Shown here: in pieces, positions 1 through 64,000 of the stretch | Layout: each line of letters starts with the position of its first letter | Numbering within the stretch: the first letter of the stretch is position 1 | Source of the DNA: Tetradesmus obliquus | Taxonomy: Eukaryota > Chlorophyta > Chlorophyceae > Sphaeropleales > Scenedesmaceae | Assembly (NCBI GenBank): GCA_030272155.1 | Contig: CP126197.1 | Span: 4,518,001-4,582,000 of the forward strand | Reading direction: 5' to 3' | Length of the DNA stretch: 64,000 bases | The notes under the pieces: model-generated | Databases searched by the model: none | Told to the model about the DNA's origin: nothing | Seen by the model: the letters and a program-made list of their open reading frames with translations, nothing else | Translations under genes and position numbers: made by a program

Positions 1-24
1 GCAGCAGCAGCAGCACCCTCTGAC

Positions 25-153
25 ATGATGGACGTAGACCATGGTCCCGCAGAAGCACCACCACCAGCAGCAGCAGCAGCAGCCGACATGGCGCGCACCA
101 GCAGCGGCGGCAGCGGCAAGGCTCAGAAGCGCAGCAACAACGGCAGCACTGGC

Positions 154-185
<32 letters not shown>

Positions 186-1903
186 CTCTGGCAGCCCTTT
201 CACATCTGCAGGGGGTGCCGGCCATGGTCACTGTCTAGCTGCTGCTGCTGGCGGCCCTGTGGCAGCTGCAATGCTACGCAGTGAGTCTCAGAGCCCACCG
301 TATAAGGTGCCGCGCTGGCGCTGCAAGCAGACGCCCTCACGCTTTCTGGGCCAACAACCAGGCTCAGCAGCAGCAGCTGGAGCAGGAGCAGCAGCAGCAA
401 CTGACGGTGATCTGCAGCAGGAAATGCGGCTGCTGCAAGTCATTGTCGACAACCCTGCTGGTGTGGAAGCTGCAGCAAACACGAGCAGTGGCCGTCAGGC
501 GGGCAGGCACGCAGCGCAGCAGCCGGAGAAGCAGCAGCAGCCGGAGAAGCAGCAGCAGCAGCAGCAACAGCCGGGCAGCAAGGCGGCTGAAGATGCTCTT
601 GCTGAGCAGCTTTTGCATGCTGCCCGCGCAGCGCAGCAGCAGCTGCGCTGGCAGCAGCTGCAGCACTCACTCAAGTCTGCGGCAGCAGCATGCGGCAGCG
701 GCAGCAGCAGCATGAAGGATGCGTCGCAGCAGCAGCAGGGCCTGCAGGCCTCACTGGCGCAGCTGCAGGGGCTTGTGAAACAGGGCAGTTGGCCGGAAGC
801 TGAGGCTTTGGTTGAGGAGCTGCAGCCTGGCTTGCTGCAAGAGAGCCCCAGCCTGAGGTTTGAGCTGAAGCGCTGCCACTTCATGCAGGTGGGTGCTGTG
901 CTGCGTGTTAATGAGTGCCTGGTGTATCAAATGCTGTCAGCTATTTGTGCTCCATGGGTGTCATAGGGGGGGTTGGGGTGGCAGCAGGTATGCAAGGGGT
1001 TTGGGCAAGCGTGGAAAGGGTTGCTTGTAGCAAGGACGTGCGAGGTTGCTGGTGGAAGGTTGCTGTTGACTGCGCGTGTGAAGGGAGGTACGCCCGGTCC
1101 AGCACTAACAACAAATTTGTCTGATGAGTATGTCACCCGTTGCTCAAGGGCAAGCTTTGCCAACTATGCTCCACTAACCAAAGCCCCCTGACTGGCTCTG
1201 GTATGTGCTGCAGCTGGTGCAGTCCAACGACCTGCCAGGGGCCCTGCAGCTGGCCCGCAGCCAGCTCACTCCCTTGGCAGATGCGCACCCAGAGCTGCTG
1301 CCGCAGCTCAAGTCGAGCATGGCGCTGCTGTTGCCAGGCCCTGTCTTTGGAGCAGCAGCAGCAAACACAGCAGGCAGCAGCAGCAGCTTGGAAGAGGCCG
1401 GCAGCAAAGTGCTGTCGCAGCTGCTGCCGCTGCTGCAGTCCAAGCTCGGCGTGGAGCCGCCGGCCCTCGTGAAGCTGTTCAGGGTTCTGCTGACGGCGCA
1501 CAAGGGGTGGTTTAGGGTGCAGCGCTGCCAGGACCCCTTTGCTGCTGCCATGGGGCTGCATAAGCTCCTGCAAGCTGACTCAGCGGCAGCAGCAGCTGGC
1601 TCTGCTGCAGATGGTACGGCAGCAGCAGCACTTGCAAGCCCATGCGCCGCCGCAAATGCGGCTGCAGCCGGCGTAGCAGCAGTTGCAGGTGCTGACGATG
1701 ACTCAGACTTGCAGGATCAGCCTCCGGAGCTGCATGATGCCGACATGAGCGGCAGCGAAGATGCTGAGGGGTTAGAATTTGATGAGGCTGAGGTGCTGCA
1801 GGTGATGGAGGTGCTGGAGCTGCCCCGGGCTACTGCACTGGAGCTGCTAGCAGAGCAGGGCGGCGATGCACAGGCGGTCATTCTGGCTGCATTTGGCGCA
1901 TGA
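25..1903 (+). CDS. CTLH/CRA-domain protein with C-terminal UBA-like domain (two exons)
   Basis: Model: exon 1 from 25 to 888, exon 2 from 1214 to 1903, joined in phase 0, giving 517 residues. The first 200 residues are low-complexity Ala, Gln and Ser. Around residues 245-330 a helical segment with the pattern LRFELKRCHF, then LVQSNDLPGALQLARSQL, then PELLPQLKSSMALL matches the CTLH domain and the start of the CRA domain found in RanBPM and GID/CTLH ubiquitin-ligase subunits. The last 40 residues, with LPRATALELLAEQGGDAQA, read as a three-helix UBA-like domain. No LisH motif is visible. CTLH proteins generally act as scaffolds in ubiquitin ligase assemblies; that role is inferred here. The gene is close to the window edge, so an upstream exon or start cannot be excluded. 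The ATG at 25 is the first in frame and is followed by a second ATG. Confidence 0.72.
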
Positions 1904-2251
1904 GGTGGTACACATCTTGAAGACAGCGCTGAGTGCATGAGGTGCGCAGAAGTCACTGCTGAAGGAGCAGGGCGACGATGCACAGGCTGTGATTTTGGCC
2001 GCATTTGGCGCTTGAGCGGCAGCTTGGTGATGGTGATGGCGATGGTGTTGCATTTGAGCTGCGCTGGAGCTGCTTGCGGAGCAGGGCGGTGATGCATCGG
2101 CGGTCATTCTGGCTGCGTTTGGCGCTTGAGCGGCAAGCTGGCACAAGGTGATGATGGTGGTGGTGGCGTTGCATTCCAGCACTGCGCTGGAGCTGTTGGC
2201 AGAGCAGGGCGGCGATGCACAGGCCATCATCTCGGCTGCATTTGGTTGACG
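1830..2251 (+). repeat. Four tandem copies of the UBA-encoding terminal exon end
   Basis: The last ~75 bases of the preceding gene, including its stop codon, recur three more times downstream. Copies end near 1904, 2016, 2130 and 2251, so spacing is about 110-120 bp. Each copy keeps the GCAGAGCAGGGCGGCGATGC core and the TTTGGCGC-stop ending with scattered substitutions; the fourth ends TTTGGTTGA. The copies lie in the 3' flank or 3' UTR. They could act as alternative terminal exons only if suitable acceptors exist, which I do not see clearly. Confidence 0.85.
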
Positions 2252-3494
2252 ATTAGGCGGTCAACCGGCATGCAGTTGCGTGTGGGGTAGCATCATGCAG
2301 TCATGTGTGAAGTGCCAGGCAGGCGTTGTTTGGCGCGAGGTGAGAGGGATGTGCTGCGTGAGGAATGAGCTGTTGCAGGGTGCGCTTCGTTTACTGATGG
2401 GCAGCGTGTGCTGATGGGAACGGCCAGAGCAGGGTCGCAGCAGGCTTGCAAAGTGTGTGGGTCTTTGAGTTCGGCGAGTGTGTAGTCTCTGATATGTGTC
2501 CTCAACAGCAGCTTAAGTGTGCGCACGACTTGTCTTGTTGCTGCGATTGTCAAGTGTTGGGGCGGCACTGTTTGTGTACTTCCTGCATCCATACGATCGC
2601 ATCAGCATGAGCTTGCCAGGGTGTCAGTGAGGCTTTGGTGTTCGGCATGGCTGCTTGGCTTTCGGCTTGGCGGCTGCAAGCCAGGCGTTGCATTCGAGTA
2701 CCAGGAGACCTGGGTGGGGGTCTTCTGGTCCAGCATAGCTTGAAGGTGCGCAGCTGTGCATCACCAGCGTCCTTCCGGATCCTGGCTTTGTATAATTTTG
2801 CCCTTTCGCATCTGCTGGCCCAGCATCAATGCACTCCATGCAGTACTGCCGCGTGTGTTGAGTGCTATGGCAGATACGGTGTGTAAGGGGCCTATGGCTG
2901 GCTACAGCCAGCTGGCTCATCCCGCAGGCTGCAGGGCACATACATGCGCATGCATGTGGTGCAGGGGAGCTACTAAATTGCTTTGGTTGCACTATGTACA
3001 TTAGGGCCTTGTTTTGTCTATTACATTGTGAGATTGGGATGTGCGGCGGCTCTTGAGATGGAGATGGTTTGTGTGGCTTTAATTCAGGCACGCACTGCTG
3101 CTCCCTCATACCACCACGCTTGAAATTTTGCGAGGAGGCTGGCGCAGCGCCTGCACAGTAGTGTCTGCTGGGCTCCATCCAGATGTTAATTGTCCTCTGA
3201 CGGACATCTGCGTACGCTTTATTGAGACAGAGAGATTTGTGTTGATTTTCTTAGTCGGCTTGGGGTTGCTGGTGGCTGGCAGACAACTTTACTGTGTCTT
3301 CATGCACAGCAGCACAGCAGAATGACAAACCTTGGACGTTTTGGGCTATAACGCACAGTCACCATATGTTCGCACCAAATTCGCACACTTGTCCAACCAA
3401 CAATCTTTGTGCAACAAAACATGCCAGCGGTTTCAGGGAAAGGTTCAGCATGTTTTCGTTCGTGATGGTGCGCACGGTCTGAGCAGGGCGAGCT
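2252..3494. other. Intergenic region, no gene supported
   Basis: Short open frames occur on both strands but none has splice-consistent or family-like coding content. The + strand is G+T-rich, as downstream of other + strand genes here. An AT-rich stretch near 2788-2800 (TATAATTTTG) could be promoter-like but lies about 700 bp before the next start codon, so I do not call it. Confidence 0.5.
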
Positions 3495-6400
3495 ATGACT
3501 AAGCGATGCTCTGGCCGTGTGGCAGCCTATGTGCTGGCAGCTGCATGGATGTCTATATGGATTGCATCTGTTCAATCTGCTGGAGTGGCGTACGTCACGT
3601 ACGCTTCGCCGGATGCCGGACTGGCTCTGCAGTCTGCACTGCAAAGCGATGCAGAGACCATCGTGTTGCTCAGCAACTACTCTATCGGCCAGGAGTTCGA
3701 TGAGTTTGTGGACAAGCCTTTGCCCATTAACAGGCGAGATCAGGCACAGTGCATGCTCCCAGACCCATGCCAGAAGCACAAACAGCAGCGCTGCTGCTAG
3801 CATGACTTGTGGACCAGATGGCAGGCGCAATTAGCAACAGGCTTGAGTTCACCAAAGATGCTTTTGAAAACTATACTGATGAAAATCACGCTGTTCAACC
3901 TCAACATGCGCCCTCCTGTGCTACCATGCCCTCATGCAGCATATCAGTTCTTCACGCTCCGCTGCTGCATGCCATGTGACACATGTTGAACCTGTTTGCA
4001 GGAATGTGACCATCACCAGCCAGCCAGGCCAGCTGCCAGTGCTGGACCTAGCAATGAAGCCAGGCATCTGGGAGCTCTGCTCAACATGCACACTTCGCTT
4101 CCTGCGAGTCAACATTGCAAACGAATCCAGCAGGGGCACAGGCACCATGATTAGTGTGGTGCGGGGTCAGGGGCTAGGCAGCCGATTGGAGCATCTGGAT
4201 TCGTATGGGCTGCGGGTGGTGTGTCCTTCTACACAATCATCGCTGGCGATTATCAACAGCACGCAGCGCAGCGCGGCATACCCTGCGCCTGGAGGGCGGC
4301 AGAGGGCAGAGGCAGTCGATGCTACCTATAAGGTGTGTTGCGCGCAGCATCACAGCGTTACTGTTGGCGAAGACTCAGTGCACACATTTACTTGGCATGT
4401 GTTGCACAGGCTATGTCAGACAGTGTTTCTGGCAGCGACTCTATGCAAGATGATGTTAGGCGCCAACAACAGCAGCAGCATTGCACGGCAGCACCAACAA
4501 TGCTGCTCCGCTGTGTCTTTTGGTGTATTCCCGTATGCACACTTGACCGGCTGCTTTCCTGCAAGTACCGCACCCCTCACTTGGTTGTGTGTGACTGCGT
4601 GTGACTGCGTGTTGCAGGGCAGGATGTTCTCGGACATGGTGCATGTGACAGACATCAGCAGTGATGTCCCACTGCAGCTGGTGACTGGAGGGCACTACGT
4701 GGGCGGCTATGCTCTGGTGAGAACCGTCAGCCCTTTGCACTGCATTGATACTGAACTTATGTCGTCTTTGTCAACATGCTAATCCAGCAATTTAGCGCTG
4801 CTGTGTGAGCTCATGCTGCTGCAGCGCGCGGCTGCACTGGTGCATCACTTGCATTATGTTTCCTTTGATGTCTCCTTGAAAGTGTTTTCTCTGATGTCTC
4901 TATCAACATATCCGCTAATGTCTCTGCCAACGCAGTACCGCCGCAACGCAACGCGCCTGTGCGATCATGTGGTGCCAGATGAATGCCTCAGGAGGGAGAC
5001 CCCAGAGGCTTGCATCTCGCAGCTGACAGAGGCAGTGCTGGGTGCCGGGCCAGCAGCAGCAGCAGCTGCTGGCGGCAGCAGCAGCCGGGCGGCTGCCATT
5101 GCTGCTCCAGTAGCGGTTGGAGGTGCGTTGCTAGTAGCAGCTGCTGCTTGTGCTTTGTGGGTGCCGGATCGGCAGCTTTGTTGCACATGCAGCCCCGTTG
5201 GACACATAGCTGTTGCAAGTGCTGCTGCTGGATTACTGCACAAAAGATGCCTGCAGAAACATATGCCATTACTTGTACGACATGTGCATGCCTTGCCATG
5301 CTGTGGTGCAGTTGTTCCACGCGCCACAACACTGTGTGTGCGTCTGCTTGCGCTGCTGGTGCTGCCACTGCAGGTGCGCTGCTGCTGGCGTCCGCAACTG
5401 CTCTCCTGTTGTGGCGCAGGCGCCGTAGCAAGCGGCTCTCTGCGCACCTGCCTCTGCGGCCGCTGCACAGCAGCAAGGACGATGATGACTTGACTTTGAC
5501 GTCAGGGCCATTTGCTGGCACAGGCACTGGCCAAGGCACAGACCCACAACGTAATCAAGCAACGCAGGCTGCTCTGCTGCTCAGGTACAATGTCTCATCC
5601 GCAACAAGGGTTTGCTGCCAAGAACGGGACACAGCAGATGATGCACTGGACTAGTGCAGCGATCCTGCCTCGGCGGCTGATTGTGCCACATGCTAGTATG
5701 GTGTATTGATGTGAGGTGCTGCTGTAGCCGCCTGCAGACTGCTTTGCAACCGTCCGGGTGCTGCCATGGGCACCTCGTGGTCATGCCCCTGTTGTTCTGC
5801 ACACTGCCACGCAAAAATATTTTTTCTACAGCTGCAGGTAATGGGCTTGGAGCCCAGGGGCGCTGCCCCCTGGTCAGGCACACCCTTTCCAGCCGTAACT
5901 CAGAGCAGCATGGGTAGCCACACACTGACTTTCTCACTGCGCTACACCTGCTCCTGCGCCCTTCTTGCCGTGCAGTGTCAGCCACCTTCAGCAGCAGCAG
6001 CAGCAGCAGCAGCTTCATGCACCCAGCCAGCCGTTGCTGCACCACCTCGGCATTGAGCCAGCCTCCGCTGCAGGCTCTGGCATCCTCCACAGCTATGCAA
6101 CAGCTGGTGCATCTGCAGTTGGCTCTGTGGTCACAGGCGCAGCAGCAGCTATGCCAGGCCTTGCTGCTGCTGCTGGTGGTGGTGGTGGTGGCGCTGCTGC
6201 TGCTGCTGGCTCTGGTGTGTGGGAGCTGTCATGGTGCCGTACAGCTCCCAGCATGGAGTGGGCGGCACAGGAGGATGCTGGCATCGAGCTTGGTGAGCAC
6301 AGGATGCTGGTTTTGCAATTGACAGCGTTTGATTCGTTTGTGTTTTTATGCTGCAACACGACACTCGTCAGAAGGAGGATGCTGGCATCGAGCTTGGTGA

Positions 6401-7206
6401 GCACATGTGTACAGCATTCTGGCTTTGGACTTGATTGCGGTGTTGATTTGCTGCACAGGAGGATGCTGGCATACAGCTTGGTGAGCACAGGATGCTGAGG
6501 AGCACTGCCAATGACCGATGATGTGACAGATGTGCTTTGCGTTTATGAGGCTTGCTCTGTAAAGTGTGCCTCACGCGCATGTGCAAGTGTGCCTCATTGC
6601 ACACAAGATGTCACAAGCACGATAGACAGGGAATTTGCCAGTGTCTGCTGTTTTAGGCATGGTAAATGCACAACTGCGCTCCTGGCAGCAATGCTGCTGT
6701 GCCGCTACGCATGCTGCGCCGGGTGCTGTCATAGCTGCAGTGCGGCCTGGTGCTGCTGCGTGTTGTTTGGTGCTGCAGATTTTCCTGTCCTGGTTGACTT
6801 CTGCTCACCACGCTGTGCCTGCAGGCCCGCTGCTGGGAGCTGGCTCCTTTGCGCGTGTGTTCAAGGCCAAGTGGGCAGGGCTGGATGTGGCGGTCAAGGT
6901 GAGAGCGGTGACAGTTGTGCTCACCCATGCATGAAGGTATGGACTTTAGCCATGTTACATTGTCTGGTCTTGCAGTGATGGGCATGTGCTGGGCTGTGTG
7001 CTGCTGCATTGTGCTGTTATGCACTGCCGCAAGAACAGCACAGCTGCTGATGCTGCTGCTGCACCTGCAGCTGCATTCAAAGATTTGACAGCTGCATTTG
7101 GTTGCTGCTGCTGCAGGTGATCCAGCACGACACGTCTACTGCGGAGGCAGTGGCGAATGAGGTGCAGCTCATGATGCAGCTCAACCACCCAAACATTGTC
7201 AGGTGG

Positions 7207-7255
<49 letters not shown>

Positions 7256-7892
7256 GTGCATTGTATTGTATGGTATGGTGGTGGTCAGCTGTGGTAGGGC
7301 TTGCGCCTGCAGGGATTGCAGCAGCAGCCTAGCAGACAACTGATGTATGTACTATGCAAGCGGCTTGGGTGGGAGTGCTTATGTAATGTAATGATCTGTG
7401 GTGATGGTGTGCAGCGTCTTGCAAATGTGCCACATGCTGAATCCATGCTTGTAGCATACGCTAACAAACGGGGTAGCTCTGCATGCATGCAAAAGCAACC
7501 AAGCAGGCCGAGTTCTTGCTGCTTTACTGTGACTTGCTGCTGTGCTGTGACTTTGCAGGGCTTTCAGAATGTAACTGTCCTGGTTGTTTGTTCCTGACGT
7601 TGCAGGGCTTACCACTGCATCACTAAGCAGCACAAGCAGCCGCTTCCAGGCTCCAGAAACAGGCCAGCTCACGGGCCGCTGCAGCAGCAGCAGCTGTCAC
7701 AACAGTCATCGGGTGCTGTCAGCACGGCAGGGAGTGGCGACACTGCTCGCGGCAGCGCTCACACACAGAGCAGCGGTGGTGGTGACAGAAATACAGTGAG
7801 GCAGCAGGCAACACACATCGCTGGGAGTGTTGCAGCCACAATGCCGACCCACAGCTGGCGGCCGCTGCAGCAGCAGCAACTGCGGCAGCTGT

Positions 7893-7956
<64 letters not shown>

Positions 7957-10900
7957 GAAGCAGCAGTTGCTGCGGCTGACAGTGGTTGCGCCTGCACCAC
8001 TGGCAGAACCATACAGGTCTGCCATTGTTCCTGTGCCGTCGCTGCCGCGGACGCCACTCAGTAACACGCTGCCGCCTGCAGCTGCTGCCGGCCTGCTTAC
8101 CCCCAGCCCCATCACCCCTGCAAGTGCAGCAATAACGGCCAGCACAGCATCAGGAGTTACTGCTGACACTTTGAGCTCTAGTGGCCCAGCAGCAGCAGCA
8201 GCAGCAACACCGCAAGCACTGCAAGGCACTGGCAGTGCTGGGATGAGTTCAGCAGCAGCTGCGGCTGCCAGTCAGTTGGCCAAACTTGAGTTGGTTGCTC
8301 GGGGCGCTGCTGCTGGCAGCAAGTGGCGTACAGCAAGCCCTAGAAAGGCCGCCTCTTTTACTGGCGGCAGCAGCAGCAGCAGCAACAAGCCAGCAGCAAC
8401 AGCAGTGGGCCCAAAGCTTGGCACAGCACGTGCAGCATATGCAGCTGGCGGCAGCCACAGCAGCCATGACAGTGATGAGAATGGGCCAAGGTCGCTGTCT
8501 TTCGGCAGGCCTATGCGGGGCATAGCTAGGGCTCTGTATGCAGACAGCTACAGCAGCATAGGCACCCCTGCCACACCAGCAGCCGCAGCAGCGGAGGTGT
8601 TGGCAGGCGCCAATGGCAGCGGCAGGAGTCGCACCGGAGGTGCAGCTACACAGCTAGGAACAGCCACAGCAGCATATGCTCCTGGTGGTGGCAGCAGCAG
8701 TACTGCTGCCGCTGCTGCTAGCCAGCGCATGCAGGCAGCACCAGCACCAGCAGGCACACCCGCACCTGCACCAGCACCACCACCAACTGAAATAACAGCA
8801 GCAGAGCTACCAGCAGCAGCAGCAGCAGCGACTTGGCGCCGGCCGCCAGGAGACATTGCGTCCCGGGCAGCGCTGTCGCGCCGCTGCAGCTTTGATCAGG
8901 TCATGTCGCAGCAAGCCGCAGCCCCTCAATGGGCTCACGATGCAGGCCTCACATCTGGAGCTGGAGGAGCTGGTGGAGTGGCAGATGCTCCCAGGCGTGC
9001 AACCTTCAAGCCTGCAGCAGCGCCGCCGCTGAGTCAGCAGCTGGGGGTTGCACTGCCAGCAGGAGCTGCAGCAGCAGCAGCGGCAGCAGCAAGGCTGCAT
9101 GGTGCTGGCAGCAGCACTGCAGCTGGCATCAACGCTGCTGCAAACCCCGCAGCAGTTGCACATGGTGTACAGCCTGAGGATCTAGACATTGCAATTGATA
9201 CCCGGCCAGCTGAGAGGCGCAGGGGCAGCACCGGCAACCAGCAGCTCGGCACTGCAAGGGCTCTGTACACGCCACCTACCAGCTTCACACACAATGCAGC
9301 TGCAGCAGCAGCAGCAGCAGCAGCAGCTGGCAGCAGCAGCGCGCAGCAGCGCAGCACGCGCAGCACTCACACTAGCCCTGGGAGCCATGTTACTCCAGGC
9401 AGCAGCGAAGGCAGCGCCTGGCCGGTGATAGAGCACTCGCCGCTGCTGGACTCTGTGTGGACTGGGGACGGCTCTGATGCTGCTGGCGGTCATGATGAGG
9501 CAGCAGACAAAGGGGAGGTCGGCGAGCTGTGTGAGACCTGGCTTGTCACAGAGCTGTGCGACAGGTGAGGCATTGAGGCATGTATATGAAGCGCAGTAAA
9601 GTGCTTTGAGCTTGCTTTGTTGTCTGCAGCTGAGTGGGACATGGCTTGTCTCAGCCCTGTGCGACAGGTGAGGCATGCATATGAAGCGCAGCGACCTGCT
9701 TGGGGCTTGATTTGTCCGCTTCCCGGCTGTGGGAGACTTGGCTAGTTTGCAGAGCTACGAGAGGTGGTCATTTGACAGCAGCCAGCTTGCCTGCATGTGT
9801 TGCCGTGTTTCGCACAGGTTTTGGTTGGGTCCTTGTTTGCCTGGGCTCAGCTGTGCTTCTGTTGGCAGTGGCAGGCCCTCTTAACGCGCAGCGCCCGCTA
9901 GCGCAGCATCAGTGTCGCAGCACCAAGGACAGCACAGGCACGACACAGGACGGTCCTTTCACTGCTGCTGCTGCTGCCGCCGCTGTGTGTTACAGGGGCA
10001 CGCTGGCGCGCGTGGCTGCCGACTGGCAGCCCCAGTCAAACAAGGAGGACGTGCTGCGGCTGCTGCTGCTGCTGCAGGACGTGGCGCGGGGCCTGAAGCT
10101 GCTGCACACGAAGCACATCATCCATGCAGACCTGGTGAGCTGCTGATGTATACATTTTTGTTCACAATCTCACTGCCTCCAGCAGCTGTGCGGCACCTTA
10201 CGTAGTTTTGCAAGCGGATCGCAGTAATATGCTTGCTGCGAGCGTGCAGGAGCAATCCTTGCAACGGCAGCATTGGGCAAACTCTTGCTGCTGCTGCTGC
10301 TCCTGCCACTGTCTGTGCTTACCCCTGCGTTGCAGAACTCACACAACGTGCTGGTCAGCAGCGGCAGCACTGCGCAGTATGGGCTGGTGGCGAAGATAGC
10401 CGACCTGGGGCTGAGCAGGGTGGTCAAGCAGCACGCCACGCACAGGACCACGCGCACGGTGAGTGGCACATGCTTGCACAGCTGCCTGCTCATACTATGA
10501 GCCTTAGCAAGGCCAGCAGCTGTGCAGCAGGCAGGAGCCAGTGTGTGTGCCAGCTTGCTTTTCATGAGCTGATGGCATGCTGTGCATAGCGCATGTGGTG
10601 GAGGTGCTGATGACTATATTGGTGCTCGTGGCTTGGCAGCTGTGCTGGTCTTGAGGCATGCGCCAAATGTACAGCAGGTTCACTCGAACCATCTCCTCTA
10701 TCACCCGGTACTCAAATGTTCGGCAGCTGCCGTGGCTGTGGGGCATGCACCGCTTTTATAGTATGCAAACTCACACGATGTGCTTGGTGTGTTTCGCTGT
10801 ACATTCCCTGCTGCTGTTGCCGCTGCAGGTGGGCACGCTGTCGCACCAGCCGCCTGAGCTGCTGCAGGACGGCCGCAGCTCACCAGCAGTGGACATCTAC

Positions 10901-11599
10901 AGCTTTGGCATCATGATGCACGAACTCTTCACTGGCCAGGTGAGCCCAGATCCATGCGCGGTGCACGCGTACGTGTCTGCATTTTGCACTGCCTGCTACA
11001 GGATGCATACTGACCAACGCCCTGAGACAACGCCCTGAGACCATTCAGGTGTGTTTCCGCTGTCTCCTGACGTCAGGTTGCTTGATGCAGGCACGGACAC
11101 CTCTGTACCAGCCGCACCACGGCTGAACTGTAATGTTTGCTGCTGCTGCTGCTGCTGCCTGCAGGCCGCCTTCTGCCACATGCGCTACGGCCAGATCTAC
11201 AGCCAGGTGGTGCTGGCGGGTGCGCGCCCGACGCTGCCACCAGACATGCCCGACGACTACCAGCTGCTGATGCAGCGGTGGGTGCTGCTGGGCTATGCTT
11301 TTGTTACAAGTTGTCATAGCACCGCGTGGATCGTGGTGGGCGGGTGGTTGTGGTGTGGCAGCGGCTGCTGTTGATGCAGAGGTGGGCGCTTTGAAACGAT
11401 GCATGTTATGGTGATATGTCGTCTTATTGGGCCAATTAGTGAGTTGGTGGTGGGATGGCAGAGGATGCATCTGGCATGTCGTCAAAGCTCAGCCGTCTCT
11501 GCAGCCAGCAGAGACCGCCAGCAAGTGACCGCAGGGACAGAGTCACTTGCACCACAAACAGTGACGCTGTGCATGACGATGAGTATGTGAGGGCGGATC

Positions 11600-11635
<36 letters not shown>

Positions 11636-11735
11636 GTGCAGGTGCTGGCGTGCCGAGCCTGCTCAGCGGCCGTGCGTGGACATGCTGCTGGACTGCCTGG
11701 CACTCATGATCCAGGACAGGAGCCAGGCAGCCTAA
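3495..11735 (+). CDS. Transmembrane TKL-type receptor-like protein kinase, 14 exons
   Basis: Exons: 3495-3733, 4002-4332, 4618-4716, 4936-5122, 5374-5584, 5976-6292, 6825-6898, 7117-7202, 7606-9564, 9996-10134, 10336-10458, 10829-10939, 11165-11277, 11642-11735; phases agree throughout and give 1360 residues. Residues 1-30 are a signal peptide. The ectodomain to about 275 has N-glycosylation motifs (NVTI, NESS, NSTQ, NATR). A transmembrane helix near 280-303 is followed by WRRRRSKR. The kinase domain begins near 461: GAGSFARVFKAKW glycine loop, VAVK lysine, alpha-C glutamate in VANEV, then a low-complexity insert of about 640 residues before ETWLVTELCD. The C-lobe has HADLNSHNVLV (HRD as HAD), ADLGLSR (DFG as DLG), a PPE motif, DIYSFG and CWRAEPAQRP. 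Family knowledge points to an active surface serine/threonine kinase; ligand and partners are unknown. Intron 1 uses a GC donor. Confidence 0.85.
6262..6500 (+). repeat. Triplicated exon end plus splice donor in the kinase gene
   Basis: The last ~25 bases of kinase exon 6 and the donor (AGGATGCTGGCATCGAGCTTG followed by GTGAGCAC) occur at about 6271, 6377 and 6463. Only the first copy is continuous with the coding exon. The others sit in the intron, each with an intact GTGAGC donor. The third copy carries ATACAG in place of ATCGAG. Spacing is about 105 then 87 bp. Confidence 0.85.
7876..7955 (+). repeat. CAG triplet run encoding poly-Gln in the kinase insert
   Basis: A nearly pure CAG run from about 7897 to 7955, broken by one CAA near its end, encodes roughly 20 glutamines inside the insert that splits the kinase N-lobe. 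It is in frame with the predicted exon 7606-9564. Runs of this kind are a length-polymorphism hotspot. Confidence 0.85.
9525..9770 (+). repeat. Three copies of the exon 9 end and donor in the kinase gene
   Basis: The exon end encoding ETWLVTELCD, its donor and about 60 bp of following intron recur downstream. Copy 1 ends at the true donor, 9564. Copy 2 ends near 9667 with CTGTGCGACAGGTGAGGCAT and the same following intron text (ATATGAAGCGCAG). A more diverged third copy lies near 9725-9765. Confidence 0.75.
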
Positions 11736-12290
11736 AGTAATATGCATATTACTTGATCCATATGGATCAAGGCGTGGCTTGTTTAGTTGAAGCACAAGGC
11801 ACAGCATGCCTTGGCGCTCATGATACAGGACAGGTGCCAGGCCGCCTGAAGTCAGGACAAGACGCAGCTGCCTTTGCGCTTGTGATGACACAGCACAGGA
11901 TCCAGGCAGCTTGGAGTAAGGACATGCTGCTGGACTGCCTGGCACTCATGATCCAGGACAGGAGCCAGGCAGCCTGAAGTAAGGACAAGACGCAGCTGCC
12001 TTTGCGCTTATGACACAGCACAGGATGCAGGCAGCATGGAGTAAAGACGTGCTGCTGGACTGCTTGGCACTCAAGATTCAGGATAGGGCGCATGCAGCTT
12101 GTAGTCAGGACAAGTCACAGCCTGTTTGGAGTAGACACCAGGCGCAGCATGCCTTGGCGCTCACGATCAAGGCCAGGCATTTACCATGCCTAAAACTGTC
12201 TTATTACAGGACGCAGCCTGCCTGATCACAGGACAGGGCGCAGCCTGCTTGCTTCCAGGACAAGGCGCAGCCCGCCTGAGTAAAGCATGC
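11660..12290 (+). repeat. Tandem decayed copies of the kinase terminal exon
   Basis: The C-terminal coding segment with its stop (GACATGCTGCTGGACTGCCT through GAGCCAGGCAGCCTAA) recurs near 11921-11980 and 12046-12105. Further partial units built from CAGGACAAG, CGCAGC and GCCTGA fragments extend to about 12290. Spacing of the better copies is about 125-240 bp. This repeats the pattern seen at the 3' end of the first gene in the window, in an unrelated gene. Confidence 0.75.
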
Positions 12291-15200
12291 AACACCACAG
12301 CTGCCTTGGCAGTAATGAATGTATGACAGGAAGATGGATTCTGGACAGCCTGCTTGATGCCACTGCTTACCTGTGGCAGGCTTGGCATCAATGGTTTTGG
12401 AAAGTGGGTTTTGGAGCTAGCAGTACCAGGTGCTGCGGTAGGGCAACACCAGGTGTTGCAGCACATTGCAAGATTGTCTGTGCACTGGGTTTGGGGCGTT
12501 TGAGATGCTTTGAGCGGTGCAAACTTGACTGGCACTTGTTGGTGAGTTTGCATTGCAGTATCTTTGGCATTACTTTTGCTTGCATTGATATGTGCTTGCG
12601 CCGATCCTCAAGGATAGAAAGTGACTTTTTGAGTGGAATGCTGGATGGCGTGGTGTGCTTGATGGTTGCTGACTGTGTGGTGTGCTTGCCCAAGCAGCAC
12701 CTGTGGGCACAACGGCGTCGGGGCGCACATGCGTCATGGCTGCCGCGGGCTGGCACACTGCTGCTGCCATGCTGTACTGCGCTTGCTTGCCAGGGAGTGG
12801 GTGCACGTGTTGCTTTTAGCTGGGGGCTCGCTACAGGTGCCTGCTGCGCCCTGCAGCCTGCGGTGATGCCCACTGCTGAGATGTAGCAAGCTCATCATGC
12901 TGTGGTGTACATGTTGTTTGGGTTGGGCTGCAATGACGGACGCTGATTGTATCTTTTGGGGCATGTCTCGGCACTGACATTGGGTTTGAGCACTTGGCTT
13001 TGGTGGGTCGCAAGCATGGTTGATTTCAATATCAAGCGACCTGGAGCACAGTGCTGGCGGCAGCATGATTCGAAAGATGACTGGTTGCTCTTGAAGACAA
13101 GGGACGTGCACAGGGGCTGGAAACTGACGTTGTGCCCGCAGTGACCCTGCTGCAAGCTGGCAGCCCTGCACTGTTGATTCAGCATGCGAGGCACACCTCA
13201 GCGGCACGTGAGGTTCAAACTAGCAATGGCGTTACTGTGCAGTACTGCACGTTCTGGAGGTTGCATGTTGCAGTGTTGATTCAGCATGCGGAGCACACCT
13301 CAGCGGCATGCATGATCTGAGGCTGGCAGTGACACTGCTGTGCAGTACTGCACATGTTGGAGGTTGCATGTGGCTGAGCAATGCATGCATGCGATTTTAG
13401 GCCGCTGCGCTGCTGGGGTTAATGTTGCATGTTTGCGTGGGCGGGTCCGTAGGGTAGCCTCTGGTGTAGCAGGAGGCGCAAGCGTTGATGCAACCTGCAT
13501 TATTGCGTCCTGGTGAGCTTGTGTCACAGCTTGTAGGGTTCCTAGCACATGACCTGCGGGTGGTGAGTGTTTGCAGTTGCAAATGCCCACAGCACTCAGT
13601 TCTGCAGCTCTGATCTGTACAAAGTGCTGTGATCAACCGCTTCCTGATGGCGTTGGTATTCTGGCAGACACAGGCGGGGCATGTACATGCACATGTGGCG
13701 TCGTCCAGGTCGAGAATGCTTTCAACCCCAGCGATTCTACAGTACTGTCGTCATGATGCGGGAGATCGGTAGCTACATGTTGGTTGCGGGGAGCTTTTGA
13801 AGATATGTTCTGTGTGTTTTGTGTTGGCCGCGGCATCAGGCTGCCAGCAGATGCCTACAGGGCCAGGTTGGCGGCCTGGTATTGCATGTGATTCTGCGCG
13901 GTACACTGCTGGCTCAGCTTGAATCAACTTGGTAGGTGTCTGCGCTGTATGCCAAGTTGGCGTGTTGGCAGGGTGAGGCAGCGGTGGCTGCCTGTGTTTG
14001 GTGAGGCTGACAACTACGGTCTTCCTGCTCGTGGCTGCAAGTGCCTTCCAAACTGTGCATGGCTGTGCTGCTTCGTGCGTTGTACGTGAGCATCAATGCA
14101 CCAGCTTGTGCCAGGGCGCAACTGGTGTTGTGCACTGCATGCCAAGCATGCAACAGTGCATCGTGCAATGCTGGAAGGTGCGCAGCTTTGCATTTTTCAT
14201 GCTAGACTGTCCATCTTTACATTGTGGTGGCCGGCCCCCGATCCCAGAGCCCATGTGTGGCTGTTGAGGTGGTGTTGTGCATTGCCCGGTCTGCATGTCA
14301 CACGCCAGGCATGAATGGAAGTTCAGCATCCTGACAACAAAAGCTGACCAGCAGCCTGACAGGAGCCCGGCACTGTCGCTGGCAGCAGCCACAGGCAAGC
14401 CAATGTGAATGCTGACCAGCAATTGCGCTGCAGTAAAGGGACCTATATCTGCGCTGGCGTGCAGGTCGGTGAGATACAGTTGCATCAAAACTTGTCACTT
14501 CTTGACTTCTTTCAACCTCAGGGTGCCTAGTAGGCAAGGCATGTGCTGCTGCTAACGTTTGTGCATCAGTGTTTTGTTGTACGTCTGCATCAGCGTGCCG
14601 AGTACCTGTTGTTGCACAGCGCAACGGTTGTCGGGTGGCGCAACAGTCAAGCTTGTGCTGTCAAGTATGTTACTGCATATGGCATGGCTGGCTGGTTGAA
14701 GCCGCAAGACTCGTGTTGCGGCTACACGCTTCAACATACTGCAGCAGCCACTGCTAGCAGCAATGCCGCTGGTGCACGTGTCAAACAGCAAGTTGCTGCA
14801 TGCCCTAGCAGCATGGGTACATGCTGTCATGTGCTTTTGTAACTGTGTCATGGTTGGATAGCAATGCTGCAGTTGTAGCGCTCCTGATGCGCTGATGCTC
14901 TCACTGTACACTCACCCACTGGCGGCGCATGACGGTTGGGTACATGGCAGTACATGTACTGCCAGCATGCCCCTGCACAGGACCTCACTTGTAGCCTTGT
15001 ATGCGGTATTCATGCGGAGAAAGTTCAAATTATACACTAGGGGCCCTCGGCACGATGACATACTTGCTATTGTTGCTCGCAGGATGTGAAGGATGACAAA
15101 TCAAGATTTGTCCATCATTTGTGTGACAACCTCCGTTTGGTCCTGTTGGGCTGCAGGAAACTCGGCAAACTTGACAGGCAGACATGCCGTGTTTCTTTGA

Positions 15201-15362
15201 TGTCTGCACGCGGCAAACACCGGCTAAACGGCTGCAGCATGGTGCAAGCTGACTGTTTACCAGGAAATTACAACGCCTGCAGCACATCTCTGCTTCACAC
15301 CGCAAAGCACAGAACACAGTTTTGTTGTAGCTCCAACGCTTGATTTTATAAGTGAGTGAGCT
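12291..15362. other. Intergenic region, no gene supported
   Basis: About 3 kb without a convincing exon. The + strand remains G+T-rich until about 15.06 kb and then becomes C+A-rich just before the next gene, consistent with a long downstream zone of the kinase gene. Open frames are short and none shows domain-like sequence. A two-unit tandem repeat is listed separately. Confidence 0.5.
13165..13385. repeat. Two-unit tandem repeat of about 105-110 bp
   Basis: The segment beginning TTGATTCAGCATGCG and continuing through CACACCTCAGCGGCA and GTGCAGTACTGCAC to GGAGGTTGCATG is present twice, first near 13173 and again near 13276. The units differ by small indels and substitutions. No coding role is evident. 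Confidence 0.75.
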
Positions 15363-15542
15363 ATGCAAGTGCTGAGAACGGGGGCGTACGCGCCAACTTC
15401 ACCAAGCCATGTACATCAGGCAACCACAGTGCCAACATGTCTTATCCGGCCGCGAAGGAACCACCTACACGATACAAATAGGCCGGAATGTGCTAAAAGC
15501 AATGATGTATGGCAAGCTGAAACGATCCAGCAGCAGCTCGGT

Positions 15543-15592
<50 letters not shown>

Positions 15593-17446
15593 CATGCACA
15601 CAACTGCATCGCGGAACCCTCAACAGGATCAGCTGCTGCAGCAGGTTCTGCAGCTGAGTGACCAACGGTTCCAAGCACTGGTCGAAATTGCTCCCTTCCT
15701 ACTGAACTTCACACCCCACACGCTGCAAGTGACAGTAGAAGCTCTCAGTGAAGCGCTGCACAGCAGCAAGTGGGCTGTGTGCAGCATCATAGAGCAGCGG
15801 CCAGCCATTCTGCTGGCTCCATACGAGCCTGCTCAGGCGCTGCAGCAGCTGGCTGCAGTGCTGGGCACCAGCAGCAGGCACACGGGTGAGCTGCCTAAAG
15901 TAGCATCTGCTAGTGTGTCGTGTGTGTCTGCAGCTTCAGTGTAAAACAGGCAGCTGCAAGGGACAGCAGCATGCAGCACCACAGCAGCTGCTGTAGCCTT
16001 GATGCCAGCATGTGTTGCAATCCGTGCTTGCTCTGTGTGGGATAGAGGCCTCTGGCTTACGCTGTGCCCTGTAGCACACAGAGCAAGGAGCCCAGCAAAC
16101 CTCAGTGCTGCGTGCTGCCTGGACTGCATTTGGTCTGAGTATTCCAGCATGAAACACCGTTCTTTGCTACTGCATTTACTCGTGTGTTGTCTACAGCAGT
16201 GCAGCTGCATGCCATTCTTGAGATATTGCCGGCTCTTGTTTGTCTGGCAACGCGTGCAGCGCACCTGCTGTCACAGTCAAAGAACACACAGCTGCTGGCA
16301 CTGTCGCCGCAGCAGCTGCAGCAGCGCCTGCAGGCCCTCTGCACTGCAATGCACTGGCGCCCAGACAGCATACATGCAGCCGCCGCAGCCACAGGGATAC
16401 AAGCTTTCCTGCAGCTGCTAGCTGCGGACCCAGCTCAAACGCAGCAGCAAGTCGAGCAGCTTGCAGCAGCGCTGGCAGCCAGTGAAGAGGCATGTGCAGC
16501 ATTTGCGCAGCACTATCCGCGGCAGCTGCTGCAGCAGCAGCACGCAGCAGCTTTGGTACGGCCGCAGCTCCAAGTGCTTGCTGCAGCAGCAGGTGTTAGC
16601 ATCAGTAGTTTGCTTGAGGAGTTAGAAGCCGATCAGGCCCAGGGGCTGGCTGGGCTGCTGCTATATGAGGCAGGCTGGCTAAGGGAGCAACTGAGGCTGC
16701 TGGGTTCGCTGCTGGAAGTGCTGCTAGGTGCGTCATATGGCGCTTTGTTATGTTGTTATATCATTCTGTCATAGCGTCACATGGCATGGTGCTGTGCTGC
16801 TGCAGCAGCTTGCTGACTTCAACTGTTTCATGCTGATGCACGCCAGGTTTGCGGTGGGCAACTGTCAGGGCACCCGCAGATTGAACTGATGCTAAGCACA
16901 GCGGCTCGCTGCATGAGTCACTGCAGCTGCTCTAGCTGACCAGCCATGATGATTTGCCAGCCTCGTGCATTTTCCACATGCTGTGCCTGCAGTGCATTGC
17001 ATGCGGATGACGTCCGCGTACGAAGCCTCAATCCTGCTGCTGCCTAATCGCCTGCCTCTGCTGCTGTTGCTGCTGCCGTTGCAGTAGGCCGTGCAGTGCC
17101 TGGCCGCCCTCTGGTCTGGCTGCTGCTGCGGCTAGCCACCCCCACCAACTTCCACGCCCTACACAGGCCAGCAGACACCAAAGCTCGAGCAGCCACACTA
17201 CAGCAAGCCTGCTCAGCGTATGGCCCTTGGCATGATCAGCTGCAGCAGGCAACTGACAGGGAGCTTGCGCTGCTGCTGACATCAGACGCACAGGTGCTGC
17301 AGCGGTTGCTGTGGCTGGGGAGCACCGGCAGGGCTGCTGCGGTGGATGCTTCGCTGGTGCAGGCTGTGGGGTGGAGCAGGGAGGATTTCGAGCAGCAGTT
17401 TGGGAGGGAAGAGTTTGCAGCTTGGGACGCGCGTGGATTTGTATAG
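15363..17446 (+). CDS. mTERF-like helical-repeat protein, probably organelle-targeted (three exons)
   Basis: Exons 15363-15885, 16197-16727 and 17085-17446 join with matching phases to give 471 residues. The N-terminus is basic and rich in Ser, Thr and Arg (RPRRNHLH near residue 30), as in an organelle presequence, followed by a poly-Gln run from a CAG tract at 15541-15591. The rest is almost all amphipathic helices with repeats of the type ALVEIAPFLLNFTPHTLQ and SIIEQRPAILLAPYEPAQ, the leucine/proline-spaced pattern of mTERF repeats. mTERF proteins bind organelle nucleic acid and modulate transcription or RNA processing. Assignment rests on pattern, not on a diagnostic motif; another alpha-solenoid family is possible. 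The stop is TAG at 17444. Confidence 0.6.
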
Positions 17447-18883
17447 TTGTGTCCTCTGTGGTATGGCAACATAGCTGCAGCACTAGAGCACATGTGACAT
17501 ATTGCAGTGGCGGATGTGGCATACGCATTGCCGCACTCAGTGGTGGATCAAGTTGCGATGTTATGTTACCAGATGATACGCAGGCCGGATGTTTTGTTGC
17601 GGAGTGCAGTACAGGCACCATCATCCAATGCTGCAACACCGTGCAGATCATGCCATGCTGTTGATGCTACGACTGGTGTGCACATGGCATAGCAGCCATT
17701 GTACTGATGTGTCTGTTTAATCAGGACGTCCAAGGTGTTGCCACACCACACATCATGCAATGATTGCTTGATGTACATGCCAATGATTATGAATGCGACA
17801 GTACACCAGTAGCCTGTTGCCGTGAGAGCAAGTTGGTGGTTGCGCATCGAGTTCACCATATTGTGGGCCAAAATCAGAATGCGAAAGGACATGCCAGCCC
17901 CAGAAGCGACAGAAGCATCAACAGTGCACCAGAATTATTCCCTGTCGGTTGCATCTGCAACTGTAAGACGATTATTTGTCATGTACAAAGTGTGTGTATG
18001 TCACGTGCATCCGAAGTTGCGTTACAGGCGCATGAGCTGTTGCCTGTCAATGCTGGTGGGTCTCACACACTTGCCCCAATGGAACACAACAAAACTACGC
18101 CGTGCAGCCCAGTCAGCTCAGACACTGCTGCTTGCGGGCACAAGCAGCACGGCTGCGACTTACAGTCACCATTGTGACGTTTCAGCTTGGTTGCTGTAGC
18201 AAGCACAAGGCATGCTGAGACATCATATATATCCTCCAAAGCGTGCTGTCAAAGTAACCACCCTGATCATAGCTTGGATGCGGATAACTGCAGCTGCTCT
18301 GTACAGCTGACAGCACAAGCAGAGCCAGCAGAATGACTGCCATCCACCAGAGCAGGCCAAGCAGACCACATGCATCAAGCATGTAATAGTGCCTTCTTGC
18401 ACCAGGTTCACCACTGTGAGAAACTCCAACTCACAGTCATCCAGGATCGGTCTGCAACTCATCTGTTACCTGTCCATCTCCAAACACCTGCACAGCAACA
18501 GCAGCAGCAGCAGCAGCAGCAGTGGTCGCAGAAAATGCGTCTTGCTTAAGGGTGCAGAAACAGTGCCGAGCTGCGCACAAAACGCGCACACTTACATCAA
18601 CCGGCGACGTTCTGTTTTACCATACGGCTGCTAGCTAACACTGGACGTCCATCAACTGTTGCACACAGCAGCAGCTGTGCTGTCACTTGCTGCTGTGCTT
18701 GCCCGGCAAACAGCTGCGTGCAGTCCGAGTCACCTCAGCAATCCGAAATGTAGCTGTCGTTTATTGTCCTTGAATGTCAGGCTCAGTGAATGAACCTGCT
18801 GGCAGCTCAAAGTCCCGGAAAACGACACAAGCACGAGGGTGACACCTGCTCTTGCTGCCACAACTGCAGCTTACCTTGCTTCA
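17447..18883. other. Intergenic region with one weak membrane-peptide ORF
   Basis: Nothing firmly supported. On the - strand at 18182-18382 a 66-codon frame encodes a hydrophobic segment (WWMAVILLALLVLSAV) followed by a Tyr/Ser-rich tail (SYPHPSYDQGGYF). It could be the last exon of a small membrane protein, but I found no convincing upstream exon. A short CAG run lies at 18500-18522. Confidence 0.35.
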
Positions 18884-19216
18884 TTACTCATGCTTCGGTG
18901 GGTCGCAACACTTGGCACAGCCTCTGTCATCGGGCTGAGGCAGGTCATGCGACAGGCACTCCTTCAACGTGTCGGGGTGCTGCTCATGCGCCATCATGTT
19001 CATCTGTGCGTCATCCCGCACCAAGTGCTCAGCACCTTCGATCTTCTCAATCCTTTCTTTTATGTCTGCCTTCTCCATATCGTCGTGTGCGCTTGCAAGC
19101 AATCTGCCCGGCTGTTGTACGTAAGCTGCTGTGCGTTGTTCGGTAGCAGCGTGTAGCAGAACTGAGGATGATAGGAAATGCTGACGTCTGTGTTCAAGAA
19201 CGACTCCATCTCTCAA
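18884..19216 (-). CDS. Hypothetical small hydrophilic protein (110 codons)
   Basis: I do not recognise this protein. The - strand frame is uninterrupted and has a non-repetitive, charged composition (DDMEKADIKERIEKIEG, then HLVRDDAQMNMMAHEQ) unlike the Ala/Gln/Leu shadow frames common in this window. It ends with a Cys-rich tail (CAKCCDPPKHE). It lies about 130 bp beyond the 3' end of the PfkB-LOG gene on the same strand. The start is uncertain and it could be the last exon of a spliced gene or a chance frame. Confidence 0.3.
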   Translation of the reverse strand: MRDGVVLEHRRQHFLSSSVLLHAATEQRTAAYVQQPGRLLASAHDDMEKADIKERIEKIEGAEHLVRDDAQMNMMAHEQHPDTLKECLSHDLPQPDDRGCAKCCDPPKHE

Positions 19217-19347
19217 TCTCGTTGATAGACTGACTTCGGTACAGTCAGCAGTACAGTCATGTGCCCTTTCAAATTCAATTCTCCACGACAGCTGCTCCGC
19301 CAGGCACTACTGCTCCCCGTCAAACAGCAGCTGCCCACCAGCCACTG

Positions 19348-22300
19348 CTAGCTGCTGCTCAGCAGGGCTGCTGCCGGCGCAGCCCCTGCTTGCTGCTGCA
19401 GCTCTGCAGGCAGCTCTAGGCTGTAGTGCTCAGCCAGCAGCTGTAGCACTGCAGCATTGCTGGCTGCTACAGCCACTCCCTTGAGCTCCTCTGAGCGCAG
19501 CATGCCATGCTGCTCACAGCCCTGCAGCAGGATGAATTGCCATGCCGTGCAGTAAGCAGGCGTGGGTTCAGTAACCTTGTAAGGTCAGTGGAGCTGCGGC
19601 CCTGACAGCCTGATGTTGCAGAGTGCTGGCCATGTTCACTGCTACAGGTTCGGTTGCCTGGCTGGCGAATCCGCATCAACACGTGTGACAATTGGGATGC
19701 CATTGCTGAGGGACAAGCTGCATCATTCTGATCTGCTACTACTGCTGCCTGTGCAGCTAGTAGCCAAAGCAGGTAACTCACAAACAGCTGCAGCACAGCG
19801 CCACATTAGATGTCACAGCCAGCTTGCACTGCAGCCGCCCTCACCTGCACAAATTGGATGAACCCTTGGTAGAACCCGTCATAATCAACCAACACCACAG
19901 GCGCTGCTCCACGTGGCACCGCTGCTGCAGCAGCTGCTGCTGCTGCTGCTACTCCGCTACCATTTGAGTGCGCATCCTGTGTTGTCGCCAAGCAACCTCT
20001 TCCTCCTGCTGCTGCTGCTGCCGCTGGTGCTGCTGCTGCTGTGGCTTTTAGATGCGGCAGCTTCTTCAGCTGCATCAGCGTCAGCAGCTCAAACAGCTCA
20101 TCCATAGTGCCCAGCCCACCAGGCAGGAAGATGAATGCGGTGCGGTCAGCGGGGCCTGCTGCACAGCCCGCCTGCACCAGGCCCGACTTGCGCGTGGCCA
20201 GGTGCCGGCACACCACCTGGGGGGCAATGATACAGACATAGGCAGTGCAAACAACAGCGATGGTCCTCACAGTGTCTGACATCGAGCAACAGCAGCAGCT
20301 CATCAGCCAAGTCCCTGTCGCGCAGTCCTGACGTGCACCTGCACCCACATGCACCACGCGCCTCAATTCAAACACCATTGCACCCCCACATACACCAACA
20401 CTACAGGTTGCAGCCCCGACCGCGCAAATCTCAGGGTGTGTCTGCGGTGCCAATTTGCACCGCACCTGTGCATCTTCCGGCAGGTATGTGCCGCTGAGTA
20501 CAGTTGTGCCGGCCTCCCGCTGCAGCCGTATGCCGCCCACTGCGCCGCCTGCCGCTGCTGCACCCACCGCTTACTGCCGCTGCCGCCAACGCGCAGGCTT
20601 ACAGCATGCGACTCAACTCCCGCCCTCCACAATCGGCACAGGGACAACACCGCAGGTTGCAGCCCTGAGCAAGCACTCTCATTCTCAATCAATGCAGACG
20701 CCTCCAGCTCACACCTGTGCATCATCCGGCAGGTATGTGCCGCTGAGTACAGTTGTGCCGGCCTCCCGCTGCAGCCGTATGCCGCCCACCGCGCCTCCTG
20801 CTGCTGCTGCACCCTGAGAGGCCGCCTGCATGAGTCCCGGGCCGCCTCCAGTCCATGTGGGGCTGCCTAGCAGCTGGGCCACCTGCACAGATGCAATTAG
20901 TGGATTCTTACATGCTGAATCAGGTATGGAAAAGATGGACATCACGTTGATGACAGTGTAGCGAGAGCAGCAGAGTAGAGTTGTGTACAGAGGTGTGTGG
21001 GTGCGTTTGTTGGGAAAAGTGACACTTGAGTTGCAGTTTGACGGCAGGGCACAACTCGCGTTGGCCGCCTGCATGAGCCCTGGGCCGCCACCAGTCCATG
21101 CGGGGCTGCCTAGCAGCTGGGCCACCTGCACAGACAAATGTGCAGCAGCATGTATCACAGAGCATTAGTAGAAATGCAGCTGTTGGCAGCACTGGCTGTG
21201 GACAGCTCAGCAGGATAGTTCATGTGGGGTTGCGCAGCAGCTGGGCCACCGGCACGGCAGAAGAAAGTTGGAACGATCTACGCAATGCATCATGATGTTT
21301 GAAAGTGTAAATGGCAGCAGCAGGCCGAGCTGTCCATGTGGGGCTACCCAACAGCTGGGCCACCTGCACGGCAGAAGAAAGTTGGAACGATCAACGCAAT
21401 GCATCATGATGTTTGAAAGTGTGTGAGAAGCAGCAGCAGGCTGAGCTGTCCATGTGGGGCTGCCCGATAGCTGGGCCACCTGCACAGAAAGTATGCAGCA
21501 GCATGCACAACACGTTGATACTTGACAGTGGCTGTTGGCAGCACGTGCTGTGGCAGCTCAGCAGTATTGTCCATTGGCATGAAACCCGCAGAGCTGTGGT
21601 GTCGCGCCTCACCTGCCGCGCCAGCTGCTGTGTCTGCTGCCAGATGCTGCTGCCCGGCTGCACACGGGCACTGCCAAAGTACACCTGCAGCAGCACAGCA
21701 CAGCAGCAGCAGCAGCAGCAGCAGCAGCTCAGCAGGGCAGCAATGGCCACAGTTCAATGCCCTCCGGCAGACGCTGCTGCAGGCAGCTCGCAGTGGCCTT
21801 TGCGGAGTGCTAGCGCGCATTTCATATCGACAACGCGGTAACAGCCTCACTTTCTGCAATGCGTGTTCACCACCCTGCGCCCGATCTTCTCCACAAGTCC
21901 ACAGGCAGCCAGCTGCTCCTGTGCTACCTGGCCCTGGCCACACTGCACATCTAAGGCTGTTGTCACATAGCTGCGCAGTACACCAGGAAGCTTTCACGCA
22001 CTCAGCCATAGTACCAAACTCAAAATGCACTCCCTGCACTCCGTCATCACTTACCACTCCTCGCCCAATCTTCTCCACCAGGCCATATGCAGCCAGCTGC
22101 TCCCGTGCCACCTGGCCCGCAGCCTCCGCCAGCGCTGCTGCTGCATGCGGGCCCAGCAGCCGCTTGTGCATCCAGTGCAGCTGCGCACGGCCCACATCAG
22201 CTCCCAGCACCTGGCAGCAGGGCAAATGCGTTTTTTTACAGAAGTTCACATGCACGTGCCTCTTGCAAAAGTCTACAGCACCACATCACGGCCCACATCA

Positions 22301-23678
22301 GCTCCCAGCACCTAGCAGCAGGGCAAACACGCTCACAATGCACATGTACCTACAAGCTGTGACATGCTGCTGCGCCTGCACCAGAGTCCTGCAGTGCTGA
22401 CGCGTCCTGCGCCAAGAAGCATAGCTAGCGGTGTACACGTTATCACGTGCTTCTGTGCATGTACTCGAGTGCTGCTGTTGCTGATTGTGCAGCAGAAAGC
22501 GCAGCCGCCGCACCTGCACCGCTGCTGCGCCTGACAGGCAGGCTGCCTCTGCGCAGCGCTGCAGCGACCACCCACGCAGCATGCCGTGAAGGAACCTGCA
22601 GCAGCAGCATCAGCAGCAGCGCAGCACAAACATAATGTTCCTGCAACAAGCTGAAACGCGTTGATATGCAGGTCGGCAGGCTTTTCTTCTTGCAAGTAAT
22701 GCTGTACTGCAACAGCATCCATTTGCGTATTCATGTGCCACAAGGATCAACAGCACCCGGTCCAAGTAACTGCTCCCGATTGTCACCCTACTGCCGTATG
22801 CCGCTACACAGGGCACGCCGCTGAGCGGTAGAGTTTGCCATCAAACCTTGCACATTCCAGGATGAACATTAAATGCATGCCTCAATGCATGCCGTGGACA
22901 GCTCAGCAACCTCAGCAACGTGCAGCACAACCCTTCAGCCTCACCCTGCAGCAAACATGTCGCCAGCGCCAGTCACATCAACCACCTCCACGCCAGCAAC
23001 ACCCGGCTGCCGGTGAATCACAGCACCTGCCAGAGCGGCCTCGCCACCACCGGCACCACAACCCTGCGCTGCTGCTGCTGCTGCTGCTGCCTCAGCATCA
23101 CTGACAGTGCTGCTGCCAGCCCTGCTGCTGCGCCTGCTGCTGCTGGTGATGCTGCTGTCGGTAGATCCAGCCAGGCAGCCGTGCGGCCCCAGCGTAACCA
23201 CTGCTGTGCTGCAGTGCTGCAGCAGGTAGCACAGCGCTGTTTCTGGGTCGGCTGGCTGCAGCTGCTGTAGCTCGCACAACTGCCGCGCCTCCTCCTGCAA
23301 AAGCAAAGCAGTGGCAGGCATAAGTGCTGTATACAGAGGACCGGATGTATACAGCGGATGAACACTTGCACATTGTACTGTAGGCAGTAGCACTGCTTTG
23401 CCATCACTGCTGCAGGAATGTCACGCAGACACACACGTTTGCTGCAACAGCCACTCACAACCTCGCTGAGGTGCGAAAAGTGTTGTTGCTTGCCAATGCA
23501 GCCGTGCAGCAGTAGTACAGCTCCAGCAGATCATATGCAGTACAACTGCTGCTGGCGCACCTGGTTGCAGAAGCACAGGTCGATGCAGCCGCTCAGCAGT
23601 GCCTCCTGCATGGCCCCCCAGTGGCTGGCCATCACCTCCCAAGAGGCCAGGTCCAGCGCAACACGCACACCCAGCTGC

Positions 23679-23719
<41 letters not shown>

Positions 23720-25087
23720 GGCAGCAGCAGCAGCAGCAACAGCGGCAGTGACGGCAGCAGCAGCAGTGGCTAATCGGAGGAGAGAAGCACGGCACGTGAA
23801 GGAGCTGCTTCAGCAGCAACACTATGGCGAGGTGTTGATGACAGATGCCTCAAAGGAAGAGGCTGCACCTCAGCAGCAGCGTGTCATCTGCTTGAACAAG
23901 CCTTATTTTGCAAGAGGCCCAACTCTCATGTTGTTGAACCTCCGCCGCTGTTGCTCTCTTCAGCAGATGCTAGCAAAAGGTGGCTGGCTGCTTGCAGGTC
24001 AGCAGTGTTTAGGTCGCACATGCAGCCTACTGCAGTACTCTAACAAAAAGATTAGTGCAGCTTCAGCGTCCCACCTGCTCTGCCATGCGCACAGCCTGCA
24101 GCAGCAACCCGTCTTGGTAGGCAGCATACCCGCTGACAAACAGCCACGCTGCGCCTTGCAGCTGCTGCGGCTGCAGGCATCTGCCGGGAAATGACACCTG
24201 AGGGTCCAGGCAGGTGCGGCAGCTGCGCTCGCCTCCTGCCAATAGCACGACAGAGCGGCCTGGCGGGCAGCAGGTGCAGCAGCAACATGGGCAGTGCAGC
24301 AGAGGGGCCAGCCGCAATCTGTTACACATTTACATGTGCATCGGGAGCATCTGCGGCATGTGGTGACATAACCACTCTCTAGTTGTTGTCTGCAGGACAT
24401 GTGCTGTTCAGTTGCAGGGTATCTGCAAAGGCCCTTCTTCAAGTCATGCTGGGAGCAGCAGCAGCAGCCAGTGCATGCAGACACATTTCAGAACATAGCT
24501 CCTGCTCAGTTGCTGCACGCCTTTCACTGAGATCTGCTTGTAAAACCTAGCGATTGCCACCTGTTGCTCCTGTTAAAGTAATGACGCGCTTTGTGCACAC
24601 CCCACTTCGCTTCATGCTGGCCCTCCAGATGCTGCCCCATTCATCGCTGCCACACGCGCCCATCTGTGGTTTCAGAACATTTTCAACATCAGCACATTGT
24701 CAGCAGCAGTCCTTGTCTCGCACACGTGTGATGGCAGGCTCTTGGCAAGCACGTTGATCAAGCTCGCTTCAGTGAGCAAGATGGTGATATTGCAGCAGCA
24801 GTGTTGCAGATGCTTACCACTGCTGCAGCCACCCCGAATCCGGAAGCAAGGCCCCTTGCAACGTTGCTTGCACTGCCACCAGCTCTGCAACTGAACTCCC
24901 CCACTTGCAGGAGCAGCTGCTGCAGCTGCTCTGTGGTGCATCTGCTGCTGCCTCCCAGCTGTCCGTTAGCAAGCTCGTGCGCAGTTGCTTCGTCTACTGC
25001 ACACAAGTGGTCCACGAGAGCTACCGGCTGCAGCAGCACCACTTCTGCTGGGGAATCATCTGCATCACTGGCCCAGCCTGCTTCCAT
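19348..25087 (-). CDS. PfkB-family kinase fused to LOG-type phosphoribohydrolase, 11 exons
   Basis: Exons on the - strand: 25087-24818, 24663-24561, 24235-24075, 23674-23561, 23294-22945, 22595-22514, 22210-22055, 21684-21613, 20882-20715, 20216-19845, 19521-19348; all phases agree, giving 673 residues. Residues 1-412 match plant PfkB (ribokinase-like) proteins: AGGSASNVARGLASGFGV near the N-terminus, VALDLASWEVM, IDLCF, and the PfkB signature DVTGAGDMFAAG with the catalytic Asp. Residues 413-616 are a LOG (lysine-decarboxylase-like) fold: VYFGSARV, TGGGPGLMQAA, HLATRK and PGGLGTMDELFE, which carry the nucleotide-binding and catalytic residues of cytokinin/nucleotide phosphoribohydrolases. 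LOG enzymes release a base and ribose 5-phosphate from nucleoside monophosphates; PfkB enzymes phosphorylate sugars or nucleosides. The fusion is inferred from phase-0 continuity and no start codon before the LOG exon; two adjacent genes remain possible. Confidence 0.75.
20455..21490 (-). repeat. Duplicated LOG exon edges inside the intron
   Basis: The 3' intron end plus the head of the LOG exon encoding VAQLLGSPTWTGGGPGL occurs five times on the - strand, starting near 21480, 21362, 21248, 21124 and 20882. The first three copies are truncated after a few codons, the fourth extends through GLMQAA, and the last is the full exon. The exon tail encoding AVGGIRLQREAGTTVLSGTY and its donor is also present twice, ending near 20715 and 20473. 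The first four copies are spaced about 115-125 bp. Confidence 0.85.
21875..22330 (-). repeat. Duplicated edges of the last PfkB exon
   Basis: The tail encoding EQLAAYGLVEKIGRG (22055-22120) has a second diverged copy at about 21875-21935 reading EQLAACGLVEKIGR. The head of the same exon and its acceptor (sense CAGGTGCTGGGAGCTGATG) has a second copy in the upstream intron near 22288-22325. Both edges of one exon were thus copied into the flanking introns. Confidence 0.8.
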
Positions 25088-26579
25088 CCTTGTTGATGCT
25101 GCTAGACGTCTGCGACCACAAGAGTTTCAGAGATGCGACGCCAAGCAGACTGCCTGGCAGTGCCGAGCCGCGAGTTACGGAGATCACAACGGGGACGAGT
25201 TCTGTTCTTGATCCAGCAGCTTTGTCCGCACGTCACACAAGCCAGTAATGATAACAAAGAAACAAAGATGTTTCTTTGTTTTGACTTTTAGGATTTACCC
25301 CTGGCCTGTATTGCAGCCTGCACGACTGTTAGCCCAGTTAGGGTTCTTGCAGATGGACTTGTTTCACTGCAGAGCCTCTGCACCTGGCCTTTTAAGCCAT
25401 CCGTGGATGGGTCGCAATCGACTAAATGTTCTTGAACAAACGTCTGGTCAACGTCACTGCACGGCCGCGATTAGGGCCAGCGGCAGCAGGGTCCAGGATG
25501 AAGATCAGTTACAAAAACGTTACCAACAGCAGCACAGCTTGGCACAAGAGTGTCAACGTTTGTAGACATCATGGTGTATCGCTCCGGTGAGCACTTGGTG
25601 CACCGCCACTGAATGTAGATGACCGTTTGCAAGCAACCGCCAACGAGCAGCCCGGCACACCACTTTGGACAGGTGTCACTTGTCAGATTTCAAATGGGAG
25701 CTCAGGTGACAAACCAGTTGCCCAGGCAGTATAAAGAAAGTTGCCGATTGCATTCATTACAAGCATAAGCATGATGCAACATAATGCGTACTCACATGGT
25801 AAGAAGTGGTCCCCCGAAAGGCCACCATGGCTGCTGAACCTCAGATTAGCATGTGCAGCTCCTGCTTCTGCTCCTATGTTGCCTAGTCGGCAGTCTGGGA
25901 TAACCTCGACTTGATTTTTGCAAGTTGCAACCATGTGTGACAGCATCTACCCATTCTGGCACTCACCCACGGATATGATACCAGCAGCGCTGGGTGAAGG
26001 CACACAGACGGAGTGAGCCAGCCCTTGTTACACACCATCATACCCTCTCTACATCAGCCATAACACGAATAAACCTCAAACCACGAGCATTGGCTCGCCA
26101 ATCTTGAAGGCATCACATATCAAACGATGTTAACCGAAATGCTGTCAGCCCCTAGACTGTATGTGTCTGCTGCAAAGGCGACTCTTGTGCAGAGTACTTT
26201 GCATGCGCCCACCTGTGACAACCCGGCTGCTGCTATGTGAAAAGGACATGAGTGAGCTCAGCAAGTAGACACAACACACGTGTCCACACAGGTGCGGTGA
26301 ACAGCGGGCTTTTGCTGAATCCATAGCCATATGGCAGCTACAACAGGCTTGTTGCTGCCAGTGCACAGAACTGTGCGCATCACACAAAAGCCCAGACCAG
26401 CGAACCGCAGGTGGCCTGCAGGACAACTGCTCACACAGCAGTTGCCGGCTGCATCCGCCGCTACCCAGCTTTGGTTGCCGGCTTCAGACCCTGCTGCTAC
26501 TGCTGCAGCGCTGCAGGTGACGCGGCAGCTGCTGCTGTCGCTTAAATCGCTGCTGCTTGCATTACTTGCAATCAGACTT
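25088..26579. other. Intergenic region between two minus-strand genes
   Basis: Contains the likely promoter of the PfkB-LOG gene (just above 25087) and the 3' flank of the short gene at 26580. No exon is supported. One copy of a dispersed repeat lies at 25790-25847. Confidence 0.45.
25790..25847. repeat. Dispersed repeat, copy 1
   Basis: A segment of about 58 bp starting ACTCACATGG and running through AAGTGGTCCCC, AAAGGCCACC and TGGCTGCTG to CCTCAGATT is nearly identical to 53883-53939. Weaker similarity (CATGTGCAGCTCC) follows both copies. It is probably a remnant of a mobile-element family. Confidence 0.7.
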
Positions 26580-26926
26580 TTACTCCACCATGGTTGGCTT
26601 GTTGTCCTTGGCCTTCTCACCAGCCTTTGCCCTGTTGTCCTTCCTGCAGCAGCAACAGCAGAGGCATTCAACAAGGAGTTGCAGTTGATGTACGCTTTGC
26701 CATCTTGTGCCAGGTGCAGCCTGATCAGTTGCTGGCAGCACAACTTGAAACTTATGCAAGAGATCAAAGCTTCAAAAACAAGTGCTGCATCTGCCAGCTC
26801 CGGTAGACAACAGTCTGCCACTACAGCCGGCGCCATGTCTGCTGCTTACGGTACTCGGGGGCCGTGTGATCCGCCAGAAACTGCCAGGAAAGAGCGGAAC
26901 AGGTGAGACTGGACGTCGTAAATCAT
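26580..26926 (-). CDS. Conserved 46-residue protein, two exons
   Basis: Exon 1 is 26926-26850 and exon 2 is 26643-26580, with a GTAAGC donor and a CTGCTGCTGCAG acceptor. The phase fits, giving 46 residues. The protein starts MIYDVQSHLFRSFLA, continues with a GGS-containing linker, and ends in a basic/acidic tail closing with AKDNKPTMVE. This start and the NKP-V/T-M-x-E ending recall a very short conserved protein of plants and other eukaryotes that I know by pattern but cannot name with certainty. Its function is not known to me. It is transcribed divergently from the PRP40 gene across about 410 bp. Genes this short are easily missed by ORF thresholds. Confidence 0.65.
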
Positions 26927-27336
26927 CTTGAGGCGGTGGGTTGAATGCTACTGCAAGTGAAAGCGCTCAGCTGAAGTGCCGGGAGTCTGCAGAAGTAGAA
27001 CAGTATAGGCTACGGATGATTAGGGCGAGTGCAGCGTGATCGAGTGGATTAACTGCGGGTGCTTTGAGCTGATAACCCTCTGGGGCTTGCTGCTGCTCTG
27101 TGGGCCCTGTCACTGCGTCTGGTCAGTGCCCGCTGACAGATTACTGGCTTTGGTATCTGCACAAGCCATGCGATCGCAAAAGAAACCAAGCAAGTTGAAC
27201 TAACGCCGTTTCCTCGATCTGATCAGTCTCCATACCTCTGCTCGAACCTGCTGTGTGCCCTTTTTGACAGCAGTTCTGTGCTATAGCTGCCACAGAGCCG
27301 CGCAAGTGGACTGATCTGAACGACAAATAGCCTGCC
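26927..27336. promoter_or_regulatory. Divergent intergenic (shared promoter) region
   Basis: Only about 410 bp separate the start codons of the 46-residue gene (-) and the PRP40 gene (+), so both promoters must lie here unless a 5' exon was missed. I see no clear TATA box. A GATCGAG/GATCAG cluster lies near 27218-27226. The bidirectional role is inferred from layout only. Confidence 0.45.
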
Positions 27337-30300
27337 ATGGCAGGCAGGGGCAGGGCAGCCACGCTGCCCGCATGGATGACAGGTGACTGCAGTGACTGTC
27401 TGCAGCACAGCAAGCTGTGCCTGTGCTGCTGCAGCCAACTGCCTGTGCCTGGGCACCTGATAGTGTTTATTTCAACGATTTATGTTGCGTTTGTCCTGCA
27501 GGTGGAGGTGCAGCACCTGCTCCAGGCGCACCAGCAGCATCCGGCCCCCCGGTGCGTGGCTACTGCTGATGAGCAGCAGCGCCCACAGCACCAGCCATAG
27601 CAGCATCTCTTACCTGTAGGACGTCTCTGGCACAAACGTTTTGCCACTGCTGGGTAGCAATGTATGCAGCTGCAGCTTCACAGCAGCCGTTTGCTCTGCT
27701 TTGCAGCAGTCCACGCTGCAAGCGTACCTGTGCTGCGCAGGAAAGCCAGCTGCCTCACATGCCTCACCTTCAGTTGCACTATCATACAAACAAAAACAGG
27801 AAGAACCTAGTAGTGCTGACAACGTTTTGCGCCGCACTTGTGTCCTGCAGGCGGCACATGCTGGAGGCCCTGCAGCTCCTGGCTCAGCAGCAGCTGGGGT
27901 GAGCAGCAGGCCAACATAGCCAGCAATATCTATCAGCCCGACTTTGCAGCAAGCATAGCTGATGCCATGGCGCGTGCTGACAGCGCTGCTGCAATGGCGC
28001 GGTTTTGCTGTTGGACATCATGGGCGGCAGTGTGCTCAGCCCCTCTGGCAGCAGGCACAGCTGCTGCCAAGGCAGCTGCCAACAGTGCTGCTGCAATAAA
28101 CGCGACTGTGTTGTATGACAGCTGTGCACCTCTCCCGCTAATCTGCACACATCGGGTGTGCAGCAGCACCTGCTGCGGTGCTGCCTTCTCATCCACTTTC
28201 GCACTGCCGCACGCGTGTATGCTCACATGCTGGTCCCTACTGCTGCTTGCCGCCGCACTCTGCTCTGCTCTGCCTCACTGCTGCCCTGCTGATTCATATT
28301 TATTCTAATTCAATATTAAACAAGATCTTTTGGAGCTTAAAGGATATGAGTGTGTTGCCGCAGGCTGGCGCTGCTCTTCTACAGGCCCAGGCCATTGCAC
28401 AGAGCCTCACAGCGCAAGGCCCCACAGGCGTAGTCTCACAGCAGCCCGGCACACCAGCAGCAGCAGCAGCACTAGGCATGCAGCGAGCAGCCATGGTGGT
28501 CCCCTCTAGCATCTCCCCAGGCGGTGCTGCTGCTGCTCCATCCCCCACCGGCCAGCAACATGCAGCAGCGCCTGCCAACACCGCCGCAATGGCAGCTGCT
28601 GCGATCGCAGCCGCGCAAGCAGCCGCCGCAGCAGCAGGCGTGGGGTCCGGCGGTGCACCAGCAGCAGCAGCAGCGGCGTCAAACCCAGCAGCAGTAGCAG
28701 CAGCAGGAGGGGTACCCCCTGGCATGTATGGGGCAAGGCCGCCGGGCCTGCCAGGCATGACAGCAGTAGGAGGGCCACCTTTGGGGGGTGTACCGCCTCC
28801 CCTTGGGGCCGTTCCGCCTGGTGCTTACCCCATGCCTGGCGTACTGCCTGGCCAGCCGCCGATGTTTAGGCCCCCTCCTGGTGAGAGCTGTGCTAGCTGT
28901 TGCATTACTGTGCTGTGCTGTGGTGGACTGTGCTGCATGTGCTGTGGTGCATGTGCTGTGGTGCATGTGCTGTGGTGCATGTGCTGTGGTGCATGTGCTG
29001 TGTTGTGCTGTGGTGCATATGCTGTGCTGTGTTGTGCTGTGGTGCATGTGCTGTGGTGCATGTGCTGTGCTGTGCTGCGCTGTGTTGTGCTGTAGTGCAT
29101 GTGCTGTGCTGTGCTGTGCTGTGCTGTGCTGTGCTGTGAAGCCTGGCCAGCCGGCGATGTTTAGGCCGCCTCCAGGTGAGAGCAGCGCTGCGTGTTGCAT
29201 TACTGTGCTGTGCTGTGGTGGACTGTGCTGTGGTGTATGTGCTGTGCTGTGCTGTGCTGTGCTGTGGTGTATGTGCTTCGCTGTGCTGCGCTGTGGTGTA
29301 TGTGCTGCGCTGTGCTGTGTTGTGCTGTTTGAGCTGCGCTGTGCTCTGCTGTGCTGCACTGTGTTGTGCTCGATGTTTAGGCCGCCTCCAGGTGAGGGCC
29401 GCGCCGTGCTCTGTTGTGTTTGAAGTGATCTGGTGTGCTGCTGCACAACAGGACAGTGATCTGCAGCAGACAAAGTGTGCCTGTTGCTGAGTGTCGTGCT
29501 CATGCTGCCTATGTCAAAACAGCTGCAGCCGGGGCCTCCTTTCTGAGTGAGTGGATACTGCTGCTGCTGCTGCTTGTTTGCAGGCATGCCGCCTGGTATG
29601 CTGCCGCCGCCAGGTTTCCCGGGCGCACCCGGCATGCCTTTCCCAGGCCAGCCGCACCTGCCGTTCCCTCCACACATGCAGCACATGCCGCCGATGCAGC
29701 AGCAGCAGCAGCAGCAGCAGCCGGTGCCGCAGCAGCAGCAGCCGCAGAGTGACTGGACGGAGCACCCGGGGCCGAATGGGCGCTCGTACTTCTTCAACCG
29801 CGTGACCAAGGTGTCCACCTGGACTAAGCCCGACGAGTTGATGACGGCAGTGGTGAGCTGTTTGTTTAGCCACAACGGCAGCTGTAGTGTCTGCCAATGT
29901 GTGATGCATGACTTAGAGTTCAATGGCAGTCGGTGCGGCTGTGGTATTTGGCGCATCTGATCTGCAAGTGTACATTGTATGTATGACCTAGGTGTGTATG
30001 CTTGCTGCCAGCAACAGCACTTGCTGCAAGCAACATCTCTTCATGATGTGTGTGCAGGAGCGGGCAAAGGCAGCAGCAGACAAAGCAGGCGCAGCAGCGC
30101 CAGCAGCAGCAGCAGCAGCACCAGCAGCGGCAGCACCGGCAGCAGCAGCAGCTGCCCCGGCAGCAGCAGCACCAGCAGCCGCAAGCTCAGCTGCTGCTAG
30201 TGATGTAGCAGCAGCAGCAGCAGCTGGCAGCAGCAGTGCAGTGTCAGAGGCAGCAAAGGCCTGGAAGCAGTACACAGCACCAGATGGCCGGCCGTACTTT

Positions 30301-33300
30301 TATAACAAAATAACAAAGGAGAGCAAGTGGACGATGCCGGAGGAAATGAAGCAGGCAGCAGCAGCGGCGGCTGGCGGCACAGCAGCTGCAGGCAAGGCAG
30401 CACCAGCAGCAGCGGCAGCAGCTAACGGAGATGCCAGCAGAGACGCTGCAAAGGTGCGCAACAACAAGTCTTGAGCTCTGGAGCAGGATGCACACTTCAG
30501 CAAATGCCGGCGTGTTGCGACTGTCAAGATCTTGACAGCATGTATGTCGTTTTTTTCTTCAGCAGCCAACTACAGCTCAGGCATCGCCGTGCAGCTGATG
30601 TTTTACTGTCTCTTTCGTTTGCATCAGACATTCCAGCAACCCCTGACATTCCAGGTTTTGCTGCTGGCCCCAGCATAACTCTGCCGTCACATCTGACACA
30701 TGATTTTGGCATACCCTCAACTTGTCTCTGCTGTGTTCTACTGTACGCTCGTCCTGTGTGATGCTGCCGTTTGCACAGGCCAAAGAGCAGCCAGCAGCAG
30801 CAGCAGCACCTAAGGCCAAGGAGGAGCCTGCCAAGCCCATTGTGTATGCCACCAAGGAGGCAGCCAAAGAAGCTTTCAAGGCGCTGCTGACGGACTTTGA
30901 CATCCCAGCAGGTGTGCATTGCTGCTGAGCTGTGCTGATTTCTGCTGTGGTGTTGCGGTCTGTTCTTTGCCAAAGGTCCAAGGCTGGCAGCGCAGCGGCT
31001 GGCCGGCTGGCTGAGCCCTGACCAGCACCAGCAGCAGGAGCGCAGTTGGCCAGGGTTGCTGAACAGACACTGGCCTGCCAGCATCACGGAGGGTTTTGCA
31101 AGCCTTGTGAGGACCTGGTGCTGGATGTATTCAGACTGCAAGCTTGAAGCAAACCCGTTGTTTCCGCCCTGCTGCTGCCGCTGCCACTGCCATTGCTGCT
31201 AATGCCGCCGCTGCTGCGCCGCGCCACCGCAGAGGCGTCATGGGACAACGCGATGCGGCTGATCATCCACGATCCGCGCTACGGCGCGCTCAAAGCGCTG
31301 GGGGAGAAGAAGTCTGCCTTCAACGAGTACTGCACGGTGAGAAGCAAATACATGCGCACATGGCCAGGGCTTGAACCTGGGGTTTGCCTCTGGAACAGAA
31401 TGCGGCTCTGGGCAGTAGTGTGAGGCACTGGGCAGACTGTGGGTCTTTGTGTGGCAGGGTTGGTGTGCCGGGACGGGCCGCGGTGGCGTGTGCTGTCTAT
31501 GTATGCTGTGAGCGTCGTCTTACTCTGTACATGGAATGCACATGCTATCTCGACGCAAAGGACACTAACACCTGCTAGAACTGCATTCTGGGTATGCTAT
31601 CATGCTTTGTAAGGGCGCGCACAGGCGCCAATGTTGTGTGTTGGGGCCCCAAACACCCTAGATATGTCGTGTCTCAACCACCAAGGCAAACAGTAGGCGC
31701 TGTCGACTTCTCCACCTACCCTGCATGATGTGTGGACAGCTGTTTCACAACTACAACTGCTGTGCACTCATCATAGCTAGCGCAAGGTGTCAGGCGTGGC
31801 GCGCTGCTGAGCGTGAGGGGGCAAGGCGGCCAGGTTGCTGCTAAAGAAGGCTTCAAGGCGCTGCTGGAGGATGCTGAGATATGATCATGCATCAACATCA
31901 AAGCCACATTAAACATATATTGTGACTGTTGCATGCAACTGTACAGGCACGGCGTGCTGCTGAGCGTGAGGAGGCGAGGCGGGGCCAATTCGCTGCCAAG
32001 GAGGGCTTCATGGCGCTGCTGACAGGCATCCTGTTGCTGAATGCCTGTTTATCCAAACTTCTGCCTGCAGGCGCGGCACGCTGCTGAGCACAAGGAGGCA
32101 AGGCGGTGCCAAGCCGCTGCCAAAGAGGCTTCGTGACGCTGCTGGCAGAATATGATTTGCCAGTCATCCACAAACAGTTGTTGTGCATGTTACTTGCGAT
32201 GTGCAGGCGCGGCGCGCTGCTGAGCGTGAGGAGGCAAGGCGGCGCCAGGTTGCTGCAAAAGAAGGCTTCATGGCGCTGCTGACGGATTTCGACTTACCGG
32301 TCATCTGTCCAACATTACATGTGCATGCTACTTGCAACTGTGCAGGCGCGGCACGCTGCTGAGCGTGAGGAGGCAAGGCGGCGCCAAGTCGCTGCCAAGG
32401 AGGCTTCATGGCGCTGCTGGAGGATTTCAACTTACCAGTCATCTGTCCAACATTACATGTGCATGCTACTTGCAACTGTGCAGGCGCGGCGCGCTGCTGA
32501 GCGTGAGGAGGCAAGGCGGCGCCAAGTCGCTGCCAAGAAGGCTTCATGGCGCTGCTGGAGGATTTCAACTTACCAGTCATCTGTCCAACATTACATGTGC
32601 ATGCTACTTGCAACTGTGCAGGCGCGGCGCGCTGCTGAGCGTGAGGAGGCAAGGCGGCGCCAAGTCGCTGCCAAGAAGGCTTCATGGCGCTGCTGGAGGA
32701 TTTCCACTTACCAGTCATCTGTCCAACATTACATGTGCATGCTACTTGCAACTGTGCAGGCGCGGCGCGCTGCTGAGCGTGAGGAGGCAAGGCGGCGCCA
32801 AGTCGCTGCCAAGAAGGCTTCATGGCGCTGCTGGAGGATTTCCACTTACCAGTCATCTGTCCAACATTACATGTGCATGCTACTTGCAACTGTGCAGGCG
32901 CGGCGCGCTGCTGAGCGTGAGGAGGCAAGGCGGCGCCAAGTCGCTGCCAAGAAGGCTTCATGGCGCTGCTGGAGGATTCCAACTTACCAGTCATCTGTCC
33001 AACATTACATGTGCATGCTACTTGCAACTGTGCAGGCGCGGCGCGCTGCTGAGCGTGAGGAGGCAAGGCGGCGCCAAGTCGCTGCCAAAGAAGGCTTCAT
33101 GGCGCTGCTGGAGGATGCTGCTGAGCTGGAGCCCGGTGACACGTATGACCGCGCTGCTCGCCTGCTCAACCACGACGGGCGCTGGAAGGTGCGCTGCGCG
33201 CGGCAGCATGCACTGCAGCATGCACTGCAGCATGCGCTGCAGCATGCGGCTGACAGACTGTAAGAGTGTAACACCAGTGCTTCTATGCTGCTGGGGTGGT

Positions 33301-35085
33301 GCGTGAGGCGGCCTTAGCTGAGGCTGCAGGAGCTTTCCAGCAGATGCGGCGTACGGCAAATGATGTGTGTCAGGTGATGGCTTGCCCACGCACCATGCGT
33401 TCTTGCTGCAAGTGCATGCTGTGTCACCGCGGATCAGCTGTCGTGATTGCCAAACTGTTGGTTGAACTGCTGTTCAATCTTGGTCAAACACGGTCAAACT
33501 GCTGCTGCTGCTGCTGCTGCTGCTGTCTTGCAGGAGGTGGAGTCTGATGCGCTGCGCCGGGAGCTGTTCAAGGACCACATGGAGGCACTCAAGCGCAGGA
33601 GGTGGGCCTGCGCTGCTGCTTCGGCTGCTGCTGCTGCTGCTGCTGCTGCATTGTCTTTGAGCGTGCGTTCCTACACCTGCCTTTGTGTCGTGCACAGTGA
33701 CACACGGCGGCTAGACATGCGCTGACCACGGTCTCTTGCTGTGCACTGACCCATCCTGCTGCTGCGCTCCCTGCTGCTATCGCATGGCGACTCATCATGA
33801 TGCATATCCTTTGCAAAACCCTTCTGCTGCACCTCACTTCAGGGTTGAGACTGAGAAGCGCAAGCAGGAGAGTGCTGTGGCTGCCTTCAAGGCCTGCTTC
33901 TGCCCTCATGCTGCTGCTGCTGCCGTATGGTGACTCGTCACTCTCTCACGCATTACTCTCTCACGCATTTTAACCCCAACTCCGTTGCAAAACCCATCTG
34001 CTGCACCTCATTTCAGGGTTGAGGCTGAGAAGCGCAAGCAGGAGAGTGCCGTGGCTGCCTTCAAGGAGCTGCTGGCCCGCAGCAGCCTCAAGCCCAGCAG
34101 CAGCTGGCGCAAGGTGGCGGCCAAGCTGCAGGACGAGGAGGCTTACGAGGTGCGGATTGAACCAACGTATGGACGTGCTATTGTGTTTGTTTGAGTATGA
34201 TTCTTCAATGCTCAGCTGGCGCAAGGTGGCGGCCAAGCTGCAGGACGAGGAGGCCTACGAGGTGCGGCGCAGCGCCAGTGGGAATACAATGCTACCTTGT
34301 GTGCGTGCTGGATGGTTGCCGGCCTGCCTGCATGCCTGCTTGCTTACACAACACATTCAAAGCCACTTTTCTCACCCCATGTGCAGGCGCTGGACCGGCT
34401 GACGCGCCTGGAGGTGTTCCAGGCGCACATCCGGCAGCTGGAGGAGGAGGAGCGGCAGGCCAAGGAGCGGGAGAAGGAGCTGGTGCGGCGCAGGTGAGAG
34501 AGCTTGTGGGGGCTGATGAAGCATCGTTGAAGCACTTGCCTTGTTGCATTGCTTACTTTCCAAAGGGTGTTACAGTCGTCTCTGAGGGGGCTGCTCTTCC
34601 CTCCTTAATTTGCGCCAAGCATTGCCTCATTCGCCTGTGCTGAACCCTACATTCCACCCCACCTTACACCACCCCAACCGCATGCCGCACCCTCACCCCG
34701 CGACGCAGGGAGCGCAAGAACCGCGACGCGTTCCGCGCGCTGCTGCTGCGCCACCGCGACGAGGGCAGCATCACGGTGCACAGCCGCTGGAAGGCCTATG
34801 CGCCGCTGATTGAGGAGAGCGAGGAGTACCAGGCCGTGAAGAAGAATGCGGCCGGCAGCAGGCCGAAGGAGCTGTTTGAGGACGTCATCCTGGTGGGTGA
34901 CGTGTTATAACAGTGTGTTATGACAGTGTAATGTGACATTGAAATAATGACTGGGCCTGTCATCCACAAGGGCCGGGGTTAAAAACACTTGGATGGGTCG
35001 ATTAAGGCTGAGCGTGTGCGTGTATGTGGGAATGTCACAAGACGTCCACCTGCGACTCCGACAACTCAAACAACCGCCTTGCCCT

Positions 35086-35133
<48 letters not shown>

Positions 35134-37206
35134 AGGAGCTGGAGGAGGAGTGGGACAAGGCGAAGCCGCTGCTCAAGGAGGCGCTGCGCGCTGCAGGCTG
35201 GGCGGCAGCAGCAGACTCCAGCTACGAGGCCTACCTGGAGGCACTGGCAGGGCAGCAGCAGCAGCAGGATGGTGGGTTCTGGATGTATGAAAAGATGTAT
35301 GAAAACGAGTTCACACAGTGAAATGCAAGGCTGTGGGGCAGTGGGTGCTGCGTGGGTGTGGGTGTGGGAGTTGGCTCGCCTGCTGTGTTATAGAGTCTGT
35401 CAGTACACGTGGGCGCATGGGGTGTATGCGGTGCAGTGATATGTGCTTCGCCGGCGTTGTGCATGTGACAACACCTGCAGATATTCACAAAGTAAGACGC
35501 TGTTGCTGCTGCTACTGCTGCTGCTGCTGCTGCTGCCGCAGGCGAGGGCGCCAAGGAGGGTGCTGCTGAGCTGGCCTCCAAGCTGGCAGCCATGCGGGAT
35601 AGCCACAAGCGCTGCTACTTTGAGGAGCAGGTGGGCCGGCGGCTGCTGCTGTGCTGCTGCTGGGACCAGCACCTGCTGTGCTGCTGCTGACACCAGCAGC
35701 TGCAGCAGCAGTTGTGCTCCAAACTACAACTGCTCAAAGTGTTTGTACTGGCGCAGTTGTGCATCTGCTTGCAGCCCGCAGACAGCACATGTGTGACATG
35801 TTGCGGCTGTCAGCAGTTGCTACTAGAAGAGGTTGTTGAGCTCCTAGGCTGCACATATCACAGCAGATTGCAACAACTAATGTATTTAGTTATTCTGCGT
35901 GCTGCTGCGCTGCAGGTGGGGCGCGCCAAGGAGAAGGCTGCAGAGGCAGAGAAGAAGAAGCGCAAGGCGGCCGACAAGTTTGCCGCCTTTGTGCGCAGCG
36001 CGGAGGGCCTGTACGCAAGCACCACCTGGGAGGAGTTTGAGGACGCGTTCAAGGGCGAGGCCGAGTTCGTGGCGGTGAGTGTGTTATATAACATGTTATG
36101 TAACATGTGACAGCATGTCATGGGTGTTGTTACAGTATCATCAGGTGTGCAGTGCAACTAGGATGGGTGTAAGGGAGTGCTAACGTGAGTAGGGTTGCCA
36201 CAATGATCGGCTTCATAACGTGTTACTGATCTGCCTGCCTGCTTCCACACTGTTACTTGTAACACTAACAACGCAGGTGGGCGCTGAGGTGGCGCACAAG
36301 CTGTTTGACGAGCACATCGAGCGCCTCAAGGCCAAAGAGAAGAAGCGTGACAGGGACGATGATGAGGACGGCAGCAAGAAGAAGAAGCGCAGCAGCAGGT
36401 GCGTGGCTGGCTGCGGCGGCAGCAGGGGATAAGCTGTGGGTTTGGAGGTTGGGATGTGCCTGCGAGGGTGGTGCTGTGTGAGGTCGTTTGGGGGTTCCCC
36501 AAGAGGATGAGCCAGCTTGCCGTGACAGTCGGTTGATTTGCACAGGCAGTCAACGTCGGTCAACGGCACTGTGCTGCACAAGTGTTGAGGGGTTTCCGTG
36601 GGAGCATGGCAGCTCTTGTTGTACGTCTTCTTGTAAGACAGCAGCAGCCAACAGCTGAAGCAACTTCTGGGACTGCTACACACAGGCCATGCTGACTCTG
36701 CTCGCCTGCCTGCTGCTGCTGCTGTTGCTGCTGCCACCCCTCTGCAGGCACGATGATGATGACCAAAAGAAGAGCAAGCGCCACAGGCGCGACCGCAGCA
36801 GGGAGCGCAGCAAGGATCGCAGCCGGGAGCGCAGCAGCAGGGGGCACAGCAGGGACCACCGCAAGAGGTGAGGCGCCCTCGTGGTTGCTGCTGTTCCTTT
36901 TCCATTTGTATGCTGTGCTCTTGTGGAGGGTTGTGCTGAGGAACTACGGCATAGATGGGGGAGAGGCAGTGGAGCCGCTTGTGATGCATCTGGCACAAGA
37001 GGAGTTGCGCTGTTTCCACCACCATCAGCAGAGGTGCATTTTGCAGCAGTGTTTGGCCATGTTGCAGTGTCTGCCTGGCAGCGGTGCATGTCTCACATCT
37101 TTGTAAGCTTTTAAACCCTTTGTATTCAACATCTTTGTGCTTCTGCTGCTGCTGCTGCCGTTATAGGTCTCCTGATGACGCTGAGCCAGAGGAGGGTGAG
37201 GTGTAG
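27337..37206 (+). CDS. PRP40: PRP40-like pre-mRNA-processing factor (WW and FF domains), 19 exons
   Basis: Exons: 27337-27382, 27502-27551, 27851-27898, 28364-28880, 29584-29852, 30058-30453, 30779-30911, 31233-31336, 33036-33188, 33534-33601, 34017-34149, 34387-34493, 34709-34892, 35136-35271, 35542-35630, 35916-36074, 36277-36398, 36748-36867, 37167-37206; 957 residues. The start [14 protein letters not shown] leads an Ala/Gly/Pro-rich region with PPG motifs. WW1 ([16 protein letters not shown]) is near 277-307 and WW2 ([15 protein letters not shown]) near 380-412. FF-type helical repeats run from about 455 to 870 ([64 protein letters not shown]). The tail is Lys/Arg/Ser/Asp-rich ([16 protein letters not shown]). 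PRP40 belongs to U1 snRNP and bridges the 5' splice site and branch-point proteins in the nucleus. This is the best-supported gene here. Several introns hold duplicated exon edges. Confidence 0.92.
28855..29395 (+). repeat. Triplicated exon end in PRP40 with GTGCT-type microsatellite
   Basis: The exon 4 end encoding MFRPPPG plus donor (ATGTTTAGGCC, CCTCC, GGTGAG) is present at about 28861, 29157 and 29370. Between the copies lie about 230 and 150 bp of short tandem repeats built from TGTGC and TGTGGTGCATG units (28905-29135 and 29200-29360). Copy 1 is contiguous with the exon; copies 2 and 3 are alternative or decoy donors inside the intron. Confidence 0.88.
31790..33115 (+). repeat. Ten-copy acceptor-exon array in PRP40, 138-bp period in the last six
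   Basis: The acceptor and exon head (CAG then GCGCGGCGCGCTGCTGAGCG) occurs with exon starts at 31794, 31947, 32071, 32207, 32346, 32484, 32622, 32760, 32898 and 33036. The last is the true exon. The last five intervals are exactly 138 bp and the units nearly identical; the earlier ones are 153, 124, 136 and 139 bp and more diverged. Most upstream units lack one A of the AAAGAAGG present in the true exon, so they encode a shifted peptide. The 138-bp period is a multiple of three and keeps one frame open through the array. Confidence 0.93.
33835..34268 (+). repeat. Duplicated head and tail of PRP40 exon 11
   Basis: The head of exon 11 with its acceptor (TTCAGGGTTGAG, GAGAAGCGCAAGCAGG, GTGGCTGCCTTCAAGG) has an upstream copy at 33838-33893. 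The tail with its donor (AGCTGGCGCAAGGTGGCGGC to TACGAGGTGCGG) has a downstream copy at 34213-34266. The true exon lies between at 34017-34149. Confidence 0.88.
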
Positions 37207-39083
37207 CTGCTGCAGCAAGCTACAGCCCCTGCCGCACAACGGCTGGGATCCAGCAAAGCCTGCTGCTGCTGCTGCTGCTGCTGTGGCGTGCTGCTGGCGT
37301 GCTGGACTGCGCTGCTTGGTGGAGTCGCTGCACCATTTGGAGGGGGTGAGTTGGCGCAAGCAGCGGCAGTTGGCTGGTGTGGCTGTGGGCTGCTGCCAGG
37401 CGGATTGCCTCGGCGGATTGCCTCGGCGAGGCCTGTCTGCTGCTGCAGGGCTCGTCAAGGAGCAGCCTGCGCCCTGCGCTGCAGCAGCTGCCAAGCACGC
37501 TGCGTTCTGGGGAGCAGCAAGCAGGAGATGGTTGCTGTGGCGCTGCCAGGTCCATCCTGCGAGGCTTAAGCAGTCCTGCAAGGCGGGAGGAAGCACGGCG
37601 CAAGGTTCTGCGTGGATCTGCGTGGAAGAAAGGGTAAGCTGGTGCAGGCTGCGCCTCTGCCGCGGCTCTGGCAGTTGCCTCTGGCAGCTGGGTTTCCTGC
37701 AAGCACTGTTGCGAGTGGCAGCGATGCGGGCCAGCAGGCTGGGTTGCTTGCAGGATCGTGATCAAGCAGCGGCGTGGGTGTTGGCAGGCGTGTAATATGC
37801 TACCATGAAATGTTGAGGATGAGCAAGAGAGACACATGTTTGCAGCGTGTCAGTGTGTGAGCAGCCTGCAGGGTTGCAGCAACCGCCTGCAAGCGAGGTG
37901 CCGCACCCTCAGCAGCGGCTGCTGTCGGGTGTGTGCGCCGGCGAGAGGGTTGCCTGTAGCACTGAGGCTGTCATATGTGCGCCTGTAATGTCCAAACCGT
38001 TTACTAACCTTTCTGCCCATCACATGGCATGTGGTTGAGGTGCATGGTCAAGTTGAAGCATTGTCGCCACAGTGGGGACCATGCCGCACACTGCCCAGAT
38101 GCGTTGTTGCCATTGGTACATGGCTGATGGGGTGCTGCTGCTGCTGTGCCATGTGCATATTGCTTGCTTGGACATCTCATCACATTCTCTTCGTCAATCA
38201 TGCTGCTCAACGTGGCTGGCACCCTTGAGTGTGCCCTCTTGCCATCACCATTGCTGCCTCTGCCGTCCTGTGCTGCGCTCTTGGCGTTGTGCAGCCTACC
38301 GCTCATACTTCCCGATCGTATGTTCGCCAACAGCCGTTACCGTTGAATTTGCCACATCGCTGAGCTAGCCGCAGTCAAACCCGTGGTAGATTTGGACCGA
38401 TAGTGTAGGCTGTAGCAGGTGCATACTACCTGCACACAGGACAATACTGCCGATGAGCACAATATAACACGAGACTTCATTCTGTGGACATCGCTGGGTC
38501 GAAAATCGAGGCCCAACAAAAGTACAGAAGCCCAAGAAACACCTCGCTGTCAAGATCACTCGCATCTGTAACCTACGTCGCTGCTGCAAGCCCACCATTC
38601 AACATGTTAATCTTAGACATCTGGATTTACAACGCATACAGAGGACAACACGCAACAGGCTGCAGCAGGACAAATCAGCAGTGGGTTCGCAACAGAAGGC
38701 CATTAGTCTAAAATTGGCCAAAAACCTTCTTCAAGGTGTGTTTGTTAATCATGAGGCTTGCGCCCTGCCTGATGTGCAGTGCAGTCTCCCGGCCTGAGGA
38801 ACTGCCGACACTGGGGCACCCAAACTCGGTCCTATCCTGTTTTTGATTATTTTGTACTTTTAGTATGATTTGTAACGCTGATGTGCTGTTCAAGCGGTCT
38901 GAAAAGCCGGCAAGGTCCGAGTTGGGCCCGGGCTGCCTATGCCAGCATTCTGCTACCGCGTGCCTCTGCAACATTCAAATTTCTTGTACACCTGACAATC
39001 AAGCAATTGGACCACCTTGCTGCTTTGCACCGCAGGCAAAGCCATTCCTGACAGCAAGGAGGAAGCAGTAGCAGGCCATATCG
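37207..39083. other. Intergenic region, no gene supported
   Basis: 3' flank of PRP40 and 5' flank of the CCT gene. A short direct repeat (GGCGGATTGCCTC twice near 37399-37425) is present. Open frames on both strands are short and repeat-driven. I tested for an upstream B-box exon of the CCT gene here and saw no zinc-ligand pattern. Confidence 0.45.
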
Positions 39084-41122
39084 ATGATTTCCTTGGCGTT
39101 GGACCGTGAAGTAGTTGCCAGGTGAGGCAACCTTCATTTCACGCAGGGCTTGGTAGCCAGCGAGCTCTGCTTGCTGACATTAGTCCATGACTGCTCACCC
39201 AGTACAATGTCGTGGAGTTTGCTGAGGCCAGACTGAGATTGCCGCCTCCATTCCGTTCTCGTCCTGTTGTCTGCTCTCCTTCTGCGTTTGTAGTGCCTGG
39301 GAGCAGCAACCAGGCTGCGGAAGCATCTTTGCACCCCACATCCCAGATGCAGACCTGGCAGTACCAGATGTCATAGCCCTGGACCTGTCAGAGATTGAAG
39401 CAGGCATGCAGCAGGCACCACAGCAGCATCAGCAGCTGCCACACGCAAACAACTGCGGCAGTGTCGAAGCCTCTGCATCAGCCGCCATGGCACGCCCAGA
39501 GCTGCTGCTGCACTGGGACGCAGTCATGCCTGTTCCACTGCTTCCTGCAGCCGGTCAAGCTTGGGCACCCCTGCTTCCTGGCTCCTCCTGCACAGCAGCA
39601 GCACACAAGCTGTCCCACCATGTGCCTGATGCAGCTGTGCGCAGCCTCAGCAGCAGCACCAGCAGCAGCGACAAGGCGTGCGGGCAGAGACCCGCTGCTG
39701 CGCAGCCACCTGGCAAGCGTGCCAAGGTGCTGCAGCAGCAGCAGCAGCAGACAGTGTCTGCCCAGCTGGCAGAAGATGCCCAGTGTGCACTTGTGCCTGT
39801 TGCAGTGCCCAGCAGCAGCTGCTGCAGCAGTGACAGCAGCTCAGGCCCTGCTGCAGACGCCCAAGGCAGCATTCAAGCCATGGCACCGACTGCTGCCACA
39901 GCCTCAGGTGCACAGACACCTCTGGTGGTGTTGACAGGTGAGGCTGCGGGCCAAACAACGCTGCCGCAGGTTGCAGGAAACGGCTGTTCTGCAAACTGCC
40001 TGCAGGAATGGTTGCGTTGACCCCTGGTCTGACGTTCTGAGGGCCAGGGGCTCATGGCTTTGTTCAAGCCATTGGGTTCCCAGTCAACTGCCACATAAAC
40101 GCAAGCCTGCAGGCTAAGTACCGTCTGACGTGACTGCTGTGTCATGTGCTGCTATGCTCGGCTGCTGTACTGCAGTGGATGCAGGCGCCATATCAGCTGC
40201 CGCGGTGTTTGGCATGCAGCCCCTGCAAGCAGCAGCACTGCAGCCTGCTGCACAGGCACGCAGCAGCTCAGCAAGCGGCAGCGCTGCAACGGCAGCTGCT
40301 GTCGGAGCCCCTGCAGTTGCATGGCGAGCAACCGGCCCCACTCCGCAGCACCGCAAGCTGCACCACCACGCCGGCCACCGTGCGCGTGCAGCACATGCTG
40401 CAGCTGCAGCAGCGGCGGCTGCGGCAGCAGCCGAGCCGTTTGTGCGCACGCGCGCAGAGGCGCTTGCGCGCTATCGCGAGAAGCGTGCGAATCGCACGCA
40501 TGCCAAGAAGATCCGCTACCACCTGCGCAAGGTCAATGCAGACAGGCGGCCTCGCGTGAAGGGCCGCTTCGTGAAGAAAGGAGAGCTCGCAGAAATGGAG
40601 CTGGCTGAGTCAGCAGCTGCAGCAGCAGACGATGCAGCGTGTGGGACTGGCTACAGCGTGTGGGATGAGGCTGGCGATGCTGCGGCGCTTGGCGCAGCAG
40701 CAGCGGCTGCGGCTGCGGGCGGCGGCATGGGTTGCTGGGTGCAGCAGGAGGATTTCCTGCAAGCGCTGCAGCTGCCAGGCATGGCTGCGGAATTGCATGA
40801 TGCCGCTGCAGCAGCTGCAGCGCCAGTACCCGTGGCAGCAGCAGATGATGTGGCTGCAGCCGCAGCCTGTGGGGGCACCATGCAGCTGTTTGGCGCTGCT
40901 GCTGCGATGCCAGATAACCGCGCGTCAGCAGGTGTCAGTGGCGCTGAGGCGGCCGCAGCAGATGCGATGGACATGCACCTGCTTGGGCGCTTCGAGCTAG
41001 GGTTTGGGGGTTTGGATGAGGACGCTGCAGCACCGATGCTGGGGGAGGACTTTTTCAACGAGGTGCATCATGACATGACCGAGAGCAGCGGCACGTCACA
41101 GGGCTGCTTGATGCTGCACTGA
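39084..41122 (+). CDS. CCT-domain transcriptional regulator (three exons)
   Basis: Exons 39084-39121, 39294-39937 and 40176-41122 join in phase to give 542 residues. A single CCT motif lies near residues 321-364: [20 protein letters not shown], then [23 protein letters not shown], the Arg/Lys-rich helix shared by CONSTANS, TOC1/PRR and CMF proteins that binds DNA with NF-Y subunits. No B-box or receiver domain is visible, so it fits the CCT-only group. The C-terminal part is Ala-rich with acidic patches that may activate transcription. The 38-bp first exon ([12 protein letters not shown]) is inferred from the splice fit and is the least certain part; an earlier start is possible. In plants and algae, CCT proteins control light, circadian or metabolic gene expression; the specific role here is unknown. 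Confidence 0.78.
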
Positions 41123-44100
41123 GCAGGGGGGCTGCAGGGGCTGCGCGCAAGCTGGCGTGCGACCTGCTCACTGTTATGCGTGTGTTACGTCATGGCTGTT
41201 CAAGCTGGCGGCTACACGCTGGTCAGGTGCAGCTTGATGCTGCATGGGCACGGGCCAACCATAGTGCAAGCATTGCGCTGTCGCATGTGGAAGTGTCGCA
41301 GACGGATCTGGGTTGCCACTAGTGTGTGCAGGCACCTTTCAGGGTCTGGCTTGCTTTACAGCCTGCTGCCGTGTATGTCTGTTTTTACTACTGCCACCTT
41401 GATTGATGCTGGATGGTGTGGCTGTAAGAGCGTATCAGTCACATTCTGTGGACAGTGTTCAGTGTTCAATGTGTGCACATGCAGGGATTCTGATATTATG
41501 GGCCTTGCAGGGTTCTGACGTATTTTTTTGCGCCCTGCTACATATACTGTGTTCATCGGCGTGTGTCAGTGAGTGCTGTATGATGTTACTGTGCAGACGC
41601 GGGTTCTGTCTGCAAGAAGGTACGTGGTGCCTTGATTGTGAAGGCGCCAAGAGCCCACTTGCACAGCAGCTGGAGGCAACACCTCATGTTTGTTTGGATT
41701 GTGCAACAGTTTGCATGCCTGTGTGTGCATGACTTGCATTACAGCATGGCCTGCAAGCCTTATTTTGACTGCTCCCCTGCAGCTGACGTCTCATGAATCC
41801 GTACAGCAGCAGACTTCCTCCTTCCTTACCAACAACAGCGAGAATGCACAATGCATCTTGTGCTGGGGTCAGGGCTGGGAGGCACGGGGCGTGGTGCGGC
41901 TGCTCAGGCAGAGCGCCGGCGGCAGGCAGGGGAAAGGGAGTGAGCTGAGTGATGTTTGATGTGTTACTTTCAGAACCCGGTCTGGTGTGACACAAGTGTG
42001 GCATGATTGTTGGTTGGCTGTGCACAGTGTGGCTGGAATTGCATGGGTTCATGTCTCTTATTCTAAAGCATTTGCGGCGGCGTTGTGTGTGTTGGTTGGT
42101 GGTCAATAACTGTGATACGGTGTGTGACATGTTTGAGCGCAGCAGCTGCGGCTGTGTGTGTCAATGTGACACCATTGCTGCCGTGCAGCTGTGGAGAGGA
42201 TGTATGCTTGAGGGACGGCCTTCAACCCCCACACTTGTCTGTTCTCATGCTCTCTGGCGGGACGTGCGTGCTTCACTGTGTGTGGTGTGTGTTACCCAGC
42301 ATGTATCTTGTGAAGACTAAGGAGCTTGTGCTGAGCATTTCTTGTGGTGAGTACGTCTCCATCGGCCCTTGCAAGCAGTGGTGGCAGGCGTGTTACCTCA
42401 GTGTGTGTTGCTCAGTTGTACGTGTGCCTCTTCTGCAAGGGCCTTGCTTGCCCGAGCATGTGTTGTATTACGCATTGTATTTGATTCCAGAAGAGCGCGG
42501 TGTGTTGTGTGTTTTGCTGTATGTGTTTCTTCTTGTTTTGCCTAGCAAAGAGAGGGATCAGCATGCTTGCACATGAGAGTACGCGGTTGCAGCTTTTGCC
42601 AGTTGTTTCGCTGCTTTGCTGTGTGTGGAGACCCCCCTTGGCATACTACTGCGCACTGATACCCACACTGCTCGTTATCTGACGGTGTGTATAGGACTGT
42701 GAGCATCCACTCACTTGGTCAGGGGCAGCAAGCAAGGACTGTTGGTGTTGCTGATGTCCAGTCACTGGCACTGTTTGCTGCACGACAGAGAGCAATGCAC
42801 GGACGATGCCCGCTGCTGGCAGATATCTTGCCTGCAGGTTTTGGTCGTGCTGTATGAAGCCCTGAGCTGTACCGCGTGCTGCGTCACACCGCAGCGCCTG
42901 CGTACAATGCATGCATGTTGTGAGGTTGGTTGCTTACTGTTTTGTCTGTTTCATACTATGCCTGTGTTGTGCTGTGTTCCGCAACGAGAGTGGTGCTGCC
43001 GTCCTGATGTGCATGTGCGCTCTGCAGGCTGTCACCTTGCAGCTGGCATGTGCCTCAGGCAGTGCAAGCGGCTGGCCATTGCAGTGCCAGCGGCTGCAAG
43101 AGAGAGCTTGTCAGTATGTTAGCGGTTTTATGGGGCTGAGCATAGGGCGCAGCGTCAGCGCTGCTGCGGTGGGTGGGATGGGTTGAGCTTTGCCTGCTGC
43201 TCGCCACACGCGCGTGTGTATGGCGTGGCTTGCAGTTGCCTGGTGTTACCTGGTGCTCCATTACCTGCAGGATGCATGCTGATGCTTTGTTGGCACAGGT
43301 GGGCGGTCTTTGTTTGGGGGTTGGGTTTCTGCATGCATGCTGGTGCGGCGTGGATCACGCCTGAGGGCGTGCGCTCTGCACTGGCTGTCATCGGTTCAGC
43401 TGCAGGTGCTGCAGGTGCAGCTGCTGCACGTGAAATGGACCACAGAAGCCTGCTGTCGGCTGTGTTTGGCGCCTGCCGGCTGCATCGGCAGCCTGTGCTG
43501 CTGGGCTGGAGTTATGCAGGCACCCATCTTACATCCTTAAGGATTGGGTTGATCGCATGAGGCTGTCAGATTTACACAGTCTGCGGAGCTCTGCTGCAGT
43601 TGCAATAGAGGACGTGCAGCCGCTGTGGTTTGCGTGTGGCACCCTGCAGACTGCTGGTTACATGCAGCTGCACTCTTTGGTGCATCGTAAGGTCTGGATG
43701 GCATGCGTGGTGTGTGCTGGTGCTTTTCGAGTGTGCGGTGTGTCTACATAGCTGCCACTGCCTGACCAGGGCGAGAGACGTTTTGCCTGTGCGCAGCATG
43801 GTAGCTCTTTGCCTCTCTGAGTGCATGTATGTTTTTTTTTGGTCAGAGATGCGCATGCAGCTGCGAAGGTCGGATCTGGTTTGTATGCTGCTGCGCTGGT
43901 GCACCGGCAGTGCTGCCCTCGTATGCAGGCTGCCTGTTCTCCACCGGCTGCGCTGATGTAGCATTCACAGTGAGACGGGGCTGCAGGGACGAGTTGTACA
44001 TCATCGCACGTTGTGCTGGCTACTGGCTACAAAGACTGCTGACAGGGACTGCAAGTTTTGGCGTGTGTGCGTGCGTGTGTGTGCGTGTGCCATCTGCTGG

Positions 44101-46409
44101 TGGCCGCGGGTCTTGCCTGCGTATGAATTGCGTGTACATGTCTTCAACCAACCTTTGCTCTGCTGGATTTGGCATCCTGTGTTCGGGGCATGCCGCACCC
44201 TGCCTGGGCACAATCATTATGCAATTGTGCCTTTTGAGTGTGAAACAGTACGCACTGTGTATGATACTCAGTTGACTGCAGGACGGGAGGAACACGGAGC
44301 TTTCTACACTACATATGCTGGTGTTGGTCCTCTCAGCTATTTGACGCTTCGTTCGTACATGTATTCATCAGGTGAGGCTCTTGTATATTGCTTGATACCC
44401 TACAGGCTGGGGTGGGCTGCAGCGTGCCGCACAGAACATGCCACAGGCAGTTTGCGTGCTGGTGCTTGAGCAACAAACTGTGTCATGGCTTTGAGACCTC
44501 TCGTATTACTGTTGGCGGCTGAACGGAGCATTCATTTTCAGTTGCTTTTGCCTTGTTTTTCCCTCAGATGGAGGGACGCGCGGTTGGCAGTCGTGCTGCT
44601 CTGACTTGGCCGCTCACAGCCATGTTCGGTTGATTGCTGCTGTCTCAGCGTGGGGTGGGTGTACGACAGCAGTGAATGCTGTAGGGCCCTACTTTCAGGC
44701 TGTTGTCCCCACAACAGTAGCAGCAACCGCCCACAGCAACAGCGGCGATTGAACAGGGTTATTGCCTGCTTGAGCCAGGCAGGCCTGGCGCATTGGCCCG
44801 GCCTGCCAACTATTGCTCAATGTTTTGACAGACTCGGGTATCCATGGTAGCTTGTGTGCGGCAGTGCCTGGTGCCATGGATTGCGGGGCACCAGACGCGC
44901 ACAGCCTGCCACATTGGTGTGGCTGTGCATTTTGGCACTACGCTAGCATAAGGCGGCCATACAAGCCATCTGTGCTGCTCATGGTGCGCCACAGGACAGT
45001 TTTCACATGGCTACAGCTCTGCTGGATGGCCAGCAAGGACTTCTGGGCAGAGTGATGCTTGGGATGCGGCACTCATTCTTTGGGTATCTTGGGTTGAAAC
45101 TGGCGCAAGGTCTAGCTATTCAGCTCTGCCATAGGTTGGAGTCTCCTGACAGGCTGCTTGTTGATGGCAGTTTGCGTGCTTTACAGGCTGGGGGCATGTC
45201 GCTGCAGCTGTGGTAACTGCGCAGCAGACAGTGCTGCTGCATGATTAATAGCAGTAGCAGCTTGTTTTAGGTGGTAGGCGCCGCAAGGGACGTGTGATGC
45301 GCCACAGTGGATGGCCATCTGTGCGCATAACTGGTAATAGGCTGGCATATCCAGCCGACTCAACGTGAGTGGGATGTGTAATTGCCCTAGCGTTCAAGCT
45401 GCAAGCCATCCGCCTTGAAAGGCCAATTGATCCTCGTTCCTTTAAGGAAGCTCCCGACGGTTATCTCTGATGCTTATGAGATACAGGGTGTGCGGAAACA
45501 TGGCCACGCAACTTGATAATCTGCTCATTGGACGCATCAATACGTCCAGTCAGCAGAGTGCTGGTTGTTTGGAAAATACTACAAAACGCCCAAGCGACCA
45601 CACATGGCATGCACCTGCAACAAAGACTGCTGTCTGTGTGCAGCGCAACTGGCCCTAACACGCGTGCAAAACACAAATCGTAGAGGACTGCTGAGTGACA
45701 GGGCACATCACCTGGAAGCCACGCGTGCACCTCTGTGCATAGTACACTTAACATCTGGCACAGCTTGACACGTGGCAGATGCAGCTGGCGAGGTGCTGTC
45801 AGCCTGCAGGCTCCTGCAAGCGGCAGGCTCCTGCAAGCAACATCACTGATATACAGCCGCTGTACGGCAGCCGCAACTGCTCAGCATACAGATGCAAACT
45901 ATGGCGGATAATGTGCGCCAAGAGCAGCAGTACTGCGCCAACAACGCAGTGTTCGAAGACGACCGCCAAATCGTACGCCAAGGTCTGGTGCATGCCGCTG
46001 CTGTCCTGTCCTTGCATGATCCTGCACATGCTGTACCCAAGTGACACCCACTCGTCAGCTATTGCCTGCAGCTACCACAAGCATCAATCCAAGACACCAC
46101 CTCACCCAAAAAATCAACAGACAACTGCCTTCCTAAGACTCAACCTGCCACCCCCGGGCGCAGCAGCAGCGACTGCAGCAGCTGCTGCAGTCCTGCGCAT
46201 AGTGACCAACTACTGTACAAAGGAAGGCACAGCGTGACAAGCTGCCTCCAACAGGGGCCTGCATGTGCCCCTCGCAGCCGACACAACAAGCGCTGCGCAG
46301 CCACCAGCATGCTGCAGGCAACACTTGTGCCATGCAAGCAAGGCTACTAGCGCGCAAGCTGTGTACTCACCACGCTATTTACCACCAAATATCTTCTGCC
46401 GGCGCGCAG
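41123..46409. other. 5.3-kb convergent intergenic region, no gene supported
   Basis: This lies between the 3' ends of the CCT gene (+) and the S26-like gene (-). The + strand is strongly G+T-rich to about 45.37 kb, with many TGTGTG and GTGTGC stretches, and becomes C+A-rich beyond about 45.5 kb. Open frames are short and rich in Cys, Val and Leu as expected from GT-rich DNA. An unrecognised gene with tiny exons or a long non-coding transcript cannot be excluded. A 14-bp direct duplication (CAGGCTCCTGCAAG) is at 45807-45836. Confidence 0.5.
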
Positions 46410-47501
46410 CTACTCTGCCGGCATGCCTGCTGCAATCGCCTCCACATCTACCTCCCCTTCCACCACTGCTGCATCAGCCGCCTCGCTCACCGGGCTATTC
46501 GCCACGCGCCCGTGGTCGCTCGCATTGCGCACACGGTACACAACCCGCCCCGTAATCAGCCGCATATCTAAGTACCCAAACGCCCGGCTGTCAATCACAT
46601 CTGGCGGCGACAGCTCCTCATTGTCTGCAAGCACCCAGCAGTGCCCAGCTGGCACCCGCTCCGCATAATCTTCATCATCTGTGGTGAACATTGTGTGGCC
46701 TTCGAGCGCTGCTACACGCCGCACCATCAGGCTGTGGCTGCTGGCAGGGTCCAGGGGGCTGCTGAATGCTACTACGTCGCCGACTGCTACGCTGCGGGGG
46801 CTGGGGCGCGGGATGAGGCGCACCACGAGCTTCTCAAAAGCTGAGGGGTTGCTCGCAGATTCCTGCAAGCGCAAAAGAAAGATCAAGCGGGCAAGGTGAG
46901 GGCGAGGCGAGGGGGGAGAGTAAGTGAGGGCTGGGGTGGGAAATGAGGCGCACTGCAGCTGCTGTCGTCACCGCAGTTAATGCAGAAGATCTAGATGTGT
47001 CTGATCAGATGCCAAATACGGCAGATCATCTGCATGATGCTACCAAGACTGCATCAGGCAGCTGCACCAGCCGCACAACCGGCACTAACTTTTGCTGCGC
47101 CCGATGCTGGGTTGTGTGGTGCTGAATGACATTTTTTGGTGTCTAATGCTTTGCTGGCATCCAAAGCCAAACATGCACATGCTTGCTAACCAGCCACATG
47201 CATGTGTTACGATGCTGCTGCCACTGCCACCGCTGCTGCTGTACTGCCAGCTCCCGCCCTGCCCTGCTGTGCTGCTCAGGGCACTCACTGCGTTGATGGC
47301 TGGTGCCATGGCTGCTCCAGTCACTGCAATGATGGTCGTGAGCTGCTTCTTGTAAGCCTCCTGAAACATCTGCACCAGGCCACCACCCTGTGCTGCTGCT
47401 TCTGGGTTGGACATCTGGTTGAGCACCATGTCTCGCGCCGTGCCGAGCTTAGTCAAGAAGTATCTGCCGTTGAAACGGCCGGTTCTAGCCATCGCACTCA
47501 T
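46410..47501 (-). CDS. S26 signal-peptidase-like protein lacking catalytic residues (two exons)
   Basis: Exon 1 is 47501-47289 and exon 2 is 46862-46410, phase 0, 221 residues. The fold signature of S26 peptidases is clear: VTGAAMAPAIN where the catalytic Ser motif should be, GDVVAFSSP, LMVRRVAALEG, and the late box CWVLADNEELS followed by DSRAFG. The nucleophile position (residue 64) is Ala and the general-base position (residue 119) is Arg, so peptidase activity is not expected. Plants have a small conserved family with this divergence, sharing VRRLAALEG-like and CWVLADNEE-like segments, usually annotated S24/S26 family protein; this looks like its algal member. Location and role are not known; an organelle membrane is plausible from the relationship to mitochondrial inner membrane proteases. 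Confidence 0.8.
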
Positions 47502-48375
47502 AGCTGCAGCTATGCTAGCGAGCACGCTAGCACCTGCGTGTGGCCCAGGCTCGAAGCTCGCTGGATCTCGCAGTAATGTAAACTAGATTCTTGTTGTGTA
47601 TGTAGTGAAGTACAGGAAATGCCTGAGGCGAGCTGTGGCCAGCAAGCCAGGCAGCAGTGCACTACAGTCCAGGGCTGTGTGGTGACGAGGAGCACAGCAG
47701 AATGAAGCAGGCTAACGGCGTCTCCTGTAACTGTGTGTACAAAGCTCCTTAGCCAGCCGTATCTCATCGCTATAACCATGGCCAGCAGCCCAGTCCAGGG
47801 GCTTGCTGACCTGGCAGCCATACCCTGGTCATAACACAACCCTGGCAGTTACTCATGGTTGCGTCCCCACCCCAACCTGAGGTGTGCCACCATTGCCTAC
47901 ACCAGACGCTGATCCACCTGCTGCTAGGATTGCAAAGGAATAAAAAGACACCATAACGTTTGACAATGCTTGATGCTGCAGAGTAACCCAGGGAACTCCA
48001 TTTCCGGCACACGTTTAGCCTGCTGCAGGCAAGCAGCCACAATGAGCCCATTCGCATCAAGAACACGCCGAATCGGCAGCCGTCATCACCTTCAGCTGCA
48101 TTGTGATCTACTAAGTGATCTGCACATCAAGCACTCTATGGCCCAAACAACAGAAGTGACAGAGGTCACCTCCGGAGTCCGGCTTCTGTGGTATGGGCAG
48201 AGACAATGTTCAGCCAAGCCAGACCTGCCACTACAGACTGACCCAAGAGCACAGCCAAAGCCAATAGCTATCACTGTGCCGCATGCAGAACCCAGCTGTG
48301 CAAAGCGTGGAAAGCAGCAGACGTCACCGCCAACACCTCCTCAAAGCACACACCGCACACTGCTGGCACAAGAAT
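47502..48375. other. Intergenic region, no gene supported
   Basis: Upstream flank of the S26-like gene and 3' flank of the leucine-rich-repeat gene, both on the - strand. Open frames do not look coding. Nothing else is seen. Confidence 0.45.
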
Positions 48376-50028
48376 TCAGCGCCGCCGCTGACGCATTGCT
48401 GCATTTATCCTACCAATCACCTCCTCGCTGACCCCTATGTCCTGCGAGAAACTAAGGCGCTGCAGGCACGGCAGGTTTGTGAGCTGCATCAGCGCCCGTT
48501 CATATGCCTCACCCACTCCGATGAGTCCGAGGAACGTCAATTGGCTGAGGTGCGAGATTGCCGCCATACATGCCATGTGTTCCAGCTGACAGAACTTCAG
48601 GTCCAAGTGGCGCAGCTGCTTCAAGCTGCATGCAAGCGCACTTGCCACCAAGTCATCCACGCCGTTTCCTGCACCACTCAGGTCTAGGTGGGTCAGGGCT
48701 GTCAGCGCAGTCAGCGCCAACGCATCGGCAGGCACCATCCAAGATGGCATGGGGATTGTCAAACTCCTGAGCCGTGCCAGGCCTGCCAAGCTGTCACAAA
48801 CAGCTATAGGGAACACGCGCCCAGCGTCAGCATTGTTATCAGCCGCATCATCTTGACCTCCAAGCCTGTGGCCCACAGCCAGCTCAAGCTTTGTCAGCTG
48901 CGTGCAAGCTGCTATGCCAGCCAAGATGTCCTCCATCTGCTGCGCTCGCGGAAAGTCAACATACTGAAACACCACTGACAGCTCCTGCAGCTGCTGAAGG
49001 TGCTGCCAGGCTGGTGCCGTTGCTACTGCAGGCGCTGCAGCGGCATAGTTCAACGCCAGAAGCCGCAGGCGCGGCAGCTGCACTAAGCCCAGCAGCTGCT
49101 CGCGATCCTCAAACTGCACACCCAAGCTGAGCTGCTGCAGCTGCTGTAGTGCGGTGATGCCCCTGGTGCTGCTGCAGTCGTTCAGCCACAGCCGCTGCAG
49201 CTGAGCCGGCAGCACAGAACCCTGGCGCAGCTCTGAGCTCATCTCAAACTCTTCCAAGCTCGTAAGCGATGCCGTGTTCAGCCGCTGCAGCAGTGGCAGG
49301 TGCAGCTTCAGCCGCCGCAGCGGCAGCGGCTGCTGCAGCAGCTGCTGCAGCGGCTCTTCGACTGCTTTCCAGCTCCCTGCTAGCTCAAGCTGCGTCAGCT
49401 GGCTAAGGCTAGGGATGCCTGCAAGGCAGCTGCCTGGGATGCTCACGCACCCGTCCACTGTTGACAGGCGCAGCTGCTGCAGGCTGCTCAGCCGCGCCAG
49501 CAGCGATGATAGGGTGCTGCCATCAACGCCCGTGCTTATCTGGAAGTCCAGGTCCAGTGCTGTCAAGCTGTGGGCTGGCAAGTCAGCGAGCATGCCTGCT
49601 GACCTGGGCCAGTTGCTGTAGAAGCGCTGCAGCTGAAGGCCAAGCTGCTGCTGCGGACCGCTGGCAGGTCTGACAGGACCCTCTGCTGCTGCTGCTTCAG
49701 CGGGCAGCAGCCGTGCCAGCTGTAGAGCAGGCCGCAGCAGCTGGTGTGCCACTGCCATGAACTGCTGTGGCTGTGCGCCGTCATCCGTGCGTGTCCAGTC
49801 TTCTGCCGTGGCTTTGATGCTCCTCACCAACGCTGCATGCCTGGGCAGCCATGCTGCAAAGCTGCTGAGTGTTGAAAGCTTGCTGCGGCGTAATTCGACA
49901 TCCAGATTGCATGCGCCACATTCCTGCACAGCGCGCCTCCATGCGCTGCACACTTGTGCTGCTGCGCACAAGACCTTGGGACTTGAGCTGAGCAGTGGGT
50001 GCTCCAGGGCGATAGCCAGGAAATCCAT
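48376..50028 (-). CDS. Leucine-rich-repeat protein, F-box/LRR-like (copy 1 of a tandem family)
   Basis: A 550-residue frame from the ATG at 50028. The N-terminal 60 residues (ALEHPLLSSSPKVLCAAAQV then CSAWRRAVQE) resemble the second half of an F-box, where an FxxxxLCxxxVCxxW-type pattern is usual. The rest is a series of leucine-rich repeats (LTALDLDFQ, LQQLRLSTV, LTHLDLSGAG, LRHLDLKFCQLEHM). An acceptor (TTTTCTTATACAG) ends at 50054, just before the first exon bases, so an upstream exon carrying the first half of the F-box and the true start may exist; I could not find it. F-box/LRR proteins are substrate receptors of SCF ubiquitin ligases; that role is inferred. The two tandem relatives lie upstream on the same strand. 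Confidence 0.7.
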   Translation of the reverse strand: MDFLAIALEHPLLSSSPKVLCAAAQVCSAWRRAVQECGACNLDVELRRSKLSTLSSFAAWLPRHAALVRSIKATAEDWTRTDDGAQPQQFMAVAHQLLRPALQLARLLPAEAAAAEGPVRPASGPQQQLGLQLQRFYSNWPRSAGMLADLPAHSLTALDLDFQISTGVDGSTLSSLLARLSSLQQLRLSTVDGCVSIPGSCLAGIPSLSQLTQLELAGSWKAVEEPLQQLLQQPLPLRRLKLHLPLLQRLNTASLTSLEEFEMSSELRQGSVLPAQLQRLWLNDCSSTRGITALQQLQQLSLGVQFEDREQLLGLVQLPRLRLLALNYAAAAPAVATAPAWQHLQQLQELSVVFQYVDFPRAQQMEDILAGIAACTQLTKLELAVGHRLGGQDDAADNNADAGRVFPIAVCDSLAGLARLRSLTIPMPSWMVPADALALTALTALTHLDLSGAGNGVDDLVASALACSLKQLRHLDLKFCQLEHMACMAAISHLSQLTFLGLIGVGEAYERALMQLTNLPCLQRLSFSQDIGVSEEVIGRINAAMRQRRR

Positions 50029-51228
50029 GACGGTGCTGGCAGCTTCCTCTGTATAAGAAAAGGCAGTGTGCGCCACAAGGATGGCCGAGTGAGCAAGCAA
50101 CCAGCAGAGCACATCAGCATACATGTAGCATGCTGAGCTGCACCAGCTGCTGCCTTGCGACGCCACACCGCGCCAGCAAACGCACTGTATTACCCGCCGT
50201 TTTCTCATACATACGACGCTTCATTTTGCCGGTGAAAGTTGCTGTGGATGTGCAGGATCGCGAAGCGGCTAGCATACAATAGTGCCACAGGCATGGTCTG
50301 TTTGCAGGCCCGACCCTTGAGATTCAGCTGGTTGTCAGCTCACCAATAAACTATATGTGGGAGAGTTAGTAGAAGTAAACGTTGCTCGGCCCGTCCGAGC
50401 AGGCGACCAAATGGGCGGGACGGGCAGTACCAAGGCTTCGATGGCAGCAGCTAGACGACCCAGAAGCAGCAACTTTGCATCGCATCATCGTGTTGCAGTA
50501 TCACATGTGCAAGTGTGTGTACCAGAGCAAAAAGTCAGGGTGCACAGTGATAAGGCTGCCACTAAAACGCTCATCAGCGACACAAGCAAGGACAAACTTC
50601 CTGTGGCTCAAGTGGCGCGACTGGTGCCACCTACTGAGCAAATTACTGAATCTTTGTATGCCAGGGTTACTCCTTACATATGTAAGGAGGTTGCCGGGGT
50701 AGTGAACATCCCAACAAGACAGCAATGTGATGCCCAACGCATTATCTTTATCCTTATCAATGGCAATGGTTCTTTACGAGAAGTGCCCCACGATATTGCT
50801 CAACAAAGTCATTGTCAGCATCTGCATCATCGGACTCTGCAGCCAAGCCAATCCGCGCAACTGCCCATCCAGACTACGCCCATGCCCGTCTGTCAAGACA
50901 AGAATGTGGGCGGGTCCACAACGACTAGTGCACTTGCATAATATGACACATCTAGTAAGCGACTCCAGCCATGCCAACGTGCTGTGATAAACAAATCTGC
51001 CATGCGTAAACTGCCGGAGGCGCATGAGCATAGCATATGCAGCAGCATCCTACCATATACCACACATGTTTTATGCTTACTCCTCACCACACACATGTAT
51101 GTACACCATGAAGCTGCTTGCCACACCCACTGCCAGCTTGCAGAAGCAAACCATGCTACTGCACCAAAAAAGCAGCAGCCACCAACGTACGGGGCTTGTG
51201 ACATGACGCGACATCGCCGCACCAGCGT
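50029..51228. other. Spacer between tandem LRR paralogues
   Basis: The 5' flank of copy 1 (about 50230-50460) shares short blocks (GTGCAGG-TCGC, GGGCAGT-CCAAGGC) with the 5' flank of copy 2 (about 53080-53270), showing that upstream DNA was duplicated with the genes. A + strand frame at 50357-50941 has no recognisable domain. Confidence 0.45.
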
Positions 51229-53019
51229 TCAGCGCCGCTGCTGCCGCACAGCCGCCCAAAACCTACCCAGCACCTCATCCGTGACCTCTGCGTTCTTGGT
51301 AACCTCCAAGCTCTGCAGGGAGGACAGCCGCGTCAGCAGCATCAGCCCCCGCTCAGTCACACCTGCCACCCTAATGAGCTTGAGCGCTGTCAGCTGGCTG
51401 AGATGCCCAATGGTTGCCATACAAGCCATGCTGCCCAGCTCACAGCAGCTCAAATCTAAGTGGCGCAGCTGCTTTAGGCTGCAGGCAAGCGCACTTGCTA
51501 CAACATCATCCACACCATCCTCCGCTTCCAGGTGCAAGTGCGTCAGGCCGGTCAGCGCTGTCAATGCCAGCGCATCACCAGGCACAATGTGAGCGATCGG
51601 GGCCGCCAGGTGTTTGAGGCCTTTCAAGCGCGCCAAGCTGGCACATGCAGCCACAGGCCGCAGCTCACTGAAGAAGAATTCGCCATCTCCTTCGTCATGA
51701 GCTGGTCCGTCAACATATACGGTAAGCGGCAGGTCAAGCTTTGTTAGCCGCGTGCAAGCCAAAAGTCCAGCCAAGATGTCTCCCATCTACTGCTCATCAG
51801 GACCGTCGTATTCGAACCTCATGAACAGCTCCTCCAGCTGGGGTAGGTGCTGCCAGGCTGCTGTTGTTTCTGCGGCGTACGCTACATGCTTGTAGCTCAA
51901 CGCCACATGTCTCAAGCTTGGCAGCTGCGCTAACCTAAGCAGCTTTGCACGATCCTGGAATTCCACACCTAGGCGCAGCTCCTGCAGCCGCTGCAGCGCA
52001 GTGATTGCACTGGTGCTCTTGAGGTAGGGTAGCCGCAGCCGCTGCAGCTGCGCTGGCAGCACAGCTCCCTCGTGCACGATACAGTCTGTCTCAAGCTCTT
52101 CCAATCTGGTGAGTGATGACAAGTTAACCAGCGGCAGCTGCAGCTTCAGCCGCCGCAGCGGCAGCGGCTGCGCGAACAGCTGCTGCTGCGGCTGCTCAAC
52201 TTTTTCATCCCAGTAACCTTCCAGCATGAGCTCTGTTAACTGCCGAACGCGTGCAATGCCTGCAAGGCAGCTGCCTGGAATTCTGACGTCATAACCCACT
52301 GTTGACAGCCGCAGCTGTTGCAGGCTGCTCAGCCGCGCCAGCAGCGCCGACAGTGTGCCGCCATCAACGCCGATGCTCAACTGAAAATCCAGGTCAAGCG
52401 CTGTCAAGCTGTGAGCAGGCAGGTCAGCCAGCATGGCTGCTGACCTGGGCCAGTTGCTGTAGAAGCGCTGCAGCTGCAAGCCAGGTTGCTTCTGAGGGTC
52501 GGTGACAGGCCTGGAACGGCTGTAGCAACCCTCAGCTGCTGTTGCTGCTGCTGCTTCCGCTGGCAGCAGCCTCGCCAGCCGCAAAGCAGGCTGCAGCAGC
52601 TGATGTGCTACTGCCATGTACTGCTGTGCTGGAACGGCTTCAGCTGTGTCCAAGTCTTCGTAGTCGTCTGCCTTGGCAGTGATGCTCTTTATCAGTGCTG
52701 CATGCGCTGGCAGCCATGCTGCAAAGCTGCACAGCTGAGGGACAGCGCTGCAGCAAAGCTCTACATCCAGGTTGCATGCGCTACACTGCTGCACAGCGCA
52801 TCGCCAAGCTCTACAGACTCGTGCTGCTGTGCACAACACCTTGGGGTCTGAGCTGAGCAGTGGGTGCTGCGAATCAGAGCAGGCAGCAGGCAGCAAAAGG
52901 AAAGCCTGGTCAACAAGCACTGGGGCCAGTGTTATGCAGTGCTGCTTGCATACTGTTGACAGAGAGTTTGCAAGCTGGGCATACTGATCTGTCTCAAAAG
53001 GCCCCACAGAGCGAGACAC
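51229..53019 (-). pseudogene. LRR paralogue copy 2, interrupted by one nonsense codon
   Basis: It aligns with copy 1 along its length: the same N-terminal PLLSSDPKVLCTAARVCRAW, the same LRR order, and the same C-terminal segment (MACMATIGHLSQLTALKLI). At 51789-51787 the sequence reads CAG TAG ATG where copy 1 reads CAG CAG ATG, so one C-to-T change makes an in-frame amber stop. The 185 codons after it remain open and conserved. That suggests a very recent mutation, a sequencing error or readthrough rather than an old pseudogene. Unlike copy 1, the sequence upstream of the conserved start lacks the acceptor-like TTTTCTTATACAG. Without the stop the frame would be about 596 residues. Confidence 0.75.
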
Positions 53020-53704
53020 AGCCTAACATCACCTGTGATTTGTGCATCTGCATGATGACGACGTTGTTGATCCGTCAGCGGGTGTGCAGGGTCGCAAAAC
53101 GGGCAGCAGCACACAACAGTGCTGCCTGGCGGGATTGTCGGATTGCAAGCACAACGGCAGTCGTGAGCAATATTAAACTGTCAACAAGTCGCTGAAGCTG
53201 TGGTTGCGACCGTTGCTTAACGCATCTGAGAGACAAACGGATCGGGATGGGCAGTGCCAAGGCCTGGTTGAAGCAGCAAGGCAAGCCGGTGCACATCATA
53301 AGCAGTACTACAGTACAGTATGGGGCTAGACTGCAGCTTGGTGTTGCCGATTAATTTGACTGCTGCACACTAGCGAGGCTGCCAGACAACCCTAGTCAGG
53401 TACAGCGCTGTCGCAAGCATTGTTACCCACAGGGCCATTCATGGATAGGTGATAATCGCCTTCGGCCCTGCACCGGCATGTCAACGAGCAATTCATGTCT
53501 GCTGCTGCAGGTTGTACTGCAGGCAAGACTGCAACTGCACTTTGCAAGGTCAATCACTGCAGCGGCTGAAGGTTGCACAGCTGCCAAGATAGCCACGCTG
53601 CAACAATGTCACAGATGCCAAAATAGTATATAATTGGTACAACGTGCAAGCAGGTCAATCGTTACAACATGGCAACGCTTCGTCCGCCATTGCTAAGGGT
53701 TACA
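53020..53704. other. 5' flank of LRR copy 2
   Basis: Non-coding as far as I can see. It contains blocks shared with the flank of LRR copy 1. A TATATAATTGG-like AT-rich segment is at 53627-53637. Confidence 0.4.
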
Positions 53705-53842
53705 ACCACTATATAGTGGTCACCGAGATGTCCAGCTGCATGTCCAGGCATGTCCAGTTGCAGGTGTGCAACTGGACATGCCACATGGCATGTCCAGTGT
53801 GTGACTGGACATGGCCATGTCCAGTGTGCACGTTAACGTGCA
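53705..53842. repeat. Foldback array of ATGTCCAG units bounded by 16-bp palindromes
   Basis: A perfect palindrome ACCACTATATAGTGGT is at 53705-53720 and a second, TGCACGTTAACGTGCA, at 53827-53842. Between them ATGTCCAG occurs five times in direct orientation (53728, 53740, 53750, 53790, 53817) and twice inverted (53772, 53805). Several hairpins are possible, for example GTCCAGTTGCA pairing with TGCAACTGGAC. It may be a foldback or MITE-like element, or a cruciform-prone binding-site cluster. Confidence 0.85.
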
Positions 53843-53882
53843 TGTAGGCGTGACATTGCAAGCATCACGCAGCATAGTGAGC

Positions 53883-53939
53883 ACTCACATGGCAAGCAGT
53901 GGTCCCCAAAAGGCCACCGTGGCTGCTGCACCTCAGATT
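53883..53939. repeat. Dispersed repeat, copy 2
   Basis: Nearly identical to 25790-25847 over about 58 bp (ACTCACATGG through CCTCAGATT). It lies just beyond the foldback array. Confidence 0.7.
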
Positions 53940-54187
53940 CAGGTCAGATGTAAGCATGTATACGAATTTAACATGTGCAGCTCCATGTGCATGTGCTCTT
54001 TAGAGGCAGTTACAAGTTACAAGTCCTACGCGTCGGAGGCAGGCAAGCCTGCTTGAGCCTATGCTCTTCCGTGCGTAAATTAGAGAAGGACAAAGACAGG
54101 CCGGGGCCTGAGAGCTCTATCGTAAGAACTCATTCCCATCCTACTACGCGTTGACACAAGAAGCCCTAAGATAAGCTGCAACTGGCT

Positions 54188-54345
54188 GTCCCAGGGTCGG
54201 CTGCTCCTGCCGGCCGCATGCGGGCAGACTGCCCCATGGGTCGGCTTCTCCCGCCAAGCCGCGTGAGAGCAAAGTGCTCCACGGGCCGCCTTCTCCCGCC
54301 ACGCCGCATGGGGCAACGTGCCCCATGGGCCGGCTCCTCCAGCTC
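54188..54345. repeat. GC-rich tandem repeat of about 44 bp, three to four units
   Basis: Units built on TGCCCCATGGGTCGGCTTCT, then CCCGCCA-GCCGC, recur at about 54188, 54230, 54275 and 54319 with substitutions. A - strand frame through the units would encode Gly/Pro/Trp-rich repeats, but there is no other sign of a gene. Confidence 0.7.
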
Positions 54346-54716
54346 CGCCTTCTCGCCAGTCCAGTAGCCGCCGCCTTCAGGTCTGCATGTGTCAATTGAC
54401 ACTGCTTGCAAGCAGGGGTATGTGACAGTGCAGTGTCAGTGTTTCTTGCGCTTTTTGCGTTGCCGGGGAAGCATGGTGTTGAGGGGCTTGTGACAACGTT
54501 TGCCATTGTTGTTTGTGATGGATGTGGGTGCCTGCTGTACGGGTACTGCTGTCGACGCGTGTGAGGGGTGGTGTGGTGCAGGTTGTCCGTAGCGGAGTTT
54601 GTGTTGGTGTTGTGCGCGTTCACTGTGACGTCGCGTGCCGATGATACTGGTTAGGCTTTTTACTGCTTGTATGTGTAGATTATTGATGAGGGACGCTAGA
54701 GGCCTGCCGCTGATGC

Positions 54717-54986
54717 CTAGTTTTTGGAGTTGTTCTGGTACGGATCTGTGATGGCCTTTGCCGTGATGCTTCTCAGCAGTGCTGCATGCCCGGGCAGCCA
54801 TGCTGCAAAGCTCTCCAGCTGCTGGATTGGCTTGTTGCTGAGCTCAACATCAAGGTTGCATGCGCTACACTGCTGCACTGCATCCCTCCATGCACTGCAT
54901 ACTTGTGCAGCAGCGCACAACACCTTGGGGTTTGAGTTGAGGGATGGGTGCTCCAGGGCAATGATAAGAACTGTGCTGTCGACAGC
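54717..54986 (-). pseudogene. Truncated third LRR paralogue (N-terminal fragment)
   Basis: This - strand segment encodes IALEHPSLNSNPKVLCAAAQ, VCSAWRDAVQQCSACNLDVE and SFAAWLPGHAALLRSI, clearly the N-terminal part of the same family as copies 1 and 2. Similarity stops after about 80 codons, where unrelated sequence and a stop follow. All leucine-rich repeats are missing. An acceptor-like TCATCGTAG precedes the segment as in copy 1. It is a 5' remnant of tandem duplication, perhaps cut by insertion of the GC-rich repeat region next to it. Confidence 0.8.
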
Positions 54987-55801
54987 CTACGATGACAACA
55001 GGCAGCAGGCAGCACAGGGATGGTCGAGTGAGCCAACAACTGGCACAAGCAGAAGCTGCTGTAAGCAGTGCTGCATTCAAGTACTGTCTGTCTCTCGGGG
55101 CCTCACCGTGCGACGCCGTAACATCATCTGCCGAGTGACCCTCTGCATGGCTGTGGCGCTTCTGATCCGTCAAAGGTGCTGCGGTTGTGGAGGATCACGT
55201 TCAGCTGACAGACAACTGTGGAACCGAAAATTTGAGTGCAAGCCCGGTGGCAATCTTTATCACACAAGGCGTTGTGTATAAACTGACAAAGCCACAGATA
55301 TTTAGCAGGGTAGGCGACACCGACGAGGTACCGAGAGCAGCTAGGCAAGGAGAGCATGCAGGCAGCTGCAGCATTCTTGAATATTGGTCGTATCAAAGTG
55401 TACCCTGTGCAGCTTTCAGTGTCAAGGCAATGTAGCAAGGCTGCCACCGATTATCCAGCTTGAAAATGCTGCCGCCAACCCCCGGTTTGAAATCGGTTAA
55501 AACCCTAGTGTTGCACAATGCTCCATTGAGTTTACGAAGATAGAAGACCACCTTGTGCCGTATGCCTCCTGCACAACGATGCTGGAGCGTGAAGCCCATG
55601 ACTGCTGCAAGTCATACCACTGACAGACTGCCAGTCTCAACAGAGGTGACTGAGTCTGCAACCTCTTAAAAATTCCACCACAACGATGGCAGAACGCCAG
55701 GTACATGGCATATATATTACCTGTCACAACAGACACATTTGTCTGAACCGACAGGTGTTGACAAGCCATCCAGGGATGCTTCAAAGATGGCAGCAGACCC
55801 C
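54987..55801. other. Intergenic region, no gene supported
   Basis: The 5' flank of the truncated LRR copy, with short similarity to the flanks of copies 1 and 2 (TGATCCGTCA near 55161), and the 3' flank of the methyltransferase gene. No exon is supported. Confidence 0.4.
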
Positions 55802-56934
55802 CTATGAGAAGTTGCCAATGAAGTCATCGCCAGCATCTGAGTCAGAAAACTCTGCGGTCCAATCGTCATAGATGCCCATCTGCTCAAGCGACAGCCGCAG
55901 CTGCTGTGCAGTGCACAGCCAGCGCTGCGCCAACTCATCACCAGCTGCCTCAGCTCCTTGCTTCGAATTCTCCTGCAAGCTGTCCCGCTGCTGCCACCTG
56001 CCGTAGCCCTCCTGCTCATGGCTGAACACAGCTCCCAACAAACCAGCTTCTGCCAGCAAGTTCTCTGCATCCCTCTTGCTAATCGGCCCTGGCAGCTCCC
56101 CTACCAGCAGGCTATGGAAAGCAGCACAGTCAGCCACCTCTGACAGCACAGCCTGCAGCTGAGCCTTGCCTAGGCCCTGGCCATGCAAGCCTTGCAGCGC
56201 CCACACACTCAGCCGATCCGCTCGAAAGCCTGCACGCGCCAGCTGCGCACTAAACACAGTCCCTGGAGCTGCTGCCGCTGCTGCTGCTGCTGCTGCAGTA
56301 TCTGCCCGCCCTGCACTGCTTGCATCTGCATCAGCTCCTGCTGCTGCCAGGTTCATGCTCACTCGCCGCAGCAGGCAGCCACGCATGACATGCGCCTGCT
56401 GCTGGCTGTCCTGCTGCGCTGCTGCTGCTAGCAGTGCCTCTGCCAGCTCGTGCACCTCTGGAGGGGCCACCAGGAACAGCAGGGTGCCAGGTGGCCAGGG
56501 CAGCCTGAAAGGGCGGCAATCCATGCCATCACCAATGATGACCACCTGCATGATGCAGCATACATGCACAGTCAGCATGCAGCAACATACATGCTTTGGT
56601 CTGCCGGGCCTCATACGCACACAGTAAAGACGCTGTCAAGATTGCCAGGATCTCCTGGTTGATCAACTGCGAGCATGAACTTCAACGCGCGGAAGACTCA
56701 CGTATAATGCCTGGCTAGTAGTGCTGGTTGCCTGCAGCTTCACAACTAAACCTGCAGCTCGAATGGCCTACAACATACCACAGCTGTGCCATGTTCAGTG
56801 CCACATTATATCACCCCAGCCACACCTGTCTGTAGTCGCCGCTCTGTATGCTGTTCACGTTGGTAGCGGCCATTGCATTCAGCAGGCTTTCGTCAAGGTA
56901 GCGGGTGGCTATGACGTCCAGTAGTTGTTCGTTT

Positions 56935-56994
<60 letters not shown>

Positions 56995-57152
56995 CCGTCC
57001 AGCAGCTGCGCAGCAAAGGGGTCTGTAAACAGCCCATCAGGAAGGCTGCTCTCTGCTGCCCTTGCGGCTGCAACACTGCGGCTGACTTCTACTGGCCGCC
57101 TGCTGCCTGCTGCACAGTTGCTGCTACTGTTACTGTCAACCTCCTTTTGAGC
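55802..57152 (-). CDS. SAM-dependent methyltransferase, LCMT/TIGR00027-like (5' end unresolved)
   Basis: Two exons are supported on the - strand: 57152-56826 and 56545-55802, joined in phase 0, together 356 residues. The first encodes RRPVEVSRSVAAARAAES then LPDGLFTDPFAAQLLDG, the usual N-terminal pattern of leucine-carboxyl-methyltransferase-like enzymes. A CTG run at 56937-56993 then makes about 19 Gln, followed by TRYLDESL. The second begins VVIIGDGMDCRPFRLPWPPG, the SAM-binding motif I region (usually GAGxDxRxxRL; here GDG), then an acidic-loop region with PPEVHELAE. The target is unknown; family members methylate carboxyl groups or small metabolites. At least one short upstream exon with the start codon is missing from this model. 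A candidate ATG near 57440 did not fit the phase. Confidence 0.7.
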
Positions 57153-58068
57153 CTGTTACAGCAGCAGCGCAACAGGAAAGTGCTCGTCAGCAGACACTTG
57201 TAGGGCCTGCAAGTCAAGTCAGGCACTGCCATGCTGCCGTCAGTCCAAAGCGCCACTGATGAATGTCTAGGAGAAACCCCTTGAGTTGATGCAGCAGTCA
57301 CACTACAGCATACAAGTTGAAATCACTTGTTTTGCTGAATGAGCCTAGGGTTGACACATCTGGCTCACCTGGGACCTGACCACCTGGACATGCAGCCGTT
57401 GGCTGTTGCGAACACTGCAGAGCACAGCAGGTTGTGTGTCATCACGGTCAACTCCAAGCACAGCTTCTACCTATACACCCCAGTTGCTCTCAGGCTAAAG
57501 CGACTGGGCCAGAGCAACGGAGTGCACACCTGCAGCAGCGAGCAGCGTTCAGGCTGTAGCTCCTGAGGCTGCTGCTGCCCACCCTCCCTATGCTGCGGGC
57601 ATAGTTCCTGGTGCTTGTGAAACTCGTTTGGGTTTCCATTCAACCGTTCAAGCAGGTTGCACGTGTTCTCCCGTCACGTGTTGCGGAGCAGCTGCTGTGG
57701 TGCTGCTGAAGATGGGACTGCTGCTGCTACTGAACAACCTGCGAACCTTTCCACCAATGTTCTCATCATAACACCACAGCAAATTATTGTTTACACGAAG
57801 CAGTATGGCGAGAGAGCTGAGATCGCAAGCACATAGGAAGTGACAAGACGGACCCTGTGGTTTGAAGGGTTCGACGTGCAGATGCGCCCAGCTTAGGAGC
57901 AATGCTGCAAGGTATCAAGAACGGAAGTCTTGACACGGTTCTCTGTTGGTTCACAGCCGCTCAATCGCACTCGACAGACGCGATAGGCAGTGAGAACTGT
58001 CCAGAACGCTATACAAGCAGTTTGATCGTGCAGCAGCGGGCCGCATTGGTGCCAATTGATCTAGCAGC
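57153..58068. other. Divergent intergenic region
   Basis: Lies between the methyltransferase (-) and rhomboid (+) genes. It must hold both promoters and the missing first exon of the methyltransferase gene. No clear core promoter is recognised. Confidence 0.4.
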
Positions 58069-60318
58069 ATGCAAGCACAGCTAATACTGTCGCGCAGCGT
58101 TCGTCTGGTGCAAGCAGGCCGGTCAGCAGTACTGCCTGCTGTGCCTGGCACATGCATGCATGCGCAGCGTGCCAGGCGGCAGCAGCTGCAATGCAGGGCC
58201 AGCAGCGGTTCAGATGCAGACGACATCGTGAAAAAGTATGGCATCCAGCCGGTAGGATCCAGCAGCAGTCCAAGCAGCAGTGACCAGCCAGTGCCAGCAC
58301 GCAAAGCAGGTGGGCACTTCTCCCAGCGTATGCATGCATTATGCTGGTGCAGCATACTCTTCCTGCTTAGCGCTGCTTTCATACCACGTCACAGAAACAG
58401 CATGCACCAGTTGGGCCAAGCGGACTTTGCGTCAGCTTCTGCAGTGTGTAGCAGTGTAGCCACAAGTCTTGATGTACATCAGCAGGCTGGGCAGAGATCA
58501 ACTGAAATGCGCCGTGTGCCTCCTCGTGCCCTTGGTTCTGCCTTTCCTGCAGCACGATTACAAGCCTCGTCGTCATCATCATCAGCGCCGCTCGCCAGGG
58601 CAGCAGGCAACGGCGTGTTCCTGCTGCTCCTGCTCAACGTGGTGCTGTTCTTGGCGGACCATGTGCTGCACCTCAAGGGCATCCAGGGCTTGTATCTGAA
58701 TCACGCACGGCCGCAGTGGTATCAGTGGATCACGCATGCCTTCTGCCACGCCAACTTCTCACATCTGTCAATGAACCTGTTCAACCTGTGTGTGTTTGGG
58801 TGAGTGGCCAGGTGCATGCAGGGTTGCACATGCAGCAGCAGTGAATGAAGTGCAGTGTCAGAAAGAGCAGCTGATGTGACAGCTCTGGCATATGGATGCA
58901 TAGCTACGATCGTCAGTGTCCTGAGCTACAGTGACTGCGCAATCCCAGCTACGCAGCTGCAACAAAGAGTGCTTTGCTGGCATGCGAGGTTGCGCCAGTG
59001 TCGTGCGTTTCCTCTGCATGCAGTGCATGTTGTTCGTGTCTGCCTACATGTATAGTGCTTGCAGGGAACTCCTTCTGCATAGTGATCAGTATGTGGGTGA
59101 TGGCTATATACTTGATCTACTGCTCGCTTGCAATGTGGAATCTCTCCTGCACTTGTCAGGACTATGCGATGTTCGCTTCTGCTGACCACTGCCTGCTTTG
59201 CTTATGCTGTGCTGCGCTGCTGTGCGCTGCTGCTTGCAGGAAGATGGTGGAGGAGACTGAGGGCTCCTGGGGCGTGGTGCTCATCTACCTGCTGACTGCC
59301 GTCGGTGAGTAGGGCTGCTGCTGCTGCTGCCGCCGTCATATCTTGCAGCGCTGCTTGCTGCTATCATGCACAGTACCTGGCATGCTCATAATACGACAAT
59401 GCCTCGCACACAACAACGCACAACAGCTTGTTGCCGGCAAGCAGCTGCCATCATCGCAGACACTCCTCGTTTTCTACTTTGCACACAATCAACACACCCT
59501 CGTCCTGCATCCTGCAGGTGCTGCAGCCGCAGCCGTGCTGCTGCAGCCTGCAGTGGTGCGCGGCGCCGTCAGCGTGAGCCTGGGTGCGTCTGGGGCCATC
59601 TTTGGGCTGTTTGCAGTCAGCGTGCTCACACGGCTTAGCTGGGACCCCCGCAAGCTGCTGGAGGGTCTCATCCTGGGCAACTTTGTGGTGCGGCAGGTGA
59701 GGCGTTTTTTCCCCCGAAAACTGGATGCTGGGACCGATGCGACATTGTTGATGGAACAAGTGATTTATAAGACATGCAGAGTTGCGGTTCGCTTCCATGC
59801 CTGCAGAACTGCGCAGAGCATGTAGCTGCTATTGTGGAAGGCAAGGCAAGCCTGTCGTGTGTGCTTACGCTGTGTTGCATGCGCCTCTGGCGCTGCCTGT
59901 CCTTGCGCATTATGGTGTGCTAACTCCCATGCTACATGCGCTGCTGCTGCAGGTGCTGCAGGAGGCTCGGGCGCAAGCGGCTGGCGGGCTCAGCATAGGC
60001 GGCTTGCAGGTGCGTGCGTCCGCGCTGCAGATGAGGGGGGTGTTTGGCAGGTTTGGGGGATGTGATGCCGCAATGCATGCGGCAAAGGGAAGTTAGGGGT
60101 GTGCCATGCATGGCACCAAAGGCGGGCGATTGCTGAAGTATTGCAGGTGCTGTTACGCACAGCGCATCACCGGCGTTTGTGCTGCTGCCTTTAACAGCTG
60201 GCTGCTGTCTGCCGTTGTTGCTGTGCAGGTGGGCCACATCGCACACCTGGGTGGGGCACTTGCAGGAGTGCTGCTGGTGTGGCTGCTCAGCAAGATCCCC
60301 GACCCAGACGCCAAGTGA
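58069..60318 (+). CDS. Rhomboid-family intramembrane serine protease, probably plastid (six exons)
   Basis: Exons 58069-58309, 58553-58799, 59240-59304, 59518-59696, 59953-60009 and 60229-60318 join in phase, giving 292 residues. The N-terminus (RSVRLVQAGRS, Ala/Arg/Ser-rich, then LQCRASSGSDADD) looks like a chloroplast transit peptide with a CRA-S type cleavage site. The membrane part has the rhomboid marks: a first hydrophobic helix (GVFLLLLLNVVLFLADHVL), HAFCHANFSHLSMNLFNL with the conserved His and Asn, the catalytic serine motif LGASGAIFGLF (Ser near 208), and the catalytic histidine in AHLGGALAG (near 269). Rhomboids cleave transmembrane segments of substrate proteins. All catalytic residues are present, so it is predicted active; the substrate is unknown. 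Confidence 0.9.
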
Positions 60319-61741
60319 GCAGCACCCTGAAGCCTATAAGATCTGCCAGCTGGCTCAGCAAGGCAGCAAGCGCACGCCGGGTGGCTCTGCGGCTGCTTGT
60401 GCAGCTTGAGGAGGCGCTTTACCAGGCAGAGCTAGCCGATGGCATGTGGGTGTCGTGTAGTGCTTGAACGTTGAGCACGTGTATGGTTCTGCTGTGGACA
60501 CGTCACTGCTTATGTGTGGAGAGGGTGATTGCATATCAATGCATGCAAGCGGGCTTGCCTGTATGCAGGTGTAACAGCAGTTGGGGTGCGTGGCTGGCAT
60601 TATGCTTTACAGCAGCGCATCTGTGAAAGCTTCAATCCACAGGTGCTTCTTCTTCGGGTTGCGGGCCGCCGTGCGCATGCGCATGCAATGGCGACATTGC
60701 TATTGCTTGCTGTGAAACATCCTGGTGATAGAGGTCGTGTTTTGCGAGCAAGGGTGAGCCTCTGCTTCACACGTTTGCACACACAGCTGGTCAGATGCAG
60801 GGCCCTGACATTTGGCAGCACCGTCAACACATGCAACCGTCAGTGAACGGCCCGTCCACTGACTGCAAGTCGGACTTGCAGGACTGGGTTTCCGCCTCCA
60901 GTGCGTGTTGTGGTATATCAGTGGTACCGGTTTCAATACACATCTTCAAGCTGCTGCCATTGCTGCTGGCCCAGCAGCCACATGTCGATTGTCATGGTCT
61001 TATCTGTTCACAACATTGGACACGAGAATGCTGGTGCACCTGAGGTCCCTTGGTGTGCACGCATTGGCTGTATGCCTCCATTTTTGCGTGAAGTGGGTGT
61101 GTTGAGTGTGCACGGGGCCTGCATACAGGCTGGTGGTGGGCTGTGGACAGTCGTATGCTTGCCTGCGATGCTCGTGTGCATGCGCTGCGGCTGAAGTTAG
61201 CCTTTCCTTGTGCCGCGACGGCGCCGTGCTTAGCGCATCCAGGCTGTTATTGCTGCTGCTATACGACAGCACGCGTTGTCGCAGTCGAACGCAGCCAGTC
61301 CGGTGAGCCACAGGCTGAGCCTGAGCTGCAGCAGTAGTGTTACCCGTCCAGGGACAGCAAGGAGATTTTTGGTCAAGTGTGCCCGAGACCTTGCGCATCG
61401 TTAGTTTGTTACCAAGAACCTCAGCGATTTGTTCTCATGAACCAAACAAAGCGAAGAGCAAATGACAGGACCGTGACAATGTAACGCTTTTCAAAATCCC
61501 GCCCTCTCCTCTTAAGCAGCTTGACGTCGTCACTTGCCAGTGTTCTCGCAATCACAAACACATCGGTAGCAAGCTCCAACGTTCAAGTTCACAGTTATTT
61601 CAGAGCGACGACACCAGCTCCGCAGTCCGGGCAGACTGACCTGCAACAACGTCCAAGGCGTGTGTCGTGTCTGCGCTGCTGCAAGCAGTAAATGGCCGGC
61701 TAGTGTGTTGTATTCTGACTAGGGATTTCAGCAGAGCTCAG
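60319..61741. other. 3' flank of the rhomboid gene and upstream flank of the next gene
   Basis: No exon is supported. The + strand stays G+T-rich to about 61.25 kb and then becomes mixed. Short frames on both strands are not family-like. Confidence 0.45.
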
Positions 61742-64000
61742 ATGGCCAGCAGCAGCGGCGGCAGCAGCACAGGCGATACTGCAACTGCCCTTGTGCAGGC
61801 AACTTTACACGCAGCCAAGCAGCTCATTTGAGGTACACAGGACGCTACTCCAAGTTGCTGCGGCAACCTCCACTGGCTTCTTGGAAAGGCAAGGCAGCTG
61901 AAGGTATACAGCGGACCATCACCCTGCTGGCAGCCATTGAGACAGGTCTTGTCACACAGCACAGTGCAGACAGCGCAGAGCAGCTGTTTCGAGGCCTACA
62001 AAAGCATCAGACCACAAAGCTGATCACACAGCTACTTGTGTGGCTGCAGCAACGGCCAGAAGTAGTTGTTACCCAAGTTGCAGGAGGCGCAGGCAGCGGC
62101 AGCAGCAGCTATGCCACCACCCTATGGACGGCTTGCATGGAGGGCTTGATGTCCGTGGCTGCGTTCTTAGGAACCCATGTGGACCTGAATGGGCAGTCAA
62201 ATGAGGCAGTGGCTTATGTGGAGCAGTGGGCGCTTGTCGTGGACAGCTCAGGTGCGGGAGCACGATCTGCAGCTGCTGACCTAAGACAGCAGTGATGCGA
62301 GCAGCTGCAGCTAACACCCAACAGCAAGGTGGTGCAGTAAACAGCAGCTGCTGCAAACATACTTGCACTGTGCCACGTTGTTTTCAATTTCAAGAATGTA
62401 TAATCAGCAGATAGTGCTAGCTGCATATGTACAAGTACATCAGCTCTACGACAATGATGTGCTCCAGCGGAGGCTGAGCCGGTTGTATCAAGGTGCTTGT
62501 GATTTAGTGAAATAAATGCCCACATATGCACATGCCCCAAGTCAGATATGAACAACCAATTGCTTTGTTTTTCTAACCGTATGCTGCAGGCCTGTTCAAC
62601 AGCTCGCAAGCCTGGCTGTCAGGCCCAAGCGCCCACCAGGCGGGAAAGCAACGCCAGCAGCAGCAAAAGCAGCAAGGGCGGGAGCAGCAGCAACAGCAGC
62701 AGCTGAGCTGGAACTGCATGCTGGAAGTCAACAACCTGCGGTATTTTCTGCTGGGGTTGTGGTTTGGTGTGTTGCCACCAGGAGCAAGCAGGTTGGCGCC
62801 TGCGCTGCTTTGTGCTGCTGCAAATGCGCGGAAGTTTGCCACGCATTGCATGGGGCAAGCAGCGGGCACAGCCAGCAGCAGCAGCAGTGGCAGTAGCTGC
62901 GGTCTCTATACCGTGGCTGCTGCGAGGCTGCAGGATCTTGCACTCAGAGCGCACACCTCTGTACTAATGAGCTCAAGCACTGCCAGCATCCTGGAGATGG
63001 CAATTCTCAGAAACGAGGTCAGCGTCATTGACGACCCGTCAGTGGAAGCAGCAGCTCTGCACCACATGGCTGCTGCCTGCAGCCTGCTGCACCTGCAGCT
63101 GCAACAGGCCTCCTCACCGCAGCTCGGGCAGCAGCACGAAGCTGCTGGCAGCATCAGCATCGCACACTGCAGCAGCAGTCATGGCAGTGGCAGCGGCATT
63201 GGCAGTGGCAGTGGCAGTAACAGTCGCAAAGACAGCAGCAGCGTGGGCAGCAGCGGTAGCAGCAGCAATGCACAGGGAGGAGCAACAGCACAACGGCGCC
63301 AGCAGCAGCAGGTTGCAGCACCCAGCATCCCAGATTATCACGGCGCCTTTGCACCTGCTGCCAGGCGGGCAGGCGTATGTATAATGCCATGTGGCTCTCC
63401 ACTGCAGAAGCAGCAAATGGCGGTGCCGGGTCTAATGATCACCTGTGGCAGCTGCTGGCATGCGCTATGACAGGCGCCGACCTGCTATGTTACATGACAA
63501 GTCACAGCCTGGCTGTGCACGGCAGGCAGCTGCCAGCCGCTGGGGCATACCTGCAGCTGCTTGTGGAGCAGCAGCTGCTTGCAGCAGCCCTGGTTAAGCA
63601 GCAGCAGCAGCAGGTGCACGCAGGTGATGGGCAGCTCGAGAGCAGGGGGAGGGAAACGCTGCACAGCTGCAATTCTGTTTTGGTGCGTCAGCTGCAGGGG
63701 GCCACTTGCAGCCTGCTGCGGCTGCTGGCGGGCCCTGCTGCGGCGCTGCCCCGCGCGCTGGCTGTTCCTCTGTCTGTTGAAGGCTTCTGGAATGCTCAGC
63801 AGGCGCAGCAGCCGCACGGCCTGAACTCCCCTGGAGCGCAGCTGTTTGCACTGAAAGCAGCACTGGATGCTGCGGGAGACTGCGAGCCAGCAGGTGGGCA
63901 AGTGGTGGGCTGTGAGCCGCGGCTCTGATCAAAAAGCATGTTGGCACATGAATGGAACACCCAGCAATTACAGAGTGACGGTCTTTGAGCTGCTGCAGCT
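61742..64000 (+). CDS. Unidentified large protein, 3' end beyond the window, frame uncertain
   Basis: I do not recognise the family. Three coding-like blocks are visible: about 61828-62251 (SWKGKAAEGIQRTITLLAAI, helical), 62590 to about 63373 (WNCMLEVNNLRYFLLGLWFG then Ala/Ser-rich), and about 63377-63893 (LWQLLACAMTGADLLCYMTS, helical). Blocks 1 and 2 join in phase 1 with a GTGCGG donor. A good start context at 61742 (MASSSGGSSTGDTATALVQA) is in a different frame from block 1, and blocks 2 and 3 also differ in frame without a normal intron between them. Either short unusual introns, sequencing errors or decay explain this. The last donor, 63894, shows the gene continues past the window. Confidence 0.4.

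Follow-up and report, generated by a model that had tools for sequence, protein, structure and literature searches.

Local same-strand duplicates in sampled Tetradesmus obliquus DNA are in excess at predicted exon edges

We analyzed a 64-kb window (contig positions 4518001-4582000) of the Tetradesmus obliquus genome (104.66 Mb, 17 contigs, GC content of 57%), in which an earlier note had named ten places where an exon edge, or the last coding exon with its stop, appeared to be copied beside the original. Exon edges are predictions of a purpose-built HMM gene finder, whose training set (the window and 20 sampled stretches) is the DNA that it annotates. Repeats in the window were called by self-blastn (E ≤ 1e-4), and kinase, WW, and FF domains were detected by Pfam in the window genes. 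The genes and repeats, with their basis in parentheses, are as follows.

1833-2245, plus strand: end of a terminal coding exon with its stop (1833-1904) and tandem copies downstream; unit of ~114 bp, 3.6 copies (blastn)
About 5982-11735, plus strand: protein kinase gene (HMM exons, Pfam)
6265-6497, plus strand: kinase gene exon end with donor (exon end 6292) and two intronic copies, 6373-6405 and 6453-6497 (blastn, HMM exon)
9525-9715, plus strand: exon end with donor (exon end 9564), copy at 9628-9676/9715 (blastn, HMM, shuffle test)
11678-12177, plus strand: kinase C-terminal coding end with stop (11678-11740), downstream copies at 11920-11982 (98.4%) and 12046-12098 (blastn, translation, Pfam)
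13167-13374, no strand: local tandem repeat, unit of 102 bp, predicted intergenic (blastn, shuffle test)
20463-20814, minus strand: exon end with donor; parent 20712-20814, intronic copy 20463-20565 (sequence comparison)
20820-21485, minus strand: acceptor with exon start; parent 20820-20891, copy 21063-21134, array 21218-21485 (blastn)
21869-22118, minus strand (taken from the gene prediction): two local repeat arms with 84.8% identity at a spacing of 184 (blastn, shuffle test)
22186-22327, minus strand: acceptor with exon start (22186-22226), intronic copy 22287-22327, 97.6% identity (sequence comparison)
27933-28097, no strand: local repeat, spacing 103 (blastn, shuffle test)
28846-29404, plus strand: exon end with donor, copied (28846/29141), with a CTGTG simple-sequence expansion (blastn, shuffle test)
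29584-36398, plus strand: WW/FF-domain gene, PRPF40-like (HMM exons, Pfam)
31791-33120, plus strand: 10-copy array of the acceptor and exon start of the WW/FF-domain gene, unit of ~138 bp (blastn, HMM, Pfam)
33807-34066, plus strand: acceptor with exon start; parent 33981-34066, intronic copy 33807-33892 (sequence comparison)
34101-34267, plus strand: exon end with donor; parent 34101-34155 (exon end 34149), intronic copy 34213-34267, 98.2% identity, 57-nt spacer (HMM, comparison)

On translation, the HMM exons of the kinase gene formed a single open frame, whose stop is the one inside the repeat arm. In the WW/FF-domain gene, which resembles PRPF40, HMM exons matched the exons drawn by eye outside the repeat copies. 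The parent exon of its 10-copy array starts at 33034 (by eye) and ends at 33188; the HMM gave a single exon, 32265-33188, and the outer units contain stops in the frame of the exon. This single long call implies that the HMM was misled or that the array is partly coding.

Nine of the ten places named earlier proved to be same-strand local repeats well above chance. The corresponding blastn spans were 1803-2245, 6262-6497, 9525-9715, 11678-12177, 20463-21574, 21869-22327, 28846-29404, 31791-33120, and 33807-34267. The remaining claimed copy, 5105-5165 versus 5374-5425, was missing from the blastn list and gave a P value of 0.13 against dinucleotide shuffles. It was one of 8 pairs retested against such shuffles; the other 7 reached P ≤ 0.003 (5 at named places and 2 at unlisted ones). 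Self-blastn also returned three local repeats that the note had missed (13167-13374, 27933-28097, and 54194-54343). The parent 20712-20814 and its copy 20463-20565 differ by 4 mismatches, all at third codon positions, and the copies at 28846/29141 consist of a 35-nt exon end and donor followed by the CTGTG simple sequence. The motif AGGT was seen by eye inside some arms.

Outside the window, we sampled 20 stretches of 10 kb from 16 contigs, set at round positions (L003, L007, L008, L019, and L021 are sampled stretches), which together with the window amount to 264 kb. Five further 10-kb stretches (50 kb), drawn from a random list, served as a replicate and raised the total to 314 kb; the gene model was fixed beforehand, the blast settings were slightly looser than in the 20-stretch run, and the replicate covers density and arm ends only. 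Classes and thresholds were chosen after the discovery data had been viewed. Pair counts in the boundary, codon-position, spacing, and flank tests refer to arms no longer than the spacing + 5, with the satellite arrays (L021 and the start of L008) omitted; five pairs lying in plain arrays were taken out by name for the spacing and flank tests.

The window was not unusually dense in such repeats, contrary to what had been proposed. It contained 15 clusters (0.23 per kb), below the sample mean of 0.365 per kb (73 clusters in 200 kb, ranging from 0 to 15 per 10-kb stretch). The replicate added 17 clusters, for 90 in all 25 stretches (0.36 per kb). That the window is a duplication hot spot was ruled out, since the 20 other stretches were denser on average. 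Extrapolation from 90 clusters in 250 kb gives ~38,000 local repeat clusters in the genome (bootstrap interval, 24,000 to 54,000).

The reported common orientation of the copies held, with zero inverted local pairs in the window and 3 in the 200-kb sample. Adjacency held in part: over the window and sample we counted 31 plain head-to-tail tandem sites, but also 70 nonoverlapping pairs whose arms lie 25 to 260 nt apart, a spacer range that we chose. Decay with distance was borne out in the array at 31791-33120, where the outermost copies are the most diverged. The smallest spacing per cluster (73 clusters in the 20 stretches) fell at 77 to 153 in 48 clusters and at 179 to 250 in 16, with none at 154 to 178. 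Median spacings were 164 for edge-bounded pairs and 121 for plain tandem units (Kolmogorov-Smirnov P = 0.07). At the 31 plain sites, similarity was uniform across the unit and the copies were head to tail; these units can straddle exon edges (e.g., L003 2627-2959; 100% identity, unit of 137), whereas the 41 edge-bounded pairs have flanks that are weakly alignable or unalignable. After removal of the five plain-array pairs, overlaps, and short flanks, 29 of the 41 were tested for flank homology.

Duplicates of this size might be produced in assembly, by the joining in tandem of haplotype overlaps of ~100 to 250 bp. Some arms do differ at third positions only, as alleles would, with diverged intron flanks. 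Against this reading, which we regard as highly improbable, the 314 kb contain zero N and the assembly has just 17 contigs; some arrays have 6 or 10 copies, identities vary continuously, and in a genome-wide search (best candidates scored) the arms of two loci matched their own locus only. For the three spacers searched genome-wide, a mobile element or introner was unsupported, as each matched only itself. A nearby source for the spacers was another idea that we set aside: of 40 spacers searched within the 264 kb, 24 had a local match (many of them in longer arrays), 19 had a distant one, and 11 had none.

The earlier note had named its own refutation, namely, that copies be no commoner at exon edges than at random positions in introns. 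This test was run on the 264 kb and did not refute the claim: copies were enriched at edges about threefold over adjacent intron and about twofold over mid intron. We scored a 40-mer as copied if at least 31 of its 40 positions matched within 1 kb. By this junction-based measure, 58 of 423 exon-edge 40-mers had a local copy, compared with 21 of 418 in adjacent intron (P = 1e-5) and 60 of 854 in mid intron (P = 1e-4). The classes behind these totals were donor exon edge (31/204), acceptor exon edge (27/219), donor-side intron (10/205), and acceptor-side intron (11/213); mid-exon and intergenic 40-mers were copied in 42/699 and 16/930 cases, and none of 800 reversed-control 40-mers had a local copy. 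With a stricter cut (at least 37 of 40 matches), edges still exceeded adjacent intron (26/423 versus 11/418; P = 0.01). The neighboring intron was copied in register at just 10 of the 47 edges that had a copy. Relative to the parent edge, most copies are found toward the intron, lying downstream of 20 of 28 donor edges and upstream of 16 of 23 acceptor edges. The exon-edge bias of local copies holds after these controls.

A base rate combined with neutral decay might suffice to explain the bias, if random duplications straddle edges and the constraint on the parent makes the exon parts look preserved. Random placement within genes already meets a boundary in 43% of pairs. However, among the 112 pairs lying wholly inside predicted genes, 71% had a boundary in an arm, a share reached in none of 300 placements, and the excess of edge 40-mers over adjacent intron points the same way. 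For all 132 pairs, the figure was 65%, compared with 38% under random placement in the locus. The parent arm held a single splice junction in 63 of the 132 pairs and several boundaries in 12, perhaps including whole exons.

Repeat arms tend to end at the splice signal. We took the best pair from each of 90 clusters (window plus the 20 stretches, satellites excluded), with multijunction plain arrays scored as long. Identity was at least 90% in 45 of these clusters, among which 27 had a parent arm with one splice junction and 4 were plain multijunction arrays. The intron side of the arm was at most 17 nt in 19 of these 31 clusters and in 5 of 7 in the replicate 50 kb. Among spaced pairs at 90% identity or more, the arms stopped 3 to 17 nt into the intron in all 14 donor pairs and 2 to 16 nt into it in 5 of 9 acceptor pairs.

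We compared these values with a simulation of tandem duplication that placed constraint on the parent exon and its splice signal, left the copy neutral, and included substitutions and indels, with identical blast detection; ages were assumed to be uniform up to 0.25, and the indel ratios (0.1 and 0.3) were of our choosing. Short intron sides appeared in 15% of simulated arms at the lower ratio and in 25% at the higher one, and the observed 19/31 and 5/7 exceeded 25% with binomial P values of 2e-5 and 0.013. If all events were aged 0.10 to 0.15 substitutions per site, the few still at 90% identity would have short intron sides in 46 to 79% of cases, which would favor neutral decay. Such an old age for all events is disfavored because edge-bounded arms diverge by a mean of 4.0 and 6.0% at codon positions 1 and 2. 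Divergence also fits neutral decay roughly where the intron still aligns. Neutral decay alone is nonetheless disfavored as an explanation, and we consider it distinctly improbable.

Such arm ends, which the neutral simulation did not produce, could instead mean that repair or template switching copies an exon edge up to its splice signal and inserts the copy in an intron close by, with splice sites stopping or guiding the process; transcription pausing and RNA-templated repair are candidate causes. The arm ends of the spaced donor and acceptor pairs are as expected from such copying, as are the three spacers with no other match in the genome and the 11 of 40 with none in the 264 kb. The two readings differ in what they predict beyond the arms, in that a larger tandem duplication predicts homologous intron flanks and a pasted exon edge alone predicts none.

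Homology was scarce in an initial anchored test of the spacer flanks, where 15% and 21% of 123 pairs exceeded the 95% null. More was seen in a second test. In this gapped, orientation-aware comparison of the 29 edge-bounded pairs, the intron-side flanks scored a mean of 0.58, versus 0.42 for intron controls from the same locus, and were homologous at P ≤ 0.05 in 12 of 29 pairs (Fisher P = 6e-10). Comparison with mismatched pairs concurred (P = 2e-9; n = 34). Exon-side flanks were near the null, if not cleanly so (score, 0.45; 5/29 at P ≤ 0.05; Fisher P = 0.08), and the paired difference between the two sides was significant (P = 0.003). For example, the arms of L007 2198/2382 are 100% identical and their intron flanks are 18% mismatched, with gaps; 6269/6373 and 9525/9628 also have intron-flank homology. 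In the 12 alignable pairs, mismatches make up 21% of the aligned intron-flank columns, compared with 29% for shuffled flanks, so that these are weak alignments. Significant intron-flank homology was absent from the other 17 of 29 pairs, among them 34101/34213, although some have arms that are 97 to 100% identical. Such pairs, in which nearly identical arms lack homologous flanks, would also suit copying of an exon edge by itself. Yet splice-bounded copying is unlikely in our view, given the weak intron-flank homology where a larger tandem duplication predicts it, the plain tandem units that cross splice sites freely, and the nearly exclusive same-strand orientation of the repeats. Together with the plain tandems that have long intron parts, the intron-flank homology suggests that the bias may reflect preservation more than the site where duplication starts.

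Codon positions offered a view of constraint on the copies. When pairs having one of their copies inside a predicted exon were pooled, mismatches at positions 1, 2, and 3 were 6.5, 8.0, and 13.4%, close to the expectation for a neutral copy of a parent under constraint. Pairs retaining at least 25 nt of intron (n = 16) had 4.9, 4.5, and 15.6% at the three positions and 10.3% in the intron, which is roughly as expected if a constrained exon has a neutral copy, with third positions above the model's prediction. The 12 pairs with intron-flank homology had 25 mismatches at positions 1 and 2, fewer than the 38 that a neutral copy should have (P = 0.013), a modest degree of extra preservation. In the most similar one-edge pairs (identity of at least 93%; n = 21), 30 of 38 exonic mismatches were at third positions, or 23 of 31 without L019, and this skew hints that some copies are, or formerly were, constrained. 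One gene in the sample stood out.

L019: formate-THF ligase gene, exon end in three copies (Pfam)

Its two adjacent exon-end pairs lie 252 and 246 bp apart, both multiples of 3, and all 13 of their mismatches are at third positions; among the best candidates scored genome-wide, the exon-end copies had no match elsewhere.

These observations would suit copies that function as alternative splice sites or cassette exons, under selection on protein and splicing, and the share of third-position mismatches among edge-bounded pairs also varied beyond the binomial expectation, if mildly (P = 0.043). The 39 edge-bounded pairs other than those of L019, however, had 4.0, 6.0, and 12.3% mismatch at positions 1, 2, and 3 and a third-position share of 0.55, near the value for a neutral copy. 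Spacing was a multiple of 3 in only 8 of 36 pairs, the single splice junction in the parent arm of 63 of the 132 pairs is also at odds with such use, and two of the three upstream L019 exon-start copies alter, by eye, a residue that we take to be conserved. Functional copies are accordingly quite unlikely in our estimation.

The explanation that we favor, tentatively and with confidence a little short of even, is ordinary local tandem duplication across exon edges followed by preferential preservation of the exon half, rather than a mechanism that targets junctions. On this account, local direct duplications are frequent in the genome, most of them spaced by ~80 to 150 and 180 to 250 bp. Those straddling an exon edge could survive because an intact exon keeps adjoining its own splice site, the extra copy landing in intronic or 3'-flanking sequence. 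In both copies, the intron half would then decay, with the exon half and splice signal remaining more alike, probably through gene conversion by the constrained exon and, in some genes, through use of the copy. What we infer in this explanation is the chemistry of duplication, the elimination of harmful duplications, gene conversion, and whatever use the copies may have. Weighing against it are the 17 pairs whose intron flanks lack significant homology, the exon-side flanks that are near the null but not cleanly so, the weak flank alignments, the tendency of edge-bounded pairs to be spaced more widely than plain tandem units, and the purpose-built gene models. A mechanism acting at exon boundaries had been suggested; the edge excess behind that suggestion is present, but targeting is unneeded, since the intron flanks behave as decayed homologs in 12 of 29 edge-bounded pairs and the exon-side flanks are near the null. 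As for the suggested multiplication of splice sites, extra splice-site sequences are present in the DNA, and their usage and the creation of introns are putative.

A broader proposal, possible but in our judgment doubtful, is that exons and intronic pseudo-edges evolve in concert throughout the genome by continuing conversion, which would hold coding sequence and splice signal similar as the intron shared by both copies decays, or that duplication end points respect splice sites. If concerted evolution were true, introns would form a reservoir of near-intact spare exon edges for alternative splice sites and new introns.

Several known systems resemble the pattern. In a tandem exon duplication, a whole exon with two splice sites is repeated inside a gene, and exon sequence is tandemly repeated within genes here too; many of the present copies, however, hold one exon edge rather than a complete exon. 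Introner elements enlarge intron sequence across a genome by many dispersed, near-identical copies. Growth of intron sequence genome-wide is shared with the present case, but a dispersed family is not, as the three spacers and the arms of both loci searched matched their own locus only. According to PMC4974935, a local direct duplication in the potato RdRp gene copied an intron-exon structure. The likeness to such intron gain by tandem genomic duplication lies in same-strand local duplication of gene sequence that multiplies splice sites, observed here. Unlike in potato RdRp, most copies here are inside existing introns beside the parent edge, intron creation is putative, and most of the stretches sampled show the pattern. 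Break repair by fill-in and end joining can give rise to small tandem duplications, as described in PMC8355091. These, like the present repeats, are same-strand local copies without a mobile element. Patch-mediated duplications occur in rice, and we know of no splice-site preference of break-repair tandem duplications.

Local duplication is an old proposal for the origin and growth of introns, with few proven recent cases according to PMC4974935. Our searches of one open-access library turned up no account of genome-wide exon-edge copies. Some 38,000 clusters with an edge excess would let the course from duplication through decay to possible splice-site use be counted, not argued from single cases. 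One table in PMC5966456 gives a mean intron length of 462 bp for T. obliquus, versus 230 to 302 bp in four other algae, and local repeat clusters may bear on these longer introns.

Local copies (at least 31 of 40 matches within 1 kb) were found for 60 of 854 mid-intron 40-mers versus 16 of 930 predicted intergenic 40-mers in the window and 20 sampled 10-kb stretches of the same genome (L002 to L021), a roughly fourfold higher frequency in mid intron. Perhaps this excess hints at some connection to transcription. For 16 of the 60 copied mid-intron 40-mers, the partner was an exon.

When each of the 73 local-repeat clusters in the 20 sampled stretches was represented by its smallest spacing, the distribution was bimodal, with no cluster falling between 154 and 178 bp. 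Two candidate causes are a unit of ~120 bp together with its double and two separate processes.

Exon-edge copies were also observed in a formate-THF ligase gene on contig C14:
L019:300-3000 (minus strand; C14 ~2.500-2.503 Mb), exon-edge copies in the formate-THF ligase gene

One exon had copies of its start upstream and of its end downstream, and both sets converged at approximately one point inside the exon. The three exon-end copies were spaced by 252 and 246 bp, and neighboring copies mismatched solely at third codon positions.

The array unit at window positions 31791-33120 is 138 bp, a multiple of 3; read in the frame of the exon, the inner units are open, so that gene predictors may call them coding. 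Outer units contain stops.

Longer repeats were also recorded:
Window 48366-50003, 51219-52868, and 54754-55040, 1.6-kb duplication (72% identity; self-blastn) with a third, partial copy, perhaps tandem genes
L021:1-3959 and 4115-6039, long arrays of ~279-bp and ~345-bp tandem units

The L021 arrays were called mostly coding by our HMM gene finder.
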